Source: Branchiostoma floridae (Eukaryota > Chordata > Leptocardii > Amphioxiformes > Branchiostomatidae). Taken from it: a stretch of 64,000 bases of DNA. A program made the position numbers and the translations under genes. The DNA lies in contig NC_049989.1 of assembly GCF_000003815.2 (NCBI RefSeq), positions 19,737,337-19,801,336 on the forward strand. Direction: 5' to 3'. Every line of letters begins with the position of its first letter. Within the stretch, counting starts at the first letter, position 1. Positions 1-64,000 of the stretch are shown here, piece after piece. Under the pieces are notes generated by a model. It had not been told where the DNA came from. It was given only the letters and a program-made list of their open reading frames with translations, and did not search any database.

Positions 1-835
1 AGCCCATTGGGAAAAAAGCTGTTTTGGCAGTAGGGGTTGTTTGTGCTCAGCGAAGAAGCTGTGTCTGAAGGATCTGTGTGTTATTATGTGAGTGAGCTGT
101 GTGAAGTGGCAGTGTGTGAAGGAGCTGTTTGTGAAGCAGCTGTGTTTGAAGGAGCTGTGTGTGAAGGAGATGTGTGTGAAGCAGCTGTGTTTGAAGGAGC
201 TAGGTATGTTACATAACCCAGAGGTTCTGGGTTCGAATCAGTTGATATGCCACCGATTGTGTGCGATTGAGAAGGGCTCTTAACACGACTTTCCTCCCTT
301 CACTATGGTAGAGAAAAGAGTACCTAGCTTCGGTAAGGGCCTTCCCTCAGATAGGGCAAAGAACCCACCACACTTACGGAAAAGACTAGGGGTCCTTCCT
401 TCCCAGTGTAAGTGGTTCAAAACCCTAAGTTCTATCAACTATGACCACATCTCGGGTAATTGCTGTCGCATTGAGGTCACCTGAGTTACCACCGAATGGC
501 AGTAGAACCCTGTACTTAAGCAACGCTTATTTTAAGCTCCTCACAATTCAATTGGCGATCCTAATGTATAGCACAGAAGCCTGGGCCCTGACAGCCACTA
601 AAGAGCGGCTCCTGGACGCCTTTGACCAAGTAGCTACCAGCCTTAAGACTAATCCAATCAGCCCGATAAGTCGGCTTAATAGCCCTTCCCAAGGGCACAC
701 GATCGGTGGCATATCAACTGATTCGAACCCAGAACCTCTGGGTTATGTAACACACACAATAGCTTCACACATAGCTTCTTCATTGAGCACAAACAACCCC
801 TACTGCTTAAACAGCTTTTGTCCCAATGGGCTTTC
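1..835. repeat. large imperfect palindromic repeat with internal minisatellite, cut by the window edge
   Basis: Bases 1-65 reappear inverted at about 775-835 (agcccattggg at the left, cccaatgggct at the right). The stretch around 200-270 (acccagaggttctgggttcg) reappears inverted around 690-755. The left arm also holds a tandem array of about 15 bases, roughly 95-200, based on gtgtgaaggagctgt. That array creates a Cys/Lys/Glu-rich open frame which I do not regard as a gene. The true left end may lie outside the window. Confidence 0.7.
210..505 (+). mobile_element. SINE-like fragment with B-box-like motif and conserved body
   Basis: A B-box-like ggttcgaatc occurs near 230. It is followed by a body (cacgactttcctc near 285, aagaacccacca near 360, gtggttcaaaac near 411, cacctgagtta near 477) that recurs at 53655-53960. 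It belongs to the same tRNA-derived SINE family as the better copy at 51776-52034 and sits inside the palindromic repeat. Confidence 0.55.
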
Positions 836-1890
836 GTAGGTCCAAGAAGCCTGACGTGATAGCCAGCCCAGGTAGACAGCCCAGGTAGACAGCCCAGCCT
901 TTTCCGTAAACCCTCCAAATAACTACAGACTGGAAAGAAACAACATACCATGCAAAGCATTTTGCATTTGCCATGTTCCCCTATGCAGTGCAGCAACCCC
1001 AGTATTGTGCTGACGACGATAAGGCATTTTTCGACCTTTATTTAACCTTGATACGTCTTCGGCCTAGTATTTGAACATTGTTTACCTGGATGTCTAACCT
1101 TAATAAACGTAGCATCTCACAGCTTATTTGGAACTTCATCACACCTGAAAACAAGCCAGTAGGTCCCAACTTATCCCATGTTTGTAAAACTCGTTCACAC
1201 TATAGAATATTGAAGCCCCTGCAACACATAAACATAACATACTGTTATGCAAATGAAGACGATGGTTGAGACGAGAACTGTTTGAAGTCGCAGAACACAG
1301 TATTTATGGGCGACACAAATTTAGTACGTCACAGTTCTTGAAAAGGCATAGATTTTTTTTCTTTCCACGTCTTAGAGTCGAAAACTGTGGTAAATAGTAG
1401 AGGAATACGTAAGTTTTGAGGCTGTATGACTTGGGTTACGATGTTTGTTTGGCTGGGTAGAATTTCGCGCACGAATCTGGTTCCTAATCCCGCTACTTCC
1501 GCGTGTCGGCTGCAGTATGGTGACCTCCGCTAAGGGTCAAATCAAAGTGTTTTTTTAAATATGAAAACGAGCAGGAACTTCAAGCAAAGCTCATTTTCCC
1601 ATATTTTGTAGATTCTACCCTGAACTCCAACATATTTAATTCTTGTTGATTACTTTTGCACCCTGCTATAAATTTTTGAGGCGTCGAAACTCCTCACTTT
1701 GGGGTCCTTCACCATGTAAAACTGTGCTCTGCTACCTTGAAAGTCAGATGCCTTCACCTCACCTCACCTCACCTCACCTCACCTCACCTCACCTCACCTC
1801 ACCGGTCCCATAGCCTTCACTTTTGACATATTACCGCCGCGCATGCGTACTAGAAAGTGTTTACCGCCAAAGAGCAGTTTTACACGGCTG
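836..1890. other. intergenic, no gene recognised; CACCT microsatellite
   Basis: No open frame here resembles a known family. A pure CACCT pentanucleotide array lies at about 1752-1801. A signal-peptide exon for the downstream GPCR gene would be expected in or before this stretch, but I could not identify one. Confidence 0.5.
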
Positions 1891-2075
1891 TTTTCAAGAA
1901 ACCTTACTTCACCAGGTTTAAAAATGGGTACCTGACTTCGGTCGGGGAGGTAGTAAAAGAAAAGACTACTTTGACTACCTTTCAAGACTGTGCAGTGCTG
2001 TGCATGTGGCACTGTTGATATATAAGTTATTAACTTCAGCGCCAAATTGTCCTCGTCTGTCAAAAACAAAATAGA
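1890..2075 (+). mobile_element. SINE 3' body fragment
   Basis: The motifs aaaatgggtacctgacttcgg and attgtcctcgtctg are shared with the copy at 56868-57065, in the same order and at similar spacing (tgggtacc, cttcgg, tataagttac, attgtcctcgtctg). Only the 3' part is present here; A and B boxes are missing. Confidence 0.6.
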
Positions 2076-2191
2076 AAAAATAAACTCTCACATATAATTA
2101 CTGTGGTAGAAATTCTTCTCATCCATAAGCTCTGACCCATTGAGATTACAGTCCTAATTGTGCCCTTCACTAATAATCCTTCTTCTCATAG

Positions 2192-2330
2192 ATCCACTGG
2201 AATATGTCAGTGGACTTTGCAAACGCCGTCTTTCCTGTCAGGGAATATGTGGACGGCCCTTTGATGAACCGATGTTGTGTCACTGTGACGAGGACTGCGT
2301 TTTTTTCGGTGACTGCTGTGCAGATTTTAA
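2192..2330 (+). CDS. somatomedin-B exon of the GPCR gene
   Basis: This is a complete SMB knot in one 139-base exon. It begins after acceptor tcatag and reads S-G-L-C-K-R-R-L-S-C-Q-G-I-C before the C-H-C-D and G-D-C-C signatures. SMB domains of vitronectin type bind proteins extracellularly. Splicing to the next exon preserves phase exactly, which is the main support for the link. Confidence 0.85.
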
Positions 2331-5085
2331 GTAAGAAAGCGCCCATTTCTAAAATCAACATTTTTTCTACATTGTAAACAGAAGATAAACGATCATAATA
2401 GATGATTTACATGAATCATTTGACACAAAATCCGATGCCTGCTGTATGAATATGAAGCATATTGCACAATTGGCACGAGCGTACACACGGACACATGTGC
2501 ATACATGGACACACGGTAGTAGTTAATTGTTACAGCACCAAAAACTGACTCATTTGCCTATGCCATAAAAGGGCATTATAATTCGACGTTAGAATGTTAC
2601 TTGCGAGCATTATTTGATTCAAATTTCATTTGGCTCATCTTTTTCTCGTGTGTGTTATGCTATAAGACACGGAACCTGAAATTCAGGATGCCGCTTTAAG
2701 ACAACAATATTCGTGTTTTTGTTCATTCATTGCAAGGTATTTTCAAGAACACAGTCACTTTTATGTACTCAACGAATATGTTGCTGGTGTAGTTCAAACA
2801 TACTCAATGAAAATGAAGCAAAATTGTTTTTATGAGGTTCAGACCATAAAAGTAAACCACCCATCAAAGTTAACATAAGATAAGAGGTACATTTAGCGAT
2901 AGAATACACTAATAGGTGTCAGATACACGTTACCATAAGTTCTTCTGATACCTTTGTCCATATCAGGGAAGTGTGCAGCAGCCTACCGACCAATCAGCGC
3001 CATGAGAAGTGGAAGTGCCTATCAGGTTACTACCCGGAGCCATCCTATTGGTTGGTTGCTGACTGCCCAGACGACTGGGCAGATGACGTCACCAGGGAGG
3101 AGTGTCTAAGAGAAGTGGATCCCTACAACCCAAGTGACCTTATTAACCGGATGCCAGTGCAACATACCTCTACATTTATCCCTTACAAAAACATGTTTTG
3201 TGCTCTTTGTAACAATGTAACTCTGATAGAAACAATTATTTGGAAGGCTTCGGTAGTGTGCTCTGGGTCGATGAATTCTTCCACACATGGTCTGGAAAGT
3301 CTACAGTTGTACAACGATATTGCAGGTCGTAGTCTTGATTGTTCTGGATCGATGTTGCTAGACTTTGGATTAGATTTTGAAGTGTCTTCATACTTTCCAA
3401 GACCATGTATCTCCCAAGAGATCAGCACCTTTGAAGGACATTGTGATACCATTAAGTGCAAGTCTTACCAATCTCTACTTGTGCCGACCTCTCTCTACTT
3501 TACTAAGACTTACCAAAACATACACTGTGCTCTTTGTGAGGGTCTTTCCCTTTCAGCAACTACACATTTGAGTTGCAACTCTATTTCAAAAAATGCTCAA
3601 TGTGATATTAAGTGTATCTCACTAACTCACCTGTTTAACTTCAATGATGACCAGGATGATGAGACCAGACCTGACCAGTGCCCATCAGACACTATATACG
3701 ATCCTTTTGTTGACACATGCCGGCTTCTCTCATCCACTCACGTAGATGATGTCTCTTCAAACAAAATTATCCCTTTTCAAAACTGCAGCAACCACACTTC
3801 TAACTTTACAGCGGAAGAATTCAACTTTCTTCCCAATGGTACTTTAAACAGGATGAATTCCTCCGTGTCTTGCCCAATTAAACAGACAGGTAAAAACTGT
3901 AGCAAACCAACGCTGACTTTCACCGAGGAAGAGTTCCATACCCTTCCCAATGGTAGTGTACATCTGGTGAGTTCTAACGTGACTTGCTCAGCTGAACAGG
4001 TGACCATTCTGAACACATCAGCTTTGGTTTGTGGGGAGTGCATACTTGAGTATTTCCTCAATTTCACGAACGGCAATCATGCGACGAATAGTTGGGAAGA
4101 TGACCAAGGTTGGTTGACTCTGGGCCTTGTGATTGTGTCTGTGGTGGCCGTGTTTGCTTTTGTGGGTTACACTATCGGGTCTGGCAACTGGAAGAAGGCA
4201 CCAGAAAAGCTGAAGGCCCAGATGTTGACATGTATGGCAGTTGCAGAATCCCTTTTTGTGGCCCGTCTGCTCCCCCGTCCCGGAGTGGGGTGTGTAGTGT
4301 ATGGGATTATTCTGCACTACTTCCTGCTGACGGCCTTCACATCTATGAACGCCCTATCTTTGGATCTCTTCCTCACATTTCGCCAGGCTTCAGAACGAGC
4401 CAAACTGCGCACGTACATGCTGTACACCTGGCTTACACCGTTGCTTGTGGTCGCGGTGACGGCGTTTGTGGAGTTCTGTCCCTGTAGCTCTGTCAGGGTG
4501 GGTTACGGAGACCACTGCTGGATTGGCAACCCGACCGGCCGGCTGGTTGCATTTGGAGTTCCTGTCTTCTGTGCCCTTCTGATCAATGCTGTTTTGATCA
4601 CCCAGACCCTGTTGGCCATACGGAAGGCATTTAATATCGCTGACGCCGCCTTGTCTCGCTCGTGGAGCAGTAAGGCCTGGGTATATGTCCGTATCTCATG
4701 TCTGATGGGGTTCACCTGGATTCTCGGCTTCATTGTGCCTTATGTCGACAGCAGGGTTCTAGAGTACATCTTCATTGTGCTTAATGGTTCTCAGGGCTTT
4801 TTACAGGCGCTGTTGCTGACAATGACTTCGGAAGTAATGCAGAAGTGCTGGTCTGCGATCAGGGCACGCTTTGGCTCGGGCGAACCTCATCAGAACAACG
4901 GACGAACTGCTGCTACTGGCAGCCAACAGAGTCCAGGCCCGTGTACAACTGACGTCACAGCAGCCGGAAGTAGTGCAAGTGCAGACATACCCATGACAAT
5001 TTTTGTCGATGTTGAAGAAAATGCAGCCAAAGGCAAGCACTTGGTGAGCACCCCTGAAGTTGAAGAGCACTCACATAATGATTGA
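2192..5085 (+). CDS. somatomedin-B / class B (Methuselah-like) seven-transmembrane receptor, 5' end not found
   Basis: There are two joined exons, 2192-2330 and 2967-5085. The donor is GTAAG at 2331, the acceptor tatcag ends at 2966, and the split Lys codon rejoins in frame. Exon 1 codes a somatomedin-B domain: eight cysteines including C-H-C-D-E-D-C and G-D-C-C-A-D-F. Exon 2 gives about 380 residues of cysteine-rich, N-glycosylation-rich ectodomain, then seven hydrophobic helices from about 4110 to 4830. TM7 has the class B-like L-N-G-S-Q-G-F, and TM3 (A-F-T-S-M-N-A-L-S) resembles Methuselah-type receptors. I see no canonical GPS autoproteolysis motif before TM1. The Ser/Thr-rich cytoplasmic tail ends at TGA 5083-5085. 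Exon 1 starts at phase 1, so at least one upstream exon (signal peptide) is missing from the model. Function: plasma-membrane receptor, ligand unknown. It shares strand with the channel cluster but no sequence. Confidence 0.85.
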
Positions 5086-5196
5086 ATAGTTGCAATACCA
5101 GTATTTCTTTTATCCTCAACCAGGTGTCACTTTCCTCGGGTTCAATTATGGCAGAATTCCATTACACTGGAGCTTACAGATGCGGTCCCAAATTTA

Positions 5197-5202
5197 AATA
5201 AA
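5197..5202 (+). promoter_or_regulatory. poly(A) signal of the GPCR gene
   Basis: AATAAA lies about 110 bases after the GPCR stop codon, the usual distance for a short 3' UTR. Confidence 0.5.
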
Positions 5203-5304
5203 GGTTATATAGAAACAATATTATTTACAGAATTACAAACCTGATGAAGCTATTCACGGGCACTTATATAATTAGCGATTTCTGTCACACCAGAAAGAAT
5301 GAAC

Positions 5305-5755
5305 AGTCCTATCCAAGAATACATGAAATGGTTAGCTGATAGTCGTCACGACTATATAGTGCGCCGCATGTATCCCCCTGTAAGACCCCTGCATGGATAT
5401 AAAAAAAAGCTGTGTCACCATCGGGAGATCGCACAATGTAACTATTCTTATACAACGTCCTTACTGCATTCACAGTTTCTCCAGGGATTCCGTAAGCCAC
5501 AATAATTTCGGCTAACTTCCCTCTGTGAAGAGAGTCGAATGCTTTCGAGAAGTCTGCGAACAACATGACTGCTTCTAAGCTCTTCGCTTTCACCCCTTCA
5601 ATGATCCTTCTCGCTGTTAAGATCTAGTGTTGATCTGTTCTGTCTGAATCCGTTCTATTTTGGTCTCAGCATTTTTTTCTATTTCAGGTTGGATTCTATT
5701 GCGTAACATTGCATTGTAGACTTTAGCAGCAATTGGCATAAAAGTGAGTGCGAAT
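5305..5755 (-). pseudogene. non-LTR reverse-transcriptase relic
   Basis: The minus-strand frame 5593-5309 reads A-D-F-S-K-A-F-D-S (RT motif A region), then L-Y-K-N-S, S-P-D-G-D-T and A-G-V-L-Q-G-D-T, typical of LINE reverse transcriptases. Further upstream on that strand (to about 5755) are pieces like A-A-K-V-Y-N and R-I-Q-P-E-I in shifted frames with stops. The catalytic Y/F-A-D-D block is absent. This is a dead fragment of an element. Confidence 0.75.
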
Positions 5756-5965
5756 TACAACCTCTTATAGTGTTTTATACTACATCTATATATGATATCA
5801 GGAGACCAGAAATCTGTATTCCACCGTGCGTGAATGAACCACTCCGTGTGACCGCAAACTGTTAATCATCAAAATCACCGAGATTGTATTGCAATGTATT
5901 AGTTGGGCATCCTTAGCTGTGCCTGCTGAACAGCTGAACCAACATATGAAGATAAAACATAAACT

Positions 5966-6905
5966 AGAGTTCGGCGACCTCATACCTCCATGAAACATCA
6001 TTTATGCATGGCGATGTTCATTATTGACTAACGTACACATGTCACAAGTATAAGATTCCCATCATTAGTCATTATGCGGATTTGCTATTTTTGTATATAT
6101 TATGCAAATCAGTTCCTAATGTGCATATTTGGTATTTGCTTATGATTCACCTATCATGACTTACATGTGTTACATTTAGTTCAGAAGTTCAGCTATTGAA
6201 AAAAATTTCCTCATTAATTATGCAAATTAAGTCCTCATTTGCACAAAAAAGTATATCATAATGAACATATTTGCCTAAGCTACCTGTCTGCCAAAATTAA
6301 TGGCAATCCATCATTCCTTTCTATAGTTATCCTCTTTGGAGTGTTTTAACAAAAACGCCCCTTTAGTTCCAAAATTGAATGTTAGGGGGCTGAAACTTGC
6401 CCCACTTTGTCATGACGTTAAAAGCTATCTACCACTCATATCAAAACCATATCATGTCCGGTACAAGAGATTACATTAAAAAACTGCTATGATAGAATAA
6501 GCTCATTAATTATGCAAATGTAATCTAATTTTGCATAATTAGTATTGTATCTTGTATAACATTGTCTAAGGTACCTTCTTACCAAAAATTATGAAAATCC
6601 ATCGTTCCCTTCTTGAGTTATCCACTTCAGAAGTTTTTGACAAAAATGACCCTGCTATCCCAAAATTAGACGCTAGGGGGCCCAAACTTATGTCACTTAT
6701 TTCTGAACACAAAAGCTATCTAACACCCAAAAATTGGGCCCACGAATCTAATCACTTCCAGCTTTCATCACACCCCACCAACACCCTAATATGAAACTAA
6801 TCTAATGTATTCAGCCGTTCTTGAGTGATCTTGTTGACAGACAGACAGACACACACACACACAAACGCTGGTGAAAATATAACCTCCATGACATTACATG
6901 GAGGT
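5966..6905 (+). mobile_element. dispersed DNA repeat with cctccatg / catggaggt ends
   Basis: The left end ctagagttcgg...cctcatacctccatg is the reverse complement of sequence at about 34475-34505. The right end carries a small palindrome, acctccatgacattacatggaggt, near 6882-6905. The internal phrases cacaccccaccaacacc and ccgttcttgagtgatc recur at 47050-47105. It has no coding capacity and looks like a non-autonomous element of a family with at least three copies here. Confidence 0.55.
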
Positions 6906-7130
6906 AAAGATACAACATCGCAACTCAAATAGTGAGATATGTGACGAAAGATGAGACAAAAGGAGAACACCAAAGAAATTTTCCTCCGACCAATTTTTTT
7001 CAACGTAGCAAACACGGTTTTCATCCCAACATTCATAATGTATGACGGTGAATTTTAGAAAGTAGCTATGACAACAACAAAAGAACAGCAGTCACATTTA
7101 CGTAATAGCAGGCGAGGAAATAGCTATAAT

Positions 7131-7265
7131 ATTTAATTTAATTTAATTTAATTTAATTTAATTTAATTTAATTTAATTTAATTTAATTTAATTTAATTTA
7201 ATTTAATTTAATTTAATTTAATTTAATTTAATTTAATTTAATTTAATTTAATTTAATTTAATTTT
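7131..7265. repeat. ATTTA pentanucleotide satellite
   Basis: An uninterrupted atttaattta array spans about 135 bases (some 27 units), flanked by AT-rich unique sequence. Simple repeat. Confidence 0.95.
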
Positions 7266-8200
7266 TATTTAACCAAGATGGTATTTTAAAGTGGACATTA
7301 AAAAAATATAAGACGACACGACATTCGTTTCCATTTCTTTTTAAGTTTATATACCATACTTTTAATTGAAATTTCAATATTTCGCTGATATCGCTGGTAT
7401 CGCTGATATCGCTGGTCGATATCATGTATTATATTCGTACCTAACTGATTTTACACGTACTTTTATCTTAATGATTTGCCTTGTTGGACATTAATCAAAT
7501 GCGTTTGTTTTAATGTGATATTGCAACTGCAATTCAGCCGTCAGGCTGCGAATGTAGCGATATGTTTTTGCTCAATAAACCATTACACAAATTCGTATAT
7601 CGCTCTTTTTGATTGCAACCTACTACGTGACTGTGTATGATTATCAGGTCGTACAAGTTATGCCAAGGGCCCAAACTGGACCTAGTCTTGCAGGTTTAGG
7701 GAACGACAAGTATGATATTAATGATAGCAGAACACATTAAAATAGATTAGTACTGAGCATAAATCGTGTATTTTTATTTCATTATTTTCTTTGCAATCAG
7801 GTTCGTAGGGCCTGATGTTGTACCATCATGAAGATGAAGAGCGGCCCATAGTGATAACTGTAGCAGCTTTTATTCTCCTTAAGTCAGAAACATCAAGCTT
7901 AGGCAAGCTTGATGTTTCTGACTTCACTGACTCAATAAGCGAAGCAGGGGTTACGAGGATATACACTTTAGTCCATGGTTTCCATGAACAGCCCAACCAG
8001 GCGAACATTTGGACATGTGACCCTAGCACAAGTCAGATTGCGATTCTTAAGGCCATGTTGATTTTATCTTATGCATGACATCCTTGCACCAATTTTCTCG
8101 GCCGTTTACAAAAACGTTTTCAACCTTGCAATACTGTAAAACATGTAAATACTGTAAAACAGCTACAAAATGACCAAATATATAAGAATATTACTGTTAA
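7266..8200. other. intergenic, no gene; includes a perfect 18-base hairpin
   Basis: No gene is recognised. At about 7883-7922, gtcagaaacatcaagctt and its exact inverse flank a four-base loop. The flanking text (gcgaagcaggggttacgagga) recurs at about 50560-50580, so this is part of a dispersed repeat. Short tandem gatatcgctgg units lie at 7383-7420. Confidence 0.6.
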
Positions 8201-8285
8201 ATATGCATGTGAGATGTGAGAAAGTAAGTAAAGGCACTCGTCGGTCTCGCAGGACCATGAGTAGTACTAATTCTACACAATGTAC

Positions 8286-9548
8286 TTATTGTTTGTTTTT
8301 ACGTTTTGAGCGTCTCTGTTCTGATGCAAGTCTCTGCTTTGCTTCCCCCCGTTTTAGTCCCTCCTTGACTTCCTGTCTCCAAAGAGTTCCGTTTGCTGCA
8401 AGTGACTCCCATGTGTTAATGCTCATGTCAAGGGCCTTTAAGTCCCGTTTGATAACATCCTTAAAACGTAGGTGGGGACGGCCACGTGTTCTTGTCCCAG
8501 TAGCCAGTTCACTGTACAATAAATCCTTTGGAATCCTCCCATCTGGCATACGGCACACATGCCCAATCCAGCGAAGTCTTCGCTGCGTCAGCAGTGTGTA
8601 CATACTAGGAATATTAGCACGTGTGAGTACATCTACATTGGTGACATAATCACTCCACTTGATATGAAGGATTCTACGCAAGCAACGCATGTGAAATGTG
8701 TTGAGTTTCCTTTCCTGACTTGTGTATAGGGACCATGTTTCGCTGCCATAAAGCAGAACACTGAGAACACACGCCCTATAAACAGCAACCTTTGTGTGAA
8801 TTGTGAGTTTCTGATTTCCCCAGACTCTCTTTTGTAGTCTGGCAAAAGTAGTTGCTGCTCGTCCTATTTTACAATTTATTTCAGCTTCCAGGGAGAGGTT
8901 GTCTGTCACAGTGGACCCTAGGTAAGTAAACTTGGGAACCACTTCTAACTCATAATTGTTGATGGTGACTGCTGGGGGGTGATCCACTCCCTGGCACATC
9001 ACTTGTGTTTTCTTTATACTTATGGTCAAGCTGAAGTCCTGACAGGCAGCAGAGAATTTGTCCAACAGTGTTTGTAGTTTGTTCACAGAGTGAGCTGCCA
9101 GTGCAGCATCATCTGCAAATAGAAGATCTCTGATAAGTACTTCACGGATTTTGGTTTTGGCTTTAAGTCTGGCCAAGTTGAAAAGTTTCCCATCTGATCT
9201 GGTATGGAGGTAAACTCCTTCGGCTGAAGAGCCGAAAGCATGTTTCAGCATGACTGCAAAGAAAATGCCGAACAAGGTAGGGGCCAATACGCAACCCTGC
9301 TTTACCCCGCTGCGGATGTCAAAAGCTTCAGAGGACGATCCATCAAACTGGATGATTCCTTTCATACCTGTGTGAAAGGACTGGATCATTCTGAGAAGTT
9401 TTGGAGGGCATCCGATCTTGGCAAGTGTTTTGAATAGGCCATCTCTGCTGACAAGATCAAAAGCTTTTGTTAGATCTATGAACGCAATATAAAGGGGTTG
9501 TCTCTGTTCTCTGCATTTTTCTTGTAACTGTCGGAGGGAGAATATCAT
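8286..9548 (-). pseudogene. 5'-truncated non-LTR retrotransposon reverse transcriptase
   Basis: There is one open frame of 420 codons on the minus strand. It starts inside the RT domain (F-I-D-L-T-K-A-F-D, motif A), continues with S-G-V-K-Q-G-C-V-L-A-P-T, then the catalytic F-A-D-D-A-A, and ends with a C-terminal region (L-R-W-I-G-H-V, R-G-R-P) typical of invertebrate LINEs. The endonuclease and the N-terminal half of RT are missing, so it is a 5'-truncated insertion. The long intact frame suggests a fairly recent copy. I do not assign a clade with confidence (possibly RTE-like). Confidence 0.85.
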
Positions 9549-9846
9549 GTCAATGAAAACTTGTCATAGAATAAAAGTCAATTCAAAGGTCAATGAAGAA
9601 CAAAAAGAAGAATCTATCGTTCGGTAGTCCATACTTTGTGTGGTCATTAGTTCAACCTTCCTGGCCGCTTAGGTTCCATAATGAAGGCAGTTTTTTATGG
9701 CCGAACTTTAATTGCCACGCTCAAGTCAATTTCGGGGTTCCCAGAGGATGTCATCCATATAATCTAATCAACGCAGCATAACTATAGAAATCACAAAAGA
9801 CACCACGCCGTGTCCTGATACCATAAACGTCAGTTGACCTTTATGC

Positions 9847-10284
9847 CCCCCTTCACACGAGAGCACGAATGAGCCGGAATGCCGTCGGAATGAGAATTAT
9901 TTTCTATTCCTGGCAATTCATGGCAATTCGTACTGTGTTCTAATTGCATTCCAGCTATTTGTGCCCGTTCTTTTGGCTAGCCCGAAAGTTTATGTCGAGG
10001 TGCATTCGAAGTGGAGAAATATCGAATGGCTTTCATAGTGAATTCTAAGTGCATAAAAGTATTCCGTCTGACCGCATTCCGCGGCATTCCAACATTATTC
10101 GAAACATTCTTATCTCATTTGATGGAGAACCGAAACGGCAAGCCATCTCGAATCCTGCCAGAATGTGGCCGAAAGAATGTCTGGAATGTAGTCGGAATGT
10201 CTAGAATACACTACGAATGCACACGAATAGAAAATAATTTTCATTCTGACGTCTTTCTGGCTCATTCCTTCTCGTGTGAAGGGG
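9847..10284. mobile_element. MITE-like inverted-repeat element, about 440 bases
   Basis: The left end ccccttcacacgagagcacg and the inverted right end match over about 60 bases with a few changes, including the shared aattattttctattc. The interior is rich in GGAATG / CATTCC motifs. It has no coding capacity. Confidence 0.7.
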
Positions 10285-10437
10285 ATATATAAGGCCCATT
10301 TGGAATTCCCCCCCGAATGGCTCCGAATGTGGCACGAAATTTTCAAATAATTCATTCCCGCTGGTTCTGCTTGATTCCTGCTGATTCGGTTTCAGCGTGA
10401 AGGCCCTATTACTGCTTCACTGATCATCAGCCATCAC

Positions 10438-10657
10438 TGCACTTGCGTCAAGCTTGCGTCGCTGCGGGGTTCCTTTATTGCGTCACTCTTTTGTTATTTT
10501 CTCCGATTTTATATTATTTAGATATTGCGTAATACGTAATAGTATGACTTAGAAGACAAAAAAGTACACAAAAAGCCAGAAAATTTGTTCTTTATCTCTG
10601 AAATCCGTTGAGTATCTTTCGAACCCCGCAGTGACGCAAGCTTGCAGTGTGAGTGCA
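10438..10657. mobile_element. MITE-like inverted-repeat element, about 220 bases
   Basis: Arms of about 30 bases face each other: left acttgcgtcaagcttgcgtc...gcggggttc, right gaaccccgcagtgacgcaag. The interior is AT-rich and non-coding. Confidence 0.65.
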
Positions 10658-10959
10658 CCTTTGCCTAGCCGCACCCCTGTATCCTAGATACATGCCAAGG
10701 CAACAGCATACGCTACACGACCCTATATTAATTGGTTGGTGCATTGAAATGGCAGGTTAGCAATTAAAGCAGAGGGCCCCAGACAAATGTACAGGTACAT
10801 TATAATCGTCACGTATACATGTTCAAAATTGATCAAGCAAATGTGAGACCTCATTAGAAAAAGGTGTATTGTTTTGTGATAGAATGTTTGGAACATGGTG
10901 TTAAACATTGTGTACAGTATGTGCTGCAAAAATGAGATATACGATCAAGCAGTTAGACT

Positions 10960-11045
10960 ACAAACACATAGACAGACAGACAGACAGACACGCACACACA
11001 CACACACACATATACACGCACGCACACACACAAACAAACACAGAA
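10960..11045. repeat. GACA and CA microsatellite
   Basis: A gacagacagaca run passes into an imperfect CA array. Simple repeat. Confidence 0.9.
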
Positions 11046-11410
11046 AAACATACACAAACACATTCGTAAGTCTAGTATTAAAGTATTACATCAAAACCAT
11101 GTATTAGCTTTCTTCAAAGTACAGGTGAACAATGCAATTCCGTGTGATGTACAGATCAATGGACTAGGCAGGTATGCAGCTACAGATCATATGACGATTC
11201 TGCTCACTGGACTGTGTCTAACACTGACATTGTTTAGACCTACTGACGTCAATCAATAGGCCAACATTACATTGCTCACTAGTAACGTTCGGAAACCTAC
11301 TAATAGCCTCTTCGATAATGCCGTACAGCGTTTGTCCAGACTGTATCATGATATACAGTTCCTTGTTATAGCATGATTGTATTCTACTTGTTGGAAACGA
11401 GCTGATCGCG

Positions 11411-11480
11411 ATGGGGATTCGCCTGTGTGCTGCTGGATTTACTTGTTGCATTCTGGCTGTCAGTGTCTTCAGTCAGACAG
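11411..11480 (+). CDS. gene 1 exon 1: signal peptide
   Basis: Starts at ATG in gcgATGG context (G at +4). It reads a hydrophobic leader rich in Ala/Cys/Leu/Val, ending S-Q-T before donor GTACGG. It closes at phase 1, the same phase used by the first exons of genes 2 and 3. I see no convincing acceptor just upstream, so this may be the first exon. Confidence 0.7.
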
Positions 11481-14400
11481 GTACGGTTTGTCTACGAATA
11501 TTTGTCTAATGTGATATATTATGTGCAATATGACAGTTACTCTAGCAACCAAATAGATTTGTTAACATCCAGACGTTTCAGGTAGCTTCCTATTTGAAGT
11601 ACATAATTTATCTTTCAGCCACAGACAACGAATAGTAGATACTGTCTGAAACGTCTGACCGTTTAGAAATCTATCCATGGTTGCTTGAGTAACTGTCGCC
11701 TTTAGCTGTTTCGATTGTTTCTTTTGTACTGAAAATGTTGTATTGATACAAACTTGGTCGTAGACAATGATAGAATGGCTAGGATTCGCCATTACACAGA
11801 GCTATAAATATTTACAAATATTCATAATATTACAAGTGTTCAAGTGATATTTTTTTTCGAAAAAAATTGATAAAGCCAAGCTTGTTGCATGATCCCATTA
11901 GTGTGACATGAGTTGTGAAATACGTATCTTAAGATGTCATTTATCTCAATCTGTATCGTATCTTGCTCCATTGTTTTCTAATTATGATTATCATGGTTAA
12001 ACATACGTTCACATGTTATTTCAAGAAAAATCATTTTACTTGTAAAATGTAACGTCTCGACAAATATGAATTTTGGTTATTTCTTTCAGCCAATCCACCG
12101 TCCACCCAGCCTTCCTCCTTCGTCCTGTCAGTGTGTACTGTACCTCTTATAGTACATTCTTGCTACAGCGTTCTCTAATTACATGGTTCTCTAATTAATC
12201 ATTATTGTTAAACATACGCTATGGAATGAGCTTCCACGGACCTGCTTTCCCATGGGATACAATCTACAACTGTTTAAGTCAAGGGTTATACACATCTTTC
12301 TTCACTATACAGTATTGTAACTCAAAACGTCTAAGTGGCTCCAACAGCCTTGTTTTGCGCTGACCTCTAAGTAAATAAAAAAAATACATTCAGACATCAT
12401 TTGAAGAAAAAAGTAAAAGATTGAGTTTTGACAAATATAAATTGTGTTATTTCTTTTAGCCAACCCATCGTCCATCCAGCCTTCTCCTGTCTGTCTGTAC
12501 TGTACGTCTTATAATACATTCTTGCCACTGTTTTCTAATGATCAGTATCACAGTTAAACACATATACATTCACATATCATTTGTAGAATTTGTACAAGAT
12601 AACGTTTTAATGATTATGAATTTGTTAATTTCTTTCAGCCAATCCGTCGACCACCCAGCCCTCCTCCTGCGGACTAACACGACTGAACGGCACGAGCGGC
12701 ACGTTTGCCAGCCCGAACTACCCCAACAACTACCAGGAGGACCAACAGTGTGTGTACGTGATACAGGTCACCCCTCCGAAGGTCGTGAGCCTCACGTTTG
12801 CCGCGTTCGACGTGGAAGAAGACTACGATTTCGTGTACGTGTACGACGGAGACACCACCGACAAACGGTTTCAAATAGGTAGGAGGGTAATTTACATATC
12901 AACTCTGTTATATTTCATCTGACCACTACCTCCCTCATAACCTCAATGAAAAGTGGCCTGCTGGCCGATTTGAGCTTCTCATGAATAAACAAAGTTCAAA
13001 CAAACAAACACATCGAAACGCATTCCATTCGACTTCATTCTCCCTTCCCTAGAAGGTTATGTGGTTATGTTGTCGGTAGGGTTCGTGTGTGTGGGAGGGT
13101 GGTGTGTGTGTGTGGGGGGGGGGGCATTGTTGGTGTTGTTCGACTGACAGACGGACAACATGGAAGGGAAAGTTGTAGAAGGCCAGCATAACCCAAGAAT
13201 GCCTAGATGGATTCTATTGATATTGGTATGTGGGTGGGTCTTGCTAAGTCCTGGATTTTGTTCCCCCTAGCAACCACTTACTGACAAAATAATTGTAAGG
13301 CGGACACAGGCTTGAACCGTGTATTAAGCGTAACGTTCAAAAAGTACAGTTAACTGGATATTTCAACAGATACTGATATCTTCTTTATAATGCTTGAGTA
13401 CATTGAGATTCTATTAGACATAGAAATTGACAATGTTTACTATAAGTAAAAACACTAACATAAATATCTGTCTTTGGAAGATCTTTGCATTCATTGTAAT
13501 TATGTATAGATAAAATGGTCCAAACTTAAATTGCAAATGGCTCGGTTATGACAATAAATGTTTACGCACAAGTAAGTATAGTCACTGTGTATATTGCTTC
13601 ATACCTACCTGGTGCTTACCTTGTTTTGCCATCTATTATTCAGTAAGGACACAAAAATAATAATGCACAGCACCATGCAGGTGTCACTAGTAATAAAACC
13701 TTTCATCTATAACAACACATACATGGCTTAATGACGTACATGCATTGTTGGTATCTAATGCGTACCTAATGAAAAAGAAATAATGTACCGGAACAAAAAA
13801 TGGGCATTAAGTATAGATTATTATACCTCTTCATGCGCTTGTCTTCCATCAAACACAACTATATAAATTGTGGGTAGCGCACAACTACAACGAATAGTTC
13901 ACACGTACATGTGAGTAAAAAAAAGTGGGGTATTTTAGTGGCGACCTTTAGCAATGCATTCAAGTTACCTGAATCCAATCATCTTTACTATCCTATGGGA
14001 CCTTTTTTGAATAGTGGTCGTATGGGAGTATGTTATGGCTAATAGATATTATTATTCAACCCATCTCAATCAATGATTCCTTTACGTGTGCACTCGTACA
14101 TCTCAGCCATTCATAAGGAAGAGTGCAACATGTTAATGCAGTATATATAGCACGATTATTGCATCATATGATCCATAACCTTATCCTGCACTCTCTTTTT
14201 CTGCATTTCCAGAGCAGTACACGGGTAGTACTGTCCCATCACCAGTGACGTCCACAGGTAATGTGCTCACCGTCCAGTTCAGCTCTGATTCGGTGGAAAC
14301 ATACAGGGGGTTCCAAGCCACGTATGCTGCTGTGGACAAAGGTATGACTGAAGAACAATTCCTACTATATTATGAACAGATATATGGCTAAGAAATTCTA

Positions 14401-17400
14401 GCGGCTATAAAATGTCCCTGACCTTCAAATTGTAACGGCAATATCAAAGGTGATGGCACTACGAAAAAGTTTTGTTTCAAATCGTTTTATAATTTGTCTT
14501 TGTGCATTTAGACTATATGTTTCAGTTTTATACATGTAGATAGATCAAGTAATAATTGTAGAAAAGTTTTTACTACCGATTCAATATCTGCTTAGACAGC
14601 TTTCTTTGTTGGTCGGTTGTTTAGTATTTGTTTTATTTGTTTGTTTGCAGGTAGGTGGGTGGTTAGGTTTGATGATCGGTTGGTTGGTATTTTGTTGATT
14701 ACCAGGCTTCGAATGCCACACACCTGACCAATAAACTCTTGTCCTCACAGTGTACGCGAACTGCACTGTGGGCCAGTTCCGGTGTGCGAGCGGCACGACA
14801 TGTATCAAGTCGTGGCAGCGGTGCGACGGCGTGGCGAACTGCAGGGACAGGAGTGACGAGGCCAGCTGTGGTGGGTCCGAGTTTTCATTCCGGAAGATCG
14901 TCTTATGACATTGTTAGAGAACGCGTATAGTGCAAATTTTTAATACATACGTAGCACAAGTAAAATATATTCGCTCCAAAAATCTGGAACTATTACGATA
15001 GGGCATTTCAATTATGTAACACAGATTGGTAGACTGACTTTTTAAGGGACGCCTAATACATGAAATATGATAGTTATGTACCACAATATATGCTAATCTG
15101 GAACGATTTTATATCAATTCAAAGCTCTATAACACAGATAAGTTATATTGTCTTTCTAAATACTTTAAAGGATCAGTGTGATTCTCACAAAAATCTTACG
15201 AAGCACATATCTTCTATTGTTGAAAATTTCTGGTTCTGATTTTTTTGGTAACATCAAATATTTTCCATATTCCCAAGACTGCCAGGCGATCCCGCCTGCC
15301 TTCACCCTGTGTAAAGGACTGGAGTACATGATGACGTCACTCCCCAACCCGCTCCATCACAACAACGTGACGGAGATCCAGAACGCCGCGGAGTTTGAGC
15401 AGCTGAAGGAACTCTCCCTGTCCGGCTGCCACCCGCAGGTCAAGTCATTAGTGTGCTCCGTCCTGCTGCCCAACTGTAACCAAAGGTTCGTTTTTTTTTT
15501 ATCACTTCCATGAAATGTAGCTAACGTTTTAAAGAGCATGTGTGTTTTGTTGTACTTCAGGGTGTATATCTCTAGACCATTATGTGAGATTGCGATGAAT
15601 TGGAATATAGATTTGTGTTGTCCTGGTAAGTGATCTTGGTATTGCAGTTAGACTGTCTGTTTTAGTATCTTTGGCATTGAACATGCTCTGGTCTTGATTG
15701 TTTGGTGATGCATAGACTTTAATATATTGTGGAAGTGGTGGAAGTTTGGGCCACCTTGCACTATGCACTGGAATGGCAGGTGCATTCTGATGGCAAACTT
15801 CCCCCATCTGCTTAGCTAGTACATGTAGTGAGTAGTAATGGGTAATTCCTGCTATTGACCCTTCTCATACCTAAACCATGCTATACTTTTACCATATCTA
15901 ACCGTGTCTCATTCTACCAGTTCTAGCAGGCAGCTTCTTCCCTGCCGCTCCTGGTGTGAAGAAGTGAAGTACTCCTGTCACAAGGAGAGCAGTTTGCCGT
16001 CCTTCCCGTCCTGCAGCATCCTTCCCAACACGGACTGCTACAACGTCAAGCCATCACTGGCGGCGGATGGGGGTAATTTTAAATTTTTGTGAACCCTTTT
16101 TTTTCTGCATTTCTGGTATGGACTCTTTTTTCCGTATTGTTAATGCTCCGTAGCACAATTGCAAGCACTCTCTCATATCAGTAATAGACCTCCGGCTTAC
16201 GATCAGCCATTTTAGCAGTGCCAGCGTTGACCAGCCGAAACTAACGTTATATGTCGCCTCTTTCGCTCAAAAGGCAATATGGTTGGCTGGTAACTTCCCG
16301 CTCAAAAACAAAAGGGGAAGAATCCGATTTGCTGAAAAGCCGGCTGGAGCTTTTTCGAACCAGCTGGCAGCAAGACTCTGGAGGACTGATCACAAGTCGG
16401 TTCCCCAAGGTCATTGGTAGACATATGCAAGCTCGGTGGGCCTGCCATCATGAGAGGATATAGTAAATCCTCTTCGGCTCTTTACGGCTCGAGAGACGGA
16501 TAACAGTCCCATGGCTGTAAATATAGTAAATAGTATTATATATAATACAATAAATAATACTATTTCTGTCTTAACGATCTTCTGGTTTCTTTTAACGATT
16601 TTCGGAAGACTATTTCTGCGTCACCTGTTTTGCTGAGTGAGTCTTAGTCTTTGAATGACATTATGATCCACATGCATTACCATTGATAACTAACACATTT
16701 ATAAATATCTGATCTAATTTTCAGTGACATGGTGTTTCTATGGAAACGGGGACAACTGCAGGGGCGTGGAGAACCACGGCATCTCTCCAAAATTAATTTC
16801 TTTTGGGAAGGCCATTTCCGTGTTACCTGTTTTGCTGCGTTTTCATTGATAACTAACACAATTCTAAATGTCTTGTATCATTTCCAGTGACGCCTTGTTT
16901 CCATGGGAACGGTGACAACTACAGGGGCGTGGAGAACCACGGCATCTCTCCAAAATTAATTTCTTTTGGGAAGGCCATTTCCGTGTTACCTGTTTTGCTG
17001 CGTTTTCATTGATAACTAACACAATTCTAAATGTCTTGTATCATTTCCAGTGACGCCTTGTTTCCATGGGAACGGTGACAACTACAGGGGCGTGGAGAAC
17101 CACGGCATCTCTCCAAAATTAATTTCTTTTGGGAAGGCCATTTCCGTGTTACCTGTTTTGCTGCGTTTTCATTGATAACTAACACAATTCTAAATGTCTT
17201 GTATCATTTGCAGTGACGCCGTGTTTCCATGGGAACGGTGACAACTACCGGGGCCTGGAGAACCACGGCATCTCCGGGGCCTCCTGTCTGAAGTGGGACT
17301 ACCGCGATCACTCCGCGCTGCTCGACGACTTCCCGTGGGCCAACCTACTGGACAACTACTGCCGCAGCCTCACCGCGAGCCGGCCATGGTGCATCACCGC

Positions 17401-20400
17401 AGAGGGGTGGGAAAACTGTGACGTCGTGCCTTGTGACAGTAAGTTTGAATTTATTTTGATTGGCCTTCTTTCATGTTTTATTTGTACTTATATGTTCCTT
17501 TGTGTACACCTATTTATTTCCTCTGTGATATGTTTTTATTTCCTTGTATGTGTACCTGGGTCCCGATGAAAATCAGTTTGTCAAAAGTGAACCGGGCTAC
17601 CCATGAGTCTGAAAATTTCAATAAAACAATGAACTATTTGTCCCTGCAAATTCTTAGTAGGAAACAATAAATAACTTTGCTATTTCTTGTGGTAGGCGTG
17701 GCAATCTAATGTTTCTTATCGTTAAAATTTTAATATTTTGGTAGCCATGTGAGAGTAGGTTTAGCCCGACAAATCGCGCTCCTAGCGGCCGGTCCTACAG
17801 CTGCAGCGGGGAGGGGCCATAAACCCTAGCCAGCGAGAGATATTCTGTAAACACAGGGTAACAGTAAATTATGATCCCTTCAAATTCTCGGTAAACGTTT
17901 TTTTTTTCAGTACAGAACGGCGCATTCTTTTGTTAACGAGTCTAGCCAATTAGTCAATGTTCCATTTCAACCGGATCCGGAGGACCTAAATCTAAACAAG
18001 TCAACAAAAAAGTAAGTTAGAGCATATTTCACGGGTTGGCAAATTCTGTTTTCTTCATTTTCAGTCATTGGCTGCAAAGATCCCGGCAGACCCAATAACG
18101 GAAAGAGGAAGCCTTTCCAGAAGTTCTACTGGAACCACGACAAGGTCACCTTCACCTGTAACCGAGGCTACAAGTTCCCGAAGAACTCCCCGCCCAACAA
18201 GGCGCAGTGCATCGCCAACCAAACATCAGGGGAGGGCCGATGGTCCTCAGCACTGCCACAGTGCGAATGTAAATCGAATACTGGAATACTAAGTTTTAAC
18301 TTCGTATATTTTGGGGCGAAGGGGTTTGTTGTGATCTCTCGCTGTTATGTTCACATACCCGCAAGTGCTACATGTACATGTACATGTACATGTACATGTA
18401 TGCACTATATATACATTGCACAGTATTATGATGTGTTGCAAACATCTCATTCGGTAAAGATCCAAAGGCCCAATCTTTGAGCATTGAATTCATATTTGTA
18501 AAGAATTTCAAGCCAGTCGAGGGATTTTTTTATTCAACGGGTCTGTTACTGCACCCTCTGAGAGTGATAGTGATAGCGGTTTTTGGTTTGACTGTTTTGT
18601 AATAACAAGCACAGTTTTCTTCAGTATTATTTGCATCATCATGTTGTTTTTTCACAGCGGACTTTGAGGTTAAACTTGTGAACGAACTGTTTGATGAGGA
18701 ATTGTACAAGAAAGCCCTGGCACCAACTTCTAGGGCGACTATCTACTTCCAGGCATACATTGATGGCATCATATCTTTGGTCAGTTAAAGGATAAACTCT
18801 TTTGTTTGTTTTCGTACCCGCTTTGATTGTGCATAATAATTGAATAATAGCATACCCTGTGATCGTATGCCCCCTCATGGCGTTACACGCCAGGTTTGTA
18901 CTGAACAGTACAAAATTTGCAGTTCTTTGATAACCATTTTTATTATTAAAATCGTAGGATGAGAAAGCTGAAATTATCAAGTCTGCCATCAAAGCTGAAT
19001 TCGTAAGTGGGATGCTTGTTACAATTCCATTTCTTTCACTATTAGAATGTCAGCATGTTGAATTCACCATAGACCTTTTTTCTGCTGGTTGCCTTTGTTT
19101 ATTCAAAAAGGTAATTTGTCATAAAGATGAATGTCTCCACAATAGTTGCACCTTTCCCACATGTACAGATATGGCAGGACCAGCGCCTACGCTGGGAGAT
19201 GGCAGAAAACGGAGATGTTGATCATCTGTTCTTCGGAGACGATCAACCATGGAAGCCTCTTTTGACGCTGAAGAGAAAGTATGTTAGTTTTTTTTTTAAA
19301 ATACTAATTCTCATAACAACTTGTGATATTTGTTTCTACATAGTCTAGCTTTATTCAACATACAACTGAAGTACGTTTCGCAAATCCATTTTTGCAGAAT
19401 GTGATGTAGGTAAGTGAAACTATCTGATAATGAACATATTCTAGAATCGAACAGTTTGTGTCGCAGGAAAGTATACCGTGTGAAATGATGATGCAATTGT
19501 TTTGGTTTCTTCAGTTGGGGTTAGGAGTTTATTGGAGTCTTGCTTTTTATATTTCAATCATTTTGAATTCCAATGCTTTTTGTCAGATTTGTTTCACATC
19601 CCCCCTTACCCTTTATTCACTTCTAACACGCCTTCCCTTCCGATTCCATGTTCCAGTTATTTTTCATGTTATTTTCTCCGACCAGCGCCGATGAACAGTA
19701 CACAGGCGGGTTCCCCAGGACTGTGATCAGACTGGACTCCACCGGAGACGTCCACTGGCCCATCGAGACCCTGACCACCACCACGTGTGACCTGGACCCG
19801 TTCCTGTTCCCCAAGGACAACATCACCTGCCCCATCTGCTGGAGCGCCGGATCGGAACACATCATAGGTGATTAGAATTCGCAAATAAAGATTTCATAGA
19901 ATTACAGAATGGACTTTTGTGCCAATTGCAACTGGCTAAATGGGATTATAGGGATTAAAGTACCTGGCTAAAAGGGATTAAAGTACCTAGCGGCGTCAAC
20001 TCGCAAGTCCTCGCTAGCTACCCTAAGACTACCATAGCAAAAAAAAAAAGAAAACGGGTTGAGATGTGCTCATGAAAATATCCCCAGGGTTTGCAAACTT
20101 ATCCAGGTGTACAAGGATGAAAAGGCCTAAACGCACCCCTTTTTTCGTGTTGCGGTCATATAGTTAGCCCAGCAAATATATCGCTATGCTGTTCATGTTG
20201 CAGAGTGTTAAGATATAGCACTCACTGTCTCTTATCATGTTTCCATCTACTTCGGTAAAGATTTTAGACACCCAGACAATAAAGACACATATGATAACAA
20301 TTACTCAAGCATCAAAATTCTATCTAGTTGCTTGAGTACTTGTGCATGTTTCTATCTATAGATTATGGTTGTGCTCACACGACTGTCTCTGGTTGTGCCC

Positions 20401-22418
20401 ATGGAGAATGCTCAAACGGGACCAGGTCAGATGACCCGAAGTTCCTGACGTGCAACGGCACCGTGGCGCCGGTGACTACGGGCGAGTGGAGCGGAGAAGT
20501 CACCCTCTCCACCGGGAACAACATGGCCTGCCTCACCATCAGTCTGGAGCGGGACCCCAGCTACCACTTCGCCACCACCCTCTCCCCCTGCATCATCCTG
20601 GTGGTGCTGATGATCATCACCTTCATGCTGCCTGTGGACAAGGGGGACCGGATCTCGTTCGGCGTCACCGTGCTGCTGTCCATGGTGGTGTCGCTAGTCG
20701 TCGTTACGGGCTTCCTGCCTGTCAAGGGGATCATCCCTTTCATTGGTGAGTTGATCAACCCCAATTTTGCAAGAAAGTGAGAAAAGATCCGTAGACAGGT
20801 ATCATCATGTTGGCAAGTCAATAAAAACAGTATTCTTTGTACACAACCAAGTATTTTATTCCACCGACAATTTCATTACCATTCGTCAATTTTCACAAGG
20901 CAATTTTGACTACGTCACTGCTTACATAATTATGTGGTCCTTTGCGCTTAGGACCTCACGTGTATGCGGCAGTTCATGTGAACGACTCAGAATTCCCGAG
21001 GAATGTATAATTGACCTGTCAAGAACTGTTTTTAGATTAAGACCTGCTTATATCAGTCTCCTGCTATGGCATAAAAGCGCTACAATTATTGATTTTCGGT
21101 TTGTATCCCAACGCTCACTGCCTCAGCTCTGTTGATCATCGTTGCCATGGGAATGATGGCGCTCTTCATGCTGGTCACCCTCTTCATCGTCATCCTCCAC
21201 AACAAGAAGGGGACGCTGTCACCGTGCGCCAGGAGGTTCTTCCTGTGCTACATGGCGAGGTGAGAAGACTTTAAACCCGGCCGTCTTTTGTTTATGTTTG
21301 TCAGGTCAATCTGCTAAAAAAAGAGCGCACATACTTAACCGCTGGCATCTAGCCCCGGTTCAATCTCCCCTGATTGGTTCCTCACAATATCGAATTATTG
21401 GGTGTTATCGGTTAGATCTAAAATAGAATGGATTACAAGAACAATGTGCTAGCTTGAGTGTGGTATTTGCGCTGTGCGCCTGGTCATGAGTATAGCATTT
21501 ACTATTCACAACCGTTTCGATGGGGCGGGGGTGGGGGGCTTGGCTCAAAATACAATGAATTGGACGAATTGTTTTCATGGTAACATGTTTATAATAATAG
21601 AAGTTTATTTGCAAGTTCTTGCCCGAGGGCTAATTGCAACATGAAACATACAGAGAATATAATAAACATGTATAAAATGAAATACTTTGGTATAGATAAC
21701 AATGGTGACAAGTGTAAACGAGTGACTATTCTATCAATGGTATGGACTGCTGAGAGCTACAATCTACGTATTTAGGGTTTGACTTCTTTTCTGGAAGCAG
21801 TGGAAGACGAAGTGTCCAAGTGTTTATAAGGACACGTGGCAAATTGGGATTAGCAACGTTTCTATTATATACTCTACTATTGCAATCCACCGGTACCATT
21901 TCAAGGGTTTAGGTTATTTTGATTTGCATTTGTGATGACTTCGTAACTTTTACTCTCAATGATGCTGAAGACCGTTCACTACTAGTAAACTTATCAGTTT
22001 TAACACATATTGTCTAAATTCACATACCAGAGTTCTTCTGATGGGAGACCTGAGCAAGACGGACACAAGAGGAAGAACATCTCTTAGTGAGCAGCGAAGG
22101 TCCTCCCTGCCCCGTAAAGGAATGAGCCTCACCGACGACGATAGTGATGTGGCTGCCATTGTTTTCGGACCCCCTATGGCACAATTACAAATCGCCATGA
22201 AAAACGAGCATCGCCTTGTTGACTTACAAAACCGCATGGACGAGCTCAGTGTCAATGTAGGTAGGCTGTTGTTACAATCTAATGGTAACGACGAAGAGAT
22301 GCCTACAGATTACATGTTGTTGGCAGATGTTCTGGATAGACTGTGTCTGTTACTGTACATCGTCAGTATCATTGTGGCAGTACCTTGTACTTTGTACTTG
22401 AGTCCACGTCGGCGCTAA
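11411..22418 (+). CDS. modular Cys-loop ion channel 1 (CUB-LDLa-FZ-kringle-sushi-nicotinic channel)
   Basis: The 15-exon model is 11411-11480, 12639-12878, 14213-14341, 14751-14870, 15278-15485, 15921-16072, 17214-17438, 18065-18268, 18658-18779, 18958-19002, 19169-19278, 19686-19867, 20362-20745, 21127-21259, 22031-22418. The sum is 2712 bases (903 residues plus stop), every junction is GT-AG and in phase. Domains by residue: signal peptide 1-23, short Ser/Thr-Pro stalk, CUB 34-146, LDLa 147-186, Frizzled CRD 187-306, kringle 307-381, sushi 382-449, ligand-binding domain 450-676 with Cys-loop C576-C590, M1 677-693, M2 699-721, M3 731-755, M4 878-898. It is predicted to be a plasma-membrane pentameric ligand-gated channel subunit with an outer crown of protein-binding modules. 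The -1' Asp and 9' Leu of M2 suggest a cation pore. The ligand is unknown. I know of no named gene with this architecture, so I give no symbol. Confidence 0.9.
11534..11694. mobile_element. MITE-like hairpin element in gene 1 intron 1
   Basis: The left arm gttactctagcaacc...cagacgtttca faces its imperfect inverse (tgaaacgtctgacc...ggttgcttgagtaac) about 160 bases on. Related pieces lie near 20285, 35228 and 40500, all in introns of the channel genes. Confidence 0.5.
11990..12520 (+). repeat. two extra copies of the stalk-exon acceptor region of gene 1
   Basis: The intron end and first bases of exon 2 (tttctttcag then ccaatccgtcgaccaccc at 12630-12656) are repeated with changes at 12081-12120 and 12451-12485. 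Each copy keeps a pyrimidine tract, an AG and the codons for N-P-x-S-x-Q-P. The preceding intron text (ttctaatnatnatnat...ttaaacata) is repeated too. Copy 1 could end at gtactg (12135) to make a 45-base phase-neutral cassette. Copy 2 has no good donor. They are duplication relics or rarely used cassette exons. Confidence 0.6.
12218..12385 (+). pseudogene. LINE C-terminal relic
   Basis: One frame reads L-W-N-E-L-P-R, then [10 protein letters not shown], the recurrent C-terminal block of L2/CR1-type LINE proteins (WNxLP ... FK). It is followed by an AT-rich tail. It is too short to assign a clade and lies in intron 1 between two stalk-acceptor copies. Confidence 0.5.
12639..14341 (+). CDS. gene 1 exons 2-3: stalk and CUB domain
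   Basis: Exon 2 (12639-12878) gives a Thr/Pro/Ser stalk, then C-G-L-T...S-P-N-Y-P-N-N-Y, the CUB hallmark, the Cys pair partner in Q-Q-C-V-Y and D-F-V-Y-V-Y-D-G. Exon 3 (14213-14341) completes the fold with F-Q-A-T-Y. Only the first cysteine pair of the usual four CUB cysteines is present. CUB domains bind proteins extracellularly, often with calcium. Confidence 0.9.
12950..14200. other. gene 1 intron 2; LINE tail and simple sequence only
   Basis: A short LINE-type 3' tail (gtggcctgctggccg...aataaac) lies at about 12952-13000 and a GT/G-rich tract at 13080-13125. I see no exon in the remainder. Confidence 0.5.
14751..14870 (+). CDS. gene 1 exon 4: LDL-receptor class A domain
   Basis: This single 120-base phase 1-1 exon holds six cysteines in LDLa spacing. 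The calcium-binding end is C-D-G-V-A-N-C...D-R-S-D-E. It is a complete domain of about 40 residues. In other proteins a CUB next to an LDLa is typical of Neto and LEV-10, auxiliary proteins of ionotropic receptors. Confidence 0.93.
15278..16072 (+). CDS. gene 1 exons 5-6: Frizzled cysteine-rich domain
   Basis: Exons 15278-15485 and 15921-16072 are joined at phase 2. They have ten cysteines in Frizzled order: C-Q-A-I-P, C-K-G-L, G-C-H-P-Q, V-C-S, N-C-N, then [18 protein letters not shown] and D-C-Y. CRDs of this type bind Wnts or lipids. The full cysteine set argues for a folded, functional domain. Confidence 0.92.
16073..16724. other. gene 1 intron 6, 5' part; nothing recognised
   Basis: No exon is recognised. 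An open frame at 16251-16463 has no family resemblance. The 3' part of this intron is the tandem kringle-acceptor array. Confidence 0.5.
16725..17213 (+). repeat. three tandem 163-base copies of the kringle exon start
   Basis: Units at 16725, 16888 and 17051 each begin right after a splice-acceptor-like AG. Each carries about 62 bases of the kringle exon, then an intron-derived segment containing the next acceptor. The real exon follows at 17214. The exon-like part keeps the frame (C-F-H-G-N-G-D-N-Y), but each copy runs on into a stop with no donor. Units 2 and 3 are nearly identical, so the duplication is recent. Confidence 0.9.
17214..17438 (+). CDS. gene 1 exon 7: kringle domain
   Basis: This 225-base phase 1-1 exon has six cysteines and the kringle signatures N-Y-R-G, W-A-N-L, N-Y-C-R and R-P-W-C. 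It follows the Frizzled CRD directly, the order seen in ROR receptor kinases. The Asp at the end of E-N-C-D-V-V-P-C-D is shared with gene 2. Confidence 0.93.
17755..17875. repeat. dispersed intronic repeat fragment
   Basis: The core cgcgctcctagcggccgg and the following ccctagccagcgagag match sequence at 62072-62150 in gene 3. It looks like a decayed mobile repeat rather than a coding unit. Confidence 0.5.
18065..18268 (+). CDS. gene 1 exon 8: sushi/CCP domain
   Basis: This 204-base phase 1-1 exon has four cysteines (G-C-K-D-P-G, T-C-N-R-G-Y, Q-C-I, Q-C-E) and the conserved Trp before the last Cys (W-S-S-A-L-P). It ends at the non-standard but usable donor aat|GTAAAT. CCP repeats of LEV-9 act in clustering acetylcholine receptors in C. 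elegans; here one repeat is fused to the channel. Confidence 0.9.
18366..18402. repeat. TACATG hexanucleotide microsatellite
   Basis: A self-complementary tacatg array of about five units in gene 1 intron 8. Confidence 0.85.
18658..19867 (+). CDS. gene 1 exons 9-12: Cys-loop ligand-binding domain
   Basis: Exons of 122, 45, 110 and 182 bases. They code the N-terminal helix and first strands, D-E-K-A-E-I-I (compare D-E-K-N-Q in nicotinic subunits), W-Q-D-Q-R-L-R-W, the loop A region [17 protein letters not shown], and the Cys-loop [15 protein letters not shown] with exactly 13 residues between cysteines. An N-glycosylation site lies inside the loop. The nicotinic loop B Trp is absent. Confidence 0.92.
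20362..20745 (+). CDS. gene 1 exon 13: end of ligand-binding domain, M1 and M2
   Basis: It codes T-G-E-W (as in nicotinic receptors), R-D-P-S-Y-H, M1 with the conserved Pro, then K-G-D-R-I-S-F-G and M2. M2 reads 0' Arg, -1' Asp, 2' Ser, 6' Thr, 9' Leu, followed by L-P. The exon is 42-45 bases longer than in genes 2 and 3 because of an extra cysteine-rich loop near its start. Confidence 0.93.
21127..22418 (+). CDS. gene 1 exons 14-15: M3, cytoplasmic loop and M4
   Basis: Exon 21127-21259 gives M3 ([10 protein letters not shown]...) and H-N-K-K-G. Exon 22031-22418 gives a loop of about 120 residues with an amphipathic stretch, then [11 protein letters not shown], the standard start of M4. The protein ends P-R-R-R, stop TAA 22416-22418. 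The intron between them carries a LINE 3' tail. Confidence 0.93.
21580..21660 (-). mobile_element. LINE 3' tail fragment in gene 1 intron 14
   Basis: gcccgagggctaattgc and the adjacent AT-rich tail are the reverse complement of the tail at 55425-55475. Only the 3' end survives. Confidence 0.5.
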
Positions 22419-22945
22419 CGTTACATAAACTTCAACAATCTATTTCCATCTTAACTATTGGATTGCTAATGTTGTTTTTGCTTGCAACTTCAAGTCTCTG
22501 TACAGGTCCTCACAGAAATCAGCGACTAAGCATTTACTTAAAATTGTAACGAATATCATTCAAGTTATGTAAAATCAAATTCTCAAAATAGAGGAAAGTA
22601 CCACTAACATGAAAAATATGAATCATTTTACTCACATGAGTATGACATATGAGACTTTGAGACGTGATACTTTCATATATCATTATTATTTTTATATATG
22701 TACCCTCTCTTAGAGAAACTAGTATAATGCTAGTGTTGATATAGCTATGTTAGATACAACTGACTCTCCTGTACATATCTTTCTGTAGTTACACATCAAA
22801 TAGTCATGATATATTTGACGTATGTAGCAACATAAAGGTTTGCATACCAATATAAGTACTGTATTTCCGGAAAATAATTTCGCCAGGCTGGTATATCATA
22901 TTTACAGTATGAAAATTCGTCTTTGTCATCATTGTAACGTTACTA

Positions 22946-22951
22946 AATAAA
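22946..22951 (+). promoter_or_regulatory. poly(A) signal of gene 1
   Basis: AATAAA about 530 bases after the stop codon, the first strong signal downstream. Confidence 0.5.
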
Positions 22952-23189
22952 GTATGAGCAAATCAAACGTAAAATTTGTTGTCTTGCTATGCTGTTATTC
23001 TGGGTGACTCTGAAAATGTGTATGTATACGTAGCAGGTCGTATGTTGAAATAGGCAAACATATATACTTTTCAAATTTTACAAAAACATTGATGTTCATG
23101 AAAAAGCGTGCAAATAATGCATGCATGTACATCGCATGCTAATATTAAGAAAACAAACGTTCGCCATCACTTGCGTACGGTGAATGTAA

Positions 23190-24712
23190 TGAATGAATGA
23201 AGACCTTTATTGTACAATTTTGCCCAACCGGGCTAAGTACAGGTCACAACAAGTCAGGATATATACATACATAAAAGTGTCACAAATCTAGTCTAACACA
23301 AAAGTTCGGCTTCTTCTCGCTTCTTGGTAATAGTGAAAATGTAGGACTGTATGGGTTTCGCTATTGTCGGTTTGTCAAAACGCATGAGAAATATAAACTT
23401 GTCAGTGCTACTCATGTGTCTAAAATGAGGGAATCTACTTTCTACTATAACTAAATAGAGTATTTCTATCATTCGCATACATATCGCAATCAACAGTGAA
23501 GTGCACTTCATATTCTACCATGTTTGAGGTACAAAATCGGCAGACTCTTTGTTCTAGAGGAGTGCGGTTGTGCCTTCCTGATTCAATTCGCAGTCGGTGG
23601 CAACTGATTCTTAGTTAAGCAATGGTAGTTCTATGCCGAATGTTTGTCATTTTCAAATACTGCTCTTCATTGTATGTGGATTTCAGTAGTCTGTACGTTC
23701 GGAGTTTGTTTTTCGCACGTAAACCTTTATTATCATTATGAATGTTGGTTAGAAAATTCTGGAAATAAATATCATTCAGTCGTTGGTGGATTGCAGAAAT
23801 TAGGTGGGATATGTTTGGATCTGTTGACTTACGGGCTTGCCACACAAAAGGGTAACCACACTCCTCCAAAGTTTTGCGAACACCAGATACCCAACATTTG
23901 GTACCTGATGAATCTAGATTAAGCTGACATAAGAGAGCGTCTGCCTGCAGACTCTCAGGTGGCACATTCTGTTGAATTCTAATGAAATATTTGATGGCGT
24001 TTAGAGAGGCTTCCAGTTGGATAGGATACCTCCCTAATTCAACGCGTACAGCAAGGTTAGATGCAGTTTTCGGAACATTAAGTGAGTGTTTACAAAATTT
24101 CAAGTGCACTGTTTCAATAGGACAAGATATAGGACTTTTGAATGAGCTCCAAATTTCAAATCCATATAACAAAATAGGTTTAACACAAGTGTCGAAGAGT
24201 TTGTTTTTAACTGATAATGGTGCGTCTGCTTTGTCTAATGATTGTCTAATTCCAAATAGAGCTTTCAATCCCTTGCTGTATAAGTATTTGCTATTGGCTT
24301 TGAATGTGCCAGCTGAGGATACAACAATACCTAGATAACAATAAGATGTTACTATTTCTAAAGCATTATTATCAAACAAAAAACTACAATCTTTCGGTAA
24401 GCGGCCTCCCTTTGTAAATACAATAACCTTTGTCTTTTTCAGGTTAACCTTCAGCTTCCATGATTTACAATATTGTTCTAGTCTAAGTAGGGAGGACTGT
24501 AAACCTTGTTGGGATTCTGAGAAGATAACCAAGTCATCGGCATATAAAAGACATGGCACTTTCATGTTGTACAGAATAGGAGAATTGCTAGAACAGTCAT
24601 CAAATTCAGATACTATATCACTAATGAACAAATTAAACAATGTTGGACTCAGATTACAGCCTTGTCGAACCCCGCAGTTAGTTATATTTTCGAGCGTACC
24701 CTGCCCATACAA
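23190..24712 (-). pseudogene. 5'-truncated LINE with reverse transcriptase and one nonsense mutation
   Basis: The minus-strand frame 24712-23615 reads G-V-R-Q-G-C-N-L-S-P-T, then the catalytic Y-A-D-D, K-K-T-K and the long C-terminal domain. A TAA stops it after T-T-I-A. The same frame then continues L-R-I-S-C-H, E-Q-R-V-C-R-F-C and E-V-H-F, the usual C-terminal cysteine block, so the stop is a mutation. The 3' tail has a CATT/AATG-type end near 23190-23220. The endonuclease half is absent. Confidence 0.8.
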
Positions 24713-24837
24713 AGTGTTGCGCGGTCGAAAATTCGAATACCTGATTCGGACGTTGGAACATTGCTGTTTTTAACACTTTTTGTTCGAGGGCGCCAAATTT
24801 CTGGCGCATTTCGCATCAAAACATGTTGTTTTTTTTT

Positions 24838-25048
24838 TCAGGTGAGCATGACATAAATAAAATACAACACAGTGTATTCCGTATGTTGATGGGATTGCTG
24901 CCCCTACGGCCGGTGAGGCTATGGGACCGGTGAGGTGAGGTGAGGTATTCCGTAGAACCCTCGGTCCCAACCCTCCCGCGGGTTAGGCTGATATGTCGGG
25001 TGATACGGAATACACAGTGTTGTATTCTATATTTCGTGCTCACTGGAC
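24838..25048. mobile_element. MITE-like inverted-repeat element, about 210 bases
   Basis: Left gaps aside, tacaacacagtgtattccgta near 24864-24884 faces tacggaatacacagtgttgta near 25004-25024, with weaker similarity out to ggtgagca and its inverse. The interior has a short GGTGA array. It is non-coding. Confidence 0.6.
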
Positions 25049-25049
25049 C

Positions 25050-25680
25050 GAACTTGCACGTGTTTGCGACAAATTATTGCGCATGCGGGAACGAGTATGT
25101 GGGATCCGTCGGATTTAGAATTCTTTCACGCCCATCTATCAATATTCGTTACGGCTCCATTCTTTCTTAATTCATTCATGAGATAACAATGGAACGTCAA
25201 AATGCCAATTTAGCCATGCTGGTAAAGTACTTTAAAAGAGCGAGCCGTGGAAAACCTGTGGCAACTACTAGCAACTGACGAAAGCAACACACTTCACCTG
25301 ATTGAAGTCGAATGCTCAATCTCTATAAAGATGCCTAAGCCAGATCGATCAGACCTGCATTATCATCACAACCAGTCCCAACGGACAGGGAGTGTTAAAG
25401 ATAGTGAGCCCCTATTAGCAGCAAATCCGACTTAAAGATGCGTCTCAAAATGTGTCCACTCACTCCTTAATCCATAGTCTTACCCGTAAATCTAGAGTTG
25501 ATTCCATTATACCTCCTACAAAAAACTAACCACATAAGAAAATATCATTTCTTTTTTTTTCTACTATCATCAACTATTATGAAATAAATAAAATGAAAAA
25601 GAATTCTGATTGTCTAAACGTTTACTATACTCCCTGATACCTAGATACCTAGCTCCACAAGCAATACAAATAGCTACCTG
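25050..25680. other. intergenic, nothing recognised
   Basis: Short open frames only, none with family resemblance. Confidence 0.5.
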
Positions 25681-25932
25681 AAGGTGGTATCCCACTGTAC
25701 TTGGGGCACTGCGGCACTGCGGGGTTCAAAACATTGAACTGAACGAATTTCAGATATATATAAACAACGATTTTTTTACGCTTTGCGCTGTTGTCTTCTA
25801 AGTCATATTTTTACGTATAGCGCAATATCCTATATTTTTTTTTAAATGGGCGAAAATAAAACAACAATGCCATAGTGACCAAGCCCTGCAGTGCCGCACC
25901 GGTGGACCCAACTGCAGTGAGATACCACCTTT
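25681..25932. mobile_element. MITE-like inverted-repeat element, about 250 bases
   Basis: The ends aaggtggtatcccactg and cagtgagataccacctt are near-perfect inverses. Just inside, ggcactgcggcactgcgggg faces ccctgcagtgccgcaccgg. Confidence 0.7.
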
Positions 25933-26396
25933 AGCATTCCGAATGTTGATATTCTCTGTAAACCCGTTAACGTTAACAGGCATCTAATTAAGTGCAGCCT
26001 TGGTATGAGTCAATAACCATGAAGTAAGTCAATAACCTCTCTATTTTTGTTTACAATATAATCACCAGATGTACATCTTCTAGGGTGTGTCACCATAACA
26101 CGTATCAGCTGCTCAATGATTCAAATCATCACCATAGAAACTCATGACGTCACAATTATCGTCCAAGGGGCATAAAATGAAGAATGTCCTCCACAGGTGG
26201 GGTCTAATTGAGCACCGTTCCTTCAGGTGAGGACCAGGTCACATACGCCGTACGACCACTAAATTGTCTTGAGGCAGCCGTGAGTATATCGTACAATATT
26301 CTGCTGCCTTGCAATGTTTTAGATTAGCGTAGGCCATATTATGACAGAACATCGTATGACTAGTACTAATGTGGACTTGTTTTTTCCTTCGCCAAG

Positions 26397-26480
26397 ACGT
26401 TTATGTTATCAGCGTTTGTGTATGTGTGTGTGCGTGTGTGTGTGTGTGCGCGCGCGTATGTGTGTGTGTGTGTGTGTCTA
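26397..26480. repeat. TG microsatellite
   Basis: An imperfect tgtgtg array with cgcg interruptions. Frames across it are artefacts. Confidence 0.9.
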
Positions 26481-26639
26481 ACTGCTGGGGGCGTTTCAGT
26501 CGCAAACTTTGTAACAGGATAAATCAAGAAGAAATACATAACTTTTAGATACAGTTGACAGTATAAAGAAAAGACCATACTCTTCATCAACAAGGGGAAG
26601 CTCGAACGGCCTAAACGTAGGATTTTGACATAGGAACTA

Positions 26640-26690
26640 TCTTTGGTTTGACCAAGGAGGTTAAAGAATCTTTAACCTCCTTGGTTTGAC
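26640..26690. repeat. perfect short hairpin
   Basis: caaggaggttaaaga and its exact inverse are separated by a single base. Strong stem, non-coding, probably a relic of a mobile element. Confidence 0.7.
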
Positions 26691-26879
26691 TATATATATG
26701 CAAGCGGACGGTTGTATTCTGTTGTTATTGTCCGCGTGTTGCCCTAATCACATACTAGTACTATCCTTGCAAATTATCTAGATATCTACCTATGCTTGCT
26801 TATTCAAACAGCTCAATTTTATTTCTCAATTATCATCCCGCAATGTTCTGATATTAGGTAAGTTTGACTTCGAATAGAC

Positions 26880-29400
26880 AGAATCGTGAAATGGCCGGGC
26901 AGACATGCAATAAAGTGGAATGCCAAAAAGCCTCCTTTTAGTGACAACCGTGTTCAATTTCACAAGAAAATATGAGATCATCTGCTAAAGCCCCTGCTTA
27001 CAATGCGTGACTAAGCGACGGGAAACAAATAAGCCCCTGGAATATGTGGACAATTGCACACAAAGTACAGAAAAAAGACAAGATAATTCCTGAATGTTTA
27101 GACAACGTAAATCTTTGTCGAATACGTTAAATGGCGACACTTTACAGTCCATTGAAAAGTAACCGTCCAAGCAAGGGCCCTGGACAAACTCTGGAATGGA
27201 GTTTAAACAGGGTACCCCCATGCTTATCTTTACTATTTACAAAAACAAGCGTGAGCTTAGTTGCTTGGAATAGTAATCCTTGACCAAGGTCGTGACTTAT
27301 TTTGTGAGTAAGCAACCAGTACTTTACGTTTAAAACAGTTTGAGAACGCCATCTCCAAGAAATAAGCTCCTTGCGCGAGCTTTGTTTACCAACTTTGGCT
27401 GCAGTACTTGTGTGTCTGCCCGTGTCACAACTATAGGCAGAGTCAGACACCGTGTTGCGCGCACCCGTGCGACAGGTTTGACAACATTTCAGGGCGCTAT
27501 TGGAGACAGTATTGTTTACAATATCCTCGGCTGATCTTTTGGCAAAGACGTTTGCGACTACATAAAGGTAAAGTTAACTCTGAGGCTTTTAACAAAGTGT
27601 TGGGAATTTTTGGGCCAGCAAACGGGAACATTAAAGAGAGTACAAGACATCGGGGTAAAAGCCTTTAGACTACAGCAGTTTATTGCAGTAAATCTTTCCG
27701 GATCGGCCCATTATGAATTATTGATGTTACCTGTCCTGCGACCTGTTATAGTGATGGGGGCTAATTGTCATTTTTACATTTTACATCTGTGTAGTCTAAT
27801 TGGTTTTGATACATTAATAGCAGCTTTGTATGATTGTTTCCAGTCCGTATTGTAGTACGTAAACAAAATTGCACGCTTCATCCACCACTGTCAAAAACAA
27901 ATGTTTTCCTAGCTTCTTGCTTTCTTCGCAGACAATTGTAGTTAGCTCACCTGCATGGTAAAAGTTACGCAGGCTTTAACACTGTAAGTCTAATGTTCTT
28001 TACTATACAGATAGTTGTTTATGTTTATAGTGTGCTGTACCGGCGGTATCTTAGCAACTGACAAGGTTTGATGGATGATTAAAAGAAGATTATAGGGTAG
28101 AGCTCCTTAGGCTAGCGGAAAAACCTGTCCTAGTTAATTTTTTCCGCTTTGCTGGGTCCAACGATATCTTATAGTCCGTTCACCCTAAAATCTTGTGCGG
28201 ACTGTTCTAGTGGCATAAAAGGGTAAAAAAAATTTGTATCCTTTATACATCTATAGGTAGAAAAATATGATCCATTCTGCTTTTAATCTGTAATGTTGTC
28301 ATCCAAGAACAGGGGTATTCTAAATTTGGGGGGACTACTTTGTACGCGGATTGTTTTTGATTCGGAACGATGAACAGCGAAGTAATACTAGTGTACTACG
28401 ACCACACCGCAAATAGTGATTATACTACTGAGTCACCGACATTCCCATGAAGTGTCATTTTTTCTGGGTTAAGAAAGCCTGCTATACTACCCAAACTGGT
28501 GCTCAAAACGCAGTTTTTGGTCTCAAATAGTTTGTTATGTGACTGACGCCCTCGTTGGAGGTTTTCGGCGCTGTGAAAGAGTTGAAAGGTGGGTTTGTTG
28601 TTTGGTCTTGTAAGACTTTAAAGCCCTATAATTCCTTCACCTGACATACATGCAGATTAGTGTATAGGGACTGCACAAAGAAGGAGATATGTTCAGAGTT
28701 GGTGGGACAGTCAGTTCTTTGCAATGTTAAAATTTGGAAACGCTGCTTTCGCTTTGAGTCAACAAGTGAAGATTTTACCGAGATTGCATACATTTCACTA
28801 CTCCGTACAGTTACTGTTTGATGCTCGTTTTTAAACTAAACAGATGTATATAATAGTCTGGTTGTTACTCTGGAAGTGAGCTAGGATCCGCCATGACAGT
28901 ATTGTAGGATCCCCAAAGTTAGTTAAGAGTTTTGTAAGACATAGGAAGATGAAAACTAGCAGGTAAAAGCTTCGTTGTGCTAAACTCGACTTCTAAAAGT
29001 ATTTCTAGTTCATATGACGTAACTCCTAATCCTGTGTTTTAAGATAAAGAAACCGTTCACTTAAATCTTATTGGTGTGTATTTTTGTTGATGAAATAGGT
29101 AATTTTAGCCTTACACATTTTAGATAGCAACATTTTCTCATTTTCTATTCTGACTCTATCAGACGTCAAAATGCCGTCTGCTTTAAAACTGAAGCAAGGC
29201 CCGATTAGTGATTACATCATATAACTTCCATACTGGCTTCACAGAAATAGCCAACTATAGAAATAGATCATAAAGGTCTCTGTATTTTAGACAGGTCTTT
29301 GTCATCGTGGGCGTTTGCTTGCAATGCGTTTGTTTGTTATTTTGAAAACGACATGCAGACATTACGTGACGTTTGGATATTATGTGAGTTCTGAATTTCA
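26880..29400. other. intergenic, no gene recognised
   Basis: Opposing open frames around 27140-27670 have no recognisable domain and no splice-linked partners. No known repeat family was identified either. Confidence 0.4.
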
Positions 29401-29419
29401 AAATCGTATTATACAATTA

Positions 29420-30165
29420 AGGAACCCCAGCCTGATTCGCCTGTACCCATCAGCCTCTGCGGCAACCTTCTCAGAACAGTAGAAATCACAAAAGTGCTAG
29501 GTGTATGGCTTCAGTCAAACCTCAAAAGGGAAAAACAAGTGTGCGAGTAACAAAGGGTTGTTCATGTTACACAGCCTGAAGACATTTGACTGTTTACAGC
29601 TGTGTCTTAGCTTCATAAGGCTGATCCTTGAGTACTGCGCACATGTATGAAACCGACAAGCCGCCACAACAGAAGCCGTACAGAAACGTACGTGTCGGAT
29701 CGTCTTGGGTCACAAGTCTTCCGATTACAGCTCAGCGCTGCAGATGTGCAAACTGGAAACCCTTGAGAACAGACGCAGGACTCTCTGCCCACAACATGTC
29801 TAACGTTACGTCCGAAAGCACAGCAGACCTCTTGCCCTGCACGCCTCGACGGCTGAAACTTAAGAAACTCTAGAACTAAGAAAATGACTCTAGCACTCAG
29901 TCGAACCACCCATTACCAAAACAACCCATTACAGTCTGCCAGTTAAGAATGTTAAGTGACATGTAGTAATTGCTATGCTATCATTGTGATTTTTACTCTG
30001 TATTACTGTCATCATGATGTTTAATTTAACACGAGTACTTTTTAAATATGTGGCGGTTTAGCGAATGAATCGCACTATTATGTTGAGTTTTAAATGATGA
30101 TATGAGTGAAATGTACCTTGGCCCAAAAGGGCTGTAAAATTTCACGTCAATAAAAACAAAACAAA
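29420..30165 (+). pseudogene. LINE 3' relic (reverse-transcriptase C-terminus) with frameshifts
   Basis: Three frames in turn read K-V-L-G-V-W-L-Q-S-N-L, then L-I-L-E-Y-C-A-H-V, then C-R-I-V-L-G-H-K and C-K-L-E-T-L-E-N-R-R-R-T-L-C. These are the ordered C-terminal motifs of CR1/L2-type elements. Stops and frame changes between them show decay. The 3' tail ends in ggcccaaaagggctgtaaaa and aataaa. Confidence 0.75.
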
Positions 30166-32400
30166 AAAACTTCATTAATAATTTTTAAGAAAACAGCTCA
30201 TGTCGAAGCTGTCATGCTTTTAGACAAAATGCCGAAAGTATAGAGCCAGTCTCTTCTTTTCTTTTGCATGTTTAGTTACCACTACATTTACCACTAAAAT
30301 TTTATTAGCTTGAAAAAAAATAGATATCAACCTCTGAACAATATTGAAATTGTTTTTGTACATTTAGTTAGACATCAATGCATAAACTTAAAAAGGAGCA
30401 ATTACATAAAGGCACGGGTGTGGTATACTAATCATGGGTTACGTGCAGCACGGTTTCCGGCTAACCTATTCATTATCCACTATCCTACAGTGCATTTATC
30501 TTATTACCTACTACCTACCTAGTCCCTATTTATCTTATTGGTGGTGAAATATTCCTGTAACTCTAGATGTACAATTCCTGTGTAATTTTCTGTCCCTACT
30601 TGTAGACTCTAATATTAGCAACGCTGCCTGAGAGTCTGTGTAATGTACATGTCACTTAATGTACATGTCCGAATAAATAGATAAATGACCTTAGTATTAT
30701 CTTATTTCTATATGGTGTTTACAGCTAGGACGTGCGGGACAGGGTTTCGGGATGAGATTCTTAGTCAAAGTCCCTTGTTTCAGATATCTAATCTGAAGAT
30801 GTCTGATCTTTAAAGATGTTAAAAGTCACATGAACGAACCCAAAACATCGTTGTATACATTATTCTACTGGCATACAATTTAATGCTCGTTTGCGAAAAG
30901 ATATAATGTAACAATTCTATGAAATAGTATGACTGTCTCTATATTTTCGACAGGCCTCTAACAATCTTGACGTTTGCAATTGCCAAACGAAAATAATAGA
31001 AGAACCTCATTGCACGGCAATTGTGCATTGTACAGTGTATAGCAACAACTATTACACAACGTACAAAATGGATGTAGAGAATAAGATTTAACATCCGAAT
31101 TGACATAACAATGAGGGCCAATGCAGTCTTTGATATAGTGTTACAATCGAGTATTATATAAGCTTCAGTGCATCGCAAAAAGAGCAGTTACTAAGTATGG
31201 AAAATAAAGAACAGGCGTGGTACTAATCATGGGCTACATGTTGTTTTCCGGTTGACCTATTTGTAACCCATCGTCCTTCACTGTGTGCATTCATTGCATT
31301 GTTGGTAAGACACTACTGTAACTATAGATGACCTTCTTTTGTTCTTGCGACCTCGGTTTCCATTCATACGCCTGACATCTTCACCAAATTAGAAACTGGT
31401 GCAATGATTCGTATTTCTAAGAAAGACGCCATTCAAAACTTTACTCTTTGCTCCGACGGCTGAAAAAGATGTTGTTGACCATCTTTGTAATAAAGAAGGG
31501 CAACACGTAACGTAAAAGGTCAAGGGTGATGCTTTTCTTGGAGAGTTAAAACAGTTTAATGAGGAATATAAATCTCTCTTTACTTATTTTAGTATCTGAA
31601 GTGTGGAAAATTTACCGAGTTAACACATAGCCGATTAGAATGCTCCTATCGCTGGCAGCATTACGTCTGTCTCACCGTTTGCTTTAACCGGTGACCAAAA
31701 CAATGGTCTGTGATGCGACTTTTGCATTATACAACACGAAATGTGTATATGACCAACAGTACATGGCTAATAATTCATAGCGCAAGATGACTGGTAGCGC
31801 TACGATAAAATGAAATTACTATTGTTTCCACTCAAATTTGTTCACAACACTTGTTCTTTTGTCATGCATCAGGTAATGTACTGAAATATTAGTATGCTTT
31901 GCGTTAATGGATTGTTTTTTGTTGCAAAAGGTCTGTTAATCATCCCCAAGGGACCGATTTTCATCACGAAGCACCGGTCGTTGTTCCGGCTTAGTGCATC
32001 ATAGCCTGTCTTTAAATTTTCAGGCAATGAAATGTTGATCACTTTTTCTGTGAATTGCACTACTGTTTCCTCATTCCTATGGTTGTATATTCTCATTGTT
32101 AACCACTGCTTTTCATGTACAAAAGACATCCACGATACTTCTAAAATATAATACAAAAGTTATGAAAATCATTTTCTAACCGATCAGTTGAACCTAGCAG
32201 GGTTAAATTGTGAGTTCAAACACGGAAATAATAGATGAGATAGAAAATTCACATATTGCTTTATGGAAGACTATGATAATACAAATAGAGCAATACAATG
32301 CTGTCTTTAGATTTAAGATAAAATGTGACAATTATAATTGATGGTAGTCGTCACTTCTAGGACCATGCAGATAATCATAAAATATTGTTGTTGTTGTTTT
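30166..32400. other. intergenic upstream of gene 2; one diverged duplication
   Basis: The text tactaatcatgggttacgtg...tttccggctaacctatt near 30425-30472 recurs with changes at 31221-31262, about 800 bases away. No gene is recognised. A 5' UTR exon and promoter of gene 2 are expected here because its ATG exon has its own splice acceptor. Confidence 0.4.
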
Positions 32401-32402
32401 AG

Positions 32403-32991
32403 CCCCAGCCCTTCAGCACCATGAAGCGGACAGCTGTGGTTGCCGTCCTTCTTTGTGCTCTTTTCGGTCAACAGTCAAGTTCGACAACACCCAGCCCTAC
32501 CCCAGCAACCAACACCACATCGCCGAGCGTTACCGAGTCCACGACGAACAACAACAACGCCACCCCGAGTGTTACCGAGTCCACCACGAACAGCAACAAC
32601 GCCACTCCGAGTGTTACCGAGTCTACCACGAACAGCAACAACGCCACTCCGAGTGTTACCGAGTCCACCACGAACAACAACAACGCCACTCCGAGTGTTT
32701 CCGGGTCATCCACGACTAACAACAACCCCACTCCGAGTGTTTCCGGGTCAACCACGACCAACAACAACCCCACTCCGAGTGTTTCCGGGTCAACCACGAC
32801 CAACAACAACCCCACTCCGAGTGTTTCCGGGTCAACCACGACCAACAACAACCCCACTCCGAGTGTTTCCGGGTCTACCACAACCAACAACATCCCGACC
32901 CCGCCTCCAAATTCCGGATCAGATTCAGGTTCAGGTTCGGGCTCAGGGACAGATTCGGAGTCGGGTTCGGGTTCTGGTGGTGGTGGTGACC
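32403..32991 (+). CDS. gene 2 ATG exon: signal peptide and repetitive stalk
   Basis: A pyrimidine tract and AG (32401-32402) stand 18 bases before the ATG, so this is probably exon 2 with 5' UTR upstream. After a leader ([11 protein letters not shown]) come nine exact 14-residue repeats from 32526 to 32903, four of type S-V-T-E-S-T-T-N and five of type S-V-S-G-S-T-T-T. A Ser-Gly/Asp tail follows, ending at donor GTACGT. The stalk is heavily O- and N-glycosylatable, and the S-G-S-G with nearby acids could carry glycosaminoglycan. Confidence 0.85.
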
Positions 32992-35900
32992 GTACGTTAA
33001 GGCTTTATTTCCGCTGATTGTACTACTGCAATTAATTACCTCCATGAAATGTCATGGAATGGAGGTTATATTTTCTGTTATGTGTCTCTGTCTGTGTAGA
33101 TGATTACTCAAGAACGGCTGGATGGATTGGTTTCATACTTGTTGTGTTGGTGGGGTGTGATGAAAGCTCGAATCGATGAGATCTTGGGAGCCGTATCTGT
33201 CGTTATAATCGATGTAATAATATCAGAAATCACCCCTATATTTGAGATATATTTGTACAGGTATCGTGCTGTATGTGTTTGTTAATGGGCTTAGCTGCAA
33301 GCAGATAGTGAGGTGACAGCTGTTTGGGGAACCCCCAGTAGTTTTATTTATGTCTGCTTAGGACTGTTTGAAATATTTGTAACAGTTGGCACAGTAGTTA
33401 CCTCCATGAAATGTCATGGAGGTTATATTTTCTGTTATGTGTCTCTGTCTGTGTACAAGATTACTCAAGAACGGCTGGATGGATTGGTTTCATACTTGTT
33501 GTGTTGGTGGGCTGTGATGAAAGCTCGGATCGATGTGATTTTGGGCGCCGTATCTGTCGTTATAATTGATGTAATAATATCAGAAGTCCCCCCTATATCT
33601 GCGATATATTGGAACAGGCATCGTGCTTTAAGTGTTTGTTAATGGGCTTAGCTCTAAGCAGATAGTGAGGTGATTTGTATGACAGCTGTTTGGGGAACCC
33701 CGAGTTTTTTTAATATGATAATTAGTTTTATTAATGTCTGCTTAGGATATCATGGAGATGTGAAGCGTAAGTATAATTGTAAGAAGTTGAGGTACATTTA
33801 ACGGTAATGCTTAACAGGTATGGATGTCTCACATACTGTACTGCTGATTTGAGTGACATGGTGATTAAAATGCCATTAGGTCCTCTCATCTTAGATGGGT
33901 TGGGTGTCAGAAGTTATATGTGCGATACAGATGTTCTGATTTCGTTATGTTAAGGGACAGCTGTTAGTTGTCTCTTTCGTAGCCAATGGTACTTGTTTTT
34001 TAGCAGACGGGGTTGGCGCCAAGTATTCATCTTACAGTTGATGTAGGCCTATCAGAGGAAAGTGTGCATCTCATTTTTGTACCGTGTGAACAGCTGATGT
34101 TATGACATATTGGTGGAAAATCAAATCACCATTTGACTGAAGTTGGCCACATCCCTTCTTCTTTCTGAGTTTCCCAACTTCCTCCCACCACACCGCTCTG
34201 AGGCACATAGTCGAACCTCAATAATGCTGACAACCTTAGACAGTTTAAATGCCAAACATCAAGCTTAAGGAACACCACGCTACCATATGCCGTCGACCTC
34301 TTAAACGCACATTACACAATTAAGTGTCACATTTTAATAATTACTAATCAGATGGACATCCTCTGTGTCATTAAATAAATACACCACTACTTTCCCATAA
34401 CATTTATAACCATTACTCTCAAATACAACCGACTATAAACATACATACCATCCACAAAAAAGCAATAAATATTTCATGGAGGTATGAGGTCCCCGAACTC
34501 TAGTTAATTATTATCATTGTATATGTTCATTGTGACCCACTGAATTCTAGAAGAAAACATCCAGGATTATATTAAGTTATAAAAAAGATTGACCATGCGA
34601 AAGTTTTGATCATAAAAACCATTAGCTCAAATATTCTAAACCCTAGCAAAGTTGTACCGTAATTTCAAACACCGAGAACAAAAATGAATTCACCCAAATT
34701 TTCGGACAGTCCAACTCCAAACTTTGTCGAAATATTAGCAATCACCGATTCTGTGACTGTTTCTTTTCGAAGAAACTACTACATTGAAAACGGATTCTTT
34801 TTTAAAAGCTACAAAGACATAGTGAAAAAATATCTTCCTCCAACAGAATAATAAGTAAACTAATGTTTATGTGACTACAATTGCCATAACCTTTCTTATC
34901 TCCTTTTTTTTCTAGCAGCAAACGTAGTTGTGCAAAAGACTGGGCCCAGCGGAACAGTAACCAGTCCGAACTACCCCAACTTATACCCGAACAGCCAGGA
35001 CTACCAGTACCTGATAACCGTCACTTCATCGAAAGTCATCCGCCTCACCTTCTCGGCGTTTAATGTGGAGAACAATTGGGATTTCGTCTATGTGTACGAT
35101 GGAAACGCAACCGACAGTGTGTTTCAATTAGGTAAGACAATGATTATATATGTGTGTGTAGTGAATAACAACTTTAGGTTTTTCGATGTAGGTTAGACAT
35201 CCAGGTAATAAGATGCACAAAAAAGTAGTTACTCAAGCAACTGGATATGGTTTTGGAAACGGTCAGACGTTTCAACTGGAATCCACCTGTTTTCGTCAGA
35301 GACACTGAAGTGATCTTCATTCCATAGTTAGAGCTATCAGGCTAAAATCTTGGGTGGAGAAACCCGGGCGGGCCTATAAGAGAGGCCGCTTTGGTTTCCT
35401 CGGGGACGTGCCTTGGGGGGCGCATTATGTATNNNNNNNNNNNNNNNNNNNNNNNNNNNNNNNNNNNNNNNNNNNNNNNNNNNNNNNNNNNNNNNNNNNN
35501 NNNNNNNNNNNNNNNNNNNNNNNNNNNNNNNNCTGTCGCTGGTCAAACCTTGTCCTGCCGAGTTTTTTTGTGGATCTAAACCTCCTATGCTGGTAAATTA
35601 ACCAGATCAGTACTAAAACTTGACCTTTTCTATGCTACTGCTGCAGACGTACCTCTCCAGTTGCAAGAAAGAAAGAGATTTCTTAATTCAGTTGTATAAC
35701 TAATTATCATTTTTCCTCAGTTCGACACACTGGTGATGACGTCCCACCCCCCGTGACGTCTACCAAGAGCACCATGCTGGTCCGGTTCACCTCCGACTAC
35801 AGCGTGGGCAGATCTGGGTTCCAGGCCACCTACACGGCTATATCTAAAGGTTTGGAATCAAGCTTATCTTTTTAAGTACATTGTGCGTTTTTAAAGGCCA

Positions 35901-38900
35901 ATGTTAGTTCATTTTCGATATTTTTCTATCACATATTCCAGAGCCAGTATGTGATAAGACCTGACGATATTCTACCCCAATGTCCGATTTATACCATAAT
36001 AGATGATGCGACAATGTCATTTTATTTATAATTGAGTGAATGGGAAATGGTTTGGGGTTTCAAAAATGTATGCAAATCCCAGATTTATGCTAATGACTGT
36101 GTAGGGTATTTGTACTAACGACCAGTATTTTTACAAGCATTGTTTACCATGCATGTCTTTCAACAATGGTTCTACATGGCTCAATGATTTGATAATTGGT
36201 TATGTGAGGCCACGCGCCATTCAATGTATAGAATAAGTTAACGGATTTCACGTATGACATCAGCAACATTTTAGATATCGTGTAACAGTGACAAAAAAGA
36301 TCGGGCGACACTTCAGAAGGGGGACCCTTGTGTATTGTAACAATTTATAATGCCTATTCTGTATTTCAGTGTATGCTAACTGCACAGTTGGCCAGTACCG
36401 TTGCGGAGACGGTGTGACGTGTATTGAGTCTTGGAAGCGGTGTAACGGAGAAACTGACTGTAGTGATGCGAGTGACGAGGGATCGTGTAGTAAGTTCTCC
36501 TTTTCATTACCTATTTTTTGCACGGTTATTTGTAGGAAACTATAGCATATCCATAGATATTTATCCCTTCTTTGGATGTTAAAATCCACGTGTCAGCATT
36601 GTATCTGTAATTTCTATACAACTATAGGTGCAGGCTTTTTTTAAACGTTTAAACGGGCCTATGGTGTTGAAATTGAATCTTTCAATCTGGTATCTTGAGT
36701 ACTGTCTTTAACAAAGCATTTACGGACAAAGAAGATAAATGGCGTGGGATTGTGTGCCGATAGGAATGATAGTTGATATGACTGAATCGATCAAAACTAT
36801 AGAGAATAGAGGTCATTAGTGTGCTGACAATCATTAGTTTAATCACAGTGCCATCACTTCTTTTCCGCAGATTGTGAAGGCATCCCTCCGTATTTCACCC
36901 TGTGCAGAGTCCTGTCCTACCCCAACGCTGGTTTGCCCAACCCGTTCAACCACGGCACGATCCAGGACGTTCAGAACGCGCCTCAGATCAGCGATCTCAC
37001 TGCGCTCATCAACACACAGTGTCACCCTGAGATCAACCAGCTGGTCTGCGCTCTTCTTCTGCCAAACTGCAACCAAACTCTAGGGTAAGATCACATTGTG
37101 CAGTGAATAACAGGATCTTAGTACACAACTGGGTTTCTTATTCAACTGAACTTTCGGTGACCACTTGTCACCTTCAGGATGGCAATTCTGACTGGTACAT
37201 CTGGCACTGCAGCGTAGGTGTCGCTTCTAACAGATGTGATCCTGTAAAGTATTTACATTATACACATACATAGTTACGTAAACAGGTGTGTTATTTACAT
37301 AGCTACTACCAAGTAACAGTGATAGCATTGGAAAAAGTCAATAAATGAAATAAATAAATAGACTTTATGCTTAATACTTTATACTTATATCTCTAGGAAA
37401 ATTACTAGATTATACACCAAATAAACTATAGTTCATTTATGGAAAACCGCTCTACATTGACGATCTGCATAATCAAATGTTTGAAACAAGCAGTGATCAG
37501 AGTACCACCAGCTTAGTAATGTTGTTACATGTTGTGTTTCACAGCCGCCACAAGCTCCCGTGCCGGTCTTGGTGTGAAGAGGTGCGGAAGTCCTGCTCGG
37601 GTCAGTCCACGCTACAATATCTGCCATCTTGTGGGATTTTTCCAAACTCCAGCTGCTACAACATCCCGCCATCAAGGAAGGGCGAAGGTACTAGTAATTG
37701 CACGCCGTATTTTGTAACATTTACATACAATTTACAAAATACTCTCTCTCTCTCCCATGATATATACAACTACAGAAGATTTAGCTATTAGCTATTCGAC
37801 CTCTGGTTCAACACATAAAATGCATATCGGACGTGACAGAAAGACAACAAAAACAATCACACTAAAGTCATATCAGATACATGTGCACATTATAATACCA
37901 TACAAAGTCAAAATCGACACCCTATGTCCGCCCTACAAATCACTGTGAACTTTCCCCCTTACCATAGCATACCGTTCGTTTGTCCTCTACTAGTGCAAGC
38001 CAGGGGGTGGGGGGTCTCAAACTTCAAGGGGTATGTACAGGGGGGTGTTAGAGTTTAACAATTGCCCATTTTTTTTTACCTCTGTACTTAGATAGATCAT
38101 CAACCATATTTCATAATGTGTATTTCATAAAGCTGGTATTAATGTCCCTCCCTACGTATATTGTAGATGCTACAGCGGGAATGGAGTAAACTACAGAGGA
38201 GACGAGAATACGTCGCTATCTGTATAATGAGAAATGTTTGCGATGGTTTTTCTCTTTGGCTCTTTCACCGCAAACACGAGACCACCCCCGAACACTCCAT
38301 TTTCTCCCTACAGCTTCACAATATCTCATCGTTTATTCGTCTTTGATTGCAGATGAGTGTTACAGGGGGAATGGAGTAAACTACAGAGGAGACGACAACA
38401 CGTCGCCATCCGGGAAGAACTGTGAGCGGTGGGACTTGGACACTCACAAAGCCTTGCTGGATAGGTACGAATGGGCAAACCTGGATGAAAACTTCTGTCG
38501 GAACCCTGACGGATGGGAGAGACCGTGGTGTTACGTCGAGGGGGGTTTCGAGGAATGCGACATCGTTCCTTGCGATGGTGCGTATGGAGAAGTCACGTAG
38601 TCCGATACGTTATGTGTTTATACCCCCTTTCCACTAGGACGGCGCCATCGCCACGCTGTCTAGTGGAAAGGGGGCCTCGGCTTCTATCCCTTTGCTGCCA
38701 GGAAATAGTCAAGCACACACAGGGACGTAATAGAACGTTGTATTCATATGAGTCGCTAGAGCTGAATTCCCCTGGCCCCAGTCCACATGCGTGGACTGTT
38801 CCATTGGTAAGGGGGTAAGAAATATATAAGCAATGTAACATTATGTGCTATTGTAAAGCTGAATTGCATGGCATAGTACATGCATAGTGGTGTATGAAAT

Positions 38901-41900
38901 AGACATGCGGCGTCGTGTGTGTTGTAACTTGTGGAGTGTCGGGCACAGAACTCACCAAACGCTTTTCATCTTGCAGTCGTTGGCTGCACGGATCCAGGCA
39001 AACCTACCTTCGGACAGAGGAGCCCTCTGCTGAAGTTCTACAAGGACGGAGATCGGATCACGTTCACCTGCGACAGAGGCTACAAGTTCAAGGTGGATTC
39101 TCCACCCAACAGGGCGCAGTGTATCGTCAACGGAACCACTGCAAAATGGTCCTCAAGCCTGCCTTACTGTGAAGGTAAATTCATAGTTTTATTTTCGTTG
39201 AATAGCCACGTGTGAATACAGTTTACTACAAGGAGGCGAGGGAAGGGGCAGATGATCTACGTAAGTCTGGACCAAGTCTCGTGCTCTCTCGCGAGACTAG
39301 GTCAGTCTGTGAAGAAGATGTACTGCAAGACATCGAAATTTGGTTAAATATCTCTTTGTCTTTAAAAACCGTCAATGTTTGAGGAATATTGTAGTACCAA
39401 CTTTTATTTTGGCTTACATGTTGGTTTGGCTGTTCAACTAGTCTGTGGCTGTTACAAATGACCAGCCCTGCTGAAAACAAAACATTATATAGACTATACA
39501 CTAAAGGTTTTTCGCATGGATAGAATAACAATCAATAGCGATTTTCTAAGTGTATAAGAGATATTGTATGGTTCCAGCTTTCAATGCCATCTAATGTACC
39601 TTGCAGTGGACCAAAAGTGGAAGCTGACAAAAGACGTCTTCAGCACTGAGGTGTACAACAAGGCATTCGCTCCATCAAAGGGCAAAAACATCAAAGTGCA
39701 TGCGTACATCGAAAACACCATCTCACTGGTAAGTTCCAGATACAAAGGCATAATTAACGTATCAAGATTAGTATGTCACTTTCGTTTGCTTGGTTTTTGT
39801 TGTATAGGAACAAAGGAAGCTCAACGCTGAAGGCAACTAAAAGAATTGAAAATTTTATGTTCAGAAAGTTAAAAAGATGTAAAAAAACAGAATAACAGAT
39901 ATTATCTAAAAATCCACATCAAAACCATATATAAGTACATATCATAGTGTACTTATCCTTCTCCAACTTTTTCAGGATGAAAAGAATGAGCAGATAATAA
40001 ATGCTGTGAAGATGGCATTGGTAAGTACAGCTTTTATCATCGATATCCTCCTCTGGTCAAGTTGCTGACACTCTGCCCCAATCCCTTGCTGACACTTTAC
40101 CCCCCCCCCCCCCCCCATCCCTATTCATTTCATATATAAATCGTGCTCTGTATGTGACTGAGGCTTTTCTACGCAATGCATGTTGCTGGTGCTGGGTCCT
40201 TTACGAAATTGGAAAATAAACTTAAACTTCCCATGAATACATTTTCCCTACATGATGATCAGAAGGATAATAATCAACTCGTTTGCATCAACATCGTCTT
40301 AACTTGTCTTACCCTTGTTTCATTTAGACTGCTAGAAATTGTATTCCTCTCTTTTGCATGTTAATTCATAGTCAGAATAAAAAACTTTCTCTTCAACTAG
40401 ATTACTTTTGCATAGCAATTCATAGTTAGGATATAAAAAAATCTTACTCTCCATCGAGATCTCTTCAGTTTCAGTGACTAAAGGTAGTGGATTTTACCTG
40501 AAACCTCTGAACGTTTCCAAAACCATATCCAGTTGTCTATAATGATCAACTGCTTTTTGGCGTATCTTATCACCTGGATGTCTAACCTTCATCGACGTAA
40601 TGACCAGAAGTTTGTTTAGAAGCAACCAAATCCACAAAATGCCATTATGAGTCCGTTGCAAACTTAGCACTTTACCATCTCGTGGTAGGAATGGAAGGAC
40701 GAGCGTTTGGAGTGGCAAGCGAATGAGTATGGTGGTCTGAGCTTCATCTACGTGAGTGACAAGACCATTTGGACGCCTGGATTGACGCTCAAACGGAAGT
40801 ACGTTAAGATATTGTTAGAACATTTACTTGAATACCGTTCAAAGGCTCAATGTATGACATCGAGAAGCTAAATTCGAAAGTTCTCAGACTGTTTTACATG
40901 CTGTTGAAACTTTGGTAAGGGCTGCCGGATTTGGCTTACCCGGTGCCAATCCCTGTTATAAAACAGGATACGTTGGGATATCAAGTCGACGACGGTGGTT
41001 TCAAATCGCAATGTTTTTGAGTTACTTTTATTTTTAACCACCGTCCGTCCACATGATATCCCTAACTAAATACCCTGCTTGAAAAACAACGGCTATAGGT
41101 TACCTCGTGGATTAAGGTAAACCAGCATTATAATATCTTATAGCAATGTGCGAAGAGGGCAAAAACAAACTTACAGATACCATAGCGATGAATACCAAGC
41201 TAGTTTTGTTTTGCAACGAACATTATTGCAGGCTATCTCCTTTTCGCAGAGGACTTTGCACTTTTTAATTTTCAATTATGATACCAGATTCGACCACAGC
41301 GTTGGTAAAAACAATCAATTTAGTCATGCCAAAAAATAGTTACTCTAACCTACATCGACGCAATTTAGTTGTAGATAACATCGGAACTGTTTCTGTCTTA
41401 CACAGCTTTGACACAGACTATACAGGCGGGTTCCCTTCAACTGACGTAAGAGTATCCAGCTCAGGAGAAGCCCACGCGACCTTGGAGTTCCTGGCCTCCA
41501 CCACCTGTGACTTGGACCCGTTCCTGTTTCCGCAGGACAACATGACATGTCCCGTCTGCTTAAAGGGAGGGCCTGAAACCGTTATAGGTACTTCTAGAGT
41601 CTGAATACGACCAGAAAATAAGCTACAGTGTATGAAGTAGTATAAATGGATTTCTTTTTTCTTACTTCCATCAATGTTCGTCACTCGTCAGGTTTAAAAA
41701 CAACAGATCTGCTCAGGAATTTTTCCCTTTTAAAAACACTTTACTGAAACGTATTCCTAATTAATGTAAGGCTCACCAGTACAAACAAGTTTATGTATCT
41801 AAAAGAAAGATAAGAAATTCTATGGACAGTAGACAAATGTATTTTCTCAACAATTTCAGTATAAGTTTCAGCCGGTAGGCAAGTAGTTGTCGCGATTTCT

Positions 41901-44190
41901 ACTGTCTGCCTTTTGCTAGGAAGGTGGAAGTAGTTAAGAATTGCGACCAAAACCTCTGCTTGGAGAATACTGCAATTGTTGAGAAAATACAACCTGTCTA
42001 CTGGCTATATACCAATCATTTCCATCAAAAAATGCTAAGCCTCTGCTTGGAGAATACAACTGCAGTGCTGTGATAAAATGTTGATGTTGTTTGTTATTTT
42101 TCTTTTACTCCCAAAGCATGTGCCGAGAACGTTACAGACTCCAATGAGACAGAATTCCTGACCTGCAGCAAGACCAGCGCGTCCATTACGACCGGGGAGT
42201 GGGGCGGGCGCGTCACCCTCTCAGCCACCGGCAACACTGCCTGCCTCACCATCACCATCCAGCGGGATCCCAGCTACCACTACGCCACAACCATCTCCCC
42301 CTGCATCATCCTGGTGGTCCTCATGATCATCACCTTCATCATGCCCATCGACAAAGGTGACAGGATCGGGTTCGGCGTCACCGTGCTGTTGTCCATGGTG
42401 GTGTCGCTAGTCGTCGTCACGGGCTTCCTGCCTGTCAAGGGGACCCTGCCCTTCATCGGTATGGGGATGTTAACTTTGGTTTTCTTGCTTGTGTCTCTGT
42501 TTATCTCATATATGAGCTCTAATCCGCCTTGAAGGACTGCTTTTTACTAAGTTAGACATGCCGGTCATTATGTCAAATATAACATGACAGTTATATGTAT
42601 ATCACAATAATAAACATACATACATAATCATCAGTACAGCCTTCGTCAAGTTGATTTTGGTCGGGAGTCCAGCATTGCGCTCTCTTCAAAATGAACAACG
42701 AGGATGAAATATGCAGTTGCACTGCAAAAGCCTTGACCGCTGTGTACATTTATCTCTAAAACTTGCATATGTGGAGTTGGTAGGATGACAATGACAAATG
42801 GCGTTTGGTTTGGACCTCTTAGCCATTGCTAATGGGCATGTCACACTTGGGCGTATTTCAAGTTCATATGATTTTCGTATTGTCATTTTTTGTCTCATTG
42901 ATCTCCTGTTGTTTTACCGCAGCCATGTTGATCATCGTTGCCATGGGGATGATGGGAGGCTTCATGTTGGTGACCCTCTGCATCATCATCATCCACGACC
43001 GGAAGGGCACCTTGCCTCCCTGGGCACGCAAGTTCTTCCTGCGACACGTGGCAAGGTATTGGGCAGTTCAATTCAGTTCAGTTCGTCCTCGTAGGTGCCA
43101 CTAATAATGTCAGTCCATGCATCTTTATCTTGGGCAAAGAGCCTATCCAAATATATAGAAAACATATAAGAAACAGGCCGTGAAAAGTACTAGTAACCTA
43201 CCTATGAGGTTTAGCCCATGAAAACTCATATTGACAGACAGAGTAGTCTTACCTCTAAAATATCTAAAGTATCCATCTAGTAATTTTGAGTCGAAACCTG
43301 CCGGCGGAAACTCTTCTCACACCATCTGATGACCTTTGACCTCTTAAACAAGGCATTTGTCCTATTTACGTTTAATCGCTTGTGTTGCACTGTTTGATTA
43401 TCCGATAATCTTGAAGATAATATTGACATCCTCTCTATATTAGCCCGAAATTAGAAAAGAGATATATAAATTCTGGAGTACAAAAAGAAGTTACCTACCT
43501 CCTGGATTGATATAATGCAGCCTTTAAGTAACTTTTAGAAGTCTTTCGTTGCACATCTATGAAGAGACGCAATTGCGTACTTTTCACATGCATGTTTGGC
43601 ATTTGTTTCCACACCGCAAAATTACGTCTTATTAGGCTGCCATCCTTCCGTTGGTCCTGCGCAATACATTTTACATCAAATTACTTTCAGTTGAGAAAAA
43701 AAGAAACCCAACTATACCTCGATCCCTGGTGTCTGAAAACATAGCAATTCATTTCTCCAATTTTACCTTGAAACCTGTTCTTCGTTCTTCCAGGATGCTT
43801 TTCATGGGAGATCTGACGAGGAAACTGCCCCCAACTGAGGAAAACGGCGGTCCCCCAAATGACGAAGTCCTCTGCAACTGGTCAGCAGCTAACAAGGTGC
43901 AGCCCGACGGCTCTAACGGAAATGACGTAGTGACCCGTCCGCCCAGTAGAGTCCAGCAGGTTGAAGTTAAATCTAACATGCCAGGGATGCAGGGCACGTT
44001 GGACGAGCTGAAGACTAGCGTCAGACAGCTGTCTGCCAGCATCGAAGCTCTAGCCAACTCGAGCGGCGGAGGTGAAGATGAGGTGACAGAATACAACCTG
44101 TTAGCGTACGTGCTGGACAGGATCTGTCTGTTTTTGTACATAGCCGGCATCATTGTCGCCATCCCCTGCACTCTATACCTTGGGAAGTAA
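32421..44190 (+). CDS. modular Cys-loop ion channel 2, with mucin-like stalk
   Basis: The 15-exon model is 32421-32991, 34919-35131, 35721-35849, 36370-36489, 36871-37084, 37545-37687, 38353-38577, 38977-39174, 39607-39728, 39976-40020, 40689-40798, 41406-41587, 42117-42458, 42923-43055, 43794-44190. The sum is 3144 bases (1047 residues plus stop), all in phase. Order: signal peptide, Ser/Thr/Asn stalk to residue 190, CUB to 304, LDLa to 344, Frizzled CRD to 463, kringle to 538, sushi to 604, ligand-binding domain with Cys-loop to about 815, M1-M2 to 871, M3, loop, M4. Exons 3, 4, 7, 9-12 and 14 have the same length as in gene 1. It differs from its paralogs by the long stalk, the loss of both cysteines in the CUB domain and a Cys-loop F-P-Q-D. 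A 100-base gap in intron 2 does not touch coding sequence. Confidence 0.9.
33025..34510 (-). mobile_element. dispersed repeat element in gene 2 intron 1, internally duplicated
   Basis: The block cctccatgaaatgtcatgga...aagaacggctggatgg...cgtatctgtcgttata occurs at 33030-33210 and again at 33402-33565, about 370 bases apart. The far end tttcatggaggtatgaggtc near 34472 is the inverse of the end at 5985. It is the same family as the element at 5966-6905. Confidence 0.55.
34911..34918 (+). promoter_or_regulatory. tandem NAGNAG splice acceptor of gene 2 CUB exon
   Basis: tctagcag offers two acceptors three bases apart (after 34915 or 34918). Both keep frame and differ by one Ala at the stalk-CUB junction. 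Confidence 0.7.
34919..35849 (+). CDS. gene 2 exons 2-3: CUB domain lacking its cysteine pair
   Basis: It reads [22 protein letters not shown] and G-F-Q-A-T-Y, a clear CUB fold. The first Cys of the paralogs aligns with Asn and the second with Tyr (Q-D-Y-Q-Y), so both partners of the same disulfide are lost together. The intron holds the assembly gap. Confidence 0.88.
35433..35532. other. assembly gap, 100 N
   Basis: A run of exactly 100 N, a conventional placeholder, so the true length is unknown. It lies in gene 2 intron 2; frames crossing it are meaningless. Confidence 0.99.
36370..36489 (+). CDS. gene 2 exon 4: LDL-receptor class A domain
   Basis: A 120-base phase 1-1 exon with six cysteines ending [10 protein letters not shown]. 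The usual C-D-G is C-N-G here, a conservative change near the calcium site. Confidence 0.92.
36871..37687 (+). CDS. gene 2 exons 5-6: Frizzled cysteine-rich domain
   Basis: Exons of 214 and 143 bases joined at phase 2. All ten cysteines are present, including [11 protein letters not shown] identical in layout to gene 1. Two N-glycosylation sequons (N-Q-T, N-S-S) are visible. Confidence 0.92.
38167..38228 (+). pseudogene. broken duplicate of the kringle exon start in gene 2
   Basis: About 60 bases after a ttgtag acceptor copy the start of the true exon at 38353. A four-base deletion shifts the frame, and the copy runs into stops with no donor. It parallels the three-copy array in gene 1. Confidence 0.8.
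38353..38577 (+). CDS. gene 2 exon 7: kringle domain
   Basis: 225 bases, phase 1-1, six cysteines; N-Y-R-G-D, W-A-N-L, F-C-R-N-P-D and R-P-W-C-Y match textbook kringles more closely than gene 1 does. Confidence 0.93.
38630..38820. repeat. inverted-repeat fragments in gene 2 intron 7
   Basis: ccccctttccactag near 38623-38637 faces ctagtggaaagggggcc near 38659-38675, and a second gtccacatgcgtggac palindrome lies near 38781. Probably MITE debris. Confidence 0.5.
38977..39174 (+). CDS. gene 2 exon 8: sushi/CCP domain
   Basis: 198 bases, phase 1-1; [19 protein letters not shown] and W-S-S-S-L-P-Y-C-E are all in place. Confidence 0.92.
39607..41587 (+). CDS. gene 2 exons 9-12: Cys-loop ligand-binding domain
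   Basis: Exons of 122, 45, 110 and 182 bases, the same sizes as gene 1. Motifs: [26 protein letters not shown], and Cys-loop [15 protein letters not shown]. The nicotinic loop B Trp position is again not aromatic. Confidence 0.92.
41827..42003. mobile_element. MITE-like element in gene 2 intron 12
   Basis: cagtagacaaatgtattttc...caacaatt faces aattgttgagaaaatacaac...tgtctactg; arms of about 34 bases, total 177 bases, non-coding. Confidence 0.7.
42117..43055 (+). CDS. gene 2 exons 13-14: end of ligand-binding domain, M1, M2, M3
   Basis: Exon 42117-42458 reads C-A-E-N, F-L-T-C, T-G-E-W, R-D-P-S-Y-H-Y, M1 and M2 ([15 protein letters not shown]). Exon 42923-43055 gives M3. The M1-M2 DNA (42318-42435) differs from gene 3 at one base in 118. 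Confidence 0.93.
43794..44190 (+). CDS. gene 2 exon 15: cytoplasmic loop and M4
   Basis: M-G-D-L-T-R-K-L starts the loop. An amphipathic helix ([11 protein letters not shown]) precedes [12 protein letters not shown] and M4, ending L-Y-L-G-K and TAA. Confidence 0.92.
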
Positions 44191-44495
44191 ACTTACAGCA
44201 TTGTCATTGAAATGTCTTCGCGTTATCTTGAAAGGCTGACATTTGCTATTGAGCAAATATAGCATATTTTCATATCAACTTTTTGCAAAAATTGACCTAC
44301 TCCAAAACATCATCCCACACCATAATTGATTTTTTTTTAAACTCCCGCCATACAAGAATGGGCTCTTCCGGAACGCCCCTATCTATGCAGAATGGGCCGA
44401 TCTATGTGACCCATTTCATTTCATGTATTGATTGAAATATAATTTTGGGTGGCCCACAAAATAACATTGGTTAGCAAAAACTAAATAATACTAAA

Positions 44496-44501
44496 AATAA
44501 A
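44496..44501 (+). promoter_or_regulatory. candidate poly(A) signal of gene 2
   Basis: AATAAA about 305 bases after the stop. A second pair at 45173-45182 is an alternative. Confidence 0.4.
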
Positions 44502-44864
44502 ATGCTTTGAAAGTAAAATTGTCGTACTTATACTATAACCTATAACTCATTTACGGTTGTTTACCTGGTGATATGGCATCTTATATGGGGTTGCATTAAA
44601 TTAAATCCCACGTGCTGATAGATAAAGAAATGTTCAGCTGTAAAAACTTAATACACTTTCGTTCAATGGTGAAAGATAACCATGAATGATCTTCTCGATT
44701 GTTTTCAGTTCAGAAAAATACGCCATACTCACTTTATGTAAAGGTTGACTTTTAATTGTGCTGTATTTAAAAAAAATAAGAGTAAATCTTCGCGGGGACA
44801 AAAATGTTATGAATATTTTTTCAACGATAAATAATTTACGACAATTTGAATAAAATGTAATGAC

Positions 44865-45000
44865 TCTCTCTGTCTCTCTCTTTCTCCCCCTCTCTCTATC
44901 TGCCTCTCTCTTTCTCTATCCGTCTCTCACACTGTCTCTGTGTCTCCCTGTGCCTCTTTTTTTCTCTGTCCCTCTCTCATATATATTATAAAGAGACAGA
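44865..45000. repeat. TCTC-rich low-complexity tract
   Basis: Imperfect ctctctgtctctctc array; a matching GAGA-rich tract lies at 45586-45620. Confidence 0.85.
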
Positions 45001-45894
45001 GTGTGTGTTTTATAAACTGTATGTTTTCATAAATTGCATGTATGCGTTGTATATTGTGCGTATGTTGTACGTATTGCATGTTACCATGTGGCTTTTAGGG
45101 GTTTACTTACATACGTGATGACGTGTACGCATGTTTCTGTTTCTGTTGATATTGTATTATCCATGATTCTAAAATAAATAAAGGTCTAACAGTTATTTGT
45201 TGCGACGTCATTTTGTTTGATTGCAGAGTCAAATTTTTATACGTTTACAAAATGGGTATAGTTGCGTGTAGGTGTACCTGTGGATGAATTCAAAACGAAA
45301 TAAATTTATTTGTGAGAGAAAAACGGAAAACTTTATACGTCATGGTGTCCAAATATAGAAACGCAACAATGATCAAAATCAGCTATAACGCAAACAAAAA
45401 TGCCAGAAATGAGAAACCAAAGCAAGACTGTCATTAAGGATTTAATTTTTTGTAACAGCAATTACATTATCGAACTCCTTTTATCAATGGATAGGAACGT
45501 TCAATCGTACATAAAATATTAGGCATCAAACAGTAATTCAAAAAGTTGTATCCATAGCACTATCTGATGGAAACCCTGGGAGAGGGAGAGAGAGAGAGAG
45601 GAAGAGAGAGAGAGGGGGGGCGGGTCATTCGTAACCCTTTGTCTTCACTTTGAATAGAAAGGAAAATCAATCTAGACATCAATAGCATTGGATGTCAATA
45701 TCGCATGACATCAAAGTGCAAGATCTAACCGATTTCCCTTTAAACAGGCCGGGTCAATCCAACGATAGACAAGGGGTGTATTTATTGAACAAGTATAGCT
45801 TTCGAAAGTATTAGATTAAGCGATTAAAATGACTAGGAAACCTTATCTGACATAATTCAACAAGTTTACGTGGAGTAAACTTTAAAAAATCTAT

Positions 45895-46510
45895 CCCGCG
45901 ACCAATCTGCTATGGAATAGTGGATAGCCAAGGGCAGAGTTTCTTAGAACGTACCATAATCCAGCCAGAAAGGAGATAATAAATCACGACGTACACTCTT
46001 TGTAGCTTGATTTTGAAAAAAAAAGACTGTCATCAAGAATGCAAGCATCTGTGCCTAGGCCTGCACTACCGAAATCCTTGTTTATACCATTATATATTTT
46101 CCAAGCAATAAAACACACCGTATTCAAGCAAAGCGGCGTATCATACCCCCCCCCCCCTGGCAAGGTCGATGGAATAGGCCCGAGTAACTACCCTATGATT
46201 ATGACTCATTATCTAATTCTCTCACCTGAGAAGGGCACTTGTAGGGTGAAATTATCGTCACTGCAGCTAGGTTTATGGGTCGTTCGGTGTAATATAACCA
46301 ACTGCTGCCGCGCCGCGCGCCTGCGAAGCTGGTGTGTTACGTAAGCTGGTGTGTTACGCATCTATATGGCGGTTATACCGGCTATATAGATACAGATACA
46401 GAAGGGCACTTGTAGGGTGAAATTATCGTCACTGCAGCTAGGTTTATAGGGCTCACTTCCAGACAGAACCGGACAAGACTGACCCTCAAGCAGGCGGGCA
46501 GACACAAGGT
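45895..46510 (+). repeat. diverged duplication upstream of gene 3, copy A
   Basis: The order of blocks (atggaatagtggatagcca, gactgtcatcaagaa, ggcaaggtcgatgga, atgactcatta, ctgacc...cagacacaag|gtaa) is repeated in copy B at 47290-47665. Both end at a plausible donor, so each may contain a 5' UTR exon. Confidence 0.5.
46277..46400. repeat. dispersed repeat, pair with 55096-55205
   Basis: tcggtgtaatataaccaact to cggctatatagatacagata matches 55104-55195 over about 100 bases, with a small internal duplication (agctggtgtgttacg) here. Confidence 0.75.
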
Positions 46511-46869
46511 AAAGGTGGGGTCACACCTGCGTATATATTTAAGTCCGTATGAGGCGCGCATGGGAGTATTCACCTCCATCAGGCTCCACAGGTCGTTGTA
46601 AAAATAATAGAAATTGGACCAACGTAAACAGGTAACATGTCAAACGAGTTAGCTGGGTCGCTAACCATACTTCTCGGTCAGCTAACTCATCTGGCCTGTT
46701 ATGTATCTATGTTTGTCGGAACCAGTTCGGAACATAGCATTGCATGTAGTTCAAGACAAATGTACATGTGAAGAGCCGCGAAAGGAGCTATAATTTGTAG
46801 TATGTTGCAATTACAGAAAGTCACAACGATGAAGCGATGACGAAGCAATAAAATCCTCGAGTCCGACGA

Positions 46870-47135
46870 ATTATTTTTGATGGCGTTCGGCTAGGTTAGG
46901 TCATGTTATGTGAAAAACGAGCTCTCCGCCATTCAAATCGTGACCATGGCATGTCCAAACACGATATATCTATCCCAAAAATTCCACATCAATACCAAGG
47001 GAAGGCGCTAATTAAGGGGCCAAGATATAATCATTTTCAATTTTTGTCACACCCCACTAACAAGCCAAGCATGACACCAATCCATCAAGCCGTTCTTGAG
47101 TTATCTCGTTGACACACCATGAATATTTCATGGAG
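46870..47135 (+). mobile_element. third fragment of the catggaggt repeat family
   Basis: cacaccccactaac, ccgttcttgagttatct and terminal tttcatggaggt match the right half of the element at 5966-6905. Confidence 0.5.
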
Positions 47136-47289
47136 GTGATAAACTGTGAATGTAAAACGTAATAGTTGTTCAAATGAAAAAAAAATTGGAACCCTACATA
47201 TTCGCGGTGTCCAACTAAAGATATATGGTGACGACCGGAATCACTTATAAGACAAACGTAACCAATCAAATGACGAAAAAAAAGGTATA

Positions 47290-47665
47290 CGCACTACACA
47301 CCTGCTTTGGAACAGTCCATAGCCAGGGACAAGGTTTGCTAGGATGCACCAAATCCTGCCATAAAAGAAACAGCAAACCGCGACTGTCATCAAGAACCAC
47401 CTGTTACTGCACTATCGAACTCCTTGTATATACTTTCAATACCTTCCGATACTATTATTTAAATTGAAAATAGATGTCGTATAAAACACGGGTCATCATA
47501 GACCCCCTGGCAAGGTCGATGGAGCAGACTAATACCTCTATAATCATGACTCATTTTGAGCCAAGGACACACACAGAAGGCGAGAGTGTCATCACTGCAG
47601 CTTCGGGCTGAACCTTAGACAGAACCTGGTTGGACTGACCTTCAGCTGCCGGGCTGACACAAGGT
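47290..47665 (+). repeat. diverged duplication upstream of gene 3, copy B
   Basis: Partner of copy A. Its end ctgacacaag|GTAAGC is a strong donor and could be the non-coding first exon of gene 3, since that gene's ATG exon has an upstream acceptor. Confidence 0.45.
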
Positions 47666-47669
47666 AAGC

Positions 47670-49400
47670 CCTTGAAACATCTGTAGTCTGTAGTCAAGCA
47701 AGAAAGGGTTTTACATTCATTTGCCTTACATTTCACAACTATGTCGTCGCATTTTCACCACTCAGATGCACCTATCATAACAACAGCCTAATTATATCAA
47801 CAGTGGTGGAAGCTCCACTGCCTTTTACATTTAAACGATTGGTCTTGTATCTTGTTTGTGAAATGTTTCAACTGTGCATGAAAGTGCTTCGCCCAAATGT
47901 TTTCAGAGTTTGATAATGAGTAAAGTCCAGTTGACAGTAATAGTCACAAACAATAAGTCTTAAGATCATATTACGATCGTAAATAGTATTATTCAGATAG
48001 CCTCGCATATGTTTCTTATACATCGTTCAGCTGTGGAAAAGCCTGACTTGTAGCCTTGTCGGTGGTTTGTTCCAACACAGCCTGTTTCAAAATTCTACGC
48101 GTTTACGACGCCAAAATCGTATATGACGAATGTGGCCGCAACGTAAACAAATGACAAGGGAACTTTGCCGCCAACTGTAGTGGTGGTGTTTCACCTCACC
48201 TATCCCTTAACCTTCTGGTGGGTCGTTGGGGCACCATGACACCATGATGGTGTTTATGGATTAAAAAAAAGAAAAACAATATTATTCAGAATGGAAGCTT
48301 CTAGTGCTTTACTAACAGTATTATTCTTTCAAACACCTCGAGACAGAGTGTACATACGACGTTAGACTCTGACAGTACCGTGCCATATTGGCCTCGAACA
48401 ATAGAAGCCCGTGGAACAAGCACACGTCACCCCGAGGCGAATTTCTTTTTAATTGGCTTTTCACTACGTTTCACGAGGACCCTCGCGTGTGACCTTGATA
48501 GACTCTGCTGAGAGCCGCCCAGCCAGTATTTTCACCAGCTTTTGCATTTTGGCATCATACTTCAAGTGAAGTAAGTCTTTGAGTATCAGTATAGTTAGTT
48601 ACCGACGACTTCTATGGACTCACACAGCATTCGGGGTAACACAGTTACGCAGCTCAATGGAGCGGTCCCTGGTTGAAGTAATTAGTCCCTTGTAATCATC
48701 CCATGGATTTTTTTTAGATATTGGTGCAACATTTAGAATCTTGGGCTAGGAAGAACAGGGACGGTTTGGGAATTTTTCCGATTGGTGGAGATTTGCCATG
48801 TTAACTATTTTGAAATGTAGTACTTGGAGTAAGGACACATGAGAGTGGTTAGGTCAAGCGTTCACTACGCGCATTGATATTTAGACATCTTCGGTAACTC
48901 TGTGTCATGTTTACATCCTGACCAAATTGGGCGTGAAATTAGCAGGACTGTACTTTCAGCTCGTTTCTTCTCGAGTTTTAGTTTTTTTGTTATCAACTTG
49001 ACCCTTGGCATTTTCTTTTGGAAGTTGTTTTTTTTTTAGGTTAAATCAAAAAATATTTTTACAAGGGCTTTGAAATGTGTGTTTCCTGTGTATTAAATGT
49101 GTTGTTGCCTCTGTGTTTATAAAAGAGTGAAAAGTCGAACCGCGATTATCACCTTTAAAAACTACATAGTTACCCTTCACTGACCTTGTGATGTATACGT
49201 AGTAAACCTTCGTGGTCATACTATGCTTGAATTGACAATATGATAATAATAATGAACGAGTGCATTTCCTACCTTGGTTCTTTTCCTTCATGAACTGTGC
49301 TATTGTACGGGGATTGTTCACTGCCAATTTCTGGTCTAGTGTTACTTTCACTGCTGTCTATGCTAGGTGGTTCATACTAAGTTTATACCCATATGAAGGT
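47670..49400. other. intergenic, nothing recognised
   Basis: Only short frames without family resemblance. It could hold gene 3 promoter or 5' UTR sequence. Confidence 0.4.
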
Positions 49401-49405
49401 AAGCA

Positions 49406-49569
49406 ATATTCAAATATAATTCAATCTCTGTATACAACTGGATAAAAAACGGATATTTACTTCCGGACGTTTCTAGTGACATCCATCACTCTTCTTCAGC
49501 GTCACTAGAAACGTCCGGAAGTAAATATCCGTTTTTATCCAGTTGTAGAGATTGAATTGTATTTGAATA
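49406..49569. mobile_element. near-perfect long hairpin element just upstream of gene 3
   Basis: Arms of about 70 bases (caactggataaaaaacgg, atatttacttccggacgttt and their inverses) enclose a loop of about 20 bases. aagtttatacccat flanks both sides (49379 and 49569), resembling a target-site duplication. Confidence 0.7.
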
Positions 49570-49900
49570 AGTTTATACCCATTTCCTTTCAGAATATCAT
49601 ACCCTATCACATTATATCATATAATATAATACATCATATCATGTCGTATGAATTTTATTCATTACTCTTTCTATCACCCATCACCAGTGCACATCATGCG
49701 GACACTTGTGTGGCATGCCGTGGTTGCTTGTATTTGAATAAGTTTATACCCATTTCCTTTCAGAATATCATACCCTATCACATTATATCATATAATATAA
49801 TACATCATATCATGTCGTATGAATTTTATTCATTACTCTTTCTATCACCCATCACCAGTGCACATCATGCGGACACTTGTGTGGCATGCCGTGGTTGCTT
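49559..49900 (+). repeat. 171-base exact tandem duplication over the gene 3 start exon
   Basis: Unit 1 starts at 49559 and unit 2 at 49730. Each holds an acceptor (ttcctttcag) and the start codon region. Copy 1 preserves the ATG (49696) but stops after 13 codons; copy 2 is the real exon. Confidence 0.92.
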
Positions 49901-49984
49901 CGTGTCTGCTGTTTCAAATTGTATCATCCCAAACCCAAAATGTATCATCCCAAACCCAAAGTCCTACCCAAAGCTCCCCAACTC
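49867..49984 (+). CDS. gene 3 ATG exon: signal peptide and stalk
   Basis: [16 protein letters not shown] leader, then a Q-T-Q-rich stalk with a duplicated V-S-S-Q-T-Q block; donor GTGAGT at phase 1. An acceptor at 49762-49763 suggests the exon starts at 49764 with 5' UTR. Confidence 0.8.
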
Positions 49985-52900
49985 GTGAGTATTTTTCTTT
50001 CTTTTTTCTATTCTTAAGTCAATAATGACACTAATGTCATTTTATGCTACACTGCCCAAACTTCACTCAACAGAGATATTCCCTCTTCGGCAATTTGAGA
50101 AGACTGGTAGGTTTTGATATGGACAATCTATCCGACGACATTTTAGTACAGTTGCTTTTAAAAGGATCTTCTTTTCTGTCCTCTGCAGAAAGCTTTAAAA
50201 TATTAATGTTTGTGCGGGCTTTCTTAAAAGATACCAATCGCTTCAACATTGACATCCTACTAGTCTTAAGGGACTTAGTTATTAATAATCATCATATCCT
50301 CAGTTTATATCTTTGAATCTTCAATTGTTGTTTTACGCTTATTTGTTATCTTGTTTTCTTTTCTTGTATTAATTTACCAATGTATTTCTTTTTTTTTTTA
50401 CTCAATGGTCACCACGTAACAAGGCCCAAAGGCCACTCAAGGTTACGGGTTACATGATTGTAACTGTAACAGCAACTCTTCGCCCTAGGTCAGAAACATC
50501 ATGATTGAGACCAGCCCAATTGCTCACTATGAGTGAGGACTATCTGACCCAATAGGCGAAGCAGGGGTTACGAGGACTGCTCGGGAGATTCCCTACCCCT
50601 ATTTTGGCCGGTGTGACAGCGATCTCGCCCCCCCCCCCGTGATCTCGCCCCCCCGGGGCGAAATCACTAGCGATCTCGCCCCCCCGGGGCGAAATCACTA
50701 GCGATCTCGCCCCCCCGGGGCGAAATCGCTAGCGATCTCGCCCTCCCCGGCTAGTGATCTCGCCCCCCTACCTCGCCCCCCTTTAGCGATTTCGCCCCCC
50801 CCCCCCCAAAAAAACGGGTTTACATGACATTTTAGAAGTTGATTGGTATAAATCACAAAATGCAGTTTCAGAATGATATAAGTACACGAGTTTGATACAT
50901 AACTCCATTCATAGTATCAATAGTAACGTAATTACATGGTAATAAGATAGTTGAACTTGTTTCAGACAAGGAGGGTTGGGTCCCTTGTATTCCCATTATT
51001 GCATATACCTGAGTCTTGACGTAAGATGTATTTCATTGTATTGACCTGTCCTCAAACAACCTATATATCTCCAATATGAAGTCTCTACCATGAAGTGACC
51101 ACAAAAGAACTATGTAATGTCTTTATTAATTATGCAAATATTAGGTATTAATTAGAATAACGCACATTTTGGTATATGCACCTGGCCAAGGGATATCTTC
51201 ACCTCCAACATGACTGTTTTTTCTAGTATTTAGGAACTGATGCATTTACCCGTGTTTCTTAAGACTGGTACTTTACCAGTGTTTGTGTAGCATTTAGCAA
51301 CAGCTATATCAACTTGCGCGTAGATAGTGTTTATAATGAGAAACTATTATTCACGTGTGTTTTTGTTAGTGCTTTGGAAATGTTTCTAGCACAAGAAAGA
51401 AAACACTGTGACAAATTGAAAACATATACCTGACGTATTCCGTACCATAGACGGTGTTGATTTATACGTTCGCAGTAGCACTGTTTTTATGCCACCTCAG
51501 CTGCAAAAATTGTCTTTTTCATTTCAATGTCATGTTTGCACCGAACAATATAGTATCGACTTTCGAGGTATGACAGGCATCTTACGGTACGGTAATAAGG
51601 TGCCATAAGGTACCACGTAACACACCATACACGTTACTCCCCATGTGCAGTATAGTACCAGGTAGCGTACCTGTAATATGTAGTAACCAGCTGCTCTTGG
51701 GGGGGGGGGGGGCGAAAACGCTAAAGGGGGGCGAAAACGCTAGTGATCTCGCCCCCCGGGTCGCTGTCACACCGGAATGGTTTGATCCACTCGGAAGGAT
51801 GTTCGCACATGTGGCGGGTTCTTTTACGTGCATAGGGTATGGCTCTCCCCACACACGGGACCTCCATTTAACGTCCTATCCGAGGGACGACTCATTTTTC
51901 ACTTGAGTAAAGTGAGTAAAGTCGTGTAAAGTGCCTTTCCCAAGGGCACAAGACCGGCAACACGGCAAGTGGATTCGAACCGGCGACCTCTCGGTCACGG
52001 GCCGAATACACTACCACTGTGCTACGCGGCCCCACAATTTGTATTTGTTTGCGGTGGCGGCATGAATTCAAGACTTGAGTGTGCCGTCACCATGTCTTGT
52101 AAATATATGTTGCAATAAAAACAAATAATGACTCGCCCTGAGGTGTATACGGTGTCATAATTCATAGCCGGCTCCTGTAACCACCAAATGAACGACCGAG
52201 GCCACATCTACACCGAAGGAAAGCGGGTCATTAACGTTATTATCATATAGATATTGTCATATATCTAGCGGTGACAACTCAGCTCTGTGCTTCGGGCGGA
52301 GCATAATTACATCACATAGTAATAGTAGCCCATAGACAAGATCAAGTTCGTCCTGCCCTTTTTTTTTGCTAACAAGGGCGGTTTGTTGTTCTCCATGGCT
52401 TCCGAACCTCCCTACCTGTGTGGCCAGGCGATGGAATCTCACCACTCCTCCATGCACCTGCCGTAACGCCACGGTTTGTGATCTGTATCAAGCCCCATTT
52501 TGACGACGTAAAAGTCTTACAGCTCACGCAAAAACAACGTCCCTAGTTTTTAAGATACGATCTCTGTTTCGGCGAAAACCGTTAACATTTGTTGTTCTTT
52601 AATTTTGTCTTATGTCACCAGCTTGTGAAACTCGGACGCTAACAAATGACACCGGATCGTTCACCAGTCCAAACTACCCAAGCAACTACCCAGACAGACA
52701 GGTCTGCCGGTACGAGATCTCTGTCACTCCGCCCAAAGTCGTCAGGCTGACCTTCACGGACTTTGACTCGGAGGAGCATTTTGATTTCGTGTACGTGTAT
52801 GATGGGAACACAGCTGATGCCACACACCTGTTAGGTGAGAAAGCGATTTTGTTTCAGTATAGCCATGCACTATACAGAAAACAACATTGTCTTGTTTTCT

Positions 52901-55900
52901 TAATTTAAAAAGAAAGAATATTTACCATCTTCCATCTAAGACTTCAAAAACGCTATTTTGTTGTGAGACGATTATTTCAGGACCAATCATTTGTTAATAC
53001 ATTCTTACCAAACGTTTTACCAGCTAGGTGAGAAAACAATTTCGTTTCAGTAGAATCATACTGATTAGTTGATGATACGGATGACCTTTTTCTGGGCGCC
53101 CAAAACTTCATGCGAGCATAAGAGAAAAAAAGTTGGGCATAAAAGTCTAAATGGTACAAAATTCTAAACGCACAGAACGTGGTATACAAAACAATAAGTC
53201 AGTCATCTTACTTATTAACTCTGCAATAATTATTTCCAATCACAGGGACGTTTGATGGTACAACCATACCCAGACCATTGACGTCGACTGAGAGCTCCAT
53301 GGTTGTTAAGTTTGAAACCGACAGTTATGCAAACTTTAAGGGATTTCAGGCCTACTACTCTGCCGTGGATAAAGGTACGAAAACTAACCTATCTTTGAAT
53401 GTAAGTTCATCTGTGACGGTAGTTAACATAATGATACAGTTTTTTTAAAAGACTTGATATCCGTACACAAACTAAAGCGCTTTAATTTGTGTACGGATAT
53501 AAAGTCTTAAAAACTGTATCATTATATTAAACTAACCTATCTGTTGCTATCATCCACGCATTCATTTCAGTACGACTCATCGGACACATGAATAATATAA
53601 ACACGCAGCTGTGTTAAATTAACTGAACAGCAAACACAACCAACATATTCACATGTGTGTGGGTCGTGTGGCGTAACAACACTATGTTCGGTGATCAGAA
53701 TAAAGTGGTCCAGGGTTTCAATCCTGACATGACACCGATATTGTGCCTCTGGGAAAGACACTGTACACGACTTTCCTCGGTTCACTCGGGTATAAATGAG
53801 TTTCGGATAGGACGTTAAAACACGTCCTTGAGAAGAGCCACACCTCCAGCACGTTAGAGAACCCACCAAACGTATCAAAAAGAGTAGCTAGGGATACTTC
53901 CATGTGAGTGGTTCAAAACCTATGGTCCGGGGACAATTACTGTCGTATTGAGGGCACCTGAGTTAGCACCGACTAGCATCTCCCATGAAATTCTGTGCAT
54001 AGACGAAAAACAACAGATTTAGTACATATTATAAGTGACATGTCACTTTTTTTTTGATCGGCAGCATTTGCTAACTGTGTAGTCGGCCAGTACCGGTGTG
54101 ATAATGGAGTGAGCTGTATAGAGTCTTCGAAACGGTGCGACGGGAAAATTGACTGTACAGACGGCAGTGACGAGGATACAAGAAATTGTGGTGGGTATCA
54201 ACCATTTTTCAAACAATGTAACAACATGCGTGCAACAATGTTTCTGAACCACTCCTGCCAGTAAACTCTCTCCCCTCTCTTTATACACAATATATATACA
54301 ATATACATATACAAAATCCAAATTTTGGAACAAAATATTAAAAAGTGCACTGGATAAGAGGCAAACAACCAAAGGTTCTGCCGAAAAGTGAGAGTTTGTG
54401 TTGCACCGATTAAGGAGCACCTGCTTGGCCTACCTATGACCTGTACGATGGTTGAAACAAGGCAAAACAAATCAAATCAAATCATACAAATCACCATTCA
54501 CATGCACATAGCTGATACATGTCTGAGCGTAACTCCCGGAGAAGCTTTAGTGGAAGAGAGTAAGATCATAACATGAAAGAGAACACTGAAATAGGGGATC
54601 TGCAATATATTGTTTATCATTGGAACAAGCCTTTTTTTTTCTTATTTCCAGCTTGTCAAGCCATCCCACCAAATCTGACGCCATGCAGGGGCCTTGAGTA
54701 CAAAATGACAACACTCCCCAACCCACTGAACAACAGTCACATCATGACCGACCAGATTGAAAACGCTTTACCGTTTTATCAACCGTTCATTCGACTCATC
54801 AACTCTTACTGCCACCCCCATGTTGCACAATTTGTATGCGCCACCGCTTTTCCTCGCTGCGAGTCCAGGTACACAATATCCATCTCCGTACAACGCGTTT
54901 GGCTATAAGTTTCATTGTTGTTATCACACGTCAGCTTTTAAAAAAAAGTAAATATCTACTAATACTGCGCAAAACTTCCATACATGCACCAGTCTATAGT
55001 AGAGTGGAATTTGTTATCACCAAGCACATTAGGGACATTGTCCCTGGATAGTTTCAAAGAATGCTTGCAGATAGATGTGCAAAAGTTAGGTGTGACGGGT
55101 CCTTCGGTGTAATATAACCAGCTGCTGCCGCGCCGCGTGCCTGCGAAGCTGGTGTGTTACGCCGGAGGGCGGTTATACCGGCTATATAGATACAGATACA
55201 GATACAGTCAAATCTCAAGCTCAAGTCCCGACAGGGCAGTCATTCAGGCAACAGCTAGCCCCTGGACTGGATGCCGGGAAGTATGGTCATTCAAACCCAT
55301 CAAATAGCTTTAGAGGATTTAGATTTAGATTAGACGTAATTTCGAATTCTCTTTTGATTTATCTATAGATCTGATTTACCTTCTCTGTTAAGTATACAAT
55401 TATGTATACCACTACTTTACTTTGCCTGCAATTAGCCCTCGGGCGTGAATTTGCAATAAAGATCATTATCATTATAATTCATAGGTGACCACTAAAAGTG
55501 GCCTTTAGGACTCGAAAGCATCACGTCCTTCTGAAGATGTAAGTTAAGCACAGCTGGCAGCTATGAACCACTGATAAGCCACATAATCATCTCTATTCGA
55601 GGCCATTATTCACTACAGCATATTATATAAAACATCTATACATCAACAATAATGTGATCAATAATAATGCCAACATACAGTGGTATGCTCGCTTCCATAT
55701 GGTAGAAAATTAAATTTCACAGTGTGTCGTGTTGTTATAGGTATAGCAACCATGACGTGTTTTTTGTTTAGTCCTAGCCTCAGGCAGCTGCTGCCCTGTC
55801 GGTCTTGGTGTGAGGAGGTGAAGTTCTCGTGCTCCTCGAATGACTCTTGGTCAGTTTTCCCCAGCTGCGAGATTTTCCCTCACACCAACTGCAACAACGT

Positions 55901-56795
55901 CAGGCCTTCAACGACTCCGGAGGGTGGTAAGTCTGTCTTGATGTCAGTTGTTACCTGGGGGAAGAATTAAGAATTACAATTGGGGGGTGGGGGGTGGGGG
56001 TGTGTTCTCACCAGTAACCTAAGACCTTTTTTATGGATTTGTTAAATTTTGGCATGTTAGTATTCAGTGAAGTACCCTTAAACATGGCGATTTGGGGCAC
56101 CATATTTCCAGTGATTTTAAGATTTTAGACTGGCATCCCCCATCTTGAAAGTAGTTTAGTATGGACCATTTTATCAGCTTTTCCCGGTCTTGATAGGTAG
56201 ACTGTGTTATGCAAGCTGTATTTGGCAGCAGATAATCAGCACTTCTCCAAGCAGAAGTTAGGCTCTGGCTTCTGTTAGACGTCCATTTAGTGTTGTAGTC
56301 TGGCTTTCCATTTTTATAGCTTTTATTTGAGCTATTGTATTGATATATAATGTGCTCTTTAGCTCTCCAAGTATCAAGATCAGAAGTAGAAATAAGAATT
56401 TGCTTTACGGCTAAGGGTATCGAACAGCTTAGCAAAAAAAAAAACACCTTTGCCCTCACTGGAAAATACTTGACGGAGGCTTGTGTCCTATGGATTATCT
56501 TGGAAAGGGCGGAGCAGATCGATTATTTTGCAGAACCTAACTTATTGTGTGTCCTTACAGTTGAGTGCTTTGAAGGGAATGGTGTAAACTACAGAGGGAA
56601 CGAGGCCAGAGATCCTATAGCCGGAGTCTCTTGCACACCATGGGAGGATGACCCCATCTACGGAGAAGAGTTTCCTTGGGCGAACCTCGTGGATAACAAA
56701 TGTCGCAACCCTAATGGCGACCGCTATGGGCCATGGTGTCTCACAGGAAGTGGATTCGAGTACTGTGACCTCATTCCCTGCAAAAGTACGTTATC

Positions 56796-56865
<70 letters not shown>

Positions 56866-58538
56866 AACTTGGGAAAGGCACTTAACACGACCTTCCTCAC
56901 TTCACCCAGGTGTAAAAATGGGTACCTTACTTCGGTTTCTTTTGAAAAATCCCCTTTACCTTCTGTCCGTACTGTATGACCCTGTGTATATGGCGCTGAT
57001 GATATAAGTTACTTACTTGAGTGCACTGCCACATTGTCCTCGTCTGCTCAAAAGAAAAAAAAAGCAGTAGAAGATAGAATACAAATAGCCCACCATACCA
57101 CTCTGCGAGCTCTTAATGACAATCGGCAGCAATATGGCTGATGGTCTCCTTAAATCTTAATGATTTTTAGATATCGACCGAAGATTCTGATTAAATAGAA
57201 TTATGAGGATTATTAGGTACCCAAACCAGATTTGTCCGGGTTCAGGCAAAAACAACCACCCTGCAAGAAGTTATTGGGTCGACTTCACCCCGCTCCATGT
57301 CGGTGCGGATGAATCCAAAGAGAGGCAGATATGTGGTCTGCTCTGTACTTATATGGTGGAGGAAATCACGTGATTCAGGATCGACCAATCAGCGCGCAGT
57401 ACAGTTCGCTGCTATGATCAATGCAGTCAAATGTTTACCCTTTGACCGCATTAGCTCTTTGTTGTATAACTAGGTATGTGACGTGATTGACGTTTAAAAC
57501 CATATTTTAGCAATGACATTTAGCTGTGGCGTCATTTTGCCATGAAGAGGATGACATCGAAACGGCTGCTCTTCAAAAACATGTGACTGTGAACAAACAA
57601 CTTTGATATCCAACCATGTCACGATAGCATCTTGCTGATTTGATTATCAAAGTACATGTCTTTATGTTACTATAGCTTCCGGGTGTAAAGATCCCGGAAA
57701 ACCTTCGTTTGGACAGAGGAGTCCGGTTCTGAAGTTCTACTGGCCTCAAGACAAGATCACCTACACCTGTGACACGGGGTTCAAGTTCGCTGAAGATACG
57801 CACCCAAATACAGCCCGTTGTATTACTGTTAACGAAACATCAGGAGAGGTCAACTGGAAAACACCAAAACCTAGATGCGAAGGTAAGATATAAAAAGGTA
57901 CAGGTGGTCTCATAGAATTTTGATGCACGGTATTCGAAGGCACAGCCTCGATTGATGTCAACTACAATTACTAGAAAGGCCACGTATATCCGTTCCATCC
58001 AAAATCTTTTGCAAAAATTGACCATTCCAAAGTTATTTTTAACAACTAAGGGACAGCTCACCCCAGCTCTGTGAAAATATGAACTCTTGCCAAAACACCT
58101 CAAGGGAAACTCAAGTGACCCTTGCAATCCGTAATGTAAAAGCTACCCATATGCTAAATTCCAGGACATTTGGCAACTGGAACCCCCGCATTACTTCTTT
58201 TTTTTGCAGAGATTACCAACAAGTGACCTCATATCTTAGCCAATCGGTCTTTAGAGCGACGTTTTGCCTTTCTCCTTTTCTTAAAACAATGCCCTCATTG
58301 TGTATGAATGAATGTAACTTTGTTTCGTTGTGTTCTAGTCGATCAAGAATACAAGGTCCGAAAAGACCTTCTGAGTGAAAATGTCTACGACACGGGGGTA
58401 CCCTCTACTAATCGATTGAAAATAAAAGCATACGTGGTCAACGTCATCGACTTGGTAAGTACAATACGCAGAAAACAGCGCTCAAAATTCTGCGATGAAC
58501 AACAATATTGTTGTTGAAAGATCCTGCAACGGTAACAA

Positions 58539-58590
<52 letters not shown>

Positions 58591-61500
58591 TTAAATAATT
58601 ATTCAATATCGTCTCAATTGTGTTTCTTTCAGGATGAAAAGTCAGAACAGATAGTAACGTCCTTCAAGGCTGAATACGTGAGTCCTGAGTTCCCTTTGTC
58701 CTCATTATACTGCCATACTACAATATATAATAGTGTTAGACTGGAATCCAGCCTATAATAAGTAATTTAAACTCATCTACCCTTCTCTCTGTCATGAAAA
58801 AATGACAATGTTTTACTCTTTTGATGGATCAGATAATAAAAAAAAACATTTCATTCACATTTCTACTGGTTTTGACTTGAATCCCCAATTGGCAATATTT
58901 CTGGGACAAATTTAGGATTGTACACCAACCGAAAAACGATTAAGTTGACAGCCAACATATCTACATGACATCTCAACTACANNNNNNNNNNNNNNNNNNN
59001 NNNNNNNNNNNNNNNNNNNNNNNNNNNNNNNNNNNNNNNNNNNNNNNNNNNNNNNNNNNNNNNNNNNNNNNNNNNNNNNNNTAGTCTCATGTACTGTGTT
59101 AATGTTGTTTTATGTAACGTGTTTGTCTTATGACTCAAGAAAGACTGGTAATTCATTGTCTGAATTGTACTCACTAATGGAAATCTTTTGAATAAACAAT
59201 AAACCTACAATGTTGACTTTCTTCGAATTTGCCACAGTCCTGGATAGACAATCGGTTGAAATGGGAACCCGACAGGTACAAAGAGTTATCCAGGATCTTC
59301 GTTCTTGATGAACGAGTCTGGAGACCAACATTAACACTGGAGCGAAAGTAAGTGGTGTACTTTCTTGTTTGTTTTTTTTTTTTTTTTATATTACGAGGGG
59401 GTTCAGAAAGTAATGCCATTGGTTTTATAATAGGCTCATTTTGTCATCCAATGAGTTTACATTTTTTCAGAAAGGTAAAGACATATATCTTCCTGGGATC
59501 AAAACATCTCAATTTGCTGTGCAGGTTTTATTAGTTGAATTCAAGATGACCACAATATGATTTACGTTTGGCACTGTATTTGTAAGCAGCGACACCTATG
59601 CTGCAGTGTGATCCTAGTGATAGACTATGTATATTTTGCGATAAGAACCACATGCATGTAGAAAACGAAATACACTTTGTTCTAGAGTGTTCACTGTACA
59701 ATGATCTGCGCAATACATTCATTAATGCTACACATGTACATCAGAAATATGCACACACGATAGACTGGAAAATCTCTGTAACTTCATCTACAAATGTTTT
59801 AGGAAGGGAGAAGATGCATGTAAACTATAGTATATGTATAAATTTGCGTTTACTACCTTTTGTATCAAACTGACGGCATTTAGCCCCAATGGGGCATGAA
59901 TATGCAATAAACTTCTATTGTCATTGACATTGATATGAACAAGTTAGCCTTGCATGCCTTGAGGAAGGTGACAGATAGTCACCGAAACGTCGGTGGAATA
60001 AAGCACTTGGTTATGTACACAATCTTGTTATTCTGATCAAGTCATGTTTTCATACTTTAATTTCTTATTCAAATGTATTTTTCAGTGCAGACACAGGCTA
60101 CAGTGGCGGATTCCCTACGACACAGGTGAAAATTGAGCACACCGGTGAAGTCACCTGGCCTATAAAGTCACTGGCTACCACGACCTGTACCCTGGACCCT
60201 TTCCTCTTCCCACAGGATAACATGACATGCGCAGTGTGTTGGACTGCTGGTGAAGACGACACGATAAGTATGACCGCGTTACCCTCACCATCATCACTAT
60301 CAGACATTATGGAAATCTTTATTGACACGACAACAGTACAGCGACTTTCGTAAGGTCTAAACGTATAACAACTACTTACAGTACAACTAAACAGATATAT
60401 ATGGATATCTATAGGTATGAATAAGTCAACATATTGGATCTAGCATCTTATTTACACTATTGGTTCTAGGGTATAAGCATTCGTGGATATATTTGCCTAC
60501 TTGAACACAGTGAGGGTTATCGCATTCCAGAATGTAGTTGAATTTATCTATCGAACAGAGAGTAGCAAGCGGAAAGTAATGACTACTACTAATGTGAACA
60601 GCTCTGTGCGTTTGTCGTTGTATCGTGAACAATCCATAACAAAGTCTGCTAGACTGAAGGGACCACCCTATTAGATCAATAAAAAAATGACGTTCGTCTT
60701 CGATCTCATTTGGGCAGAATGGACAAAACCTCTGGTCACGGGGAATTTTAGTATATCTTCTGGCTTCTATGTTTAGTTTGTGACTACAGTTTCTTATCTT
60801 TGTAATTGCTCTACGTTCAAAACTGTGTACATTCGAGAGATACTTTATTGCCTCTCTAAAGCCTCTAAAGCCTCTATGTATTAATGTAAAAGTAGCTGCC
60901 ATCAGTTTATAAGCAAAATCAATCGAACTATTAAAAAGAGTTGAACCTAAATAAAGAGACTCTTTTACACAACCAATGCTTTATTCTCACCGACGTTTCG
61001 GTGACCGTCTGTCACCTTCTTCAGGGCAATTCTAACTGGTTCACATTGTACTGCAGGACAGGTGTCGCTGCTCACAGTTCAGATCCGGTCACCAAACGAA
61101 AAGTATTCACATACGTACTTTATGCACATATTTACAATGCGGTCCCAAACGTAAAGGAGTGAACCAGTCAGAATTGCCCTGAATAAGGTAACAGGCGGTC
61201 ACCGAAACGTCGGTGAGAATAAAGCATAATAATATATAATAATGAAACTGTTCACGGATGAGAGTTGAACCTAATACATATTACGTGATAAAATAGAGAA
61301 CATGCATACGATTGAAAATCCAAAGTAATTTGTGTCTTTTTTTTCCACCTCGGAGGAAAATGCATGGGAGCGCTTGCTTGCTACACAAAGCTAGCAAAAT
61401 GAATTTGTGCATAAAATAGGGAAGATGATATACTAAACGGGCAAGCATATTGGCATAGGTGTGTGGGGTTCATTGGCCATCGTCCGAGCACGAGAGTAAA

Positions 61501-63435
61501 GATGCTCTGTAATATTTTTGATTTGTACTGTTTTAAGGATAAAGAGTTGGGACAATGACATTAACACCGTACCATTAGCTTATTACCAGTTGGACAGATG
61601 ATACAGATATCGAAACAATTGACCTCCTTGACATACTGTTTATTTCTTATTTTTTAAGAGTGTTCCGATTCGACAACACATAAAGACCAAAAGTTCCTGA
61701 CCTGCCAAACTCCACAGGCCGACATTATCACGGGAGAATGGAGTGGAAAAGCAACCCTTTCAGCCATAAACAACACTGCCTGTCTGACTTTGAAGCTCAA
61801 AAGAGACCCCACTTATCATTACGCCACAACCATCTCTCCCTGCCTCATCCTCATCATCCTCATGATCATCACCTTCATCATGCCCATCGACAAAGGTGAC
61901 AGGATCGGGTTCGGCGTCACCGTGCTGCTGTCCATGGTGGTGTCGCTAGTCGTCGTCACGGGCTTCCTGCCTGTGTCAAGCACCCTGCCTTTCATTGGTG
62001 AGCTTATTTTCCATGATATTTCATACTTTGTAAATGATAAGCGACACAGGGGAAAACTAGCCTGACTAAACCGCGCTCCTAGCGGCCGGCCCGACAGTTG
62101 CCGCCCCTCAAAAGCCATCCATTCCTAAACCTCAGCCATCGAGAGTTGGTGTAAACGAAAGATTAGGAGAAAACAATGATGTTATTCATTGTCATTAGAA
62201 CTATGTTAGAGTGTCTTGCCATATAGGTATGGACTGACAAATTAATCACGAACATTTGATACATAAGATTAGATTCTCAATACCATTTGCCAGCCAATAG
62301 CTAGCGTTTCTTATTCGGTGGCTACTGAAACGAACATGGCCTTCTGTCACCATGTGTACCATTTGACATTTGTCTTTTATTATGCTGCTGATTGAAAGTT
62401 GCCTTTCCCTTTTCTGCAGCTATACTGATTATCGTGTGCATGGCTCTTATGGCTCTATTCATGCTGTGGACGGTCGTCATCATCATCATACACGACAAAA
62501 AGGGACCCGTCCCCACATGGGCGCGGACGCTCTTCCTGAAGCACTTAGCAAGGTAAGGCAAATATCGTGTTGCAAGGTCCCAGATAGTGGTCCCTTTGTA
62601 CCCATATCAACTCTGGGATATTATCTTTGTGTATTGAAATGGGCCGATACAGTACTGGGTCACATATTGCTATGTGACCTAGATGAAAGAGGAGGCGATT
62701 CTCGTTTTCCAATTATTCTATTGCCAGTTCTATGACAATTTACCTCAATCACATTTTGATATAATGTGATATGATGGACGGCCACTCTCACGAGTAAGGC
62801 AAGTCTGATATAAGAGACTTTGATGTATCATTATTCAGGTTTTTATTTATCGTTTCCGTACTTTATAATCTTCATGTGAGCTAGGGGACCGTCGCAAGGC
62901 ACGTTGATAAGCATCCATTCCCTTATACTCTATTGATACCAAAGATACCGAAATTCACACTTTGATCGTGCTTGTATGATCGTGATGGAATATTTACCTG
63001 GTGTCCTGCACTTTTAGGGCCCTATTGATTGGTGACATGACCAAGAAGTTGAACAGGGAAGAGCCAATAGGAGACAATGCCAACAAGAACGTGAAGGACA
63101 TCGAAGGACTTACCTGCCACACATTCAAGATGTACGGCGAGGGCCCATCTGCCGGAGAGGACATTTCACCACCGAAAGTGAAGAACGAGGTCGGATCTAC
63201 CCTCATTAGGTTGAACGGAAGCGTAGATGAGTTGAAGCTCAGTGTTAGGCAATTGTCGAGCAGCATCAGTGCTCTGGCACAGGCAAGTGGCGGTGATGGC
63301 GATGAAGAAGTTGCAGAGTACGCTTTGCTAGCTAAGGTGCTCGACAGGGTGGGGCTGATCTTCTATGTCGTTGCCATCATTGTGGCCATCCCATGCACCC
63401 TGCTGATTGGTCGTACTCGCGTCTTACCTTCCTAA
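49867..63435 (+). CDS. modular Cys-loop ion channel 3
   Basis: The 15-exon model is 49867-49984, 52622-52834, 53246-53374, 54065-54190, 54652-54868, 55772-55926, 56561-56785, 57676-57882, 58339-58454, 58633-58677, 59238-59347, 60086-60267, 61659-61997, 62420-62552, 63018-63435. The sum is 2733 bases (910 residues plus stop), in phase throughout. Order: signal peptide and short Gln/Ser/Thr stalk to 39, CUB to 153, LDLa to 195, Frizzled CRD to 319, kringle to 394, sushi to 463, ligand-binding domain with Cys-loop to about 670, M1-M2 to 727, M3, loop, M4. It has the same predicted role and site as its paralogs: a membrane channel subunit with an extracellular protein-binding crown. Introns are the longest of the three and full of mobile-element debris. 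The gap at 58982-59081 lies in intron 10. Confidence 0.9.
50044..50500 (+). pseudogene. LINE C-terminal relic and 3' tail in gene 3 intron 1
   Basis: [10 protein letters not shown] and the following hydrophobic/Leu-rich stretch are the C-terminal block of a non-LTR element. The tail has aaggcccaaaggccactcaagg, then atgattgtaactgtaa. It starts 60 bases after the gene 3 first donor. Confidence 0.65.
50608..51775. mobile_element. inverted-repeat element with C/G-homopolymer tandem arrays
   Basis: The ends ccggtgtgacagcga and tcgctgtcacaccgg are perfect 15-base inverses. Inside the left end are several units of agcgatctcgccccccc / ggggcgaaatc. The inverse type (ggggggcgaaaacgctag) sits at the right end (51700-51760). 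The middle (50820-51690) is AT-rich and unrecognised, with no transposase frame. Its right border joins directly to a SINE. Confidence 0.7.
51776..52034 (-). mobile_element. tRNA-derived SINE, best copy
   Basis: On the minus strand from 52034: tggggccgcgtagcacagtg (A-box-like), then ggttcgaatcc (B box) about 50 bases on, then cccttgggaaaggcacttta and a body shared with the other copies in this window. It is a tRNA-head SINE, not a functional tRNA: no acceptor pairing or anticodon arm is kept. Confidence 0.75.
52622..53374 (+). CDS. gene 3 exons 2-3: CUB domain
   Basis: [26 protein letters not shown], then K-G-F-Q-A-Y-Y. It keeps the first cysteine pair like gene 1 and lacks the second pair like both paralogs. 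Confidence 0.92.
53428..53525. mobile_element. 98-base hairpin in gene 3 intron 3
   Basis: Arms of about 43 bases (ataatgatacagttttt, gatatccgtacacaa and inverses) around a short loop; MITE-like. Confidence 0.75.
53655..53965 (+). mobile_element. SINE copy in gene 3 intron 3
   Basis: tgggaaagacactgtacacg, ggtataaatgagtttcgg, agagaacccaccaaacg and cacctgagttagcaccga match the copy at 210-505 in order. Confidence 0.65.
54065..54190 (+). CDS. gene 3 exon 4: LDL-receptor class A domain
   Basis: 126 bases, phase 1-1, six cysteines; [13 protein letters not shown] has all usual calcium-site residues. Two residues longer than its paralogs before the last Cys. Confidence 0.93.
54652..55926 (+). CDS. 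gene 3 exons 5-6: Frizzled cysteine-rich domain
   Basis: Exons of 217 and 155 bases joined at phase 2, ten cysteines (A-C-Q-A-I-P-P to N-C-N-N-V). The intron between them carries a LINE 3' relic and a dispersed repeat. Confidence 0.92.
54990..55480 (+). pseudogene. LINE 3' relic interrupted by a dispersed repeat
   Basis: One frame reads [14 protein letters not shown] and D-S-F-K-E-C-L, a LINE C-terminal block. The repeat at 55096-55205 follows, then a tail with attagccctcgggcg and tgcaataaag. Confidence 0.6.
55096..55205. repeat. dispersed repeat, pair with 46277-46400
   Basis: Same tcggtgtaatataacc to ctatatagatacagataca unit, ending in a GATACA run. Confidence 0.75.
56561..56785 (+). CDS. 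gene 3 exon 7: kringle domain
   Basis: 225 bases, phase 1-1, six cysteines; N-Y-R-G-N, W-A-N-L, K-C-R-N-P-N, G-P-W-C. No upstream exon-start duplicates were seen here, unlike genes 1 and 2. Confidence 0.93.
56797..56862. repeat. CA microsatellite beside gene 3 exon 7
   Basis: Uninterrupted CA array starting 12 bases after the donor. CA arrays near donors can bind hnRNP L and affect splicing. Confidence 0.9.
56868..57065 (+). mobile_element. SINE body fragment in gene 3 intron 7
   Basis: cttgggaaaggcacttaaca, acttcacccaggtgtaaaaa and attgtcctcgtctgctc; same family as 1890-2075. Confidence 0.7.
57676..57882 (+). CDS. gene 3 exon 8: sushi/CCP domain
   Basis: 207 bases, phase 1-1; G-C-K-D-P-G, Y-T-C-D-T-G-F, R-C-I-T, R-C-E with W-K-T before the last Cys. 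Confidence 0.9.
58339..60267 (+). CDS. gene 3 exons 9-12: Cys-loop ligand-binding domain
   Basis: Exons of 116, 45, 110 and 182 bases. Motifs: [32 protein letters not shown], Cys-loop [15 protein letters not shown]. Confidence 0.92.
58540..58590. repeat. AT microsatellite in gene 3 intron 9
   Basis: tatata array; frames across it are artefacts. Confidence 0.9.
58982..59081. other. assembly gap, 100 N
   Basis: Exactly 100 N in gene 3 intron 10; no coding sequence is lost in my model. Confidence 0.99.
59595..59940 (+). pseudogene. LINE C-terminal relic and 3' tail in gene 3 intron 11
   Basis: [17 protein letters not shown] and Y-N-D-L-R are the C-terminal cysteine block of the same type as the element at 23190-24712. 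The tail has ttagccccaatggggcatgaa and aataaac. Confidence 0.75.
60426..60902 (-). pseudogene. LINE C-terminal relic, minus strand, gene 3 intron 12
   Basis: [28 protein letters not shown]; a frame disturbance follows F-I-D-L. This is the most complete C-terminal block of this LINE type in the window; RT core missing. Confidence 0.75.
60968..61225. mobile_element. inverted-repeat element carrying the gtcaccgaaacgtcggtg motif
   Basis: The left end tgctttattctcaccgacgt and its inverse at the right form arms of about 65 bases that include cagaattgccctgaa. A single copy of the motif occurs at 59955-60005 and a decayed one at 37150-37215. Confidence 0.7.
61659..62552 (+). CDS. gene 3 exons 13-14: end of ligand-binding domain, M1, M2, M3
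   Basis: C-S-D-S, F-L-T-C, T-G-E-W, R-D-P-T-Y-H-Y, M1, [14 protein letters not shown] and M2, then M3 from 62420 with I-I-I-I-H-D-K-K-G. After M2 it reads P-V-S-S where genes 1 and 2 have P-V-K-G. Confidence 0.93.
62060..62160. repeat. dispersed intronic repeat, pair with 17755-17875
   Basis: cgcgctcctagcggccgg and agccatcgagag; same unit as in gene 1 but in a different intron, so it moved independently. Confidence 0.5.
63018..63435 (+). CDS. gene 3 exon 15: cytoplasmic loop and M4
   Basis: I-G-D-M-T-K-K-L starts the loop; amphipathic [11 protein letters not shown]; then [12 protein letters not shown] and M4. C-terminal R-T-R-V-L-P-S before TAA. Confidence 0.92.
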
Positions 63436-63520
63436 AATGAAGATGATGTTCAATTGGAAGTGCTAAATATTTCTCGCAGGTAATTTCCAATTTTCAAATC
63501 CAACAGAAGCCCAAAATATG

Positions 63521-63526
63521 AATAAA
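63521..63526 (+). promoter_or_regulatory. poly(A) signal of gene 3
   Basis: AATAAA about 90 bases after the stop codon. Confidence 0.5.
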
Positions 63527-64000
63527 ATTTCTGCAGATTCGCGACATTCTATATGGCATATTCGATAAGAACGAAGAGCATTGAAAACACACACGTTGTA
63601 AAATCACAAAAATTACAAATATGGATTTTATAAAATAAAGTAATTTTTAAAAACTTTTACCAAAGTCTCATAACAGATGCTCAAGGAAGCCTGTTCAAGT
63701 ACAGACTAATTAATAGATTCAAAGAAATCATTTAAAGAGATAAACTTTAAAGTAAATTATTTTACAAATTATATTACTGGAGAAGACATTCTAAGGAACC
63801 ATAAAATGATGGCAAAGTGGCCACATGATTCTGATTAATGATGTTAAGGTTGTTACTAGCGCACACGTGCCTATAGTCATACATGCATATTTAGTAAAAT
63901 CTTATTCAAAACATTTGCTATGATCTGGACTATTACAACGATAAATGAATGTTTCATTTTCAAAAGTAATGAATAATGCAGTTATTTGCACTGATTTTAA

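Follow-up and report, generated by a model that had tools for sequence, protein, structure and literature searches.

Can a nicotinic-type channel and a five-module extracellular arm be parts of one animal protein, and what would such an arm be for? The question is raised by the window, the 64,000-nucleotide stretch of the Branchiostoma floridae genome analyzed here, for which a preliminary description had claimed three tandem 15-exon genes with in-frame fusions, spanning 11411..63435. We rebuilt the three models (genes A, B and C) independently, and the claim was confirmed: each model carries one stop, the intron phases match, and the ends of the span are exactly the ATG of gene A and the stop of gene C. 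Features are given in window coordinates.

11411-22418, +: gene A, 15 exons, 901 aa, one terminal stop
11411..11480, +: A exon 1, ATG and predicted signal peptide
12639..14341, +: A CUB, exons 2-3 (12639-12878, 14213-14341), 93.0 bits
14751..14870, +: A LDLa, exon 4, 34.2 bits
15278..16072, +: A Frizzled-type CRD (Fz), exons 5-6 (15278-15485, 15927-16072), 61.3 bits
17214..17438, +: A kringle, exon 7, 41.1 bits
18065..18268, +: A sushi, exon 8, 22.7 bits
18658..19867, +: A LBD, exons 9-12 (18658-18779, 18958-19002, 19169-19278, 19686-19867), Neur_chan_LBD 77.4 bits; exon 10 is 45 nt
20362..20745, +: A exon 13, LBD end, M1, M2, M3 start
21127..21259, +: A exon 14, M3
22031..22418, +: A exon 15, cytoplasmic loop, M4, stop; Neur_chan_memb 67.5 bits
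32421-44190, +: gene B, 15 exons, 1047 aa, one terminal stop
32421..32991, +: B exon 1, predicted signal peptide and S/T-rich 14-residue repeats
34919..35849, +: B CUB, exons 2-3 (34919-35131, 35721-35849), 72.9 bits
36370..36489, +: B LDLa, exon 4, 30.7 bits
36871..37687, +: B Fz, exons 5-6 (36871-37084, 37545-37687), 56.5 bits
38353..38577, +: B kringle, exon 7, 63.7 bits
38977..39174, +: B sushi, exon 8, 25.4 bits
39607..41587, +: B LBD, exons 9-12 (39607-39728, 39976-40020, 40689-40798, 41406-41587), 82.3 bits
42117..42458, +: B exon 13, LBD end, M1, M2, M3 start
42923..43055, +: B exon 14, M3
43794..44190, +: B exon 15, loop, M4, stop; Neur_chan_memb 72.4 bits
49867-63435, +: gene C, 15 exons, 908 aa, one terminal stop
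49867..49984, +: C exon 1, predicted signal peptide and S/T-rich linker
52622..53374, +: C CUB, exons 2-3 (52622-52834, 53246-53374), 87.5 bits
54065..54190, +: C LDLa, exon 4, 32.6 bits
54652..55926, +: C Fz, exons 5-6 (54652-54868, 55778-55926), 54.0 bits
56561..56785, +: C kringle, exon 7, 41.9 bits
57676..57882, +: C sushi, exon 8, 16.2 bits, under the 20.7 cut-off; homologous to gene A exon 8
58339..60267, +: C LBD, exons 9-12 (58339-58454, 58633-58677, 59238-59347, 60086-60267), 81.5 bits
61659..61997, +: C exon 13, LBD end, M1, M2, M3 start
62420..62552, +: C exon 14, M3
63018..63435, +: C exon 15, loop, M4, stop; Neur_chan_memb 76.5 bits

The series of intron phases is the same in the three genes (1,1,1,1,2,1,1,1,0,0,2,1,1,2). 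GT-AG borders, found at 42/42 introns, were required during model building and thus offer no independent test; the only guides to exon 1 were its signal peptide and its donor, and in A and C exon 6 could begin at alternative acceptors lying within a few bases of each other. Pairwise protein identities of 460/871, 441/877 and 456/884 (50-53%) indicate that A, B and C are old duplicates, and a single gene duplicated by assembly error was rejected on these values. An open reading frame adjoining the three genes (2884-5082) gave a predicted structure with a mean pLDDT of 38.1.

Pfam searches of the joined models recovered the modules that had been proposed: all seven families (CUB, LDLa, Fz, kringle, sushi, Neur_chan_LBD and Neur_chan_memb) exceed the curated cut-offs in A and B, and six of seven do so in C, where sushi alone is sub-threshold. 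The extra ectodomain amounts to ~420 residues in gene A. We know of no textbook animal nicotinic-type channel with a long outer arm of this sort, made of modules typical of adhesion and sugar binding, so that channels of this family may sense quite different things, and a literature search for the CUB-LDLa-Fz-kringle-sushi-Cys-loop channel architecture found no description of it among the papers listed.

Window-type channels are present at ~66 loci in the same lancelet genome, some of them probably alleles (C256 and C8:17.3, one likely pair, are 95.8-99.9% alike in their five longest matches). From 127 channel matches we used 89 (the remaining 38, judging from where they lie, are additional exons of these loci) and split them into 65 family members (identity >=43%) and 24 other Cys-loop loci. 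An ectodomain exon (kringle, Fz or sushi) lies upstream on the same strand at 59/65 family loci versus 0/24 of the others, and any module at 60/66. The six loci with no kringle, Fz or sushi match are C16:2043301, C16:2406590, C16:2345468, C19:8582874, C221:480268 and C4:18898404; of these, C19:8582874 instead shows matches to lectin, YWTD and CUB. Chance co-location was rejected, as a rough arithmetic estimate, with 148 ectodomain matches, windows of 30 kb upstream of 65 loci and one strand of 513 Mb, yields <1 expected locus against the 59 observed. Pairwise ectodomain and channel distances also correlate, with r 0.80-0.92 over 12-13 loci and r 0.33-0.84 inside the 8-9 type-2 loci. Judging by these matches, A, B and C make up a minor share of a family spread across the genome, the extent of which the preliminary description had underestimated.

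The same data bear on whether each locus holds two neighboring genes, a secreted multi-domain protein and a channel, duplicated jointly and wrongly joined in the models. An in-phase junction between ectodomain and channel is unsurprising, since most ectodomain modules sit on phase-1 exons, which leaves room for two genes, as does a sushi-to-LBD intron (exon 8 to exon 9) of 900-2275 nt at four of ten loci outside the window. However, in A, B and C this intron spans 389, 432 and 456 nt, and at the other six of the ten 205-379 nt, so that 9/13 loci (205-456 nt) offer little room for a promoter and a signal exon, and the pairing itself is kept at most family loci. Two wrongly joined genes are therefore very improbable in our assessment. 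At the sequence level, fusion of ectodomain and channel in one gene is well supported, and beyond the window, by the 59/65 versus 0/24 pairing, the short introns and the correlated distances.

Ten loci outside the window, all with a kringle match already present, keep the order Fz-kringle-sushi-channel (10/10). Of their exons, 109/120 were placed at the window phases and 11/120 were left unplaced, and the longest exon runs that could be assembled contain no internal stop; since exons were sought at these phases, the agreement is a fit and not a blind test. Donors are uncertain for exon 9 in C6_16.09 and C17_2.16, for exon 6 in C4_31.29 and for the kringle in C8_17.3; at the first two of these loci, exon 13 was tallied from the bare tblastn stretch. 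Joined models from three other loci carry Neur_chan_LBD and Neur_chan_memb above cut-off in 3/3. Fz scored 17.6 and 15.9 bits in two of these models against a cut-off of 32.1 and gave no match in the third, the Fz module at other loci being identified solely through homology to window exons.

The N-terminal head is the variable element. Among the ten loci it is a C-type lectin, YWTD repeats or an extra kringle, with none identified at one locus, and a local CUB profile, run without a positive control, found no CUB at E<1 in any of the ten. The best 13 of the 150 C-type lectin matches scored, among them that of the query itself, are located upstream of channels of the family. EPN/QPD and WND are the calcium-sugar motifs of C-type lectins, and among five lectin heads EPN and WND occur together in 3/5, EPD with WND in 1/5, and neither in 1/5. 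Lectin and YWTD exons were tied to their channels by position and rank, without a complete spliced model. CUB matches within 40 kb were found at at least 26/66 loci, 13 of them type 1; at the other 13 the CUB lies 12-40 kb upstream and may be the property of another gene. All head counts are lower bounds because only part of the matches was taken in (34/150 lectin, 40/142 YWTD and most of 151 CUB/LDLa). CUB is, on these matches, one of several heads across the family, a point the preliminary description had missed.

We then turned to the channel half, whose PDB matches are headed by muscle nAChR alpha, followed by beta, neuronal and 5-HT3 subunits. Thirteen channel models, including one likely allele pair, all carry a Cys-loop in which FPxD lies between two cysteines spaced 13 residues from each other. 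Cation-selective Cys-loop channels are marked by an acidic -1' and a basic 0' residue at the inner end of M2 and the absence of a PAR signature. This pattern was found in 13/13 models, which read GDR at this end, and the pore of the family looks cation-type. The ligand site is altered: vicinal cysteines in loop C are present in 0/13 family models versus 5/8 ordinary Cys-loop rows, no Tyr occupies the loop A position in 12/12, loops B and C are shortened or remodelled, and the loop D Trp is kept in 12/12. The principal-side acetylcholine box is, as read from these alignments, lost in every sampled model, and a classical acetylcholine receptor was rejected on the missing aromatic box residues; the altered LBD may nonetheless contain a small-molecule site that escaped recognition. 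The family stands apart from seven ordinary nAChR-type rows of the same genome with 100/100 support.

The lost agonist box, together with the remodelled region past the Cys-loop with its extra conserved cysteines and CxxC, would fit a non-conducting receptor or decoy, in which the channel half is an oligomerising membrane anchor for a pentavalent arm used in adhesion or microbe binding. Yet the pore-bearing exon 13 is the best conserved between window genes (66.7% A-B, 70.1% A-C), M2 is nearly invariant, with its charge ring and the 9' Leu in 13/13 models, and pore exons have dN/dS of 0.255-0.281 in 4/5 pairs (0.526 in the fifth, exon 14 alone). A loss of conduction is thus improbable in our view. 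Across all comparisons dN/dS was 0.07-0.60 in 14/15, and one pair reached 1.16 in the ectodomain at very low dS.

We consider it about an even chance (roughly 0.5) that these genes encode single-gene, multi-domain, lancelet-expanded Cys-loop subunits whose exchangeable heads recognise polymeric or surface ligands and serve to gate a cation pore or to position it. Each subunit would run from a signal peptide through an exchangeable head and an LDLa-Fz-kringle-sushi stalk to a nicotinic-type LBD and four membrane helices, the head being CUB in the window genes and probably C-type lectin, YWTD repeats or an extra kringle elsewhere. Five subunits might form a cation pore crowned by ~2000 residues, in which heads would bind extended or surface-bound ligands (glycans in the case of lectin heads), and contact at the head could be passed through the stalk to the LBD and open the pore. 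Such proteins would be contact chemoreceptors or ionotropic pattern-recognition receptors, a sensory or immune role being guessed at from the size of the family, the variety of its heads and the lost transmitter site. More specifically, we tentatively picture ~60 ionotropic pattern-recognition receptors that gave up the transmitter site and are gated by swappable lectin, CUB, YWTD or kringle heads on this stalk, turning glycan, microbe or matrix contact into current.

Alternatively, the arm could be a built-in auxiliary subunit that places or clusters the channel at synapses in cis, with a small transmitter opening the pore via the altered LBD. Fz-kringle proteins of the ROR/MuSK type act in trans for nicotinic receptors, and in the window genes CUB-LDLa, Fz-kringle and sushi are all joined to a nicotinic-type subunit. 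Available text of PMC9083331 describes LEV-9 (sushi) and LEV-10 (CUB and LDLa) as needed for nicotinic receptor clustering in C. elegans, the LDLa of LEV-10 being dispensable. Against this, ~66 dispersed loci with differing heads seem to exceed the needs of a clustering tag, and in PDB rankings the gene B kringle is nearer to those of plasminogen and HGF than to ROR2, and the gene C CUB nearer to cubilin, enteropeptidase and neuropilin-2 than to NETO2. We regard such a built-in auxiliary role of the arm as unlikely.

If the pattern-recognition reading is true, these would be the first Cys-loop receptors of animals to carry an ectodomain of several domains, and a possible sensory or immune receptor class that exon-level annotation would label as nicotinic receptors or lectins. 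They would provide a natural setting for testing how coupling of a large foreign module to LBD gating can be achieved. A chordate family of ~60 genes would also break a rule found in passages of two sources: PMC549065 calls the architecture of all animal Cys-loop members stereotypic, and PMC9897478 describes the extra N-terminal domains of bacterial channels as absent from eukaryotic relatives.

Among known systems, nAChR and 5-HT3 subunits share with the window family the LBD with a 13-residue Cys-loop, M1-M4 and a cation-type M2; the family, however, adds the ectodomain and the CxxC past the Cys-loop, lacks the loop C vicinal cysteines and the loop A Tyr, and has a remodelled loop B. ROR and MuSK receptor kinases carry adjacent Fz and kringle domains, whereas the window genes have a four-helix channel and no kinase domain by Pfam. 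LEV-10, NETO, SOL-2 and LEV-9 likewise bring CUB, LDLa and sushi modules to bear on ion channels (available text of PMC9083331), but as separate single-pass or secreted proteins, while in the window family one model holds both the modules and, after them, a four-helix channel. Ordinary nAChR expansions in amphioxus are described in PMC6354393, whose available text mentions no extra domains. In DeCLIC and other bacterial pLGICs, too, a single chain bears an additional extracellular module ahead of the LBD; the preliminary claim that known Cys-loop subunits expose only an LBD was too wide in view of these bacterial members, as published text on them indicates. DeCLIC, however, is prokaryotic with two beta-rich lobes, other bacterial pLGICs carry PBP-I, Cache or MCP-N domains (in the available part of PMC9897478), and jelly-roll lobes of the DeCLIC NTD1/NTD2 type are not in A, B or C, where Pfam gives CUB, LDLa, Fz, kringle and sushi. 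Cephalopod chemotactile receptors, a group defined by nicotinic origin and gating by hydrophobic molecules, number up to 26 in Octopus bimaculoides. With the acetylcholine response lost, they are also expanded nicotinic-derived cation channels, a likeness drawn for our family from sequence alone; they belong to a separate lineage, and no extra ectodomain is mentioned in the accessible text (PMC11526382). The lancelet family would be parallel to these octopus receptors, not derived from them, in a close invertebrate relative of vertebrates.

Comparison of the window's open frames with each other revealed three co-linear exon sets, which splice-site and frame models, built with GT-AG intron ends imposed as a condition, resolve into genes A, B and C of 901, 1047 and 908 residues, with 15 exons each, identical intron phases and a single stop per gene. 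Under that condition the rebuilt models agree with the preliminary description, which had claimed three complete 15-exon genes joined in phase. Exon 10 measures 45 nt in all three, exon 1 of each is predicted from a signal-peptide and donor scan only, and the pairwise protein identities are 460/871, 441/877 and 456/884. The proposed fusion of five modules to a whole channel was likewise recovered by Pfam in these predicted models, in the order CUB, LDLa, Fz, kringle, sushi, ligand-binding domain (LBD) and membrane domain, with all seven families above cut-off in genes A and B and all except sushi (16.2 versus 20.7 bits) in gene C. Exon 1 of gene B also carries a serine/threonine-rich repeat. 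The features of the window are:

2884-5085, plus strand: long open frame with a secretin-type 7tm_2 domain, adhesion-GPCR-like (Pfam)
8286-9563, minus strand: reverse-transcriptase open frame of a retroelement (Pfam)
11411-22418, plus strand: gene A
23615-24769, minus strand: reverse-transcriptase open frame of a retroelement (Pfam)
32421-44190, plus strand: gene B
32523-32903: array (42-nt unit, about nine copies) encoding a mucin-like 14-residue repeat in exon 1 of gene B
49867-63435, plus strand: gene C

Local duplications touch several exons. A tandem array at 16681-17274 (163-nt unit, 3.6 copies) lies just ahead of the gene A kringle exon and runs into its start; because the unit includes that exon's acceptor and start, part of the exon seems to have been duplicated. 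Upstream of the copy in use, the beginning of gene A exon 2 also occurs in two decayed copies, at 12090 and 12450, and a perfect 171-nt tandem duplication at 49557-49900 extends into the start of gene C exon 1.

The window occupies C11:19737337-19801336 of a genome of 513,431,437 bases and 431 contigs, most likely that of the lancelet Branchiostoma floridae. At C16:10.05-10.64 Mb this genome has a run of 18 homeodomain matches, 17 of which are on the plus strand, the pattern to be expected from one large Hox cluster, and PMC7269912 describes a B. floridae assembly of 19 chromosomal scaffolds. A GFP family search, which gave no signal in any control either, had no match here. We searched the whole genome, taking as queries gene B's channel half and the Fz-kringle-sushi part of gene A; this gave 89 channel loci, further exons of the same loci being set aside, and 148 ectodomain matches. 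Within the 30 kb upstream, on the strand of the channel, a kringle, Fz or sushi match was present in 59 of the 65 channel loci at 43% identity or more, and in none of the 24 remaining Cys-loop loci. One more family-like locus, C16:1676172, appeared among the matches listed for a second channel query taken from another locus. The family thus counts about 66 known loci, a number that probably includes alleles.

The modules ahead of the LDLa-Fz-kringle-sushi stalk, here called heads, vary among these loci. Among window-like (type 1) loci, a CUB match precedes the other modules in 13 of 15, the window's three genes included; C13:9346286 and C19:1374354 are the two lacking one among the matches listed. 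Type 2 loci were sampled at ten sites of 20 kb each (one of 13.5 kb), for which head type was not a selection criterion; a kringle match was known at every one of them beforehand, and the two on C256 and at C8:17.3 are probably alleles, being 95.8-99.9% alike across their five longest matches. In this sample the exon order is Fz (over two exons), then kringle, sushi and channel, in 10/10 loci; LDLa was found in seven, and no CUB was found in any of the ten stretches. Upstream stand a C-type lectin in five, YWTD repeats in four (three of these together with lectin) and an extra kringle in three; at C16_1.71 no upstream head was identified in the fetched stretch. The best 13 of 150 scored genome matches to one lectin head, the query's own included, are all upstream of family channels. 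At least 15/66 family loci have a lectin match no more than 30 kb away, and at least 12/66 have a YWTD match no more than 40 kb away. Three of the five lectin heads keep EPN and WND, motifs associated with calcium-dependent sugar binding. Related YWTD exons also form large clusters on C9 and C12, away from family channel loci. Family-like lectin and LDLa exons with no adjacent channel match occur at C5:4743573-4747615 (where a kringle is also present) and C1:24529789-24530693, where the channel may have been lost or missed, or the exons may belong to a donor gene.

Intron sizes, exon phases, distance correlations and joined Pfam models favour one predicted gene over two. In the window genes the sushi-to-LBD intron spans 389, 432 and 456 nt; six of the ten fetched loci have 205-379 nt there and the other four 900-2275 nt. 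At the window genes' phases, places were found for 109 of the 120 exons expected, a few with uncertain donors; this is a fit and not a blind test, because the exons were sought at those phases. The longest assembled exon runs contain no internal stops. Pairwise distances in ectodomain and channel exons correlate across 12-13 loci (r 0.80-0.92; 0/2000 permutations as high), and within type 2 only (8-9 loci) r is 0.33-0.84, with 0 to 53 of 2000 permutations as high. In three joined models from other loci, Pfam placed kringle, LBD and membrane domain above cut-off in all three and sushi in two, with Fz below cut-off (17.6, 15.9 and no match).

Across five paralogue pairs, 14 of 15 dN/dS values fall at 0.07-0.60. 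The exception, 1.16, is the ectodomain part of the C16_18.13/C16_18.65 pair, where dS is as low as 0.034; the same pair's channel exons have 0.14-0.17, and the deficit suggests gene conversion. Exon 9 of these two paralogues (C16:18.13 and 18.65 Mb) carries a threonine/glutamate-rich insert.

The closest PDB matches of the channel are muscle nAChR alpha and beta, neuronal nAChRs and 5-HT3A. All 13 models compared (three window, ten fetched) have a Cys-loop spanning 13 residues followed by CxxC, and GDR at the inner end of M2 with leucine at 9', the signature of a cation-type pore. With loop positions placed by eye on nAChR numbering, the loop D tryptophan is retained in 12/12 models, tyrosine is absent from loop A in 12/12, the vicinal cysteines are missing in 13/13, and extra cysteines mark a remodelled loop B-C region. 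A 100/100 branch separates the family from seven ordinary nAChR-type sequences of the same genome. These features make acetylcholine an unlikely agonist.

A large dispersed family with varied heads on a common stalk, a conserved cation-type pore and a dismantled transmitter site fits best with receptors for surfaces or polymers, which the heads would recognise and in response to which they may gate the channel directly. Alternatively, the arm may be a built-in clustering device, since worm nicotinic receptors are clustered by LEV-10 (CUB, LDLa) and LEV-9 (sushi), as described in PMC9083331. We found no earlier description of this modular Cys-loop architecture among the open PMC papers listed. 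PMC549065 reports bacterial fusions with PBP-I, Cache and MCP-N and calls the architecture of animal members stereotypic; PMC9897478 gives N-terminal domains of such kind as absent from eukaryotic relatives, and PMC4795631 states that terminal parts were discarded and names domain architectures as further work. The octopus chemotactile receptors, presented in PMC11526382 and PMC10338036, offer a precedent for nicotinic-derived channels that left neurotransmission.
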